64,000 nt of DNA from Tachypleus tridentatus (taxonomy: Eukaryota > Arthropoda > Merostomata > Xiphosura > Limulidae), in assembly GCF_004210375.1 (NCBI RefSeq), contig NC_134834.1, forward strand, positions 10,091,857 to 10,155,856, read 5' to 3'. The stretch's first letter is position 1. Every line of letters starts with the position of its first letter. The translations under genes and the position numbers were made by a program. Positions 1 through 64,000 of this stretch are shown piece by piece. The notes beneath the pieces are model-generated. The model searched no databases and had not been told where the DNA came from. It saw only the letters and a program-made list of their open reading frames with translations.

Positions 1-3000
1 TATAATAGACAAGGCTTACACACAATATTCAGTACAAAAGACACCTTTGGAAACAGTTTCCTATATAATAGACAAGGCTTACACACAATATTCAGTACAA
101 AAGACACCTTTGGAAACAGTTTCCTATATAATAGACAAGGCTTACACACAATATTCAGTACAAAAGACACCTTTGGAAACAGTTTCCTATATAATAGACA
201 AGACTTACACACAATATTCAGTACAAAAGACACCTTTGGAAACAGTTTCCTATATAATAGACAAGGCTTACACACAATATTCAGTACAAAAGACACCTTT
301 GGAAACAGTTTCCTATATAATAGACAAGACTTACACACAATATTCAGTACAAAAGACACCTTTGAAAACAGTTTCCTATATAATAGACAAGACTTACACA
401 CAATATTCAGTACAAAAGACACCTTTGGAAACAGTTTCCTATATAATAGACAAGACTTACACAATATTCAGTACAAAACCACCTTTGGAAACAGTTTCCT
501 ATATAATAGACAAGGCTTACACACAATATTCAGTACAAAAGACACCTTTGGAAACAGTTTCCTATATAATAGACAAGACTTACACACAATATTCAATACA
601 ACAGACACCTTTGGAAACAGTTTCCTATATAATAGACAAGACTTACACACAATATTCAGTACAAAAGACACCTTTGGAAACAGTTTCCTATATAATAGAC
701 AAGGCTTACACACAATATTCAGTACAAAAGACACCTTTGGAAACAGTTTCCTATATAATAGACAAGACTTACACACAATATTCAGTACAAAAGACACCTT
801 TGGAAACAGTTTCCTATATAACAGACAAGGCTTACACACAATATTCAGTACAAAAGACACCTTTGGAAACAGTTTCCTATATAATAGACAAGACTTACAC
901 ACAATATTCAGTACAAAAGACACCTTTGGAAACAGTTTCCTATATAATAGACAAGGCTTACACACAATATTCAGTACAAAAGACACCTTTGGAAACAGTT
1001 TCCTATATAATAGACAAGACTTACACAATATTCAGTACAAAACCACCTTTGGAAACAGTTTCCTATATAATAGACAAGGCTTACACACAATATTCAGTAC
1101 AAAAGACACCTTTGGAAACAGTTTCCTATATAATAGACAAGACTTACACACAATATTCAGTACAAAAGACACCTTTGGAAACAGTTTCCTATATAATAGA
1201 CAAGACTTACACACAATATTCAGTACAAAAGACACCTTTGGAAACAGTTTCCTATATAATAGACAAGACTTACACACAATATTCAGTACAAAAGACACCT
1301 TTGGAAACAGTTTCCTATATAACAGACAAGACTTACACACAATATTCAGTACAAAAGACACCTTTGGAAACAGTTTCCTATATAATAGACAAGACTTACA
1401 CACAATATTCAGTACAAAAGACACCTTTGGAAACAGTTTCCTATATAATAGACAAGGCTTACACACAATATTCAGTACAAAAGACACCTTTGGAAACAGT
1501 TTCCTATATAATAGACAAGACTTACACACAATATTCAGTACAAAAGACACCTTTGGAAACAGTTTCCTATATAACAGACAAGGCTTACACACAATATTCA
1601 GTACAAAAGACACCTTTGGAAACAGTTTCCTATATAATAGACAAGACTTACACACAATATTCAGTACAAAAGACACCTTTGGAAACAGTTTCCTATATAA
1701 TAGACAAGGCTTACACACAATATTCAGTACAAAAACACCTTTCGAAACTGTTTCCTATATAATAGACAAGACTTACACACAATATTCAGTACCAAAAGAC
1801 ACCTTTGGAAACAGTTTCCTATATAACAGACAAGGCTTACACACAATATTCAGTACAAAAGACACCTTTGGAAACAGTTTCCTATATAATAGACAAGACT
1901 TACACACAATATTCAGTACAAAAGACACCTTTGGAAACAGTTTCCTATATAATAGACAAGACTTACACAATATTCAGTACAAAACACCTTTGGAAACAGT
2001 TTCCTATATAATAGACAAGGCTTACACACAATATTCAGTACAAAAGACACCTTTGGAAACAGTTTCCTATATAATAGACAAGACTTACACACAATATTCA
2101 GTACAAAAGACACCTTTGGAAACAGTTTCCTATATAATAGACAAGACTTACACAATATTCAGTACAAAACCACCTTTGGAAACAGTTTCCTATATAATAG
2201 ACAAGACTTACACACAATATTCAGTACAAAAGACACCTTTGGAAACAGTTTCCTATATAATAGACAAGACAAGACTTACACAATATTCAGTACAAAAACA
2301 CCTTTGGAAACAGTTTCCTATATAATAGACAAGGCTTACACACAATATTCAGTACAAAAGACACCTTTGGAAACAGTTTCCTATATAATAGACAAGACTT
2401 ACACACAATATTCAGTACAAAAGACACCTTTGGAAACAGTTTCCTATATAATAGACAAGGCTTACACACAATATTCAGTACAAAACACCTTTGGAAACAG
2501 TTTCCTATATAATAGACAAGGCTTACACACAATATTCAGTACAAAAGACACCTTTGGAAACAGTTTCCTATATAATAGACAAGACTTACACACAATATTC
2601 AGTACAAAAGACACCTTTGGAAACAGTTTCCTATATAATAGACAAGACTTACACAATATTCAGTACAAAACCACCTTTGGAAACAGTTTCCTATATAATA
2701 GACAAGGCTTACAAACAATATTCAGTACAAAAAACACCTTTGGAAACAGTTTCCTATATAATAGACAAGACGTACACACAATATTCAGTACAAAAGACAC
2801 CTTTGGAAACAGTTTCCTATATAACAGACAAGGCTTACACACAATATTCAGTACAAAAGACACCTTTGGAAACAGTTTCCTATATGATAGACAAGACTTA
2901 CACACAATATTCAGTACAAAAGACACCTTTGGAAACAGTTTCCTATATAATAGACAAGACTTACACAATATTCAGTACAAAACCACCTTTGGAAACAGTT

Positions 3001-3582
3001 TCCTATATAATAGACAAGACTTACACACAATATTCAGTACAAAAGACACCTTTGGAAACAGTTTCCTATATAATAGACAAGACTTACACACAATATTCAG
3101 TACAAAAGACACCTTTGGAAACAGTTTCCTATATAATAGACAAGACTTACACACAATATTCAGTACAAAAGACACCTTTGGAAACAGTTTCCTATATAAT
3201 AGACAAGGCTTACACACAATATTCAGTACAAAAGACACCTTTGGAAACAGTTTCCTATATAATAGACAAGACTTACACACAATATTCAGTACAAAAGACA
3301 CCTTTGGAAACAGTTTCCTATATAATAGACAAGACTTACACACAATATTCAGTACAAAAAACACCTTTGGAAACAGTTTCCTATATAACAGACAAGGCTT
3401 ACACACAATATTCAGTACAAAAGACACCTTTGGAAACAGTTTCCTATATAATAGACAAGACTTACACACAATATTCAGTACAAAAGACACCTTTGGAAAC
3501 AGTTTCCTATATAATAGACAAGACTTACACACAATATTCAGTACAAAACACCTTTGGAAACAGTTTCCTATATAATAGACAA

Positions 3583-5510
3583 GACGTACACACAATATTC
3601 AGTACAAAAGACACCTTTGGAAACAGTTTCCTATATAATAGACAAGAGTTACACACAATATTCAGTACAAAAGACACCTTTGGAAACAGTTTCCTATATA
3701 ATAGACAAGAGTTACACACAATATTCAGTACAATAGACACCTTTGGAAACAGTTTCCTATATAATAGACAAGACTTACACACAATATTCAGTACAAAAGA
3801 CACCTTTGGAAACAGTTTCCTATATAATAGACAAGGCTTACACACAATATTCAGTACAAAAGACACCTTTGGAAACAGTTTCCTATATAATAGACAAGAC
3901 TTACACACAATATTCAGTACAAAAGACACCTTTGGAAACAGTTTCCTATATAATAGACAAGGCTTACACACAATATTCAGTACAAAAGACACCTTTGGAA
4001 ACAGTTTCCTATATAATAGACAAGGCTTACACACAATATTCAGTACAAAAGACACCTTTGGAAACAGTTTCCTATATAATAGACAAGGCTTACACACAAT
4101 ATTCAGTACAAAAGACCCCTTTGAAAACAGTTTCCTATATAATAGACAAGGCTTACACACAATATTCAGTACAAAAGACACCTTTGGAAACAGTTTCCTA
4201 TATAATAGACAAGGCTTACACACAATATTCAGTACAAAAGACACCTTTGGAAACAGTTTCCTATATAATAGACAAGGCTTACACACAATATTCAGTACAA
4301 AAACACCTTTGGAAACAGTTTCCTATATAACAGACAAGGCTTACACACAATATTCAGTACAAAAGACACCTTTGGAAACAGTTTCCTATATAATAGACAA
4401 GGCTTACACACAATATTCAGTACAAAAGACACCTTTGGAAACAGTTTCCTATATAATAGACAAGGCTTACACACAATATTCAGTACAAAAGACACCTTTG
4501 GAAACAGTTTCCTATATAATAGACAAGGCTTACACACAATATTCAGTACAAAAGACACCTTTGGAAACAGTTTCCTATATAATAGACAAGACTTACACAC
4601 AATATTCAGTACAAAAGACACCTTTGGAAACAGTTTCCTATATAATAGACAAGACTTACACACAATATTCAGTACAAAAGACACCTTTGGAAACAGTTTC
4701 CTATATAATAGACAAGAGTTACACACAATATTCAGTACAAAAGACACCTTTGGAAACAGTTTCCTATATAATAGACAAGAGTTACACACAATATTCAGTA
4801 CAAAAGACACCTTTGGAAACAGTTTCCTATATAATAGACAAGGCTTACACACAATATTCAGTACAAAAGACACCTTTGGAAACAGTTTCCTATATAATAG
4901 ACAAGGCTTACACACAATATTCAGTACAAAAGACACCTTTGGAAACAGTTTCCTATATAATAGACAAGACTTACACACAATATTCAGTACAAAAGACACC
5001 TTTGGAAACAGTTTCCTATATAATAGACAAGGCTTACACACAATATTCAGTACAAAAGACACCTTTGGAAACAGTTTCCTATATAATAGACAAGACTTAC
5101 ACACAATATTCAGTACAAAAGACACCTTTGGAAACAGTTTCCTATATAATAGACAAGGCTTACACACAATATTCAGTACAAAAGACACCTTTGGAAACAG
5201 TTTCCTATATAATAGACAAGAGTTACACACAATATTCAGTACAAAAGACACCTTTGGAAACAGTTTCCTATATAATAGACAAGACTTACACACAATATTC
5301 AGTACAAAAGACACCTTTGGAAACAGTTTCCTATATAATAGACAAGAGTTACACACAATATTCAGTACAAAAGACACCTTTGGAAACAGTTTCCTATATA
5401 ATAGACAAAAGTTACACACAATATTCAGTACAAAAGACACTTTTGGAAACAGTTTCCTATATAATAGACAAGAGTTACACACAATATTCAGTAAAAAAAA
5501 CACCTTTGGA
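3583..5510. repeat. Higher-order block, copy 1, inside the 63-bp satellite
   Basis: Rare unit variants occur here in a fixed order: gacgtac at 3583, gacccctttgaaaac at 4114, caaaagtt near 5406, gacacttttgg at 5436 and gtaaaaaaaa at 5491. The same series recurs from 7222, so this is one copy of a block duplication within the array. Confidence 0.8.
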
Positions 5511-7221
5511 AACAGTTTCCTATATGATAGACAAGACTTACACACAATATTCAGAACAAAAGACACCTTTGGAAACAGTTTCCTATATGATAGACAAGAC
5601 TTACACAATATTAAGTACCAAAACCACCTTTGGAAACAGTTTCCTATATAATAGACAAGGCTTACACACAATATTCAGTACAAAAGACACCTTTGGAAAC
5701 AGTTTCCTATATGATAGACAAGACTTACACACAATATTCAGTACAAAAGACACCTTTGGAAACAGTTTCCTATATAATAGACAAGACTTACACAATATTC
5801 AGTACAAAACCACCTTTGGAAACAGTTTCCTATATAATAGACAAGACTTACACACAATATTCAGAACAAAAGACACCTTTGGAAACAGTTTTCTATATGA
5901 TAGACAAGACTTACACAATATTCAGTACAAAACCACCTTTGGAAACAGTTTCCTATATAATAGACAAGGCTTACACACAATATTCAGTACAAAAGACACC
6001 TTTGGAAACAGTTTCCTATATGATAGACAAGACTTACACACAATATTCAGTACAAAAGACACCTTTGGAAACAGTTTCCTATATAATAGACAAGGCTTAC
6101 AATCAATATTCAGTACAAAAAACACCTTCGGAAACAGTTTCCTATATAATAGACAAGGCTTACACACAATATTCAGTACAAAAGACACCTTTGGAAACAG
6201 TTTCCTATATAATAGACAAGACTTACACACAATATTCAGTACAAAAGACACCTTTGGAAACAGTTTCCTATATGATAGACAAGACTTACACAATATTAAG
6301 TACCAAAACCACCTTTGGAAACAGTTTCCTATATAATAGACAAGGCTTACACACAATATTCAGTACAAAAAACACCTTTGGAAACAGTTTCCTATATAAT
6401 AGACATGACTTACACACAATATTCAGTACAAAAGACACCTTTGGAAACAGTTTCCTATATAACAGACAAGACTTACACACAATATTCAGTACAAAAGACA
6501 CCTTTGGAAACAGTTTCCTATATGATAGACAAGACTTACACACAATATTCAGTACAAAAGACACCTTTGGAAACAGTTTCCTATATGATAGACAAGACTT
6601 ACACAATATTAAGTACCAAAACCACCTTTGGAAACAGTTTCCTATATAATAGACAAGACGTACACACAATATTCAGTACAAAAGACACCTTTGGAAACAG
6701 TTTCCTATATAATAGACAAGACTTACACACAATATTCAGTACAAAAGACACCTTTGGAAACAGTTTCCTATATAATAGACAAGAGTTACACACAATATTC
6801 AGTACAAAAGACACCTTTGGAAACAGTTTCCTATATAAAAGACAAGGCTTACACACAATATTCAGTACAAAAGACACCTTTGGAAACAGTTTCCTATATA
6901 ATAGACAAGAGTTACACACAATATTCAGTACAAAAGACACCTTTGGAAACAGTTTCCTATATAATAGACATGACTTACACACAATATTCAGTACAAAAGA
7001 CACCTTTGGAAACAGTTTCTTATATAACAGACAAGGCTTACACACAATATTCAGTACAAAAGACACCTTTGGAAACAGTTTCCTATATGATAGACAAGAC
7101 TTACACACAATATTCAGTACAAAAGACACCTTTGGAAACAGTTTCCTATATGATAGACAAGACTTACACAATATTAAGTACCAAAACCACCTTTGGAAAC
7201 AGTTTCCTATATAATAGACAA

Positions 7222-9212
7222 GACGTACACACAATATTCAGTACAAAAGACACCTTTGGAAACAGTTTCCTATATAATAGACAAGAGTTACACACAATAT
7301 TCAGTACAAAAGACACCTTTGGAAACAGTTTCCTATATAATAGACAAGACTTACACACAATATTCAGTACAAAAGACACCTTTGGAAACAGTTTCCTATA
7401 TAATAGACAAGAGTTACACACAATATTCAGTACAAAAGACACCTTTGGAAACAGTTTCCTATATAATAGACAAGACTTACACACAATATTCAGTACAAAA
7501 GACACCTTTGGAAACAGTTTCCTATATAATAGACAAGGCTTACACACAATATTCAGTACAAAAGACACCTTTGGAAACAGTTTCCTATATAATAGACAAG
7601 ACTTACACACAATATTCAGTACAAAAGACACCTTTGGAAACAGTTTCCTATATAATAGACAAGGCTTACACACAATATTCAGTACAAAAGACACCTTTGG
7701 AAACAGTTTCCTATATAATAGACAAGGCTTACACACAATATTCAGTACAAAAGACACCTTTGGAAACAGTTTCCTATATAATAGACAAGGCTTACACACA
7801 ATATTCAGTACAAAAGACCCCTTTGAAAACAGTTTCCTATATAATAGACAAGGCTTACACACAATATTCAGTACAAAAGACACCTTTGGAAACAGTTTCC
7901 TATATAATAGACAAGGCTTACAAAAAATATTCAGTACAAAAGACACCTTTGGAAACAGTTTCCTATATAATAGACAAGGCTTACAGACAATATTCAGTAC
8001 AAAAACCACCTTTGAAACAGTTTCCTATATAACAGACAAGGCTTACACACAATATTCAGTACAAAAGACACCTTTGGAAACAGTTTCCTATATAATAGAC
8101 AAGGCTTACACACAATATTCAGTACAAAAGACACCTTTGGAAACAGTTTCCTATATAATAGACAAGGCTTACACACAATATTCAGTACAAAAGACACCTT
8201 TGGAAACAGTTTCCTATATAATAGACAAGGCTTACACACAATATTCAGTACAAAAGACACCTTTGGAAACAGTTTCCTATATAATAGACAAGAGTTACAC
8301 ACAATATTCAGTACAAAAGACACCTTTGGAAACAGTTTCCTATATAATAGACAAGAGTTACACACAATATTCAGTACAAAAGACACCTTTGGAAACAGTT
8401 TCCTATATAATAGACAAGAGTTACACACAATATTCAGTACAAAAGACACCTTTGGAAACAGTTTCCTATATAATAGACAAGAGTTACACACAATATTCAG
8501 TACAAAAGACACCTTTGGAAACAGTTTCCTATATAATAGACAAGGCTTACACACAATATTCAGTACAAAAGACACCTTTGGAAACAGTTTCCTATATAAT
8601 AGACAAGGCTTACACACAATATTCAGTACAAAAGACACCTTTGGAAACAGTTTCCTATATAATAGACAAGAGTTACACACAATATTCAGTACAAAAGACA
8701 CCTTTGGAAACAGTTTCCTATATAATAGACAAGGCTTACAAACAATATTCAGTACAAAAGACACCTTTGGAAACAGTTTCCTATATAATAGACAAGACTT
8801 ACACACAATATTCAGTACAAAAGACACCTTTGGAAACAGTTTCCTATATAATAGACAAGGCTTACACACAATATTCAGTACAAAAGACACCTTTGGAAAC
8901 AGTTTCCTATATAATAGACAAGAGTTACACACAATATTCAGTACAAAAGACAGCTTTGGAAACAGTTTCCTATATAATAGACAAGACTTACACACAATAT
9001 TCAGTACAAAAGACACTTTTGGAAACAGTTTCCTATATAATAGACAAGAGTTACACACAATATTCAGTACAAAAGACACCTTTGGAAACAGTTTCCTATA
9101 TAATAGACAAAAGTTACACACAATATTCAGTACAAAAGACACTTTTGGAAACAGTTTCCTATATAATAGACAAGAGTTACACACAATATTCAGTAAAAAA
9201 AAACACCTTTGG
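7222..9212. repeat. Higher-order block, copy 2, inside the 63-bp satellite
   Basis: The markers of copy 1 recur at 7222 (gacgtac), 7816 (gacccctttgaaaac), 9138 (gacacttttgg) and 9193 (gtaaaaaaaa). Offsets are 3639 bp for the first marker and 3702 bp for the others, a difference of exactly one 63-bp unit. Copy 2 therefore gained one unit near its start, or copy 1 lost one. Confidence 0.8.
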
Positions 9213-10410
9213 AAACAGTTTCCTATATAATAGACAAGAGTTACACACAATATTCAGTACAAAAGACACCTTTGGAAACAGTTTCCTATATAATAGACAA
9301 GGCTTACACACAATATTCAGTACAAAAGACACCTTTGGAAACAGTTTCCTATATAATAGACAAGGCTTGCAAACAATATTCAGTACAAAAGACACCTTTG
9401 GAAACAGTTTCCTATATAATAGACAAGGCTTACACACAATATTCAGTACAAAAGACACCTTTGGAAACAGTTTCCTATATAATAGACAAGGCTTACACAC
9501 AATATTCAGTACAAAAGACACCTTTGGAAACAGGTTCCTATATAATAGACAAGAGTTACACACAATATTCAGTACAAAAGACACCTTTGGAAACAGTTTC
9601 CTATATAATAGACAAGACTTACACACAATATTCAGTACAAAAGACACCTTTGGAAACAGTTTCCTATATAATAGACAAGGCTTACACACAATATTCAGTA
9701 CAAAAGACACCTTTGGAAACAGTTTCCTATATAATAGACAAGGCTTACACACAATATTCAGTACAAAAGACACCTTTGGAAACAGTTTCCTATATAATAG
9801 ACAAGACTTACACACAATATTCAGTACAACAGACACCTTTGGAAACAGTTTCCTATATAATAGACAAGACTTACACACAATATTCAGTACAAAAGACACC
9901 TTTGGAAACAGTTTCCTATATAATAGACAAGACTTACACACAATATTCAGTACAAAAGACACCTTTGGAAACAGTTTCCTATATAATAGACAAGGCTTAC
10001 ACACAATATTCAGTACAAAAGACACCTTTGGAAACAGTTTCCTATATAATAGACAAGACTTGCACACAATATTCAGTACAAAAGACACCTTTGGAAACAG
10101 TTTCCTATATAATAGACAAGAGTTACACACAATATTCAGTACAAAAGACACCTTTGGAAACAGTTTCCTATATAATAGACAAGGCTTACACACAATATTC
10201 AGTACAAAAGACACCTTTGGAAACAGTTTCCTATATAATAGACAAGGCTTACAGACAATATTCAGTACAAAAGACACCTTTGAAAACAGTTTCCTGTATA
10301 ATAGACAAGACTTACACACAATATTCAGTACAAAAGACACCTTTGGAAACAGTTTCTTATATATTAGACAAGGCTTACACACAATATTCAGTACCGAAAA
10401 CACCTTTGGA

Positions 10411-11381
10411 AGAGTTGTTTGTCCATAAACGCAGCGAAAACAAAAAGACAAGTGTCTTAGTCTATCGTATATCCGAAATTTCAAGCTGGTAAATCCTGGA
10501 AAGTTTGAAGGAAAGCACCTTTTCTTCACGGTTTACAAATCTAAATGTGGTTAATATCATAGTGTGTGGCTAAAACATAGGACATGAATGTGTTTCATGT
10601 GTGTGCTTGTAACGTTTAACGACCAAACCGTATGCTGAACAGAACCTTACTTCTTAGTGTTTTAAGTTCATTATGAAGAAACAGTTGTTGGATATAAATT
10701 ATAATGAAATTACACTTAATTGGTTTATTTGACTTTAATAATGTCCTCATACATTCTTAATTATTTCACTGATAATATATTCAATTAACGACGTAACGTA
10801 TAAAAGCAATACTCAAACATACAATGTTAATGAGTACGAATTAGGCCTAGTGGGAGTTAAATTCTTGCTTTCTAATAAAGCCAAAAGTACATTCAAGTAA
10901 ATATTAAAAAATATTATAAATACATGTTAATTTTTATTACAGTAGTATTTGACAATTAATTGCGGAACCAAAATAATTTTGTTATTTCTTCTTGTTATTA
11001 TTTATTTGACAGTGTCTGTGGCCGCATTAACAAGCAAGCAATAGGCTTAACTCCCGTTAGGCCTGATTTGAACAGAAAAACGTTTTACTGCATTTCTAAA
11101 GACGTTTGCAGTTCAGTACTTCATGAAACAGTAAACCAACAGATGGATTACTGTTTCAAAATATACTATCGAATACTACTATAGTAAGTAGATGACAGTA
11201 GTGTGTGTAATTGGAACTCAGATGCTCTATTTTTGTATCCTTTTAAAACTCAATTGCAAGCACCATCGATGCCATAACGAATTTTTTTCTGACACATTTG
11301 TATCAAAACGTTTATCAATTATTACGTAGAGAGTAGCAAAATCACGTTATAACTGTTTCCTTTTGTTTTCTGAAATTGTAG
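10411..11381. other. Unique AT-rich DNA, probable end of the last Cav2 intron
   Basis: The satellite ends in a degenerate unit and single-copy-looking AT-rich DNA follows. I see no coding exon or recognisable transposon. Short ORFs here lack coding features. The stretch ends in a pyrimidine-rich tract (ttttgttttc) and a TTGTAG acceptor at 11376-11381. Confidence 0.6.
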
Positions 11382-12210
11382 CCAAACCTCGAGTTGATGA
11401 ATTTGTCATATCTGAAGAAGGTACGAGGTATGGAGGAAGGACACCGGTTCGATCGACGTTCGGCAAGCCATCACCTTGGCGAGTTTCCTCTCCATCACAC
11501 GAGCAAAGTCACAGTATCAGTCCAGAACACCAGACAACGTATTCCTACAGACGATCCCACAGACTTAGTCCAAACCTCACTCCAACTCACAGTGAATATT
11601 ATAGTAAATCACCATTAGAAGAGTATACCCGTAGTGTGAGCCCAGCCTCCGCACATAGCTTACCATTGCAGAGAATTTCGCGGGGAAGGAAATTACCCCC
11701 AACTCCCATCAAACCATCCACTCTGTATGTTGGTGTTCGATCCATGGAAAGGATCAACTTTCCTGTTGTGTCCTGTTCGCCAACAGTGCTCGAGCCCAGT
11801 AACAAATCAATATTTAGTATTAACTTTCCAAGAGTAAATGCTTCGCCTACACATCTGCCAAAATCCCAGATGACATTCCGACAACAAAGAACTACTGTGA
11901 GTACTGGACCTCAGAGCCCATCTCTAAGACCAGGCGGAAGGGTGGCTAGCAGCAACGTTAATTTGCCACGTGGTCAGGAACATACTCGTAGTGTAGACTT
12001 TACCCTACCCTGGACAGAAGTTTTGACCCTGTTGGGCATAATGACAAACTGGTCACTTTCCAAGCATCAGCAGCTGTAGGAAGAAGCTGTCGACAGCTTC
12101 CATCGCCACTGCCTAATGGTTACAAGCCAGGTCAAAAAGAACGGGAAGTAATTATGCCAGCTTTACGTCGTGTTGGTCCACATACTGACTCTGATGATGA
12201 TTGGTGCTAA
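11382..12210 (+). CDS. cac: Last coding exon of a Cav2-type voltage-gated calcium channel alpha-1 subunit (frameshifted)
   Basis: This encodes the cytoplasmic C-terminal tail of a presynaptic (P/Q/N-type, cacophony-like) calcium channel pore subunit. The exon follows a TTGTAG acceptor; its first two bases finish a codon, then the frame reads PKPRVDEFVISEEG. Landmarks in order are a Ser/Pro/Tyr-rich stretch, RGRKLPPTPIKPSTL (an RxLPxxP ligand of the type bound by RIM-binding-protein SH3 domains), and two repeats INFPVVSCSPT and INFPRVNASPTH. In another frame follow CRQLPSPLPNGYKPG and the terminus HTDSDDDWC, the D-x-W-C PDZ-ligand ending typical of Cav2. The first frame stops at 12077-12079 and the frame carrying DDDWC opens only after 11991, so about one base is missing between 11992 and 12079; the TTT run near 11999-12001 is the neatest site. 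This may be an assembly error or a lesion. Upstream exons (channel domains, EF-hand, IQ) lie left of the window. Confidence 0.85.
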
Positions 12211-12486
12211 CGAGCCAATCGTTTGCACAAGATAAATCTGATAAAAGCTTAGAGGTTTAAAATTCTGGACTTATTCTTTCAAAGTTATACATTAACTTCA
12301 TGTCCCTGAACAAATACGATGCATATATAATTATTCGATTTCTTGTCATTGTCATCAGTACTTGAATTTGAATTTTCAATTAACTATCTAACTTTTAGCA
12401 ATTACAACCGTTTGTTGGTCCTTCTGTGATGGACTAACAACATAGTAACAACTTTCATACCATCAGGACTAGGTCCATATGCTATT

Positions 12487-12492
12487 ATTAAA
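12487..12492 (+). promoter_or_regulatory. Possible polyadenylation signal (ATTAAA) for the Cav2 exon
   Basis: The first ATTAAA I noted in the region downstream of the Cav2 stop codon lies 277 bp beyond it, with AT-rich sequence after it. No transcript evidence is available, so this is only a candidate. Confidence 0.25.
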
Positions 12493-13317
12493 CATTTATT
12501 TTCCATAATGTAAACAATCTGCATGCCAAACCAAAATGTACGAATTTCCTACTATATTACATAAAGCTTTCTGCGGACGTTTCGCTTCTTTGCACGTATT
12601 TCTAAACAGCTATGGTTTACATCATCATCAGATTTAAATATCAGCTTATCAAAATGATTTTGTTATGTCCGTGAAGATAAATAATCAAACCAGCCAAGAA
12701 AAGTTTCTTAAACTTCACGGGTCGTACTTGACGTAGTACATAAGTAAGACTAAACACGGTTCGCGTCCCGTTGCCGCAAAAATTCGCTCCGTATTTGGAC
12801 CTAAGATGATAAACTCCTACTATACAGTCAGACAAGGGTAAGCCCAACATTGGCGGTATGTGCTGTTGAATATCTTCCCTTTAATCTATCAGTTTCTACA
12901 AGATAGGTACCTATACAGATATAAGTGTTATACAGCTTCGCGCGAAAATTCTAAATTACACAAAGAAAACTAAAAAATAAACTAGTAAGAGATATAAATC
13001 TACCCGTAACGCGTCGTTTTATTCTACAGTCTACACCTTAAATATCAGGCATTAATAATAGTCTATTTAGACGTTCTTTTAATTAAAACAGCTAGCGATA
13101 GGTGTCGCATTACGAGAACAATCAAATAAGAAATTCAATAAACTTGTTTTGTTCCCCGGGTTTTAAAGATTAACCCTAATCAGTTCCAATTAAACACACT
13201 CTTTTTATATATAATTTTAAGCCTAACTGCTTTCTGCGTTTTCTTTTATTGTCTAGATTTTACTCCAACGATCAGTTCTAACTAGTTATTATAAATGTTT
13301 GTTCGTCGCGAAATGAA
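12493..13317. other. Intergenic DNA without recognisable genes
   Basis: AT-rich sequence with no supported exon. Near 12565-12635 the minus strand carries a stretch with ctgatgatgatgtaaacc and cgaaacgtcc that resembles one near 25745-25795 (plus strand). The two may be ends of one old repeat family. Confidence 0.5.
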
Positions 13318-13392
13318 AGGATATCTGTGCTGTGCTCGCCACGAGTATCGAACCCCGATTTTTAGCGATGGTAAGCCTTCAGACTCTGGGAT
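13318..13392 (-). mobile_element. Short SINE fragment, family B
   Basis: Contains atatctgtgctgtgctcgcc and acgagtatcgaaccccgatt, matching the family B pattern seen elsewhere here. On the minus strand a GGTTTCGATACC-like B box marks the tRNA-like head. Confidence 0.6.
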
Positions 13393-13480
13393 GCCAGTAT
13401 AAAATAACAAACATAATGGAGTTATCTCTGTTGAGGTTATCGCAGTCATTTCAGGAGATATTTCAAAATTTCACCTCATG

Positions 13481-13763
13481 TTTGTTTTGTTTGTTTGTTT
13501 TGAATTTCGCGCAAAGCTACACGAGGGCTATCTTCGCTAGCCGTCCCTAATTTAGCAGTGTAAGACCAGAGGGAAGGCAGCTAGACATCATCACCCACCG
13601 CCAACTCTTGGGCTACTCTTTTACCAACGAATAGTGGGATTAACCGACACATTATAACGCTCTCACAGCTGAAAGGTCGAGCATGTTTGGTGCGACGGGG
13701 ATTCGAGGGCGCGACCCTCGGATTACGAGTCGAACGCCTTAACTCACCAGGCCATGCCAGGCC
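13481..13763 (-). mobile_element. tRNA-derived SINE, family A, near full length
   Basis: On the minus strand the element starts with a tRNA-like head (ggcctggcatggcc, then an A/B-box region that includes a ttcgaatcc-like B box damaged here to cgccctcgaatcc). The body holds gggctactcttttaccaacg on the plus strand, and the 3' tail is (tttg)n at 13481-13500. Compared with the other copies it is complete but diverged. Confidence 0.85.
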
Positions 13764-14280
13764 TGTTCTCGTATGAAAAGTAGCATTACTCCATTAACTA
13801 GTTCTAGTTTTAAAAGATAAATCGGTAGAATATCCAAATATAACTACTGTTCCAAAAAACAGTAAATAAAATAAATAAATTATTAATATTTAATTATCAT
13901 AACAGATGGCGCTTCTTGATAATTTATGTTAATTTAAATAATTAAAAATAATTTATTTAAAAGGAACTAAATGTTATAAGTACTCTACACGTAAAGTACT
14001 TTGTCAAGGGATATAGGGTAGAAAGCGAACAAAATATATAGAATTATTTAATGAGTCTAGAACCTTTTTATGTTATTTGGTGTCTGTGTTTTTACGTTAT
14101 GATGTTTTTTCACTTTAATGTAAATTTCATTTGGAAAATACCTGAAATGGAAAAGTTACTAAACGTTTGTTCTATAATTTCCACCTCTCGTGTTTTTTGT
14201 TTATTTACTTATAATTGATGAAATCAAAATATTTTAAGTTTCAAAAGTACATATCCATGTTGTTAACCACAAAGCTACGC
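13764..14280. other. AT-rich intergenic DNA
   Basis: Low-complexity AT-rich stretch between two SINEs. No coding signal seen. Confidence 0.5.
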
Positions 14281-14541
14281 GGCCCGGCATGGTCAGGTGG
14301 TTAAGGCACTCGACTCGTCAATCCAAGAAACGGTGGTTTGAATCCCTGTCACACCAAAAATGCTCACCTCCTCAGCCGTGAGGGAGTTATAATGTGGCGG
14401 TCAATCCCACTATTCGCTGGTAAAAGAGTAGCCCAAGAGTTGGCGGTGGGTGGTGATGACTTGCTGCTTTCCCTCTAGTCTAACACTGCTAGACGGCTTG
14501 TGCAGAGAGCCCTCGTTAAACTTTGCGCGAAATTCAAAACC
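14281..14541 (+). mobile_element. tRNA-derived SINE, family A
   Basis: The head ggcccggcatggtcaggtgg and following ttaaggcactcgactcgt give a tRNA-like A box. The B box is ggtttgaatcc. The body contains ggtaaaagagtagcccaaga and ends in tttgcgcgaaattcaaaac. The anticodon-arm region is altered, so the copy is old. Confidence 0.85.
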
Positions 14542-14620
14542 AAAGCTACACAATGGACTATCTGTGCCTATTACTGGTGTCAAAACCCAACTCTTAGCGT
14601 TATAAGCTTTCAGAACAGTG
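14541..14620 (-). mobile_element. SINE family B fragment abutting a family A copy
   Basis: Directly joined to the tail of the preceding SINE: caaagctacacaatggacta, then ctcttagcgttataagc. The head lies to the right, so the fragment is on the minus strand. Confidence 0.6.
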
Positions 14621-14969
14621 GGAGACTAGTTCATATAAATAGTGTTTGAACATGATGAGCTCTGTATTTAGCGAATCGCGTCGTCGGTGATGAATATGAC
14701 ATAATAATGTGGATGGAATACTAATATTATACACTTCCAATTCTTGAAAATACTTAAGAGACTAAATAAAGAACATGGTCTTTTGTAGGCCTAACACAAA
14801 CGACGTATGACAAGTACAATTATTTGAAAAACAGTCTGTGAATACTCAAAATATCAAATCTTCAATCCAATTAATCACTCAATAAGCATTTATTTCGTGT
14901 TCTAGAGATCATTTATCATTTATTACATTAGCTCGATACAAGTATTAGAAATATGTAGGAATGATTTTG

Positions 14970-15090
14970 CTGTTTGTAATTAAGCACAGGGCTACACAAT
15001 GTGCTATCCGTGCTCTGTCTTCCAACAGGTATCAAAACCTGAATTAGAGCGTTACAAGGCCGTAGCCATATCGCTGTGCTACTGTCTAGG
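14970..15090 (-). mobile_element. tRNA-derived SINE, family B
   Basis: The pattern tttgtaattaagcacagggc, gctacacaatgtgctatccg, ggtatcaaaacctg, gcgttacaaggc, cgctgtgctactg matches the other B copies. The tRNA-like head is on the minus strand. Confidence 0.7.
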
Positions 15091-15435
15091 GAAACCAATT
15101 TTAGATCCACGGTGTATTTAGGTGTTCATCGAAACATTTAAGTCGCTTGAATAAGATATAATTAGGCAATCGAGTTTGTTGGGGTTTTTTTGGAAAATTG
15201 AAATTCTCAACGAGCAATTTTTGAATTGTTTTATAAAATAATGTTTCATTTTGTAAAAAAAAAAAAAATTAGAGGAAAACATATAATTCGAGATTTAACT
15301 GAAATTGACTACGATAACGCTAACAGTACAGATACGTGTTGTGATGATCATAAAACCATTTGTGCCACAAGGAATTTCTTTTATTCTTCGACTTTAATGT
15401 CTGTAAATTTTACAAATTTTAATGCGAAATAAACT

Positions 15436-15550
15436 TTTGTTTGTTTTTAGGCTCAAAGCAACACCATGGGCTATCTGTATTGTGCTCACAACGGGTATCG
15501 AAACCCGGTTTTTAACGTTGTTAAAAACGTACCAATGGACCGCTGAGAGG
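15436..15550 (-). mobile_element. tRNA-derived SINE, family B
   Basis: The tail tttgtttgtttt is followed by ccatgggctatctgtattgt, then gggtatcgaaacccggtttt. Read on the minus strand this is a B-box-like GGGTTTCGATACCC. Confidence 0.75.
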
Positions 15551-15766
15551 TGGAGCGCATATTATAGTAATAAGTAAACAGCTATAAAATTAACAAACTT
15601 TTTCCACTACACATTTTATTAAAATATATTAAACTTACTTTTAACGTCAGTCTTTTCTGTCTAATCGTTAAAAATAAGTATTGTGGTGAACCTCTGGGTT
15701 TTGGGGCTGGTGATCATCATTCGAACCTGTGCGATATCGTAAAACATTCCCAGCGCGTTAAGCTGT

Positions 15767-16034
15767 GTTTGCTTGTTCTGGATTGTGCGCAAAGCTACAC
15801 GAGGGCTATCTGGACTAACTGTCCCTAATTTAACAGCGTAAGGCTAAAGGGAAGGCAGCTAGTCATCACCACCCACCGCCAACTCTTTGGCTACTCTTTA
15901 CCAACGGATAGTCGGATTGATCGTCAAATTGTAACTACCCCACGGCTGAAAGGACGAGCATATTTTATGTAATGGGGATTCGAACCCGCGACCCTTGAAT
16001 TACGAGTCGCGTGCACTAACCACCTGTCCATGTT
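15767..16034 (-). mobile_element. tRNA-derived SINE, family A
   Basis: Contains gcgcaaagctacacgagggc, accacccaccgccaactctt and, near the right end, ggggattcgaacccgcgacc (minus-strand B box). The head is on the minus strand and its first bases are diverged. Confidence 0.85.
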
Positions 16035-16352
16035 AAGCTGTGAATGCGTTATAAATGTAACAATTAATCCCTTATCGTGTGTGGAAGGATGACTAGCAGT
16101 TTTTCCCTCTGACCAGTAATTTGAAATTAGGAACGTTATTAGAAAGAACCTAAAACAAGCATGTTAAAATAGTTTTTTAGAAGTGTATTCATATTATTTG
16201 TTAATAAGTTTGAAGGCTTATTGTGTTAAAAGTCGGAATTCGACCAGCCTCGAGATGGACAAAGTTGAGCTCTACGCCAAAACCAAAATCCATTAAAAAT
16301 AACAATTATAATAATTGTAATTAATGTTGTGAAGAATTATCCTTCAGTTCGG
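16035..16352. other. Intergenic DNA, nothing recognised
   Basis: No ORF with coding features and no repeat recognised in this stretch. Confidence 0.4.
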
Positions 16353-16606
16353 AAAGCAGTATAGAAAGAAATACGTCTCTCGCATAAAGCAACAGATGTT
16401 TGTGTTATGTTTTTCATTCCAATAAAGCAGTATAGAAAACGTCTCTTGCATAAAGCAACAGATGTTTATGTTTCTGATTCCAATAAAGCAGTATAGAAAT
16501 ACGTCTCTCGCATAAAGCAACAGATGTTTATGTTTCTGATTCCAATAAAGCAGTATAGAAATACGTCTCTCGCATAAAGCAACAAATGTTTAAGTTAACT
16601 TTTTGT
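16353..16606. repeat. 62-bp minisatellite, four copies
   Basis: Starts of aaagcagtatag fall at 16353, 16424, 16485 and 16547 (steps 71, 61, 62). Shared motifs are tctcgcataaagcaacagat and gttt(c)tgattccaat. The first unit is longer and the last is partial. Confidence 0.9.
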
Positions 16607-17398
16607 TTCCAAAATGTTCCTTAAGAGGGGGTCCTATATGCCTCTGTAAGTGAAGGAAACAAGTGGTTGGAATAAAGGGTGAATATTTATTTCAAGACAG
16701 GCGTGGTTTACAGTAATGTTTCCTTGCTGAATAAAACACTATGTTTATTATAATTAATCTAAGAAATGTTTTTATAATGCTTGTTTCAAGCTCTAAATAC
16801 TAGTCACCTACAGAAGTAATAATTATTTAAAGTCTCACTTTAAGATAACGTCTGTATTTCTTATCGTGCTATTTAATATTAAATTTTTCAATCCGAATCG
16901 CCGGAAGTTATATTTGGTCTTAATCTGATATCTACTTTAACATCAGATGCCTAATTCTTAATATAGCTTAATTATTATGTGTAACAGTTGTACCCTACCA
17001 GATTTATAAAAGAGCTATATATTGTTTTGTTGTTGTTGTTTTATTTATGGAACGGGGGGTTAGTCCCGTTTGGCCAAATATATTTTTTATTAAAATCGGC
17101 CATCAGTGTATACAACTGTTCTTTAACTATAGTTTTCATATGTAAAAACGGATATAGTTAACAGTTGAAACCTTTTCCTTCACTAGAGGGCCTTTACCAG
17201 TGAATTTGGTAAAATATTATTAATTTTGTGTTGCTAGGGTATTAAACGTTTGACTAAAGTATTTTTGCTGTTTATTTTACGTCGATAATATAAACACTAA
17301 AGATGTCTTGTTTCATGATAAAATCTATTCATTAATATCTCAAAGCAAATCCGTAGCTAATTAACGAGCAGGGCATTTTTTACTTCATTCATAGAATT

Positions 17399-18130
17399 AT
17401 TACTAATTCTATTAATAACATAACTGGTGTTAAGAATATAATCTTTCTATTAATTCTATTAATAACAACTGATGTTAACAACAAGATATTTTTAATTAAT
17501 TCGTAGGGTAATTACTAATTCTATTAATAACATAACTGGTGTTAAGAATATAATGTTATTAATTCTATTAATAACAACTGATGTTAACAACAAGATATTT
17601 TTTAATTAATTCGTAGGGTAATTACTAATTCTATTAATAACATAACTGGTGTTAAGAATATAATCTTTCTATTAATTCTATTAATAACAACTGATGTTAA
17701 CAACAAGATATTTTTAATTAATTCGTAGGGTAATTACTAATTCTATTAATAACATAACTGGTGTTAAGAATATAATCTTTCTATTAATTCTATTAATAAC
17801 AACTGATGTTAAGAACAAGATATTTTTTAATTAATTCGTATGGTAATTACTAATTCTATTAATAACATAACTGGTGTTAAGAATATAATCTTCCTATTAA
17901 TTCTATTAATAACAACTGATGTTAAGAACAAGATATTTTTTAATTAATTCGTAGGGTAATTACTAATTCTATTAATAACATAACTGGTGTTAAGAATATA
18001 ATCTTTCTATTAATTCTATTAATAACAACTGATGTTAACAACAAGATATTTTTAATTAATTCGTAGGGTAATTACTAATTCTATTAATAACATAACTGGT
18101 GTTAAGAATATAATGTTCCTATTAAAACTT
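17399..18130. repeat. 112-bp minisatellite, seven copies, with a two-fold internal structure
   Basis: Starts of attactaattctatt lie at 17399, 17511, 17621, 17733, 17846, 17959 and 18071. Each unit has two related halves: one with aataacataactggtgttaa and one with aataacaactgatgttaac. The array thus grew from a dimer. One unit lacks a few bases (tctttc missing near 17550). Confidence 0.9.
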
Positions 18131-18981
18131 TAATGAAACTTTTATTATAAATTTGCTGCACAATAAACACTTTCAATAAACACTTTCAATTTTTTTTTTT
18201 TTTTTTCAATTTTCAACGAGACACCAGCTTTTCAGTAGCAGTCGTTACAGTTAGTCAGTATTGGTTACAAACAAAATTATTTACTTGGGTTTAAGGGTTC
18301 TAGATATAGTCGTTAATGCTGTGTTACAAAAAAAGTAGTTATGAAACCGAACTGTCCTTCACGGTGTTAATAAAGGAGCTAATTTAAGATATAGGTATGT
18401 ATTAGAAGTTGTAAAATATCTCTAATCGTCTTAGTCAAAATTCTTCTTTTAATTTAAATATATATAAAATAGAATACGAGATAATTTCTTTTAAGAAATC
18501 CAGATGCTGTGATGTGAAGGTAACTCAGTTACCACAATATTAACAAACCAGAATGATAAAACTTTGCTATAATTATTCGTGTTTGATTAAACTGTATGCG
18601 TGATATGTACAAGCAGAACTGGTAACATTTATAAAGTTTAGAAGTTAGTGTTTTGAGCCCGCGTTTGTTTGTTTTTTACTGTAAATGTCTAGTTAGTTGG
18701 TTCTTATATCTTAAACCCCCACTTGTAAAGAAGGGTGGAGATCTTCGATAGCGAAATTATTTAACAAAGTACAATAAAATTGTTTACTTATATTTTCTAA
18801 GGGTCTCTGTCTTTTCTATTTCACACGAATGTTACCTATAAATGACACCAAGAAATGTCGTTCCACTATTTATGTTTTGAGGTCTTCCTTACGTTCATTG
18901 ATTACGAAGTTAACAAACAAATTAGCACACACTTGATACAGTTACAGTCGCAAATATATAAGGGGTCAATTTATAAGTTTC
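18131..18981. other. AT-rich intergenic DNA
   Basis: Contains a T16-like run near 18190 next to a duplicated aataaacactttcaa. No coding exon or known element recognised. Confidence 0.4.
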
Positions 18982-19098
18982 ATTTGTTTGAAGTCAGGCA
19001 CAAAGCTACACAATGAGCTATCTGTGCTCTGCCCACCACGGGTATGGATCGAAACCCGGTTTCTAGCTTTGTAAGTCCGCAAACACACCGCTGTTTGG
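18982..19098 (-). mobile_element. tRNA-derived SINE, family B
   Basis: A clear copy: cacaaagctacacaatgagc, tatctgtgctctgcccacca, cgggtatggatcgaaacccg and accgctgtttgg. The tRNA-like head is on the minus strand. Confidence 0.8.
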
Positions 19099-20681
19099 CA
19101 TTTGTAGTGTAGGTCAACAGACTAAAACAATATGTGTTATGTGCTTAAAAGCAAACACAAATTTACAGTTTTAATAAAATTTTGAAAATATTTAGTTTAA
19201 CTACGATATTAATTTTGCATCATAACTCGTGTAATTGTTCTCTAAAATATAAGAGGCGCACTTGTCAGCATTAAACGGAATACAATCATAAAAATAACCG
19301 AGTTACCTTACAGAATATGCACGCTTAACATTATAGAAATATTTTTTTAAACCAGAAATAATCTGACAATAAACCTGTTAGTTACAATAACACTGTAAAA
19401 GCTAGACGTAATGAACATCGGTTGGGAGTGAGAAAACTGCTGCCTCTTGGTCAGTATAAGGGATTACAACACATTAAGTCATTACTGAATGATCACAAAG
19501 AGCGACAGCTTTTCTTATTAGGCAGTATGAAAACAAAAGGAACCAGCGTGATTATAAGACTATGTGAAAGAGAAAAATGTTTTTTTGAATTTCGTGCAAA
19601 GCTATTCGAAGAGTAAGAATAGATGTCATTAGTTATATTAATAAACAGAAATCTATGTTTAAATTGGGAGAAGTCAATTTTTCCTAGAAATAAGTACAAC
19701 CTTGAAATTAAAGGAAAAGGAAAATGCGAACGTAGCACAATCATAACAAAATGGTATCAAAGTGACTTTCTCAAGCCTATTCAGAATTTGAATTTAGAAT
19801 TAAATAAAACAACTTAATATTCAATAAAATATAACTTCTAAATTTAAATCTAAACAGCATTAATGGAGTCCAAATCTGAATGTTGAAGTTAAAATGCTCT
19901 GGTGGATTGGATAATAACACACACACACGGATATCATTTGAATTACACTATAACTAGTTTGGATTTTTATGAAGGACCACAAGCATATTAAATCTCTCGA
20001 TCGTTAAAACCACATAAACAGCGCAAATACCCGCTAAATATAGTATAATTACGGATTGGAACTCCGGAAGCTAGCGAAGTATTAGAAATTTTAGGCGTAA
20101 AATTTACTCGTGAATTTATTTATATATTTTCACCAAAACTTTAACTTCAACGAAGAGAAACTGATGTAGCTATCTGATATATTCTTTAATTCGTTACTTG
20201 AAAGACTGACACAAGTACATAAAGTAAGCCTCGTATAATAGTGGAAGTTGAAAATTGTTTGGTTTGGTATTTACTCAAGTTCAACATCAGATTAGTGTTA
20301 ATAACTTCACTAAGTGATTATAAAATATACGAACGTTTTTATTAACTTACTATAGTATTATAAATTTACATATTAATGATAAGAAATTATAAGAATATTA
20401 TCCGAGGCTTAAATATACAAAAAAGTAAGAAACATACATACGACTTTCCACTTACGACTACCACTGCGTATCTTCAAAAAAAGTAGGAGAGGCGGCGCTG
20501 TACTTATAAAACACTAGGTGAAACACGTCGATTTACCGCTATTTTGATGTGGTAAATTTCAGTGTTACAAGAGGTAAACAAATGACACGTTCACGGTTTT
20601 TTGAAGCCTAAAATTTGTAATATTTTTTTGTTAGTAACATTTATTTACCATTAATCACACTACTTTGGTAAAGATATATAA
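19099..20681. other. Intergenic DNA without supported genes
   Basis: ORFs of 64-83 codons near 19422-19817 overlap on both strands and show no domain, signal or splice pattern. A short (CA)n run lies near 19918. I see no transposon. Confidence 0.4.
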
Positions 20682-20858
20682 ATGGGTATGAATCCAGCTG
20701 TGTTAATTTTTATTTTGATTATTTTAAGCCTGTCGTTTCCTATTGAGGCTGAGACCGATGACCCACAAGGCTACCAATTGTACCTCGATCAATATGTACA
20801 AAGTACTTTAGAAATAAACAGTTTGATCACTTGTAAACAAAACTCTCGATTATCTTAA
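20682..20858 (+). CDS. Putative small secreted peptide or signal-peptide first exon (58 aa)
   Basis: ATG at 20682 (alternative ATG at 20688) opens a 58-codon frame ending at TAA 20856-20858. The first 23 residues, MGMNPAVLIFILIILSLSFP followed by IEA, form a textbook signal peptide: short start, a 15-residue hydrophobic core and an A-x-A-like cleavage context (predicted cut after IEA). The remainder is acidic and tyrosine-rich (ETDDPQGYQLYLDQY...) with one cysteine and no dibasic site. A GTACAA at about 20809 could be a donor, so this may be only a first exon. The family is not recognised, and random ORFs of this length are common in AT-rich DNA; the signal peptide is the only argument for it. 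Confidence 0.35.
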   Translation: MGMNPAVLIFILIILSLSFPIEAETDDPQGYQLYLDQYVQSTLEINSLITCKQNSRLS

Positions 20859-22074
20859 TATTTTAATTTCATCGGTAGTGTCTTTCCATGTTTTCGGTGA
20901 TTATCTGTTTAACGGCTTAACACTGGCGTTAGGCTTCACCTTCATATTTAAATTATCTTTTATTTTGATACCAAAAAAAACTCATTTATATAAATAGAAG
21001 GACTACACACACATATATAAAACAAGACAATAGTTATAAAATAAAATATGTATATATGTATGTGTGTGTGTATTAAATAAAATAGCTTCAAAACTATTAT
21101 ATTTATTGCATTGGTTGCAAATAGGCCATTAAAATCAGCACTATAAAACAACAATGAATTTAGTATAAGTTAATTCTTAAAATTAGTTTTATTTTAAGAT
21201 TCCTCTGCGAAGTTGTCTTTAATGATAGCAACTAAAGGCGTTAAGGATGTCCCATCTATCAGACAAAATCCAAACTCAGAGGTAAAAAACTAGTTATCAG
21301 TAGTGGAAAATCAAAGTGCGGCGTTGAGTGCTTATACCACAACGACTCAACTCCTAGTGCCTTTCACTGTCTGCAGCCAATTGTGGAAATGCAGTCACCC
21401 CTCTAAGCTCTAATGTGTTAACAGTGCTTCCACAGGCCAGGCACCCAGCATTTTGCAAAATTTAATTTTTCAAATAATTCCGGATCATTTGTTTATTGGC
21501 AAACACTTTTACTGAAACCTGACTGGACACAAAAGTGGACGACTGCCACACCCTTTACGAAAACCGAATTCACGACTGGCCACAAAACGGATATCGACGT
21601 TTAGTGCTGCTCTGGTATTGATAGGGTAACGCTAATATAGAAAAATGACTTGCAAGTGCAGGGTGTGTATGTGTGGTATTTGTGGTAAATATCCTCGACG
21701 TTAGTGTGAGTGTAACTGTTTAGACCCAGATACCAAAATGGCACGAGAAGCACGTGGAAGATAGCCTCAGAGCAAATTAAAGGCACGAAAGAAGATTAAT
21801 TACGTATTTCATTGAAGAGTGGTGAAGATGAAACGTATAGCGATATTTTCTGATGATCTCGTGTGTCATCAAAGAAACGACACAGATCATCCAAGAAGTC
21901 AAGTGTGAAAGTCGCTAATACCAAGGTCACGAACTTCGTATATACTCTGAAAACAAAGAACACGAAATCGAACAAATAGCCAAGAACACAACAAACTATG
22001 ATTGATCTTAGACAAGAAGAGAAGTTATTACCACACATACATCTTCTGAGGTTAATACAGTGTGCTGTGGGAGT
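20859..22074. other. Intergenic DNA, nothing firmly recognised
   Basis: Includes short (CA)n/(TA)n tracts around 21000-21075. The block 21290-22040 is less AT-rich and holds overlapping short ORFs on both strands without a recognisable domain. It could be an old transposon remnant. Confidence 0.35.
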
Positions 22075-22845
22075 TATTGTTTAAACATTTAACGAACTGT
22101 TTGACAGTCTTGTAGATACAGATATTGTTTAAACATTTAACGAACTGTTTGACAGTTTTGTAGATACAGATATTGTTTAAACATTTAACGAACTGTTTGA
22201 CAGTCTTGTAGATACAGATATTGGTTAAACATTTAACGAACTGTTTGACAGTCTTGTAGATACAGATATTGTTTAAACATTTAACGAACTGTTTGACAGT
22301 CTTGTAGATACAGATATTGTTTAAACATTTAAAGAACTGTTTGACAGTCTTGTAGATACAGATATTGTTTAAACATTTAAAGAACTGTTTGACAGTCTTG
22401 TAGATACAGATATTGTTTAAACATTTAATGAACTGTTTGACAGTCTTGTAGATACAGATATTGTTTAAACATTTAACGAACTGTTTGACAGTCTTGTAGA
22501 TACAGATATTGAACTGTTTGACAGTCTTGTAGATACAGATATTGTTTAAACATTTAAAGTAGATACAGATATTGTTTGACAGTCTTGTAGATACAGATAT
22601 TGTTTAAACATTTAAAGAACTGTTTGACAGTCTTGTAGATACAGATATTGTTTAAACATTTAATGAACTGTTTGACAGTCTTGTAAGATACAGATATTGT
22701 TTAAACATTTAACGAACTGTTACAAACAGTGTTTGGGAGATACAGTCTTGTAGATACAGATATTGTTTAAACATTTAATGAACTGTTTGACAGTCTTGAA
22801 GATACAGATATTGTTTAAACATTTAACGAACTGTTACAAACAGTG
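22075..22845. repeat. 48-bp minisatellite, about 16 units
   Basis: The unit contains gtttaaacatttaacgaact, gtttgacagtcttgtagata and cagatatt. The last third is irregular, with truncated units near 22508-22580 and a variant ending gttacaaacagtgt at 22719 and 22830. Each unit has a PmeI-like gtttaaac palindrome. Confidence 0.92.
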
Positions 22846-22960
22846 TGTATTCCAATGGGAGCGAACTTCTCTTTTAACATAGCCAATCTGTGTATTAGTT
22901 GTCATTTTTTGCATAAAAGTCATTCATGAAACAGGTTTCAAATCCTAAGTAATATTGATA

Positions 22961-23665
22961 TATCAGGTCATCCATTAAGTCACGCCCGATGTTAGGTTCA
23001 GAAAAAGTGAAAAGATTTCAAACACTTTTAATGTTATTTAAACAATAATGTTATATTATTATTAATTACTTCCTGACAACGATTCACAAACTTCTAACTG
23101 TCACTTCTGTAACATTCTTATGGTTTGGAGGAAAAGAATGTAGAGAGGGTAGTTTTGACATCTTCATGTGTTACAAGTTGTTTACCATCAAGATAGTTCT
23201 GTAAACATCAGAATAGATGATAATCAGATGGGACAAAGTCTGCAGAATAATGAAGATGTGGAAGTTTTTCCCAGTCTAGATCTTCAGTCTTTACAGATGT
23301 GGTTCTTGCTGTATGGGACCGTGCATCATCCTGGTGTAACACACCACCTTTACGATTGATCAAAGCAGGACTCTTGTTTTATCAGTGCAACATTCAAGCG
23401 CTCTAACGGTTGACAACGGAGGTCTGTAATTGTTACATTGAGTGGCAGCAACTCAAAGTGGATCACACTAACAATATCCCACCAGGTGTTTAACAAGACT
23501 TTCCGTGGGGGGAGGTCCAGTTTACCTGTAGTGCGCTAAATGTTTTTATAAAATATCCATTTTTCATCTCCAGTCACTAACCTGTCCAAAACAGGTGAGT
23601 TACGTTCACGAGAGTACAGAGAAGTGTAAATGTCCGCTCTTGCTCTCAGTTCTGACACCTTCAAT
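22961..23665 (-). mobile_element. Degenerate mariner transposon (one end plus transposase remnant)
   Basis: The left end tatcaggtcatccattaagt resembles a mariner terminal repeat. On the minus strand, broken frames read mariner transposase motifs: SPVLDRLVTGDEKWIFYKN (about 23555-23610), WWD near 23485, LHQDDARSHTA (about 23335) and YSADFVPSDYHLF (about 23240), followed by LQNYLDGKQL. The acidic residues fit a DD34D triad. Several frameshifts and stops make it dead. The other terminal repeat was not found. Confidence 0.85.
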
Positions 23666-24409
23666 TGGCAATTGAAAACATTTATTGCACTGTTTTATAA
23701 TAAATATAAAATATTTTAATTAATAAATTTTCGATAAAGAAAATGCATTTTTTGACACTAGAGGTAGCTACACTAAATTTTTATTAACTTAACTAATTGA
23801 TACTCGAAAAGAACATTATTCATCACTCCACTTTTAAAGAGATATGTTAACACCCCCCTCCCGAAAAAAACAACAACAAAAAACATTGCCAGATATATTA
23901 GACTGGTCAAAAACCTCATCCTTTCCAAGATCTATGAGTTACTTTGGGGCTTCAAAAGGGTGAGTATAAGATATTTCTTGTTTTTCCAAAATATTTTTGG
24001 CTTCATTCCCCCCTCCAAATGTTTAGTGGTGGTATCGCTGCTAATTGTATTTGCTCGATTCTGTCGAGTTCTTGTTAAGACGTAATTCAAAGAGCCCTAA
24101 CAGTGTTTACACCAATTATGTCATTATCTGCTCGTTAAACTGGGCCTAACGCTTCATTTATAACTGGTAAAGTTTGTTCTAACGACGTGATATTATCCAT
24201 TTTGTCGGAGAAAAACCAGAATGATGTAATACACATAAGTGGTTAAGAGTATACTTGCATGGCGGAAGTAGCGTCATAGATCAATGAGGTTGTATCAGAA
24301 AGCCAAGAGTTATCGTGAAACTTGGTTGCTGTCAAGGGAACGCGTTACAAGGAGATATGACATGAAATCACAGTTCGAGTGCTACTCGACAAATAGCGCG
24401 TTGTTAAGT
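23666..24409. other. AT-rich intergenic DNA
   Basis: No coding exon or repeat recognised, apart from simple A/T and C runs near 23850-23880. Confidence 0.4.
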
Positions 24410-24615
24410 CTATAGTTCTTGTTTTGTTTGTTTTTTAATTTCGCGCAAAGTTACACGAGGGCTATCTGCCCTAGCCGTCCCTAATTTAGCAGCGTAAGAC
24501 TAGAGGGAAGGCAACTCTTGGGCTACTCTTTTACCAACGAATAGTGGGATTGACTGTCACGTTATAACGCCCCCACGGCTGAAAGGGCGAGCACGTTTGG
24601 TGCGACTATAGTTCT
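24410..24615 (-). mobile_element. 5'-truncated family A SINE with a 10-bp target-site duplication
   Basis: The body 24420-24605 has the (gttt)n tail on the left and stops at ggtgcga, so the tRNA-like head is absent. It also lacks about 27 bp (the segment normally reading ctagtcatcaccacccaccg). The identical 10-mer ctatagttct flanks it at 24410-24419 and 24606-24615. The duplication directly abutting the truncated end shows that it inserted headless. Confidence 0.85.
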
Positions 24616-24863
24616 ACAAAGTGCTACTAGAGTACACTTCTGTCTCACTACTCTTATCAAACATTTAAAATCTACTTGTTTTCCCTTTTAATTCCCCAAA
24701 TTTTTCATCATCAAATTCGAAGTTCAAGACAACCAGTAAATTTATTTTATCATGAGCATAATGTATTACTGGTGTAACTGTATTTTACCGAAATAAAGCA
24801 CGTAGTGCAGAGAACAAAATAGTCCAGAATATTATAATATTTCTTATTTTTACACATAGTATT

Positions 24864-24982
24864 ATTTGTTTGTTGAGAAGCACAAAGCTAAAAAATAGGA
24901 TATCTGTCATTTGCCCACCACGTGTATCAAAACCTGACTTACAGCCTCATAACTTCTCATATTTAACTATGAGCCATTGGGA
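24864..24982 (-). mobile_element. tRNA-derived SINE, family B, diverged
   Basis: Matches the B pattern: tttgtttgttgagaagcaca, tgcccaccacgtgtatcaaa, cctgacttacagcctcataa, ending gagccattgggaa. Confidence 0.6.
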
Positions 24983-25222
24983 AGTATAGTGAATTATGAA
25001 TCAAATTGTAAATTTGTATTGTAGATGTACTTTTTATGAAATTCACGTATTTTAACGATGAAGTATAGTCTTTTTTGTTATATTTTTTGTAAATATCTTT
25101 ATAACAAATAACTTGTTCCATATTTTTTCTGCGTATTTGAAAAGCATCGTTGTACACATAACCGGAAATTCACTACTTAAGAAGAAGAACAAAACGATAT
25201 AGATTTGAATGTTTTTCTGTTT

Positions 25223-25313
25223 CCCCGGTAAGTCTTCGGGTCTACAGTGCTAAAATCAGGGCTCGATTCCCCTCGGTGAACTCCTCAGATAGCCCGATGT
25301 AACTTTTCTATAA
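25223..25313 (+). mobile_element. SINE family B, head-first orientation
   Basis: ccccggtaagtcttcgggtc is followed by ctacagtgctaaaatcaggg and a tRNA-like B box ggctcgattcccc, then cagatagcccgatgtaac. The order is inverse to that of the minus-strand copies. Confidence 0.6.
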
Positions 25314-26950
25314 GGAAACAGCATCAATGTCTTTCTGACGTTTCCTGAAAACCGATGGTTCAATTTTGACGAGGTATATAACAGAGATCGCATTTCACTT
25401 ACTACAAATAATGAATATTAGACCAATAATACATTATGAGATGAGATGATCGTAAAAATGGGAGTGATTGTAAACTCTGATGCATATTTTGTTTTGTGAG
25501 AGTTGGTTAAAATAATTAATTCCAAAATATTAGTATAGATACCATTTATATAACTTCTGTCTTGGAAGAACATGTACATAAAACACAATACATAAAAAAC
25601 GGTAATATTGGCTCAAACAAATGGTATTAGAGTCAATAGTATTTGCAGATCCTTAGAAATAATAAAGTTTAAAATGGTCACGAATTATTAACTAGAAACA
25701 AAGGTCTTTCGAAAATCTGCATAAATATAATATTTTTGTCTTCACACTTCGTTCCTGAAGATGACGTTGTAAACCTCGAAACATGTAAAGTTCGTATTTT
25801 ATAAACGGGTTTAACTATGTATCAGTTTTAACGTTGTCTGTTGTTTATTTATTACATATTTATATATGTGTATGTACGTGTGTATGTGGGTGTAATTTAA
25901 GGGATGCGAAACATACTTTACCCCCTCATCTTACTCCCCTACACGCCTTAGTAATAAAATTCGTTTGTTTTTCGTAACGTAGGTATTTGATTGGTATTGA
26001 CTTTTCATAGGCTGGGAGTAAGTGTTGCTGTTATCGTAGAAATAAAGGCTGTGACTTGTTGGTAATATTATTTTTTCTTATTCATTTGTTCATATTAATA
26101 TAAATTTTTGTGAGTATTTTATGACTGTTATCATTATTCTTAATAGTTCACTACCTAGGCAAAAAAGATTGTCAACTATGGGTTGATGTGTGAGCTTAAG
26201 GTACTCTATGGCTATCACAAAGAGCAATTAATCTCTTTAGGTAATTAATGTTGCGTAAACAAACATTATTTTATCGGAACTGAATATTGTTTAAAGTCAC
26301 ATCTTTTTTTAATTCACGTTCTTTATTATATACAAAAGTTGTTAAATATATTTGAAATGACGTAATTAGTACTGTTAGAATAGATGTGATAAGCTATTAA
26401 GCCTAACTGTTAATTAGGCCAACGTACCTCTACCACTTGTAGAAGTAATCATTGTGGAGACAATAGAACTACAAAATATGAAACATTTTTTAAAGTGTAA
26501 ACCTACAATGGTACGTGTAAGTAAGTTTTGTAATTTATTTGATGAGGACTACCCAAAAGTGTTTCAGAGTTTGTAATTCGTTTAAACCTTCGCATAAAAA
26601 AAAACGACATATTTCTTTGAAAGTGTCTTTCAAACAGCGCTGTATTGTAGTATACATGTGCCACCTAAGTTTTATATGAAACTTAAGCCTAATCAATAGC
26701 CTTTTCATTACTTTACTGAATTTAGGCCTAAAAGATACCTTCAACGCCAATTTCATATTTGAACTATAATTGTCCATAATATTTATTATCGAATAATAAC
26801 TTAGACAATAACTTATGCACGTTTCAGTTTCTAATATTCCTTACTGAAAATTAAGTTCGTTATTAATTTGCAATAATAACATTTTATCATCACTGTGTTG
26901 AAAGACAGGATTTTTTCTCATATTCTTTATGTGTCTAGTTTGTGTTAGAA
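25314..26950. other. AT-rich intergenic DNA
   Basis: No supported gene. Near 25745-25795 lies cctgaagatgacgttgtaaa...cctcgaaacatg, possibly the end of an old repeat also seen near 12565-12635. A (TG)n-like tract is present near 25860-25890. Confidence 0.4.
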
Positions 26951-27038
26951 AAAAAGCCAAACTGGGCTCTGTCCACTGCCGGGAATCGAACATCGGATTT
27001 TAGTGTTGTAAGTACGTAAACGTACCGTGGTCCAACCA
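26951..27038 (-). mobile_element. SINE family B fragment
   Basis: ctgggctctgtccactgccg, ggaatcgaacatcggatttt, agtgttgtaagtacgtaaac: a diverged B copy without tail. Confidence 0.5.
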
Positions 27039-27040
27039 GG

Positions 27041-27160
27041 TGTGTGTTTGTGTATTTATAGCAAAGTCACATTGGGTTATTTGCTATCTCCAACGAGCGG
27101 AATCGAACCCCGGAATTTATCATTATAAATCAGAATACTTCCAGCTGGCCCCACCAGAGG
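27041..27160 (-). mobile_element. SINE family B copy, diverged, next to another fragment
   Basis: gcaaagtcacattgggttat, caacgagcggaatcgaaccc and ccggaatttatcattataaa follow the B layout, ending ggccccaccagagg. Confidence 0.5.
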
Positions 27161-27771
27161 ATTTATGTTTAGTGTAACTGGTAAAACTTCAAGACTAAAA
27201 TTTAAAATGACTAGGAAGAAATATATCCCTGTATTTTATTTCTTATGTATTTTATAGTTTTTAAGATATGTCTTTATTGGTATTATATACATATGCAAAA
27301 GAGAAAAAAGTCAGACATTTGGTGTGTTTTATATAAAAAATATTATAAGTAATATAAGAATTAACCTTTCAAATATTTATACACTGTGAAAGTAATGCTA
27401 CCTACATAGGCTTGTTTTTAATTATATTATAATTAAACAATTATATAACAATTATATTAATATATAATATAATTATTAATATATATTAATAATATATGTA
27501 ACAATTATATTAAATGTTGTTTGTTAAATGTTCTCTCATTATTTGAGAATTTCGTTTTTTCATGCTAATATACAAAATTTATAATACAAAATCTTGGTTT
27601 GTACAACTTGCAAAAATAAACTGGTTAGTTTTCTTTTTTTTCCCTAATCAGGTTTAAACTGGTATAATTCAAATAAATTTTTTATCATAACTTTTCAGGT
27701 GTAGAACTAGAAAGCAAAACTAAAAGTGATATTTTTTTTTTGGATGTTGTTATTTTTTTTAACAAGTTCAG
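27161..27771. other. AT-rich DNA upstream of HEI10
   Basis: Very AT-rich, with inverted AATATATTA-type stretches near 27420-27510. A pyrimidine tract and AG at 27770-27771 (ttttttttaacaagttcag) could be the acceptor of HEI10 coding exon 1. If so, a 5' UTR exon lies upstream; I could not identify it or a promoter. Confidence 0.35.
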
Positions 27772-27782
27772 TAAGACAGAAG

Positions 27783-27845
27783 ATGGACAGTGAGTTGATA
27801 TGTAATTTCAAGAAATGTAGGAAGAAACTTTCATCGCTTGCGTGG
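27783..27845 (+). CDS. CCNB1IP1: HEI10 coding exon 1 (RING start)
   Basis: ATG at 27783 gives 21 codons, MDSELICNFKKCRKKLSSLA plus W, up to a good GTATGT donor at 27846. C7 and C12 form the C-x4-C pair that opens the HEI10 RING (human CNYRKC), and the KL..AW ending also matches. The exon ends in phase 0. Upstream pyrimidine/AG sequence at 27771 suggests that a non-coding exon precedes it. Confidence 0.85.
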
Positions 27846-28331
27846 GTATGTTGCAACAATAACCAAATAATATAGTTACATTTGGTCTGCAGTTAGAAGA
27901 ATTGTAACCTTATTTCTAAAGTATTTATGGTTTGAACATTTTAAAATCCGTTTTACCTGTGACTAATCAAGATGTTCCATCAAAAAACAATTACGATAGC
28001 TATAACTGAAATTATTAAAATCGTTGAATTATTTGAAACAGCATTATATATAATTAATTAGCATTATAATTAATTAACATCATAATTAAATACATTATAG
28101 TTAATTAACATTATAATTAATTACATTATAATTAACCAAATTGTTTTAATTTTTCAGGTGACTTCCTGTTCTCATATCCTTTTTAATTTTTACATTTATA
28201 ATTTTTGTCTAAAGTTATTAAGTTTTGGTCATTAAAACAGTCTTTAGTACACAAAATAGAAGTTATTCGTAGTTTATTAAATAAAATTGGAATATTTCTT
28301 AAGTGCGTAAGAAGACACACACACACATATA

Positions 28332-29912
28332 CACTGCTGCCAAAATCTTAAGGCCAATGAACATAAAGAAAAAATATGCATTTTGCGTTGTTAGACTCAA
28401 CCACTTATTTGAGTAGAGCTTCAAAAGATGAAAATAAGAAAAGGGAAAATAAAAATAAAAAACTTTTTAACATTTAATAGGGAAAATGCGATCACTGTGA
28501 AATTAGCCTAAATATTAGATGGTCAAAAGTTTAGACCATACCAAAAAGAAGTCCTAAACAGGGTAGGAAATGCCCAACAAGAGGTCTCAGTAGTGAGTTG
28601 AACGAATGTCATTGCGAATAACTTCAACCATTCGCTTTGGCATGGTCGATATAAGTGTTTTCAGAAGGCTGGCTGGAATGTTATTCCAAGTGGTGAAGAT
28701 GGCTTCACGATGATCATGCACTGTTTGGAACTGACGTCCATTTCTATAGACTTCCCTTGCCATCCACCCCCAAACATTTTCAATGGGGTTCAGTTCGGAC
28801 GAATACGCTGAATGGTCCAAAAGAATCACGTTATTCGCCATGAAAAATTCCTTTGCCTGCGGGCATTGTGGATTGCAGCGTTATCCTGATGAAAGGTCCA
28901 GTCATTTTCACACAAGCGAGGGCCTTCAGTCAATAAGGATGTTCTCTCCAACATGCCAATGTAGCCAGCTGCTGTTTGACGCCCCTGTATAACCTGAAGT
29001 TCCATTGTTCTATGGAAAAAGAAAGCACCCCAAATCGCGATGGAACCTCCTCCACTGTGTCGTGTAGAAAATGTCATGGGTAGGATATCCTTATCGTGCC
29101 AGTAACGTTGGAAGCCATCTGGTCCATCCAGGTTAATTTTTTTCTCATCAGAGAACAAAACCTTCGTCCACTTTTTTCGTCCCATTTTTGGTGCTTCTTA
29201 ACAAAGTTTAACCGAGCTGTTTCGTGGTGCGGAAGGAGACGTGGCCTTTGAATACGTTTACGGTTTTAAAAGCCTTTTTTTCGCATGTGCCGTTTTATTG
29301 TTCTTTAGCTGCATTCTGCGTCCGTAAGGGTCTTAATCTGGTTCGACGATCGCCTGGTGTCTTGCCGGACAACCCGTCGAATCCTCCTGCTCAACGCCGG
29401 CGAAATTTTCTTGGACCGACCACTTGAAATTCTCGTTCCGTATCCTTCAGGATCTTTTAAGAAATTTGCAACAGCAGTTTTACTACGTTCAATCTCACCA
29501 GTGATGACACGTTGAGAGAGACCTTGTTTTTACAGCTCGACAATTCTGCCACGTTCAAACTCTGTCAACTTTTCAGCCTTTGCCATGTTTTTACCCAATG
29601 TAACACAGGAGATGTCAGTGGGATATGTTGACAACGCTAATGCTTGAACACAAATGACTAAATTTCGTTACGTGTTCACCGATTAACGCTTTGTGTCAGT
29701 ATGGTCTTAAACTTTTGACCAGCTAGTATTTAGGCTAATTTCACAGTGTTCACATTTTTACTATTAAATACTAAAAAGGTTTTTTATTTTTATTTTTTCC
29801 TTTTCTTATTTTCATCTTTTGAAGCTCTACTCAAATAAGTGGTTGAGTCGAACAACGCAAAATGCAAATTATTTTTTTATGTTCATTGGCTTTAAGGTTT
29901 TGGCTAGCAGTG
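28332..29912 (-). mobile_element. Tc1-like transposon with long terminal inverted repeats
   Basis: The ends cactgctgccaaaatcttaa (left) and, on the minus strand, cactgctagccaaaacctta (right) begin inverted repeats of about 215 bp that stay highly similar down to aaaagtttagaccatac. TA lies immediately outside both ends (28330-28331, 29913-29914), as expected for Tc1/mariner. The element is 1581 bp and carries one broken transposase on the minus strand. It sits in HEI10 intron 1, opposite to the gene. Confidence 0.93.
28587..29586 (-). pseudogene. Broken Tc1-like transposase
   Basis: Minus strand from ATG at 29586. The N-terminal helix-turn-helix part (MAKAEKLTEFERGRIVEL) is followed by in-frame stops after RIVEL, after the DAECS stretch and after KKGF. 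The DDE core is readable: [15 protein letters not shown] (first D), [12 protein letters not shown] (second D), then a one-base loss near 28855 and, in the next frame, [19 protein letters not shown] and ELNPIENVWGWMAREV (E). With the frame restored, the second D and the E are 34 residues apart (DD34E). It ends at RSTHY stop, 28587. Inactive. Confidence 0.9.
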
Positions 29913-30284
29913 TATGTATTGAATTGGGCAGTATTCATATGCTTCAGACACTAGTTAAATTCCCTACTTTCCTTGATTAGAACTGAAATTTTACTAAATC
30001 ATAGGAAAAACTGAAGTTTCATAAGTGTTGTTCTCTCTGTCAAGGGATCTCAGAAATTTCCTATAGCAATTGAACGTCGTTTCTCTGTGTTGAGAAACTG
30101 ATAGGAACACAAAATCAATAAGGAAAATGGTGGTGTTGTAGATTTAGTTAGAATAATAATGTGACATGTGCATCTTAGAGTGTGTATTTTGATCTTAAGT
30201 GTTTTTTTTATCATAGCTTCCCAGTTTTTGTATTGTTTATGACATCATTTTCTCTGGTTTTGATTCTCACGATTCCTACTTATT

Positions 30285-30545
30285 GGCCTGACATGGCCAG
30301 GCAGTTAAGGCACTCAACTCGTAATCTGAGGGTCGCGGGTTCGAGTCCCTGTCACACCAAACATTCTCGCCCTTTCAGCCGTGGGGGTGTATTAATGTGA
30401 CGGTCAATCGCACTATTCGTTGGTAAAAGAGTAACCCAAGAGTTGGCGGTGAGTGGTGATGACTAGTTGTCTTACTGTACTAAATTAGGGTCGGCTAGCG
30501 CAGATAGCTCTCGTGTATCTTTGCGCGAAATTCTAACCAAACCAA
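30285..30545 (+). mobile_element. tRNA-derived SINE, family A, in HEI10 intron 1
   Basis: The best-preserved head in the window: ggcctgacatggccaggcag, ttaaggcactcaactcgtaa, tctgagggtcgcgggttcga, gtccctgtcacaccaaacat. A and B boxes are intact. The body ends in tttgcgcgaaattctaacca. Orientation is the same as the host gene. Confidence 0.88.
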
Positions 30546-30960
30546 ACACTACTTATTTCTCCACTTAAAATTGCGAGGGTGTTAAAACTGGGTCTCTGTG
30601 TGTGTGTTTCCACGCACGTATCTTGAAATCTAATAGATCCAATATTTCATTTACCAGTAATAGATAGGTTAAATAATTATGTTGAGGGTTTGTTTGTTGA
30701 TAACGGCAAATTGCGAGACAACAGGCTATCTGTGCTGTCTTCAGGTTTACCTCTGAGTTACAGTGCCACAAGGGGAACTATAGAAACGAAATTGCAGCGT
30801 AATGTATTGAACCCATTGGGGTGTCAAAGTAAAAAACACAAACAGGTGGTCCAAGAACAATGTTTTAGAACCATTTATATAAAGATCCACCTTATGTTTA
30901 TTTTGTTGAAGGTTTTAAACTTAGAATAGGGTATAAAGAAAAGTGTTAAAACTATGAAAG

Positions 30961-31046
30961 TCTTTACCTTACTATTTGCATTGTACATATCTTTTGTAAT
31001 GAAGATGGTACTAGGGAATTTGAAAAGGCATTTGTTTGCCCAGCTT
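30961..31046 (+). CDS. CCNB1IP1: HEI10 coding exon 2 (RING core), 5' end uncertain
   Basis: The end is clear: HIFCNEDGTREFEKAFVCPA plus the first base of the next Cys codon, then a perfect GTAAGT donor at 31047. This matches human HIFC...CPAC. The start is unclear. The only AG close upstream ends at 30960, but reading from there in the phase left by exon 1 gives ...YYLHCTY and then a stop, out of frame with HIFC. Two extra bases in TGTACAT (for example TGTACACAT) would give C-T-H-I-F-C, the canonical C-x-H-x2-C, and would also make the whole coding length divisible by three. Sequence error or lesion is my inference. The acceptor context (gaaag) is weak. Confidence 0.65.
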
Positions 31047-31288
31047 GTAAGTATAATTTGTTAATTTTGTATTTTAAATGTATAGAAATACGTATGTGTG
31101 AGCAAGAACTGTGATGTTACGAAGTTTGTATTCAACATGGTTAGAATGATTTGTTTTGTGAAGTCTATCGGTCAATCCAGTTTAACCAGATTTTTTTAAC
31201 AACTTAATGAGGATTAAGTCAAAATTAATATTTTCTGCAGCTATTTTGTGACAGAACAACCACTTTTATGGCATTTTTGTCTCACTAG

Positions 31289-31359
31289 GTGACTCTGTGT
31301 TACAAGAGAAGTTTGATATTATAAGAGTCGACATGAATCCAACAGAGCAGTACAAGTCG
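31289..31359 (+). CDS. CCNB1IP1: HEI10 coding exon 3
   Basis: Follows ...ctcactag. GT completes the split Cys codon of CPAC, then DSVLQEKFDIIRVDMNPTEQ and YKS, ending at a GTAAGC donor (31360). It aligns with human STLSGKLDIVRTELSPSEEYK. Ends in phase 0. Confidence 0.85.
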
Positions 31360-31587
31360 GTAAGCTTCGTTAAGGATAAACAGTTCTATCGAATGTCTTA
31401 TACGTGTTTAAATGATTGAAAACTGGGACTTCTGAAACGTACAACTGAAAATGTGCTACTTAATATCCGAGTTGTTTTTTTCCTCATAAATGAAGTTATA
31501 AATATTTAAGTTAGCAGATTTGTTTTGAATATGTGATGGTAAAGTTATAAAGTGAGCATATGATAACAGACTGTTACATTTTCACAG

Positions 31588-31662
31588 ATGGTGTTGGTAG
31601 GGCAGAAACCAGAAGTTATTCATGAAATTTGTACCAGGGCTATTTCTTTTTGGAATTATCAG
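31588..31662 (+). CDS. CCNB1IP1: HEI10 coding exon 4
   Basis: After ttttcacag, 25 codons starting MVLVGQKPEVIHEICTRAIS and ending FWNYQ before a GTACAT donor (31663). This is the most conserved HEI10 block (human MVLAGLRPE...FWTYQ). Both ends are phase 0, so skipping the exon would keep the frame. Confidence 0.88.
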
Positions 31663-31791
31663 GTACATTTATTTATATTTGAAGAGACGTAGTTGGTTTT
31701 GTCAATACAGTTTGTGGGTGTTTATACAACAGAAACATGTAAGAAAACTACGTTTACCATACGTTGATGGTAACAGTAACAACATAAAGTA

Positions 31792-32297
31792 CAGCGGAGC
31801 GCCGTTAAGCCGCGGTATTTGAGGGGTCAACCTACTAAACCGCGGATTAAATCTTTGTGACTGAAAAGCCGAAGTCGCCAACACCTCCGCCGAGGAGCCT
31901 CATCCGGGCCATTGCGTGATCATTATATCGGGTTATCAAATTAAAAATAATACTTTAATTATTGATCACTTTTTTCACGGATTTACCGCGGATTAACTTT
32001 GTATGGAGAGTTGTGATTCGGTAACAATGGCGGACTCCATAAATCTGACATAGAGAGCGGATAAGGTAGATCAACGGTCGATTTCTATTGTAATATATTT
32101 TATTTATTTCCCAAATTAAAGCAAATCCTTTTGAAACATCCCCTTGAAGTTATAAAGCCAGGATTAAATTCGTAAGCCGCGTTTTTACACGTTCTTAAAT
32201 TAGCGGTGAACCGCGATAATCCTCGCTCACAAGACTTGCTACAGCGGCTTCAGCGATTTCGCGTTTTACTGGTCCGCGGCTTAATGGCGCTCCACTT
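31792..32297. mobile_element. GC-rich non-autonomous element with terminal inverted repeats
   Basis: The left end agcggagcgccgttaagccg cgg (31792-31814) is inverted at the right end as agtggagcgccattaagccg cgg (rc of 32274-32297), 21 of 23 identical. The interior (about 460 bp) has further ccgcggatta motifs and no ORF. Its GC-rich ends stand out from the AT-rich surroundings. The superfamily is not recognised and no clean target-site duplication was seen. Confidence 0.75.
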
Positions 32298-32454
32298 CAG
32301 TTATATAAATACAGGTTATCAAACTCTTTGAAAAATACAAAACACAAATTAATTGTACCAAAATCAGATAAATTTCAATAGGTATATCTTCTAAAACCCT
32401 GTGGTGAAAGCATCTAACAAAGAAGATATTGAGGTATCTCATGTCATCAGCACG

Positions 32455-35400
32455 TTAAATTATAAACCAGGAAAGGTTAAGAAAACACTACAAAATGGAA
32501 GGTTGAATTATAAACTAGGAAAGGATAAGAAAAAAGAATACAAAATGGTAGGTTGAATTATAAACTAGGAAAGGATAAGAAAAAAGAATACAAAATGGTA
32601 GGTTGAATTATAAACTAGGAAAGGATAAGAAAAAAGAATACAAAATGGTAGGTTGAATTATAAACTAGGAAAGGATAAGAAAAAAAGAATACAAAATGGT
32701 AGGTTGAATTATAAACTAGGAAAGGATAAGAAAAAAAGAATACAAAATGGTAGGTTGAATTATAAACTAGGAAAGGATAAGAAAAAAGAATACAAAATGG
32801 AAGGTTGAATTATAAACTAGGAAAGGATAAGAAAAAAGAATACAAAATGGAAGGTTGAATTATAAACTAGGAAAGGGTAAGAAAAAAGAATACAAAATGG
32901 AAGGTTGAATTATAAACTAGGAAAGGGTAAGAAAAAAAAGAATACAAAATGGAAGGTTGAATTATAAACTAGGAAAGGGTAAGAAAAAAGAATACAAAAT
33001 GGAAGGTTGAATTATAAACTAGGAAAGCGTTAGAAAAAAGAATACAAAATGGAAGGTTGAATTATAAACTGGGAAAGGGTTAGAAAAAAGAATACAAACT
33101 GGGAAAGCTTTAGAAAAAATAATACAAAATGGAAGGTTGAATTATAAACTGGGAAAGGGTAAGAAAAAAGAATACAAAATGGAAAGTTGAATTATAAACT
33201 AGGAAAGAGTGAAAAAAAAAGAATACAAAATGGAAAGTTGAATTATAAACTAGGAAAGAGTGAAAAAAAAATAATACAAAATGGAAAGTTGAATTATAAA
33301 CTAGGAAAGAGTGAAAAAAAAAAAATACAAAATGGAAGGTTGAATTATAAACTAGGAAAGAGTGAAAAAAAAAAATACAAAATGGAAGGTTGAATTATAA
33401 ACTAGGAAAAGAGTGAAAAAAATACAAAATGGAAAGTTGAATTATAAACTAGGAAAGAGTGAAAAAAAAGAATACAAAATGGAAAGTTGAATTATAAACT
33501 AGGAAAGAGTGAAAAAAGAATACAAAATGGAAAATTGAATTATAAACTGGAAAGAGTGAAAAAAAAACAAAATGGAAAGTTGAATTATAAACTAGGAAAG
33601 AGTGAAAAAAAAATACAAAATGGAAAGTTGAATTATAAACTAGGAAGAGTGAAAAAAAAGAATACAAAATGGAAGGTTGAATTATAAACTAGGAAAGAGT
33701 AAAAAAAAAGAATAAAAATGGAAAGTTGAATTATAAACTAGGAAAGAGTGAAAAAAAAAAATACAAAATGGAAAGTTGAATTATAAACTAGGAAAGAGTG
33801 AAAAAAAAAGAATACAAAATGGAAAGTTGAATTATAAACTAGGAAAGAGTGAAAAAAAAAGAATACAAAATGGAAAGTTGAATTATAAACTAGGAAAGAG
33901 TGAAAAAAAAAATACAAAATGGAAGGTTGAATTATAAACTAGGAAAGAGTGAAAAAAAAAAGAATACAAAATGGAAGGTTGAATTATAAACTAGGAAAAG
34001 AGTGAAAAAAAAAAATACAAAATGGTAGGTTGAATTATAAACTAGGAAAGAGTGAAAAAAAAAAGAATACAAAATGGAAAGTTGAATTATAAACTAGGAA
34101 AGAGTGAAAAAAAAGAATACAAAATGGAAAGTTGAATTATAAACTAGGAAAGAGTGAAAAAAAGAATACAAAATGGAAGGTTGAATTATAAACTAGGAAA
34201 GAGTTAAAAAAAAAAAGAATACAAAATGGAAAGTTGAATTATAAACTAGGAAAGAGTGAAAAAAAAAGAATACAAAATGGAAAGTTGAATTATAAACTAG
34301 GAAAGAGTAAAAAAAAAGAATACAAAATGGAAAGTTGAATTATAAACTAGGAAAGAGTGAAAAAAAAGAATACAAAATGGAAAGTTGAATTATAAACTAG
34401 GAAAAGAGTAAAAAAAGAATACAAAATGGAAGGTTGAATTATAAACTAGGAAAGGGTTAAGAAAAAAAAAAATACAAAATGGAAGGTTGAATTATAAACT
34501 AGGAAAGGGTAAGAAAAAAATACAAAATGGAAGGTTGAATTATAAACTAGGAAAGGGTTAAAGAATAAAATGGAAAGTTGAATTATAAACTAGGAAAAGA
34601 GTAAAAAAAAAATAAAAATGGAAGGTTGAATTATAAACTAGGAAAGAGTGAAAAAAAGAATACAAAATGGAAAGTTGAATTATAAACTAGGAAAGAGTGA
34701 AAAAAAAAGAATACAAAATGGAAAGTTGAATTATAAACTAGGAAAGAGTTAGAAAAAATCAGGAAGGTTGAATTAATACAAAATGGAAAAATTATAAACT
34801 AGGAAAGAGTGAAAAAAAAAGAATACAAAATGGAAAGTTGAATTATAAACTAGGAAAGAGTGAAAAAAAAGAATACAAAATGGAAAGTTGAATTATAAAC
34901 TAGGAAAGAGTGAAAAAAAATACAAAATGGAAAGTTGAATTATAAACTAGGAAAGAGTGAAAAAAAAAAGAATACAAAATGGAAGGTTGAATTATAAACT
35001 AGGAAAGAGTGAAAAAAAATACAAAATGGAAAGTTGAATTATAAACTAGGAAAGAGTGAAAAAAAAAAAAATACAAAATGGAAAGTTGAATTATAAACTA
35101 GGAAAGAGTGAAAAAAAAAATACAAAATGGAAAGTTGAATTATAAACTAGGAAAGAGTGAAAAAAAGAATACAAAATGGAAAGTTGAATTATAAACTAGG
35201 AAAGAGTGAAAAAAAAAATACAAAATGGAAGGTTGAATTATAAACTAGGAAAGAGTGAAAAAAAAAATGAATACAAAATGGAAAGGTTGAATTATAAACT
35301 AGGAAAGAGTGAAAAAAAAAAAGAATACAAAATGGAAGGTTGAATTATAAACTAGGAAAGGGTTAGAAAAAAAAAGAATACAAAATGGAAAGGTTGAATT

Positions 35401-38400
35401 ATAAACTAGGAAAGGGTTAGAAAAAAGAATACAAAATGGAAAGTTGAATTATAAACTAGGAAAGAGTTAAAAAAAAAGAATACAAAATGGAAGGTTGAAT
35501 TATAAACTAGGAAAGAGTAAAAAAAAAAGAATACAAAATGGAAGGTTGAATTATAAACTAGGAAAGAGTGAAAAAAAAGAATACAAAATGGAAGGTTGAA
35601 TTATAAACTAGGAAAGGTGAAAAAAAAAGAATACAAAATGGAAGGTTGAATTATAAACTAGGAAAGAGTGAAAAAAAAGAATACAAAATGGAAGGTTGAA
35701 TTATAAACTAGGAAAGAGTGAAAAAAAAGAATACAAAATGGAAGGTTGAATTATAAACTAGGAAAGAGTGAAAAAAAAAGAATACAAAATGGAAGGTTGA
35801 ATTATAAACTAGGAAAGAGTGAAAAAAAAGAATACAAAATGGAAAGTTGAATTATAAACTAGGAAAGAGTGAAAAAAAAACAAAATGGAAGGTTGAATTA
35901 TAAACTAGGAAAAGAGGAATACAAAATGGAAAGTTGAATTATAAACTAGGAAAGAGTGAAAAAAAAAAATACAAAATGGAAAAATTATAAACTAGGAAAG
36001 AGTACAAAATGGAAAGTTGAATTATAAACTAGGAAAGAGTGAAAAAAAAAGAATACAAAATGGAAGGTTGAATTATAAACTAGGAAAGAGTGAAAAAAAA
36101 AAGAATACAAAATGGAAAGTTGAATTATAAACTAGGAAAGAGTGAAAAAAAGAATACAAAATGGAAAGTTGAATTATAAACTAGGAAAGAGTGAAAAAAA
36201 AGAATACAAAATGGAAAGTTGAATTATAAACTAGGAAAGAGTGAAAAAAAGAATACAAAATGGAAAGTTGAATTATAAACTAGGAAAGGTGAAAAAAAAA
36301 GAATACAAAATGGAAGGTTGAATTATAAACTAGGAAAGAGTGAAAAAAAAGAATACAAAATGGAAAGTTGAATTATAAACTAGGAAAAGAGTGAAAAAAA
36401 AAAAATAAAAATGGAAGGTTGAATTATAAACTAGGAAAGAGTGGAAAAGAATACAAAATGGAAAGTTGAATTATAAACTAGGAAAGAGTGAAAAAAAGAA
36501 TACAAAATGGAAAGTTGAATTATAAACTAGGAAAGAGTGAAAAAAAAAGAATACAAAATGGAAAGTTGAATTATAAACTAGGAAAGAGTGAAAAAAAATA
36601 CAAAATGGAATTATAAACTAGGAAATGGAAAAAAAAAATTGGATTGAATTAAACTAGGAAAGAGTGAAAAAAAAAAGAATACAAAATGGAAAGTTGAATT
36701 ATAAACTAGGAAAGAGTGAAAAAAGGAAAGAGTGAAAAAAAGAATACAAAATGGAAAGTTGAATTATAAACTAGGAAAGAGTTGAAAAAAAAGAATAAAA
36801 ATGGAAAGTTGAATTATAAACTAGGAAAGAGTGAAAAAAAAGAATACAAAATGGAAAGTTGAATTATAAACTAGGAAAGAGTGAAAAAAAAAGGATACAA
36901 AATGGAAAGTTGAATTATAAACTAGGAAAGAGAAAAAAAAATACAAAATGGAAAGTTGAATTATAAACTAGGAAAAGAGTGAAAAAAATACAAAATGGAA
37001 AGTTGAATTATAAACTAGGAAAGAGTGAAAAAAAAATACAAAATGGAAGGTTGAATTATAAACTAGGAAAGAGTGAAAAAAAAAGAATACAAAATGGAAG
37101 GTTGAATTATAAACTAGGAAAGAGTGAAAAAAAAAGAATACAAAATGGAAAGTTGAATTATAAACTAGGAAAGAGAGAAAAAAAAAGAATACAAAAAGGA
37201 AAGTTGAATTATAAACTAGGAAAGAGTGAAAAAAAGAAAATACAAAATGGAAAGTTGAATTATAAACTAGGAAAGAGTGAAAAAAAAATACAAAATGGAA
37301 AGTTGAATTATAAACTAGGAAAGAGTGAAAAAAAATACAAAATGGAAGGTTGAATTATAAACTAGGAAAAGAGTGAAAAAAAAAGAATACAAAATGGAAA
37401 GTTGAATTATAAACTAGGAAAGAGTGAAAAAAAAAGAATACAAAATGGAAAGTTGAATTATAAACTAGGAAAGAGTGAAAAAAGAATACAAAATGGAAAG
37501 TTGAATTATAAACTAGGAAAGAGTGAAAAAAAAGAATACAAAATGGAAGGTTGAATTATAAACTAGGAAAGAGTGAAAAAAAGAATACAAAATGAAAGTT
37601 GAATTATAAACTAGGAAAGAGTGAAAAAAAAAGAATACAAAATGGAAAGTTGAATTATAAACTAGGAAAGAGTGAAAAAAAGAATACAAAATGGAAAGTT
37701 GAATTATAAACTAGGAAAGAGTGAAAAAAAAGAATACAAAATGGAAAGTTGAATTATAAACTAGGAAAAAAAAATACAAAATGGAAAGTTGAATTATAAA
37801 CTAGGAAAGAGTGAAAAAAAAGAATACAAAATGGAAAGTTGAATTATAAACTAGGAAAGAGTGAAAAAAAGAATACAAAATGGAAAGTTGAATTATAAAC
37901 TAGGAAAGAGTGAAAAAAAAAGAATACAAAATGGAAAGTTGAATTATAAACTAGGAAAGAGTGAAAAAAAGAATACAAAATGGAAGGTTGAATTATAAAC
38001 TAGGAAAAGAGTGAAAAAAAAATACAAAATGGAAAGTTGAATTATAAACTAGGAAAGAGTGAAAAAAAAGAATACAAAATGGAAAGTTGAATTATAAACT
38101 AGGAAAGAGTACAAAATGGAAAAAAAAAACTAGGAAAATACAAAATGGAAAGTTGAATTATAAACTAGGAAAGAGTGAAAAAAATACAAAATGGAATACA
38201 AAAACTGGAAAAGGTTGAATTATAAACTAGGAAAGAGTTGAAAAAAAAAAAAGAATACAAAATGGAAAGTTGAATTATAAACTAGGAAAGAGTGAAAAAA
38301 AAGAATACAAAATGGAAGGTTGAATTATAAACTAGGAAAGGGTTAGAAAAAAGAATACAAAATGGAAGGTTGAATTATAAACTAGGAAAGGGTGAAAAAA

Positions 38401-41400
38401 AAGAATACAAAATGGAAAGTTGAATTATAAACTGGGAAAGGGTAAGAAAAAAGAATACAAAATGGAAAGTTGAATTATAAACTAGGAAGGAGTGAAAAAA
38501 AAAGAATACAAAATGGAAAGTTGAATTATAAACTAGGAAAGAGTGAAAAAAAAGAATACAAAATGGAAAGTTGAATTATAAACTAGGAAAGAGTGAAAAA
38601 AAGAATACAAAATGGAAAGTTGAATTATAAACTAGGAAAGAGTGAAAAAAAGAATACAAAATGGAAGGTTGAATTATAAACTAGGAAAGAGTTAAAAAAA
38701 AAGAATACAAAATGGTAGGTTGAATTATAAACTGGGAAAGGGTTAGAAAAAAGAATACAAAATGGAAGGTTGAATTATAAACTAGGAAAGAGTTAAAAAA
38801 AAGAATACAAAATGGAAAGTTGAATTATAAACTAGGAAAGAGTGAAAAAAAAAGAATACAAAATGGAAAGTTGAATTATAAACTAGGAAAGAGTGAAAAA
38901 AAAATACAAAATGGAAAGTTGAATTATAAACTAGGAAAGAGTGAAAAAAAAAGAATACAAAATGGAAAGTTGAATTATAAACTAGGAAAGAGTGAAAAAA
39001 AGAATACAAAATGGAAAGTTGAATTATAAACTAGGAAAGAGTGAAAAAAAAAAAATACAAAATGGAAAGTTGAATTATAAACTAGGAAAGAGTGAAAAAA
39101 AAAGAATACAAAATGGAAAGTTGAATTATAAACTAGGAAAGAGTGAAAAAAAAGAATACAAAATGGAAAGTTGAATTATAAACTAGGAAAGAGTGAAAAA
39201 AAAAGAATACAAAATGGAAAGTTGAATTATAAACTAGGAAAGAGTGAAAAAAAAAATACAAAATGGAAAGTTGAATTATAAACTAGGAAAGAGTGAAAAA
39301 AAAAATACAAAATGGAAAGTTGAATTATAAACTAGGAAAGAGTGAAAAAAAAAAGAATACAAAATGGAAAGTTGAATTATAAACTAGGAAAGAGTGAAAA
39401 AAAAGAATACAAAATGGTAGGTTGAATTATAAACTAGGAAAGGGTAAGAAAAAAGAATACAAAATGGAAGGTTGAATTATAAACTAGGAAAAGAGTGAAA
39501 AAAAAAAGAATACAAAATGGAAAGTTGAATTATAAACTAGGAAAGAGTGAAAAAAAAAGAATACAAAATGGAAAGTTGAATTATAAACTAGGAAAGAGTG
39601 AAAAAAAGAATACAAAATGGAAAGTTGAATTATAAACTAGGAAAGAGTGAAAAAAAAAAATACAAAATGGAAAGTTGAATTATAAACTAGGAAAGAGTGA
39701 AAAAAAAGAATACAAAATGGAAAGTTGAATTATAAACTAGGAAAGTGAAAAAAAAAAAGAATACAAAATGGAAAGTTGAATTATAAACTAGGAAAGAGTG
39801 AAAAAAAAGAATACAAAATGGAAAGTTGAATTATAAACTAGGAAAAGAGTGAAAAAAAGAATACAAAATGGAAAGTTGAATTATAAACTAGGAAAGAGTG
39901 AAAAAAAAAGAATACAAAATGGAAAGTTGAATTATAAACTAGGAAAGAGTGAAAAAAGAATACAAAATGGAAAGTTGAATTATAAACTAGGAAAAGAGTG
40001 AAAAAAAAAAAATACAAAATGGAAAGTTGAATTATAAACTAGGAAAAGAGTGAAAAAAAAAATACAAAATGGAAAGTTGAATTATAAACTAGGAAAAGAG
40101 TGAAAAAAAAATACAAAATGGAAAGTTGAATTATAAACTAGGAAAGAGTGAAAAAAAAATACAAAATGGAAGGTTGAATTATAAACTAGGAAAGAGTGAA
40201 AAAAAATACAAAATGGAAGGTTGAATTATAAACTAGGAAAGAGTGAAAAAAAAAGAAACAAAATGGAAAGTTGAATTATAAACTAGGAAAGAGTGAAAAA
40301 AAGAATACAAAATGGAAGTTGAATTATAAACTAGGAAAGTGAAAAAAAGAATACAAAATGGAAAGTTGAATTATAAACTAGGAAAGAGTGAAAAAAAAAT
40401 ACAAAATGGAAGGTTGAATTATAAACTAGGAAAGAGTGAAAAAAAAAATACAAAATGGAAAGTTGAATTATAAACTAGGAAAAGTGAAAAAAAAAGAATA
40501 CAAAATGGAAAGTTGAATTATAAACTAGGAAAGAGTGAAAAAAAGAATACAAAATGGAAAGTTGAATTATAAACTAGGAAAGAGTGAAAAAAAAAAAATA
40601 CAAAATGGAAAGTTGAATTATAAACTAGGAAAGAGTGAAAAAAAAAAATACAAAATGGAAGGTTGAATTATAAACTAGGAAAGAGTGAAAAAAAAAAAAT
40701 ACAAAATGGAAAGTTGAATTATAAACTAGGAAAGAGTGAAAAAAAAAGAATACAAAATGGAAAGTTGAATTATAAACTAGGAAAGAGTGAAAAAAAAAGA
40801 ATACAAAATGGAAAGTTGAATTATAAACTAGGAAAGAGTGAAAAAAAAAAAGAATACAAAATGGAAAGTTGAATTATAAACTAGGAAAGAGTGAAAAAAA
40901 AAATACAAAATGGAAAGTTGAATTATAAACTAGGAAAGAGTTGAAAAAAAAGAATACAAAATGGAAAATGTTGAATTATAAACTAGGAAAGAGTGAAAAA
41001 AAAGAATACAAAATGGAAGGTTGAATTATAAACTAGGAAAGAGTGAAAAAAAAGAATACAAAATGGAAAGTTGAATTATAAACTAGGAAAGAGTGAAAAA
41101 AAAGAATACAAAATGGAAAGTTGAATTATAAACTAGGAAAGAGTGAAAAAAAAAATACAAAATGGAAAGTTGAATTATAAACTAGGAAAGAGTGAAAAAA
41201 AAAGAATACAAAATGGAAAGTTGAATTATAAACTAGGAAAGAGTGAAAAAAAGAATACAAAATGGAAGGTTGAATTATAAACTAGGAAAGAGTGAAAAAA
41301 AAGAATACAAAATGGTAGGTTGAATTATAAACTAGGAAAGGGTTAGAAAAAAGAATACAAAATGGAAGGTTGAATTATAAACTAGGAAAGGGTAAGAAAA

Positions 41401-44400
41401 AAGAATACAAAATGGAAAGTTGAATTATAAACTAGGAAGGAGTGAAAAAAAAAGAATACAAAATGGAAGGTTGAATTATAAACTAGGAAAGGAGTGAAAA
41501 AAAAAGAATACAAAATGGAAAGTTGAATTATAAACTAGGAAAGAGTGAAAAAAAAAGAATACAAAATGGAAAGTTGAATTATAAACTAGGAAAGAGTAAA
41601 AAAAGAATACAAAATGGAAAGTTGAATTATAAACTAGGAAAGAGTGAAAAAAAAAGAATACAAAATGGAAAGTTGAATTATAAACTAGGAAAGAGTGAAA
41701 AAAAAATACAAAATGGAAGGTTGAATTATAAACTGGGAAAGGGTTAGAAAAAAGAATACAAAATGGTAGGTTGAATTATAAACTAGGAAAGAGTTAAAAA
41801 AAAGAATAATAAAAATGGAAGGTTGAATTATAAACTGGGAAAGAGTGAAAAAAAAAGAATACAAAATGGAAAGTTGAATTATAAACTAGGAAAGAGTTAA
41901 AAAAAAGAATACAAAATGGAAAGTTGAATTATAAACTAGGAAAGAGTGAAAAAAAAATACAAAATGGAAAGTTGAATTATAAACTAGGAAAGAGTGAAAA
42001 AAAAAAGAATACAAAATGGAAAGTTGAATTATAAACTAGGAAAGAGTGAAAAAAAAGAATACAAAATGGAAAGTTGAATTATAAACTAGGAAAGAGTGAA
42101 AAAAAAAGAATACAAAATGGAAAGTTGAATTATAAACTAGGAAAGAGTGAAAAAAAAAAGACAAAATGGAAAGGTTGAATTATAAACTAGGAAAGAGTGA
42201 AAAAAAAAAATGAATTGAATTATAAACTAGGAAGAGTGAAAAAAAGAATGAATTGAATTAAAACTAGGAAAGAGTGAAAAAAAAGAATACAAAATGGAAG
42301 GTTGAATTATAAACTAGGAAAAGAGTGAAAAAAAAGAATACAAAATGGAAAGTTGAATTATAAACTAGGAAAGAGTGAAAAAAAAGAATACAAAATGGAA
42401 AGTTGAATTATAAACTAGGAAAGAGTGAAAAAAAAAAATACAAAATGGAAAGTTGAATTATAAACTAGGAAAGAGTGAAAAAAAAGAATACAAAATGGAA
42501 AGTTGAATTATAAACTAGGAAAGAGTGAAAAAAAGAATACAAAATGGAAAGTTGAATTATAAACTAGGAAAGAGTGAAAAAAAAAATACAAAATGGAAAG
42601 TTGAATTATAAACTAGGAAAGAGTGAAAAAAAAGAATACAAAATGGAAAGTTGAATTATAAACTAGGAAAGAGTTAGAAAAAACAAAATGGAATACAAAA
42701 TGGAAGGAAAGTTGAATTATAAACTGGAGGAAATTAGGGAAAAAAAAAGAATACAAAATGGAAAGTTGAATTATAAACTAGGAAAGAGTGAAAAAAAAGA
42801 ATACAAAATGGAAAGTTGAATTATAAACTAGGAAAGAGTGAAAAAAAAGAATACAAAATGGAAAGTTGAATTATAAACTAGGAAAGAGTGAAAAAAAAGA
42901 ATACAAAATGGTAGGTTGAATTATAAACTGGGAAAGGGTTAGAAAAAAGAATACAAAATGGTAGGTTGAATTATAAACTAGGAAAGGGTAAGAAAAAAAG
43001 AATACAAAATGGAAGGTTGAATTATAAACTAGGAAAGGGTAAGAAAAAGAATACAAAATGGAAAGTTGAATTATAAACTAGGAAGGGTGTGAAAAAAAAG
43101 AATACAAAATGGAAGGTTGAATTATAAACTAGGAAAGAGTGAAAAAAAGAATACAAAATGGAAAGTTGAATTATAAACTAGGAAAGAGTGGGAAGAAAAA
43201 AAAAAAAGAATACAAAATGGAAAGTTGAATTATAAACTAGGAAAGAGTGAAAAAAAGAATACAAAATGGAAGGTTGAATTATAAACTAGGAAAGAGTGAA
43301 AAAAAAGAATACAAAATGGTAGGTTGAATTATAAACTGGGAAAGGGTTAGAAAAAAGAATACAAAATGGTAGGTTGAATTATAAACTAGGAAAGAGTTAA
43401 AAAAAAAAGAATACAAAATGGAAAGTTGAATTATAAACTAGGAAAAGTGAAAAAAAAAGAATACAAAATGGAAAGTTGAATTATAAACTAGGAAAGAGTT
43501 AAAAAAAAAGAATACAAAATGGAAAGTTGAATTATAAACTGGGAAAGAGTGAAAAAAAAAGAATACAAAATGGAAGGTTGAATTATAAACTAGGAAAGAG
43601 TTAAAAAAAAAGAATACAAAATGGAAAGTTGAATTATAAACTGGGAAAGAGTGAAAAAAAAAGAATACAAAATGGAAAGTTGAATTATAAACTAGGAAAG
43701 AGTGAGAAAAAAGAATACAAAATGGAAAGTTGAATTATAAACTAGGAAAGAGTGAAAAAAAAAAATACAAAATGGAAAGTTGAATTATAAACTAGGAAAG
43801 AGTGAAAAAAAAGAATACAAAATGGAAGGTTGAATTATAAACTAGGAAAGAGTGAAAAAAAAAGAATACAAAATGGAAAGTTGAATTATAAACTAGGAAA
43901 GAGTGAAAAAAAAAAGAATACAAAATGGAAAGTTGAATTATAAACTAGGAAAGAGTGAAAAAAAAAGAATACAAAATGGAAAGTTGAATTATAAACTAGG
44001 AAAGAGTGAAAAAAAAGAATACAAAATGGAAAGTTGAATTATAAACTAGGAAAGAGTGAAAAAAAGAATACAAAATGGAAAGTTGAATTATAAACTAGGA
44101 AAGAGTGAAAAAAAAAAATGAATACAAAATGGAAAGTTGAATTATAAACTAGGAAAGAGTGAAAAAAAAGAATACAAAATGGAAGGTTGAATTATAAACT
44201 AGGAAAGAGTGAAAAAAAAAGAATACAAAATGGAAAGTTGAATTATAAACTAGGAAAGAGTGAAAAAAAAAATTAGAATACAAAATGGAAAGTTGAATTA
44301 TAAACTAGGAAAGAGAGTGAAAAAAAGAATACAAAATGGAAAGTTGAATTATAAACTAGGAAAGAGTGAAAAAAAAAGAATACAAAATGGAAAGTTGAAT

Positions 44401-47090
44401 TATAAACTAGGAAAGAGTGAAAAAAAATACAAAATGGAAAGTTGAATTATAAACTAGGAAAGAGTGAAAAAAAAAAATACAAAATGGAAAGTTGAATTAT
44501 AAACTAGGAAAGAGTGAAAAAAAAGAATACAAAATGGAAAGTTGAATTATAAACTAGGAAAGAGTGGGAAAAAAGAATACAAAATGGAAAGTTGAATTAT
44601 AAACTAGGAAAGAGTGAAAAAAAAGAATACAAAATGGAAAGTTGAATTATAAACTAGGAAAGAGTGAAAAAAAGAATACAAAATGGAAAGTTGAATTATA
44701 AACTAGGAAAGAGTGAAAAAAAAGAATACAAAATGGAAAGTTGAATTATAAACTAGGAAAGAGTGAAAAAAAGAATACAAAATGGAAAGTTGAATTATAA
44801 ACTAGGAAAGAGTGAAAAAAAAGAATACAAAATGGAAAGTTGAATTATAAACTAGGAAAGAGTTAAAAAAAAGAATACAAAATGGAAAGTTGAATTATAA
44901 ACTAGGAAAAGAGTGAAAAAAAAAAAGAATAAAGAGTGAAAAAAATGGAAAGTTGAATTATAAACTAGGAAAGAGAAAAAAAAAGAATACAAAATGGAAA
45001 GTTGAATTATAAACTAGGAAAGAGTGAAAAAAAGAATACAAAATGGAAAGTTGAATTATAAACTAGGAAAGAGTGAAAAAAAGAATACAAAATGGAAAGT
45101 TGAATTATAAACTAGGAAAGAGTGAAAAAAAATAAAATGGAAGGTTGAATTATAAACTAGGAAAGAGTGAAAAAAAGAATACAAAATGGAAAGTTGAATT
45201 ATAAACTAGGAAAGAGTGAAAAAAAAAGAATACAAAATGGAAAGTTGAATTATAAACTAGGAAAGAGTGAAAAAAAAGAATACAAAATGGAAAGTTGAAT
45301 TATAAACTAGGAAAGAGTGAAAAAAAAATACAAAATGGAAAGTTGAATTATAAACTAGGAAAAGAGTGAAAAAAAAAAAGAATACAAAATGGAAAGTTGA
45401 ATTATAAACTAGGAAAGAGTGAAAAAAAAGAATACAAAATGGAAAGTTGAATTATAAACTAGGAAAGAGTGAAAAAAAAGAATACAAAATGGAAGATTGA
45501 ATTATAAACTAGGAAAGGGTTAGAAAAAAGAATACAAAATGGAAGGTTGAATTATAAACTAGGAAAGGGTTAGAAAAAAGAATACAAAATGGAAAGTTGA
45601 ATTATAAACTAGGAAAGGGTAAGAAAAAAGAATACAAAATGGAAAGTTGAATTATAAACTAGGAAAGGGTAAGAAAAAATAATACAAAATGGAAAGTTGA
45701 ATTATAAACTAGGAAAGAGTGAAAAAAAGAATACAAAATGGAAAGTTGAATTATAAACTAGGAAAGAGTGAAAAAAAAAGAATACAAAATGGAAAGTTGA
45801 ATTATAAACTAGGAAAGAGTGAAAAAAAAAAGAATACAAAATGGAAAGTTGAATTATAAACTAGGAAAGAGTGAAAAAAAAGAATACAAAATGGAAAGTT
45901 GAATTATAAACTAGGAAAGAGTGAAAAAAAAGAATACAAAATGGAAGATTGAATTATAAACTAGGAAAGGGTTAGAAAAAAGAATACAAAATGGAAGGTT
46001 GAATTATAAACTAGGAAAGGGTTAGAAAAAAGAATACAAAATGGAAAGTTGAATTATAAACTAGGAAAGGGTAAGAAAAAAGAATACAAAATGGAAAGTT
46101 GAATTATAAACTAGGAAAGGGTAAGAAAAAATAATACAAAATGGAAAGTTGAATTATAAACTAGGAAAGAGTGAAAAAAAGAATACAAAATGGAAAGTTG
46201 AATTATAAACTAGGAAAGAGTGAAAAAAAAAAAAAACAAAATGGAAAGTTGAATTATAAACTAGGAAAAGAGTGAAAAGAATACAAAATGGAAAGTTGAA
46301 TTATAAACTAGGAAAGAGTGAAAAAAAAGAATACAAAATGGAAAGTTGAATTATAAACTAGGAAAGGGTAAGAAAAAATAATACAAAATGGAAAGTTGAA
46401 TTATAAACTAGGAAAGGGTAAGAAAAAATAATACAAAATGGAAAGTTGAATTATAAACTAGGAAAGAGTGAAAAAAAAGAATACAAAATGGAAAGTTGAA
46501 TTATAAACTAGGAAAGAGTGAAAAAAAAGAATACAAAATGGAAAGTTGAATTATAAACTAGGAAAGAGTGAAAAAAAAGAATACAAAATGGAAAGTTGAA
46601 TTATAAACTAGGAAAGAGTGAAAAAAAAAAAGAATACAAAATGGAAAGTTGAATTATAAACTAGGAAAGAGTGAAACAAAAAAGAATACAAAATGGAAAG
46701 TTGAATTATAAACTAGGAAAGAGTGAAAAAAAAAGAATACAAAATGGAAAGTTGAATTATAAACTAGGAAAGAGTGAAAAAAAAGAATACAAAATGGAAA
46801 GTTGAATTATAAACTAGGAAAGAGTGAAAAAAAAAGAATACAAAATGGAAAGTTGAATTATAAACTAGGAAAGAGTGAAAAAAGAATACAAAATGGAAAG
46901 TTGAATTATAAACTAGGAAAGAGTGAAAAAAAGAATACAAAATGGAAGGTTGAATTATAAACTAGGAAAGAGTGAAAAAAAAAGAATACAAAATGGAAAG
47001 TTGAATTATAAACTAGGAAAGAGTGAAAAAAAAGAATACAAAATGGAAAGTTGAATTATAAACTAGGAAAGAGTGAAAAAAGAGTGAACA
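32455..47090. repeat. 14.6-kb A-rich minisatellite, about 49-51-bp unit, nearly 300 copies
   Basis: The unit reads gaatacaaaatggaaagttg, aattataaactaggaaagag, then tg(a)6-12. Length varies with the A-run. Two unit types alternate in patches: aaagagtgaaaaaa (most) and aaagggt(t)a(a)gaaaaaag (32490-33180, 34440-34560, 38340-38460, 41330-41400, 42910-43060, 45490-45690, 45943-46140, 46350-46440). The plus strand is about 78% purine. Frames of 60-124 codons (repeats of KLNYKLGKSEKKRIQNG) appear only where units happen to be 51 bp and are not genes. Broken units occur near 36600-36650, 38110-38210 and 42660-42740. Confidence 0.96.
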
Positions 47091-47702
47091 GTTATTATTA
47101 TTAAACAGACAATGGAAGAATGAATTATAAACTTTAAGAAAAGAGAAAGAAGTTAAAAAGAAAGATTTCATGATGAACTGGGATATATAAAAAGAAACAA
47201 AAGAAATTTAGAATTTCAAATTAGGAAGTGATTGAGAAGGTTTTAAAAATGATTTATTATGAAATGAGTAAATAACAAATATTGTAATATCCAAATCTAG
47301 TGACATTTTTATTATTAAAGTGTGTTATTTTTACATTTTGTGTTAATAGCAAGGTACTAGGTGCATTCAGGTCACTGTAGATTTTAACATATTTGTGTAT
47401 GTATGTGTGACTATTAATGTATGACCATGTTTACTACAGTGATCTACACAGTTTGTTGTGTAGAATTAGCTTTATCTATTTACGGTTGATTTGTGGAGTT
47501 ACTGTACCTTTGTTCAGAAGAAACATTTATTTTATTTACATATTCAAGTTTAGGAATCTGAACTCTTGGAAGATACCTTGACAAAGGCTCATAAATTGGT
47601 TTCTGTTATTTTTGTAGATTGGGTGAGGTTTTAAAGAAGTTTGGTGTTTTTAAGTCACATGAAACGTTTCATTCTGGATTTTTAAAGGAATCTTTTTCTC
47701 AG

Positions 47703-47817
47703 GTGTATCAAGAAGTCATGTACCAGGAGTACACAGCAAAGAAGAATAAGGACCGTTTGGTTCAATTGGAACAATATTATGAACAGGTTTTAGAAAAAGC
47801 AAAGGCAGAAATAACGT
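47703..47817 (+). CDS. CCNB1IP1: HEI10 coding exon 5 (start of coiled coil)
   Basis: After aatctttttctcag: VYQEVMYQEYTAKKNKDRLV, QLEQYYEQVLEKAKAEIT, aligning with human VHQERLYQEYNFSKAEGHL. The start is phase 0, as exon 4 requires. The donor is weak: GTATCC at 47818 gives phase 1, which is what exon 6 needs, while the neighbouring GT at 47816 gives the wrong phase. Confidence 0.8.
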
Positions 47818-49217
47818 GTATCCTTATTCAGTTCCCACAAACCTGTATTTATTACAGATCGAAAGGAATGTTTTGTTATTTCATGATGGGACTCAGTTTT
47901 GAAAATCCTTACACTATGTAACAAAATGTTTACTGTTTCCTGTTCCTGGACAGAAAGTGTTATTTCCCAGTTGCTTATGCCTAAAGTAAATGGAAAAGAC
48001 CAGTTTTTCTCTTCGAACTTTGCTTTTGTGACCTGGGAGTGTATAACAAAAACATGATGGGAGATGATATTTGGGAGCTGATACGTGAAAGTGATTTACA
48101 TTACAGTCGCAAATCTCAAAAAACAACTCACTTCTAAACATGTTTGTGTAACTTTAGTATAAATACATGTAAATCTTGATTCATATGTTGTTTTATTCAG
48201 ACCTTATGTAAATGAAATTGTGTAGATTTGCCCATTTTTAAATAGAAAATTTCATTATCCAGGTCACAAAACCAAAGTTTGAAGGGAATAATGGCCATTT
48301 TCTGTACTTTTACAACATAAGCAGTTAAAAAGTAACACATACCATCCAGGGACTATCTTATGTGTATATTAAAATGTTGAAGTTCTGTAGAGGGATTAAG
48401 TATTATAGACCTGCTTTCATACATTTAGTACTTATAATCTGACAGTTGTTAAATTTAAATCTGTGTTAAGTTCTATCTCCATGTTTCTAGGTGACTGTAA
48501 CCGTTTATAACATGTAATCGGTTCTCTCTCGTTGAACTACCATAAATGAAGTAAAATTAAAATGAGTTAATGTGCTGTAAGTGCTTTAATTAAAGTAACA
48601 AAAAAAAACTTAAATAAATTTTTATACTGGTTTGTTTTAGCAGAAACAAATAATTTTCAGAAAATGTTTCAAATACATTTCTTTAATAAGTATCCAATTT
48701 AGATGCTAAACAACAGATTGAGAGTAAGTATATTATGTGTAACATGGCTGATTTTGAGCTGTTTGAAATTTATTTCGATCATTACACTATGATATATGTG
48801 GTGCCACATAAAATTATTAGGAAAGTCAATGCAGAAAAAGGTACCACAATTAATATTTTTTCATAAGTACATTTCACAGAGTATTTGGATAAAACAAATC
48901 TGTAAATAATACGTAATTTTTAGAAATAAAATATTTAACGTTTTCTGTTAATTCTGTAGTAAACAAAAGTATTTCGTTTAAAAACTAGATTCTTGTTGTA
49001 ACAATAGTTTATTATTACTCAGCATAATGTTTGAGTTCATCTTGGTATAGTTTTAACTCTTCATTTAAATTATACGTTTCTCAACGTGAATTACTTTAGC
49101 AAGAAATCTGTAGAAAAACATTTAATCCAGGCATAGCAAGAAAAAATAGTCAAGATAACCGTGAGTTACCAGTGACTTTTAACAGTTAGCATATGATATA
49201 ATAAATTCATATTATAG
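47818..49217 (+). other. HEI10 intron 5
   Basis: 1.4 kb of AT-rich DNA. No repeat or ORF recognised. Ends in aattcatattatag. Confidence 0.65.
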
Positions 49218-49415
49218 CAAAAAACAAAGAATTAGAAACTGAAAGGCAAAGAATTGCGGAGTTATCGGAAAGGTTGATGGAACAGAGGCGACAGTATCAG
49301 AAACTACAGTCGATGTATGAAACCATGAGAAGGAAAGCCATATCTCCAGCTATCTATCACAAATGTTCCACTGCACATAAAGGTGATGTTTCGTTTGGAA
49401 TGTGTACTGCAAATG
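49218..49415 (+). CDS. CCNB1IP1: HEI10 coding exon 6 (coiled coil)
   Basis: CA completes the split Ser codon, then KNKELETERQRIAELSERLM, EQRRQYQKLQSMYETMRRKA, then ISPAIYHKCSTAHKGD and FGMCTAN up to GTAAGT (49416). SERLMEQRRQYQKLQSMY matches human SEKLMERNRQYQKLQGLY almost residue for residue; this is the diagnostic match. Charged heptads indicate a coiled coil. Ends in phase 1. Confidence 0.92.
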
Positions 49416-50639
49416 GTAAGTGTTAATATATCTGCTAATCAGTTAAAAATAACCACTCTGACATTTTAATGTAATCAAAATTGTATCTGGTTAAGCATAC
49501 TCTATGGTTATTTGAATTTTTAAGAATGGTCTTAATCACAAACATTAGAGGGCTAATTTTTAACTATGGATGATAGAGCAGTCACTAGGCATTATGTAAT
49601 ACCTCTCAGAATTGATGCTAAGCTAAGAAAATCAAAATTTTGAGTGACACAATTTTCTTTATATCATGATTCATGGCACAACTTATGTTTCACTGTCAAA
49701 CATGGTCTAACTGTTGGTCTGTAGGTCCATGATTTGAATCCTACTACACAATAATTACACTCTACACTTTGAGATTGTTGGTGGTTTATAACTATTCACT
49801 GAGACAAGAGTAGCCCAGAAGTTAAACTTACTCTGTGGTCATTTGGATTATAACTATTCACTGAGACAAGAGTAGCCCACAAGTTAAACTTACTCTGTGG
49901 TCATTTGGATTATAACTATTCACTGAGACAAGAGTAGCCCACAAGTTAAACTTACTCTGTGGTCATTTGGATTATAACTATTCACTGAGACAAGAGTAGC
50001 CCACAAGTTAAACTTACTCTGTGGTCATTTGGAGTTTTAAAAAGGATTACCTAGTGGTTTTAACTCTTTATTCCCACTGGTTTATTAGTTATAAGCAGCT
50101 AGTACAAGTAGTCATTACGTAGTTCTGTGTGAATACCTGAAACACAGCTTAGAATCCACATGTTTCAACAGTATTGAAGGTTTATAAAATTAGAACTGTT
50201 ATAAGACGATTAGTATCTTATTGATTACATTCTAATTTTTATGTTTTTAATGCACAAAACAAAATCGATCATTACACAGTGTTTGCACTGTGCATAATTA
50301 TCAGAAGAGATAATTATGAATAATTGAATGTTTAGAAGCGGAACATGACGTCAAGAGAAGAATATGCAATTATATGGTCAACTATTTGTTGGGTTCATGA
50401 TTGAAAACATGTGTCCGAAGTCTTTCTGTTAAAAAATTGTTTGCTTTCATTAAATACGAATGAAATGCTATTGAATTAGCACAGGCTAATATTTTTGTCT
50501 CCAATGTAATTGGTTGAATTCATTCTTTAAAAGAACACCTAAAACCAATAAGAGTAATACTTGAAAATTTACAGCAGAACTAAAAAGAAAACCTTTTGCA
50601 TGACGAATGTTGATGCAGTGTTTTTTATAACTTTTACAG
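49416..50639 (+). other. HEI10 intron 6
   Basis: 1.2 kb. Holds a four-copy 62-bp array (49787-50035) and otherwise AT-rich DNA ending in taacttttacag. Confidence 0.65.
49787..50035. repeat. 62-bp tandem array, four copies, derived from a SINE-like stretch
   Basis: Units begin tataactattcactgagaca and continue agagtagcccacaagttaaa, cttactctgtggtcatttgg. The actattcactgagacaagag-tagcccacaagtt part resembles the family A SINE body (actattcgttggtaaaagag-tagcccaagagtt), and a B-box-like gatttgaatcc lies just upstream at about 49730. Confidence 0.85.
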
Positions 50640-50708
50640 ATATCTTACGACCACAAGGGAACTGGATGGGTGACTACAACAGAAATAACTGTGTACAGCA
50701 GGCAGAAA
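50640..50708 (+). CDS. CCNB1IP1: HEI10 coding exon 7
   Basis: Between ttttacag and GTATGT: the first two bases finish an Asp codon, then ILRPQGNWMGDYNRNNCVQQ AE. Phase 1 to phase 1, consistent with exons 6 and 8. This tail region is poorly conserved in HEI10, so the call rests on splice signals and phase. Confidence 0.7.
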
Positions 50709-53279
50709 GTATGTAACTAACAAATTACAGGAACTCACTTTCGTTGTTATCAACTCATCCTATTTTTTGAAGTCTCAAGTAATCTGAGCTATCAGATAGA
50801 TGTGTAATATTTTATTTTTTGTGCATGCTTACCAATGTTTCAAAGCAGTTACAAATTAAAAAGAAATAACGTATCTGACATAAAGAAGACGGGTAATATA
50901 AGTGTTGATCAAAAGAAAACTTCATTATTCTATAACCCTATCAGTTTATCCTTTCCCTGTCAGAGACCAACTGTCAGTAAGTAGTTATTACTTTATTATG
51001 TGTTCTGGTCAGTAAGTAGTTATTACTTTATTATGTGTTCTGGTCAGTAAGTAGTTATTACTTTATTATGTGTTCTGGTCAGTAAGTAGTTATTACTTTA
51101 TTATGTGTTCTGGTCAGTAAGTGGTTATTACTTTATTATGTGTTCTGGTCAGTAAGTGGTTATTACTTTATTATGTGTTCTGGTCAGTAAGTGGTTATTA
51201 CTTTATTATGTGTTCTGGTCAGTAAGTGGTTATTACTTTATTATGTGTTCTGGTCAGTAAGTGGTTATTACTTTATTATGTGTTCTGGTCAGTAAGTGGT
51301 TATTACTTTATTACCTGTCCTGGGCAATAGTAGTTCTGGTCAGTAAGTATTTATTCTTTTATTATGTGTCCTGGTCAATGAGTGGTTATTACTTTATTAT
51401 GTGTCCTGGTCAGTGAGTGGTTATTCCTTCAGTAAGTGTCCTGGTCAGTGAGTGGTTATTCCTTCAGTAAGTGTCCTGGTCAGTGAGGGGTTATTCCTTC
51501 AGTAAGTGTCCTGGTCAGTGAGGGGTTATTCCTTCAGTAAGTGTCCTGGTCAGTGAGTGGTTATTCCTTCATTACGTGTCCTGGTCAGTGAGTGGTTATT
51601 CCTTCATTACGTGTCCTGGTCAGTGAGTGGTTATTCCTTCATTACGTGTCCTGGTCAGTGAGTGGTTATTCCTTCATTACGTGTCCTGGTCAGTGAGTGG
51701 TTATTCTCTCATAACGTGTCCTGGTCAGTGAGTGGTTATTCCCTCATTACGTGTCCTGGTCAGTGAGTGTTTATTCCCTCATTACGTGTCCTGGTCAGTG
51801 AGTGTTTATTCCCTCATTACGTGTCCTGGTCAGTGAGTGTTTATTCCCTCATTACGTGTCCTGGTCAGTGAGTGTTTATTCCCTCATTACGTGTCCTGGT
51901 CAATAGTAGTTCTGGTCAGTAAGTGGTTATTACTTTATTACATGTCCTGGCCAATGAGTGGTTATTACTTTATTACGTGTCCTGGCCAATGAGTGGTTAT
52001 TACTTTATTACATGTCCTGGGCAATAGTAGTTCTGGTCAGTAAGTGGTTATTACTTTATTACATGTCCTGGCCAATGAGTGGTTATTACTTTATTACGTG
52101 TCCTGGCCAATGAGTGGTTATTACTTTATTACATGTCCTGGGCAATAGTAGTTCTGGTCAGTAAGTATTTATTCCTTTATTATGTATTCTGGTCAATGAG
52201 TGGTTAATACTTATGTATCCTGGTCAATGAGTGGTTAATACTTATATATCCTGGTCAATGAGTGGTTATTACTTATGTATCCTGGTCAATGAGTGGTTAT
52301 TACTTATGTATCCTGGTCAATGAGTGGTTATTACTTATGTATCCTGGTCAATGAGTGGTTATTACTTTATTACGTGTTCTGATCAATGAGTGGTTATTAC
52401 TTTATTACATGTCCTGGGCAATAGTAGTTCTGGTCAGTAAGTGGTTATTACTTTATTACGTGTCCTGGGCAATAGTAGTTCTGGTCAGTAAGTGGTTATT
52501 ACTTTATTACATGTCCTGGCCAATGAGTGGTTATTACTTTATTACGTGTCCTGGCCAATGAGTGGTTATTACTTTATTACATGTCCTGGGCAATAGTAGT
52601 TCTGGTCAGTAAGTATTTATTCCTTTATTATGTATTCTGGTCAATGAGTGGTTAATACTTGTGTATCCTGGTCAATGAGTGGTTAATACTTATATATCCT
52701 GGTCAATGAGTGGTTATTACTTATGTATCCTGGTCAATGAGTGGTTATTACTTATGTATCCTGGTCAATGAGTGGTTATTACTTATGTATCCTGGTCAAT
52801 GAGTGGTTATTACTTATGTATCCTGGTCAATGAGTGGTTATTACTTATGTATCCTGGTCAATGAGTGGTTATTACTTTATTACGTGTTCTGATCAATGAG
52901 TGGTTATTACTTTATTACATGTTCTGGTCAATAAGTGGTTATTACTTTATTACATGTCCTGGGCAATAGTAGTTCTGGTCAGTAAGTAGTTATTACTTTA
53001 TTACATGTCCTTGGCAATAGTAGTTCTGGTCAGTAAGTATTTATTCCTTTATTATGTGTTCTGCTCAGTAAGTAGTTATTACTTCATGTAAGTACCCCAG
53101 TCAGTTAGTGGTTATCACTTCATGTACGTACCCTGGTTAGTAAGTAGTTATCACCTGGAGTTAGTTCGGATACTATACCATCTAGCGAGGAACCAAGGGT
53201 GATCAAAACATATTAGTTCTGTTTCTGCACAGTTTGTCACGTATTGGTCATATCTGATAAAAAGTACCTTTCATTGTAG
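50709..53279 (+). other. HEI10 intron 7
   Basis: 2.6 kb, of which about 2.2 kb is a 35-bp minisatellite (50970-53155). Ends in acctttcattgtag. Confidence 0.75.
50970..53155. repeat. 35-bp minisatellite, about 62 units, in HEI10 intron 7
   Basis: Units read ggtcagtaagtggttattac, tttattatgtgttct, with types such as gtcctggtcagtgagtggtt attccttcattac and tatcctggtcaatgagtggt tattact. Types are clustered in runs, and a block with gttctggtcagtaagtattt at 52151 recurs at 52599 (448 bp). A 68-codon ORF at 52355 is just repeat. Confidence 0.93.
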
Positions 53280-53431
53280 GAGAATTTGTTCTGAGACCTG
53301 TTCACACACCTCACAACAACAGTAGAATTGATGGCTTACAATTGTCTTCACTTGGAAACCGTCTTGTGGAACTAGAAAACCAGCAGCAATTCATGTGTAT
53401 GAAACAACAGGGACATAAAATTAAACAGTAA
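53280..53431 (+). CDS. CCNB1IP1: HEI10 last coding exon (8)
   Basis: After ttcattgtag the first two bases finish an Arg codon, then EFVLRPVHTPHNNSRIDGLQ, LSSLGNRLVELENQQQFMCM, KQQGHKIKQ and TAA at 53429-53431. The EFVLRP start recalls the human DFQFRPF segment, and both proteins have Gln-rich, basic C-terminal ends. No clear AATAAA was found close downstream. Confidence 0.78.
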
Positions 53432-55920
53432 TGTTTAATTATTGTAGATCATTCTAACTTCTTTATTTGTGCACTTAAGTAGTTCAGTTTATTCAATGTC
53501 ATATATATATATATATATACATGGTTTATAAAACCCATGTTGTTTACACAGAAATACATGTTAGAATTTGTAAAGTTATTGATTTATATCAATTTTATTT
53601 TAAATGTAAAAGTCTCAGATGAAATAATTAATGAATCATTCTGTTTATGAATATTGAGGTGTTTTATTCACATATAATAATTTATCGTTCTTTTTTGACC
53701 CTCAAGTGTTAGTGTAAATTCTCTTTTCTTTAAAGTATGTAGTATTGAATGGAATATTTTATACGTTACTACAGTTAGATTCAAGGTTGGTCTGACATGC
53801 AAAAGATCTGAAGCCATAATTATGAAACATTGGTGTGGTTAAGTACATGCAGTACTGTGATTGCTTCAGTATATATAATATAGTTATAACAAATGCTCAA
53901 GTTCATTTGTAGCAACGTTTCCTCTATTAAGAAAGGACGAATATGTTCTTTATATTATGAAAAATGTGTTCATTCTTATTAACAGAACTTGTACCTTAAC
54001 TACCCGAAAATATTGCAAGTGCTTGTGTTGTCAGAGCTAAAACCAAGTGAAAACGTGACATCAAATTTGTTTGGTTGTGTTCTCACCATGAGATTGAGAG
54101 TACAGATGTTATCCCACCTAAACCCATTTAACAATGCTTATGTGATTGTCTACTAACCCTTATTAACAAAAATTAGCCATTTACAAATATTTATTATAAT
54201 GTTTAACACATGGTTCGTGTACTACGGATTACTAGTCACTTGTGTATTGGTTGTGATTTAACGTCAATGGGGCAAATAGCCTTAATGGTACAAGATTTAC
54301 ACATTGGCTATAAAGCAACATACGTTGTTTAGTTGAAAAAAAAATTATTTATTGGGAATACCAAGCTAAGATACATCACAGTTCTATGATGTTGGTTACA
54401 TTACATCACATCATGCTATATTCACTAGCAGTACAGTACACCAACATCTTGTAAAGCTACAGTATAAAATTGAGCACCTATAAGAAAAGGGAGATGTTAC
54501 AGTGGAAATGGAGCTACTGTTGAGCTTTCACAGACTTGTTATTTTCACTTTTCAAGAAATAAGCACAGAAAAGGATAAAATACGACATTAGAATATAACA
54601 CATTGTGTAGAATTACGGTGTTAATATGCTGTGATAAGTGTTTAGAATCACAAACTTCAAGGTAGAACACAGATTCCTCCTCTGAATTATTCAATCTGCG
54701 TGTCTTCTAACTACCATAAGAGATTACTTTTGAACGTAGCTTCAATATACCACAGCATGTTTACATCTTACAGAAAGGATATGTTAGAATTAAAATGTTG
54801 CTCACAATAAATAATTACTGACAGTGTAATTTTCCTCTTGCATATTATTAATCTAGGTTACCTGACCTCTTGTTCATTAATAATAGAAGTAACTCTTATC
54901 TAATAGTCACCTAGGTAACATGACTGTTTGTCGCTTGGGTCAGTGGTTCGTACTCTTTCCCAACTGAGCAGCAGCCAATTCTTATACAGTCGTCTCACTG
55001 ACAGCTTCTTACAATGTTGAATTTTTAAAATACTTTTAATTTACAATATAAAACAACATAGGTAAGTATATCTGTAAACACAAACTTTGTTTTCCAATTA
55101 TTTTGTGAAATATCTCCTTGTAGGTCTGTGATGAGGAATCAGTGATGTAGATTTTGATACAGTAGCTCTATATCCAATTCTTATTTAAAAAAAACAACTG
55201 CTTGTAGAATAAATATTTAATACATTAAGTCAGATAATAGTGAAAAATAATACCTAGTGTTATTGTAGAGACCTGCTTCTCACTGAAAACCTGAATAATT
55301 TATCTTGAATTTTCTCTTACCTTGATTAATATTAAACACATCTATGATTAGGTTCTTATCTTTTTCTTTTTTTTACCAAAAATCTCACGAAAAATTTTCA
55401 AACACGTACTTTTACACCATTGTTGATTTTGTATTAAGAAACAGCTTCCTAGTTCAGTAAGATAGATCAATCGCTTTATAAAAAGGTACGTCTAATTTCC
55501 TTATGAAAACCCACAAACGGTTAATAACACTGTAGGCATCTCTACATTTAATGGGTTGTATTCTAAGATAAATATACAAACTCAGGCACAACTTTGATAT
55601 ATACGTCCAGGGTTCGAGTGCTGTTACTTCTTTTATTCACAATTTAATATTAGTATCTCATCCTAAGATTTGGTTATTGGAAGCAAAACTGTACACTGGA
55701 ATTATACCTACTGTCTTATGATGCTACATTGCACAATGAACATTAAATCTGACAGTACTTGAAATTGAAACCATACACTAGTGTCAGTGTGTACCCTAAG
55801 AAGTTCTCTGTTCCAACAATATGATAGATTACTTTTGTTCGACAGCTGTGAGTGAAAATTATTGAGTATTGGCAGATATTTTGGTTGGTGCACATGACAT
55901 GATGATATTCAATAATGTGA
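53432..55920. other. 3' flank of HEI10 and intergenic DNA
   Basis: AT-rich, with an (AT)n tract near 53503-53520. No gene, RNA gene or transposon recognised. Confidence 0.4.
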
Positions 55921-58340
55921 AAATTTAAATCATACAAACTTATAAGAACAGTTGGATAGTGTGTGCAAACAACAGCACATAACAGTAATTACAGAGATTT
56001 AAATCATACAAACTTATAAGAACAGTTGGATAGTGTGTGAAAACAACAGTACATAACAGTAATTACAGAGATTAAAATCATACAAACTTATAAGAACAGT
56101 TGGATAGTGTGTGAAAACAACATCAGATAACCGTAATTACAGAGATTTAAATCATACAAACTTATAAGAACAGTTGGATAGTGTGTGAAAACAACATCAG
56201 ATAACAGTAAATACAGAGATTTAAACCATACAAACTTATAAGAACAGTTGGATAGTGTGTGAAAACAACATCAGATAACAGTAATTACAGAGATTTAAAT
56301 CATACAAACTTATAAGAACAGTTGGATAGTGTGTGAAAACAACATCAGATAACCGTAATTACAGAGATTTAAATCATACAAACTTATAAGAACAGTTGGA
56401 TAGTGTGTGAAAACAACAGCACATAACAGTAATTACAGAGATTTAAATCATACAAACTTATAAGAACAGTTGGATAGTGTGTGAAAACAACAGCACATAA
56501 CAGTAATTACAGAGATTTAAACCATACAAACTTATAAGAACAGTTGGATAGTGTATGAAAACAACAGCACATAACAGTAATTACAGAGATTTAAATCATA
56601 CAAACTTATAAGAACAGTTGGATAGTGTGTGAAAACAACAGCACATAACAGTAATTACAGAGATTTAAATCATACAAACTTATAAGAACAGTTGGATAGT
56701 GTGTGAAAACAACAGTACATAACAGTAATTACAGAGATTAAAATCATACAAACTTATAAGAACAGTTGGATAGTGTGTGAAAACAACAGTACGTAACAGT
56801 AATTACAGAGATTAAAATCATACAAACTTATAAGAACAGTTGGATAGTGTGTGAAAACAACAGTACATAACAGTAATTACAGAGATTAAAATCATACAAA
56901 CTTATAAGAACAGTTGGATAGTGTGTGAAAACAACAGTACATAACAGTAATTACAGAGATTTAAACCATACAAACTTATAAGAACAGTTGGATAGTATGT
57001 GAAAACAACAGCACATAACAGTAATTACAGAGATTTAAATCATACAAACTTATAAGAACAGTTGGATAGTGTGTGAAAACAACAGCAGATAACAGTAATT
57101 ACAGAGATTTAAATCATACAAACTTATAAGAACAGTTGGATAGTGTATGAAAACAACATCAGATAACAGTAATTACAGAGATTTAAATCATACAAACTTA
57201 TAAGAACAGTTGGATAGTGTATGAAAACAACATCAGATAACCGTAATTACAGAGATTTAAATCATACAAACTTATAAGAACAGTTGGATAGTGTATGAAA
57301 ACAACATCAGATAACAGTAATTACAGAGATTTAAATCATACAAACTTATAAGAACAGTTGGATAGTGTATGAAAACAACATCAGATAACAGTAATTACAG
57401 AGATTTAAACCATACAAACTTATAAGAACAGTTGGATAGTGTATGAAAACAACAGCACATAACAGTAATTACAGAGATTAAAATCATACAAACTTATAAG
57501 AACAGTTGGATAGTGTGTGAAAACAACAGCACATAACAGTAATTACAGAGATTTAAATCATACAAACTTATAAGAACAGTTGGATAGTGTGTGAAAACAA
57601 CAGTACATAACAGTAATTACAGAGATTTAAATCATACAAACTTATAAGAACAGTTGGATAGTGTGTGAAAACAACAGCACATAACAGTAATTACAGAGAT
57701 TTAAATCATACAAACTTATAAGAACAGTTGGATAGTGTGTGAAAACAACAGCACATAACAGTAATTACAGAGATTTAAATCATACAAACTTATAAGAACA
57801 GTTGGATAGTGTGTGAAAACAACATCAGATAACCGTAATTACAGAGATTTAAATCATACAAACTTATAAGAACAGTTGGATAGTATGTGAAAACAACAGC
57901 ACATAACAGTAATTACAGAGATTTAAATCATACAAACTTATAAGAACAGTTGGATAGTATGTGAAAACAACAGCACATAACAGTAATTACAGAGATTTAC
58001 ACCATACAAACTTATAAGAACAGTTGGATAGTATGTGAAAACAACAGCACATAACAGTAATTACAGAGATTTAAACCATACAAACTTATAAGAACAGTTG
58101 GATAGTGTGTGAAAACAACAGCACATAACAGTAATTACAGAGATTTAAATCATACAAACTTATAAGAACAGTTGGATAGTGTGTGAAAACAACAGCACAT
58201 AACAGTAATTACAGAGATTTAAATCATACAAACTTATAAGAACAGTTGGATAGTGTGTGAAAATAACATCAGATAACAGTAATTACAGAGATTTAAACCA
58301 TACAAACTTATAAGAACAGTTGGATAGTGTGTGAAAACAG
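55921..58340. repeat. 74-bp minisatellite, about 33 copies
   Basis: The unit reads gtaattacagagatttaaat, catacaaacttataagaaca, gttggatagtgtgtgaaaac, aacagcacataaca. Variable sites are tttaaat/ttaaaat/tttaaac, gtgtgtg/gtgtatg/gtatgtg and cagcacat/cagtacat/catcagat. It lies between the convergent ends of HEI10 and the minus-strand gene. Confidence 0.96.
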
Positions 58341-59648
58341 AAAGCTCGATTCTGGACAACACATTGAGTACAGATATATTACAAGATAATAATACGATTG
58401 TTGAGTTTGTAACCAAAATATTTGATATCATACTCAAAATAACATGATAATTACATATGAGGAAAAGTCAATCGGGAATATTGACATATCTTGTAGGATC
58501 CATCAGAGACAATGTCAAGATATTCTGACACATGTCAAAACAATTGTTTGGCAGTTTCAGTTAAATACCGATTAACATGTTTGTTTTTAACAGTTGGAAG
58601 TGTTCAGATGAAGGAATATATTTGCCTTCACTTTTGACAAACCTTTTATTTGGGTTCCTCTGCCACTTATTTTCCTCAATTCTGACAACACAATGTTTGT
58701 CTCCAACCCCTAATGTGAAATGCCTCTTCTTTTTTTTTTTTTAGCTATAGGTCTTTGGATGGTCAGTTAATATTCAGGGTTTGAATCCCCACACAGAAAA
58801 AGTGCAAACAGCCCATTGCACTAAAAAACATAGCACTAATATTTCTACTTAAATGGATACAATTACAAAAAACAGTTGTGCACTTCCATACATTTTACCA
58901 TCTAGAGTATAAAAGTAAGAAACAAAACTTACACTTAAAGCCACAGGTGTCAGCCTACAGAATTAGACAACTTAAGACTCTTTTTGAATGACTTTACCAT
59001 TTTCTGTTAACTGTTTTTGTAATGGTCATCAACCCAGAAAGAAGTCACAAACCTACAAGACACTTGCTCTAAGTAGGATATTTACCTACAATTTCTTGCA
59101 TCCACTATTTTGAAGAATAACCTTGGGTCGTGTTATTCCTTCTATAATTATACAAAACTGTAAAAGAATCTTAAACAATAATTTTATTTTTCAAACTAGA
59201 CTACAAGCAATCTGTCACTAAAGGATTTAATAAACTCACATGCATCCCATCACTTCCGAAGTAGTTGATATCTTGTCTAGTCTTACTGTAATCGTAGCAT
59301 GATGATTGATTTTAGGGGTAATTTATTCAGTGACAAAATATAGACATGTGTAAATTGTAAAAATAATCCCACAAAAGAGAAAGAGAAACACGTTTGATGA
59401 AGGGATGTGACAAAAATAAAAACGTTTATAGAGAATAACTGTGTAAACACATAATCTAAAACTGATTTTGTTGTTAAATTTTCACAGTTAAGTCATGTTA
59501 AGAGGTGAGCTTATGCAGAGATATATTGGTAGAATATATCACAATGGTCACAACTTTTTAAAAAAAAAGTTACTTGTTTGACTTGTATATTGAATAAAAC
59601 AATATTTAAGCTAAGCCATAAACACGTGAAAATGTAAAACCCATTGGT
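58341..59648. other. Intergenic / 3' UTR region of the minus-strand gene
   Basis: AT-rich. A weak SINE B remnant on the plus strand lies at about 58741-58820 (ggtttgaatccccacacaga, agcccattgcac). On the minus strand AATAAA occurs at 59322-59327, some 320 bp past the stop at 59649, a plausible polyadenylation signal. Confidence 0.4.
59322..59327 (-). promoter_or_regulatory. Candidate AATAAA polyadenylation signal of the minus-strand gene
   Basis: Plus-strand tttatt, 322 bp beyond the stop codon in the direction of transcription. Candidate only. Confidence 0.3.
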
Positions 59649-59819
59649 TTAAAGTGCAGTTCTTTCATCATAAACAACAATTGCCTCATTATCCACCAGC
59701 GAGTCGGTGTCTTTGTGAATGAAAGGTAAGATGAGAAAGGAGTTCTGACTCTTGGTCACTGCTATGGCTGCTGCACTGTCGTTTCTCATGCGGTTTTTCC
59801 TTTTCTTGCTGAAATTTAC
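59649..59819 (-). CDS. Last coding exon of an unidentified conserved gene, PDZ-ligand-like C terminus
   Basis: The minus-strand acceptor ggtttcag precedes VNFSKKRKNRMRNDSAAAIA, VTKSQNSFLILPFIHKDTDS, LVDNEAIVVYDERTAL and stop (56 residues, phase 0 start). The basic KKRKNR patch, acidic Ser/Asp-rich centre and terminal R-T-A-L (class I PDZ pattern, T/S-x-hydrophobic) suggest the cytoplasmic tail of a membrane or scaffold protein. I do not recognise the family. The phase matches the next exon upstream (60472-60614) exactly. Confidence 0.7.
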   Translation of the reverse strand, partial: VNFSKKRKNRMRNDSAAAIAVTKSQNSFLILPFIHKDTDSLVDNEAIVVYDERTAL

Positions 59820-60471
59820 CTGAAACCAAACAATTATTTGTTTTGTTTTCCTCGCAGAAAATTTCAGAGAATTTGACACGTGTATAAGAATTAGATATAA
59901 AAAGATCGGTAAACATTCCAAACAAGTTGTCTGTATAAAACAAAAAAATACTGTCAAGAAATTTGTCTCTTTAAATACGTTTTATCTGTTACTATCTATA
60001 ATTTTTTTCCATCTAAAACATCGGTCGTTGGCTCCAGAAATTCACCAACACATATTTTTACAAATGTTGATTTATGACATACATAACGTGCTGGATAGTG
60101 GAGTCGAAGTCTGTTTGTTTTTTGGCTATCTGTACTTGGTCCACCACTGGGGAATCAAACCTTGGATTTTAGAACTGTGAATCCCGTAACTTAGTGTTGA
60201 CCTGGAGTTAAAACAGCTCATTCAATAAGCTGACCTACTTACTTCTGTCCTTTGTTGTTGGTATACTTTATGAAGTAACATCAGTGTGTGTGTGTGTGTA
60301 ATGTTTAAATTGTATCGTTGAAACATACTTTACAATAATCTACTGTTTTGGGTTTCAGGCCTGTCAGTAAATAAAATATGCTGTCCCTGTAAAATGGTCT
60401 ATTCTGAAATTATTCTAGTTAAGAATCATCTTTTGTAAATAAACATTTACGATAGTAAAGTGGTATCTTAC
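59820..60471 (-). other. Intron of the minus-strand gene
   Basis: 650 bp, AT-rich. Contains a diverged SINE family B fragment (60111-60198: ctgtttgttttttggctatc, aatcaaaccttggattttag) and a (GT)8-like tract near 60287-60299. Confidence 0.55.
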
Positions 60472-60614
60472 TTTGGCATACAACTCATTAAGGTCATCTT
60501 CAGTTGAAAGTGGCCGAAGACGAGAATGTCCCCATGCTGGAAGGCTTCTAGTTTTCATTATTGTGTCAGGGGTCATTATGAACTGGTGAGTTAATCCATT
60601 TAGTTCATCTAATC
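60472..60614 (-). CDS. Penultimate coding exon of the unidentified minus-strand gene
   Basis: After tgaacttttacag, GA completes a codon, then LDELNGLTHQFIMTPDTIMK, TRSLPAWGHSRLRPLSTEDD, LNELYAK, and a GTAAGA donor. It is 143 nt (2 + 47 codons) and ends in phase 0, matching the last exon. The protein-like composition, splice sites on both sides and phase agreement support a real exon. Ser/Pro/Arg-rich and hydrophilic, consistent with an intracellular tail. Family not recognised. Confidence 0.72.
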
Positions 60615-61049
60615 CTGTAAAAGTTCATTGCAAAACTTTTTCTGTACATGGTATATTTAGTTTTTGTTTTACGTAAACAAACTGATAAGTTAATGGAAAT
60701 TATATTCTGCCTTATTCTCTAAGGAGATTAAGTTTTTTTGAGAATTTATTTCTGAACCAAAAACTCAGGACAGTTGCAAAGACTCCACTGGAGATTTTAA
60801 AGTTAGGTAGCACCGCTTAAAGAAATGTAGCTATGTATGTAAAAACAGTGAATACATTTATGAAATACATGTTATATTTTTCCTCTTGGAATGGATGGTT
60901 TACATTTAAATATGGTAGGAGTTTGCTTGTTTCTAAGGGTTATTAACTCAGCTGTATAGGAAGTTTTAAACTAGGACTAGACAGTGGGGAGGACCAAGAA
61001 AACTAAATGTAAAAAGGATGCAGAGAAAAGTCTAACATAAGAAATAAGT

Positions 61050-61543
61050 AAAGTAGTAGTTACAAGGACAAGACTAGTTGTTACCGTTGTGAAGTAGCAG
61101 TTACAAGGACAAGACTAGTTGTTACCGTTGTGAAGTAGCAGTTACAAGGACAGGACTAGTTGTTACCGTTGTGAAGTAGCAGTTACAAGGACAGGACTAG
61201 TTGTTACCGTTGTGAAGTAGCAGTTACAAGGACAGGACTAGTTGTTACCGTTGTGAAGTAGCAGTTACAAGGACAGGACTAGTTGTTACCATTGTGAAGT
61301 AGCAGTTACAAGGACAGGACTAGTTGTTACCGTTGTGAAGTAGCAGTTACAAGGACAGGACTAGTTGTTACCGTTGTGAAGTAGCAGTTACAAGGACAGG
61401 ACTAGTTGTTACCGTTGTGAAGTAGCAGTTACAAGGACAGGACTAGTTGTTACCGTTGTAAAGTAGCAGTTACAAGGACAGGACTAGTTGTTACCGTTGT
61501 AAAGTAGCAGTTACAAGGACAGGACTAGTTGTTACCGTTGTAA
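61050..61543. repeat. 41-bp minisatellite, 12 copies
   Basis: The unit reads gaagtagcagttacaaggac, aggactagttgttaccgttg, t. Copies are nearly identical (aagactag in the first two, ccattgt once, gtaaagtag in the last), so the expansion is recent. Confidence 0.95.
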
Positions 61544-61552
61544 TGTCAGAAA

Positions 61553-63320
61553 TATAAGAAATGAAACAGATGACTTTTAAACACTGGTATGAATGAAAGA
61601 TTCTGATGTAACAGGAATAACTGAAATATAGTCAAATATAGATGATTTTAATGACAAAGTACAGGGTTACAGGTTATTTAATAAGGACTAAGTATGATGG
61701 TTTAGGTTTCTATTAGTGGATATAAAGTACAGGGTTACAGGTTATTTAATAAGGACAAAGTATGATGGTTTAGGTTTCTATTAGTGGATATAAAGTACAG
61801 GGTTACAGGTTATTTAATAAGGACAAAGTATGATGGTTTATGTTTAGGTTTCTATTAGTGGATATAAAGGCTTTTAGTGGTAATTTGTTTCAGATCACCA
61901 AATGATATTGATGGAATTCGTGGGAAACTTTACAATAACATTAAGATTTCAACTGTTAATGAAGTCATAATTATGGGTGATTTTAATTCTGGACACATTT
62001 GTTGGGAAATGTTAAAGACAAATCATGAATGAGAAAGGTTTTTGGAAACTGTTCAAGATGGGTTTCTTCATGAATCAGTCAAGGAACCTACTGGAAATAA
62101 TGTTTTAGATTTATTGTTCATTTTAAATATAAGAATGATCGAAAAGGGTAGAAGTGAAAAACATCTGGATGCAAGTGATTATTGTTGTAGTAGGTTCATT
62201 GTTTTGCTACATATGGAGATAAGGAATAATATTTTGTTTACAAGTTTAAACAAAAACACATTTTGAAGAGATCCAACAAGAATTATATATTGTGAATTGG
62301 GCAGCTGAGTTATTTTGAGACACTAATCAGATTATTATGAATTTTTCTGAGTACATTAAGAGTAAACAAATCATTATAATTGGAGTAGGACTTTTGAGGA
62401 ATGGTAAAGGATGGCTAGTATCTGACGGTTGTAAGATGATTGGGTTGTTCAATTTTCCTTTTTCTTCAGTGTTTACTAACAAAGATTTAAGCAATATTCC
62501 ATATCTTGAACAGTTTATAAATGGAAACAAGATCAAACAAAATGACTGTATTAATTCTAAGCTGGTTAATAATAAAAACAATAAGGATCTTCAGCCAGAT
62601 GACATTTTCCCAAAGGTTTGGAAGGAGGTTAAGGATTGGATATGTGAGTCACTTGCTAATACTTGTTTGGTCAGTCCTTGTATAGTGGTCAGGTATCAGA
62701 GGACTGGAAGTTAGCTTATGTCACTCCTGTTTTCGAGGGAAGTGATAAAAATTGTCCCAATAATTATAGACCCCTTCAACTTACATAGTTGTGGGAAAAG
62801 TTTTGGAAAGTTAGTTAACAAAGTTTAGAATGTTATTTGTTCACTGAGGGAAACTCTTGCCTTACAAATCTTTTGATGTTCTTTAAAAAGGTTACTGTTT
62901 AAGTAGATGAGAACAAGGATGTAGATTTGTTGTATTTAGATTTTCAGAAAGCATTTGAAAAGGTTCCACATAAAAAGCTTGTAAAATAATTATCTCTATT
63001 GGTATGCACGATAAGTTAGCAATAGAAGAGTGGCTGGATGGAAGACAGCAGAGGGTTGTTACAAATAGAGTTCAGTCAAACTGGATTCATGTCATCAGTG
63101 GGATACCTCACAGTTCAGTCTTAGAACTTTTGGTCATTTTTATTGACATCAATGACACAGATGAAGAAATTGTCAATAAGCTACTTAAATATTCTGATGA
63201 CATTAAGATCTTGGTTGTTGTTGGCTGAGACAATTTCATTTTTCTAACAGGGTGGTTGGCTTTAGAATGGGTTGCTTTAAGATGTTGTAGAAGCAGTAAA
63301 TTTAATAAAAAGCTTGATGT
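61553..63320 (+). mobile_element. Degenerate CR1-like non-LTR retrotransposon (LINE)
   Basis: Broken plus-strand frames encode an endonuclease start (MKDSDVTGITEI near 61600; DKVQGYRLFNKD near 61655), the endonuclease core EVIIMGDFNSGHICWEML (61955-62015) and GNNVLDLLFI. Reverse transcriptase motifs follow: AYVTPVFEGSDKNCPNNYRP (about 62715-62772), LLYLDFQKAFEKVPHKKLV (about 62928-62985), EEWLDGRQQRVVTNRVQS and KYSDDIKIL, which corresponds to the catalytic F/YADD box. Many stops and frameshifts; not active. No clear 3' tail found. Confidence 0.88.
61656..61869. repeat. 68-bp triplication inside the LINE
   Basis: aaagtacagggttacaggtt recurs at 61656, 61724 and 61792. The repeated unit encodes the LINE stretch KVQGYRLFNKD, so the triplication arose within the element after insertion. 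The third copy has an extra atgttt-like hexamer. Confidence 0.9.
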
Positions 63321-63584
63321 GGATGATAAGGGCTGGCTTTAAGAATTTTTTAAACTCAGTTTATAGGATGAAACAGCCAAGGTGAACCAATAGATCCCAT
63401 TATGTTGATTACCTATAAACGTGGCACTGACATAGTTAATATCTTTAGTGAAAGTACTATATTTTCACAAATTACATTACCTTCATCTAGCAGTAAACAA
63501 TATATTGTTAAACATTTATCAACCTTTAAGGAAACATAAACATATAAACAAATAAAAAGGTGCATGTTTACATCCCAACCAGGA

Positions 63585-64000
63585 GTTTTAATTTTACTTA
63601 CCATCGTAAGATGAGCATTCACTTAGTGGAGGCATGTCAACCAGGAGTTGTAATGTTACTTACCATCATAAGATGAGCATTCACTTAGTGGAGGCATGTC
63701 AACCAGGAGTTGTAATGTTACTTACCATCATAAGATGAGCATTCACTTAGTGGAGGCATGTCAACCAGGAGTTGTAATGTTACTTACCATTGTAAGATGA
63801 GCATTCACTTAGTGGAGGCATGTCAACCAGGAGTTGTAATGTTACTTACCATCGTAAGATGAGCATTCACTTAGTGGAGGCATGTCAACCAGGAGTTGTA
63901 ATGTTACTTACCATCGTAAGATGAGCATTCACTTAGTGGAGGCATGTCAACCAGCAGTTTTAATGTTACTTACCATCGTAAGATGAGCATTCACTTAGTG
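63585..64000 (-). repeat. 62-bp tandem array that repeats an exon end and its splice donor
   Basis: Seven copies, at 62-bp steps, of accatcgtaagatgagcatt, cacttagtggaggcatgtca, accaggagttgtaatgttactt; the array runs off the right edge. On the minus strand each copy reads VDMPPLSECSSYDG with the donor ATG|GTAAGT inside the last codon. The split G fits the GA that opens the exon at 60614 (giving ...SYDGLDELNGL). An exon end plus the beginning of its intron has therefore been multiplied. Since 62 is not a multiple of three, only one copy can be the real exon end; the rest are decoy donors. Confidence 0.75.

Follow-up and report, generated by a model that had tools for sequence, protein, structure and literature searches.

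The horseshoe crab Tachypleus tridentatus carries an orthologue of HEI10/CCNB1IP1 at one locus, intact in sequence and divided into ten coding exons, in which intron 2 reads as U12-type and intron 6 is probably U12-type; we put the probability of this reading at roughly 0.92. HEI10 is already known from animals and plants, where it helps to position genetic crossovers during egg and sperm formation. The crab gene is thus a newly described member of a known family, and the gene itself is expected. It lies within the 64,000-nucleotide stretch of DNA that was analysed here (the window). The reading frame, homology, and splice-site motifs were observed directly, as were genes for U12 and U6atac snRNA elsewhere in the genome.

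The ten exons join into 840 nt, i.e., 279 codons plus a stop, with no internal stops (Table 1). The original prediction had a complete gene in eight tiny exons. Its limits were right, from the ATG at 27783 to a TAA ending at 53431, as was its description of the exons as small (the longest is 198 bp), and the peptides it quoted are found on the + strand: LICNFKKC (27795), HIFCNEDG (30986), CPAC (31037), MVLVGQ (31588), FWNYQ (31648), SERLMEQ (49265), and RRQYQKLQ (49286). The eight exons are real but insufficient alone: joined at the boundaries used here, they meet a stop at about codon 52 and hold 11 internal stops, so the eight-exon model, which overlooks two microexons of 16 and 21 nt, was discarded. 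The one junction at which the predicted phases disagreed, between exon 1 and what was then the second exon, is explained by the 16-nt exon and the AT-AC intron that sit there. The histidine of the quoted HIFC used the last base of intron 2, which happens to be identical to the base that ends the 16-nt exon. Seven of the gene's introns are ordinary GT-AG introns. Splice sites and frame are the sole basis for exons 9 and 10 and for the end of exon 8. The first AATAAA/ATTAAA 3' of exon 10, searched to 56000, is at 54789.

Table 1. Coding exons and selected introns of the horseshoe-crab HEI10 gene (window positions).
Feature	Position	Strand	Details
Coding exon 1	27783..27845	+	ATG, RING start, MDSELICNFKKCRKKLSSLAW; donor GTATGT
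Coding exon 2 (16-nt microexon)	28158..28173	+	VTSCS and first base of His; acceptor TTTAATTTTTCAG; same in second copy
Intron 2	28174..30986	+	AT-AC, U12-type by sequence; 2813 bp, phase 1; 5' ATATCCTTT at 28174, 3' AC at 30985-30986
Coding exon 3	30987..31046	+	IFCNEDGTREFEKAFVCPA, RING end
Coding exon 4	31289..31359	+	DSVLQEKFDIIRVDMNPTEQYKS; aligned to 9ges
Coding exon 5	31588..31662	+	MVLVGQKPEVIHEICTRAISFWNYQ; aligned to 9ges
Intron 5	31663..47702	+	length 16 kb; a 50-bp satellite array at 33096-47081 makes up most of it
Coding exon 6	47703..47817	+	VYQEVMYQEY..., coiled coil; aligned to 9ges
Intron 6	47818..48702	+	GT-AG, probable U12-type; phase 1; 5' GTATCCTTA; branch-site candidate TTCTTTAAT at 48679-48687
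Coding exon 7 (21-nt microexon)	48703..48723	+	AKQQIE and parts of flanking codons
Coding exon 8	49218..49415	+	KNKELETERQ...SERLMEQRRQYQKLQ...; aligned to 9ges
Coding exon 9	50640..50708	+	splice sites and frame only; outside 9ges-aligned stretch
Coding exon 10 and stop TAA	53280..53431	+	splice site and frame only; outside 9ges-aligned stretch

The identity proposed in the original prediction is borne out by homology. Compared with the PDB, the spliced protein gave eight matches, the top one being human CCNB1IP1/HEI10 (9ges) with E = 2e-57, which argues against chance resemblance; RNF4 ranked second at 7.7e-4. The alignment with 9ges spans residues 4-185 with only one gap, of a single residue, and 84 of 182 residues are identical. 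The likeness takes in the RING, the helical segment, and the coiled coil, the latter two alignable along their length to a genuine HEI10, while the crab tail falls outside the alignment. In the N-terminal RING, the Cys/His positions line up with those of 9ges except that one Asp replaces a His (CNED in the crab, CDQH in human), at what we take to be the sixth RING position. Pfam zf-RING_5 matched the spliced protein with E = 6.5e-6 and 26.5 bits, slightly below the cut-off of 27.9. The predicted protein begins with the RING, continues through the conserved helical segment into the coiled coil, and ends in a variable tail. By family function, the protein would be a meiotic RING protein of the ubiquitin-ligase type that promotes the maturation of designated crossovers; we infer that the gene is transcribed, spliced as modelled, and active in meiosis.

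A different Zip3-family gene of the RNF212 type, named at the outset as a rival to the HEI10 assignment, would share its general architecture, since an excerpt of PMC3405992 gives the RNF212 and HEI10 groups a common layout of RING, helix, and coiled coil. The crab protein nonetheless scored 196.3 bits against HEI10 and -1.0 against RNF212 (a direct score comparison with a provisional RNF212 sequence), and its top PDB match is CCNB1IP1. By sequence, it appears a better fit to HEI10 than to the RNF212/Zip3 type, and we rejected an RNF212 identity as extremely improbable.

The 16-nt microexon and the AT-AC intron that follows it are favoured by comparison of models bridging exons 1 and 3. An ATATCC...AC model ranks first among 3858 one-microexon models with a score of 103; the best bridge without a microexon reaches 80 and the best restricted to GT-AG introns only 74, and the GT-AG-only bridges were discarded. 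Microexon 7 ranks first among 44 candidates (185 versus 181 for the runner-up), a modest advantage. The model of this HEI10 gene could be mistaken at intron 6 and microexon 7, with exon 6 joined directly to exon 8 in a protein of 272 aa, or that an alternative transcript is so joined: the join is in frame and costs little (189.4 versus 196.3 bits), and the runner-up trails by just those four points. Skipping microexon 7, however, opens a 7-residue gap in a coiled coil that otherwise aligns to the human protein without a gap; the donor of the microexon is strong (GTAAGTAT), and a U12-like candidate branch site lies ~16 nt upstream of it; and the donor of exon 6 suits U12 rather than U2. Direct joining of exons 6 and 8 is thus unlikely, and we retain microexon 7. 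Each microexon would then be flanked by one U2-type and one U12-type intron. Skipping would require a U12 donor to be joined to a U2 acceptor, a pairing that is not expected; it should therefore be disfavoured, which would render microexon inclusion nearly obligatory.

U12-type introns have the 5' splice site consensus RTATCCTTT and end in AT-AC or GT-AG. The position of intron 2 is fixed by the reading frame, and its branch-site candidate, CCTTACT (30967-30973), places the branch A 15 nt from the intron end, with one mismatch to the consensus; the motif can pair with AGUAAGG of the U12 snRNA encoded in this genome. For intron 6, the final letter of the donor deviates from the consensus, and the branch-site candidate has one mismatch to TTYCTTRAY. 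Such motifs are not rare by themselves: the U12 donor motif occurs seven times in the window, whereas shuffled sequences average 3.97 and 12 of 100 contained at least seven, and branch-site-like motifs, at 178 versus 280 expected, are no commoner than chance. The U12 case rests on their exact positions. Both introns should be substrates of the minor spliceosome, whose presence in this organism is indicated by genes for a full-length U12 snRNA (127.7 bits) and a U6atac snRNA (128.3 bits). An excerpt of PMC10639083 describes Limulus polyphemus as relatively enriched in minor introns and distinguishes AT-AC and GT-AG subtypes, the two seen in introns 2 and 6 here. Intron 2 also contains a Tc1/mariner-like element.

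A second HEI10 copy is split across assembly pieces bounded by 500-N runs. It holds all ten exons with identical splice dinucleotides and encodes an identical protein; coding differences number 5 in 840, all five synonymous, and the blocks shared by both copies are mostly 97-99.5% identical. On these grounds, a separate functional gene was rejected; the second copy is most likely the other haplotype, with a very recent duplication still conceivable in the strict sense, and it is too similar to serve as an independent test of the gene model. Whole-window blast between the copies was dominated by satellite matches. The fragmentation of the local assembly, with its 500-N gaps, its satellites, and a second copy in two parts, might suggest that the gene has decayed into a pseudogene or is an artefact of misassembly. 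Yet the window has 0 N, the ten exons are intact with their introns and splice sites, and every coding difference between the copies is synonymous, which makes decay or misassembly very improbable. The horseshoe-crab lineage has undergone several whole-genome duplications; HEI10 is seen at one locus here.

As the original prediction anticipated, ORF-based annotation easily misses the gene: a six-frame whole-genome search with the RING family PF14634 gave nine matches, none at the HEI10 locus, and the exon 6 ORF alone matched no Pfam family. A gene finder limited to GT-AG would split the RING domain at the AT-AC intron. The corrected model describes a chelicerate crossover regulator. Its rarity had been overstated: excerpts of PMC3405992 (2012) agree that no D. 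melanogaster orthologue was found, but already place HEI10 in arthropods, with Aedes aegypti aligned, and describe the arthropod and Arabidopsis proteins as sharing an N-terminal RING and coiled coil, a layout that by this description matches the crab protein.

U12-type introns are slowly spliced as a class, and HEI10 dosage reportedly controls crossover recombination in Arabidopsis. With two U12-type introns, each paired with a microexon not readily skipped, horseshoe-crab HEI10 dosage might be gated by minor-spliceosome activity, a speculation to which we give little chance; if true, mature HEI10 mRNA, and hence crossover number, would depend on U12-type splicing capacity. A literature search pairing CCNB1IP1/HEI10 with minor introns found no link between them in the excerpts returned. 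Horseshoe-crab HEI10 is thus a specific case in which control of a meiotic gene through minor introns could be tested.

Elsewhere in the window, Rfam gave no matches, and the neighbouring ORF at 11330-12076 had none in the PDB. Eight window ORFs yielded three weak Pfam matches, all below curated cut-offs (AF_2299-like_N, 8.5e-4; IL1, 0.01; DDE_3, 0.073), the DDE_3 match being a hint. In keeping with a horseshoe-crab source, the Coagulin family is present in the genome, with one coagulogen exon identical to PDB 1AOC at 48 of 48 residues.

The HEI10/CCNB1IP1 orthologue of Tachypleus tridentatus is assembled here from ten coding exons whose boundaries were set by reading splice sites. Joined, they give 840 nt, or 279 codons and a stop, with no internal stop. 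The original prediction described a complete gene in eight exons; the diagnostic peptides it quoted all lie on the forward strand, but its exons, presumably our ten minus those of 16 and 21 nt (it gave no per-exon coordinates), close the reading frame after 52 codons and carry 11 internal stops when joined at the boundaries found here, and that model was dropped. What is gained is a corrected ten-exon model with two likely minor introns; annotation pipelines have probably already called this gene.

Coding exons of HEI10 (window positions) and of its second copy on C10, the contig that holds the window at 10091857-10155856
Feature	Position	Strand	Basis
Exon 1	27783-27845	+	splice sites
Exon 2 (16 nt)	28158-28173	+	splice sites
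Exon 3	30987-31046	+	splice sites
Exon 4	31289-31359	+	splice sites
Exon 5	31588-31662	+	splice sites
Exon 6	47703-47817	+	splice sites
Exon 7 (21 nt)	48703-48723	+	splice sites
Exon 8	49218-49415	+	splice sites
Exon 9	50640-50708	+	splice sites + open frame
Exon 10	53280-53431	+	splice sites + open frame
Second copy, exons 1-5	C10:10048726-10044713	-	protein search + comparison
Second copy, exons 6-10	C10:10288265-10295575	+	protein search + comparison

The predicted identity was borne out by phmmer against all PDB sequences, in which the best of eight matches at E up to 1 was human CCNB1IP1 (9ges; E 2e-57) and the second-best was RNF4 (7.7e-4). The CCNB1IP1 alignment spans residues 4-185, is interrupted by a single gap of one residue, and has 84 identities among 182 aligned residues. 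An RNF212 identity was rejected as very unlikely, since the protein scores 196.3 bits to HEI10 vs -1.0 to an RNF212 sequence. Pfam zf-RING_5 matches at E 6.5e-6 (26.5 bits, slightly below the cut-off of 27.9), and the sixth RING position is His in human CCNB1IP1 (CDQH), whereas it is Asp in the crab (CNED). A six-frame genome search with the RING family PF14634 gave nine matches, none at the HEI10 locus, as expected because the RING is split into pieces across exons. Residues past 185, exons 9 and 10 included, are drawn from the open frame and splice sites; the lack of homology support for these two exons slightly lowers our confidence in the HEI10 reading, which we put at about 0.92. The gene is real, apparently intact and expected. 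By inference, it would be transcribed, spliced, and active in meiosis.

Both microexons are the best-scoring bridges between their neighbors. Exon 1 is in phase 0 at its end, after ...LAW, where the human protein goes on VTACSHIFC; exon 2 encodes VTSCS and the first base of His and is directly followed by ATATCCTTTTTA, while ...GCATTGTAC directly precedes exon 3, whose start completes HIFC. Bridges with one microexon of 3-60 nt, an open frame, a GT-AG first intron, a GT-AG or AT-AC second intron, and a total length within 14 residues of 47 were enumerated. Exon 2 with its AT-AC intron scored highest (103) among 3858 one-microexon candidates, against 80 for the best bridge lacking a microexon and 74 for the best with GT-AG ends only, a class that was rejected. 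Bridges ranked 2-6 (84-89) all have AT-AC ends, and four of the five start at base 28158. Exon 7 was the top of 44 candidates between exons 6 and 8 (185, vs 181 for the next and 174 for no microexon) and lifts the human HEI10 match from 189.4 to 196.3 bits; it is less certain than exon 2, because exons 6 and 8 also join in frame.

Introns 2 and 6 are likely minor (U12-type) introns, judged from their sequence. The former starts ATATCCTTT and ends AC, the latter starts GTATCCTTA and ends AG, and both are in phase 1; minor introns are classically biased away from phase 0, and Limulus is among the protostomes relatively rich in them, according to PMC10639083. RTATCCTTW occurs seven times in the window vs a mean of 3.97 in 100 shuffles (seven reached in 12), so the motif alone is not rare and the weight of the evidence is its exact position at two exon ends demanded by the frame. 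Branch-site-like motifs are weak evidence, being common and, in total, below expectation (178 TTYCTTRAY-like with one mismatch vs 280). The intron 6 candidate, TTCTTTAAT, has its second A 16 nt before the intron end; that of intron 2, CCTTACT, has its A 15 nt before the end, shows one mismatch to the consensus, and is complementary to AGUAAGG of the genome's own U12 snRNA in the cmscan alignment. The genome holds at least one full-length U12 (127.7 bits) and at least four U6atac matches (best 128.3 bits), lower bounds from 44 and 46 scored candidates, respectively; all five loci passed cmscan. Apart from the best one, the U6atac-like loci above the gathering score are three, either functional copies or pseudogenes (C4:81078628, C8:8296194, C11:68671440). 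Each microexon sits between one U2-type and one U12-type intron, an arrangement that would work against skipping, since U2 and U12 sites should not pair.

Keyword searches of open-licence literature found no link of HEI10/CCNB1IP1 to minor introns, none of the minor spliceosome to meiotic crossover, and no CCNB1IP1 in horseshoe crab; the accessible part of PMC9941101 names CCNB1IP1 solely as a snoRNA host, unlinked to minor introns. HEI10-like sequences are reported in ascomycetes, arthropods, and nematodes in PMC3405992, which includes Aedes aegypti in its alignment and states that HEI10 was not found in Drosophila melanogaster or C. elegans, in keeping with the predicted loss in Drosophila. 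The three Drosophila proteins are assigned to the Zip3-RNF212 group in PMC6336347.

Searching the whole assembly (2.17 Gb, 205 contigs) with the HEI10 protein gave 19 matches: eight window exons, eight exons of a second copy, and three weak ones on contig C7 (E 7.7-8.7), the microexons being too short to appear. Runs of 500 N start at C10:10020200, 10069144, 10176658, and 10270830 in the 190 kb scanned (10020001-10100000, with 10090001-10100000 limited to its overlap with the window; 10150001-10180000; and 10240001-10330000), and therefore the halves of the second copy lie on separate scaffolded pieces. Matches of both halves extend into the intron 5 satellite. Main non-satellite blocks (at least 300 bp, from the best 12 per query) are 97-99.5% identical between copies, one 96%, and the coding sequences differ at 5 of 840 positions, all synonymous, giving an identical protein. 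The second copy is thus most likely the other haplotype, retained by the assembly with a break in the satellite, so that one HEI10 locus is seen, despite the three rounds of genome duplication that the title of PMC7815833 reports for horseshoe crabs.

The 50-bp satellite of intron 5 (33096-47081, ~279 copies), where the second copy breaks, is strongly purine-rich on the coding strand, with GC skew up to 0.675. Intron 2 contains a Tc1/mariner-like element (28347-29883; DDE_3 E 0.073, under the cut-off) with a 90.7% copy at C10:10259680-10261212, and intron 9 a 31-35-bp minisatellite family (50973-52974). A 63-bp satellite (1-10411, ~166 copies, 96% matches) is open in several frames, with stop-to-stop ORFs up to 1293 codons that are not likely to be genes. 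Fragments at 61868-63225 resemble, by eye, non-LTR retrotransposon endonuclease and reverse transcriptase. By its motifs, 11330-12207, ending DDWC, resembles a C-terminal exon of a CaV2/cacophony calcium channel; it had no match in Pfam or PDB, and its window copy is frame-shifted relative to the second copy by one T-run base, probably an assembly error. Elsewhere in the genome, two findings point to a horseshoe crab, probably Tachypleus: Coagulin (PF02035), not known outside horseshoe crabs, has 19 matches vs none in 14 control genomes, and one coagulogen exon matches PDB 1AOC, a T. tridentatus structure, at every one of 48 aligned residues.
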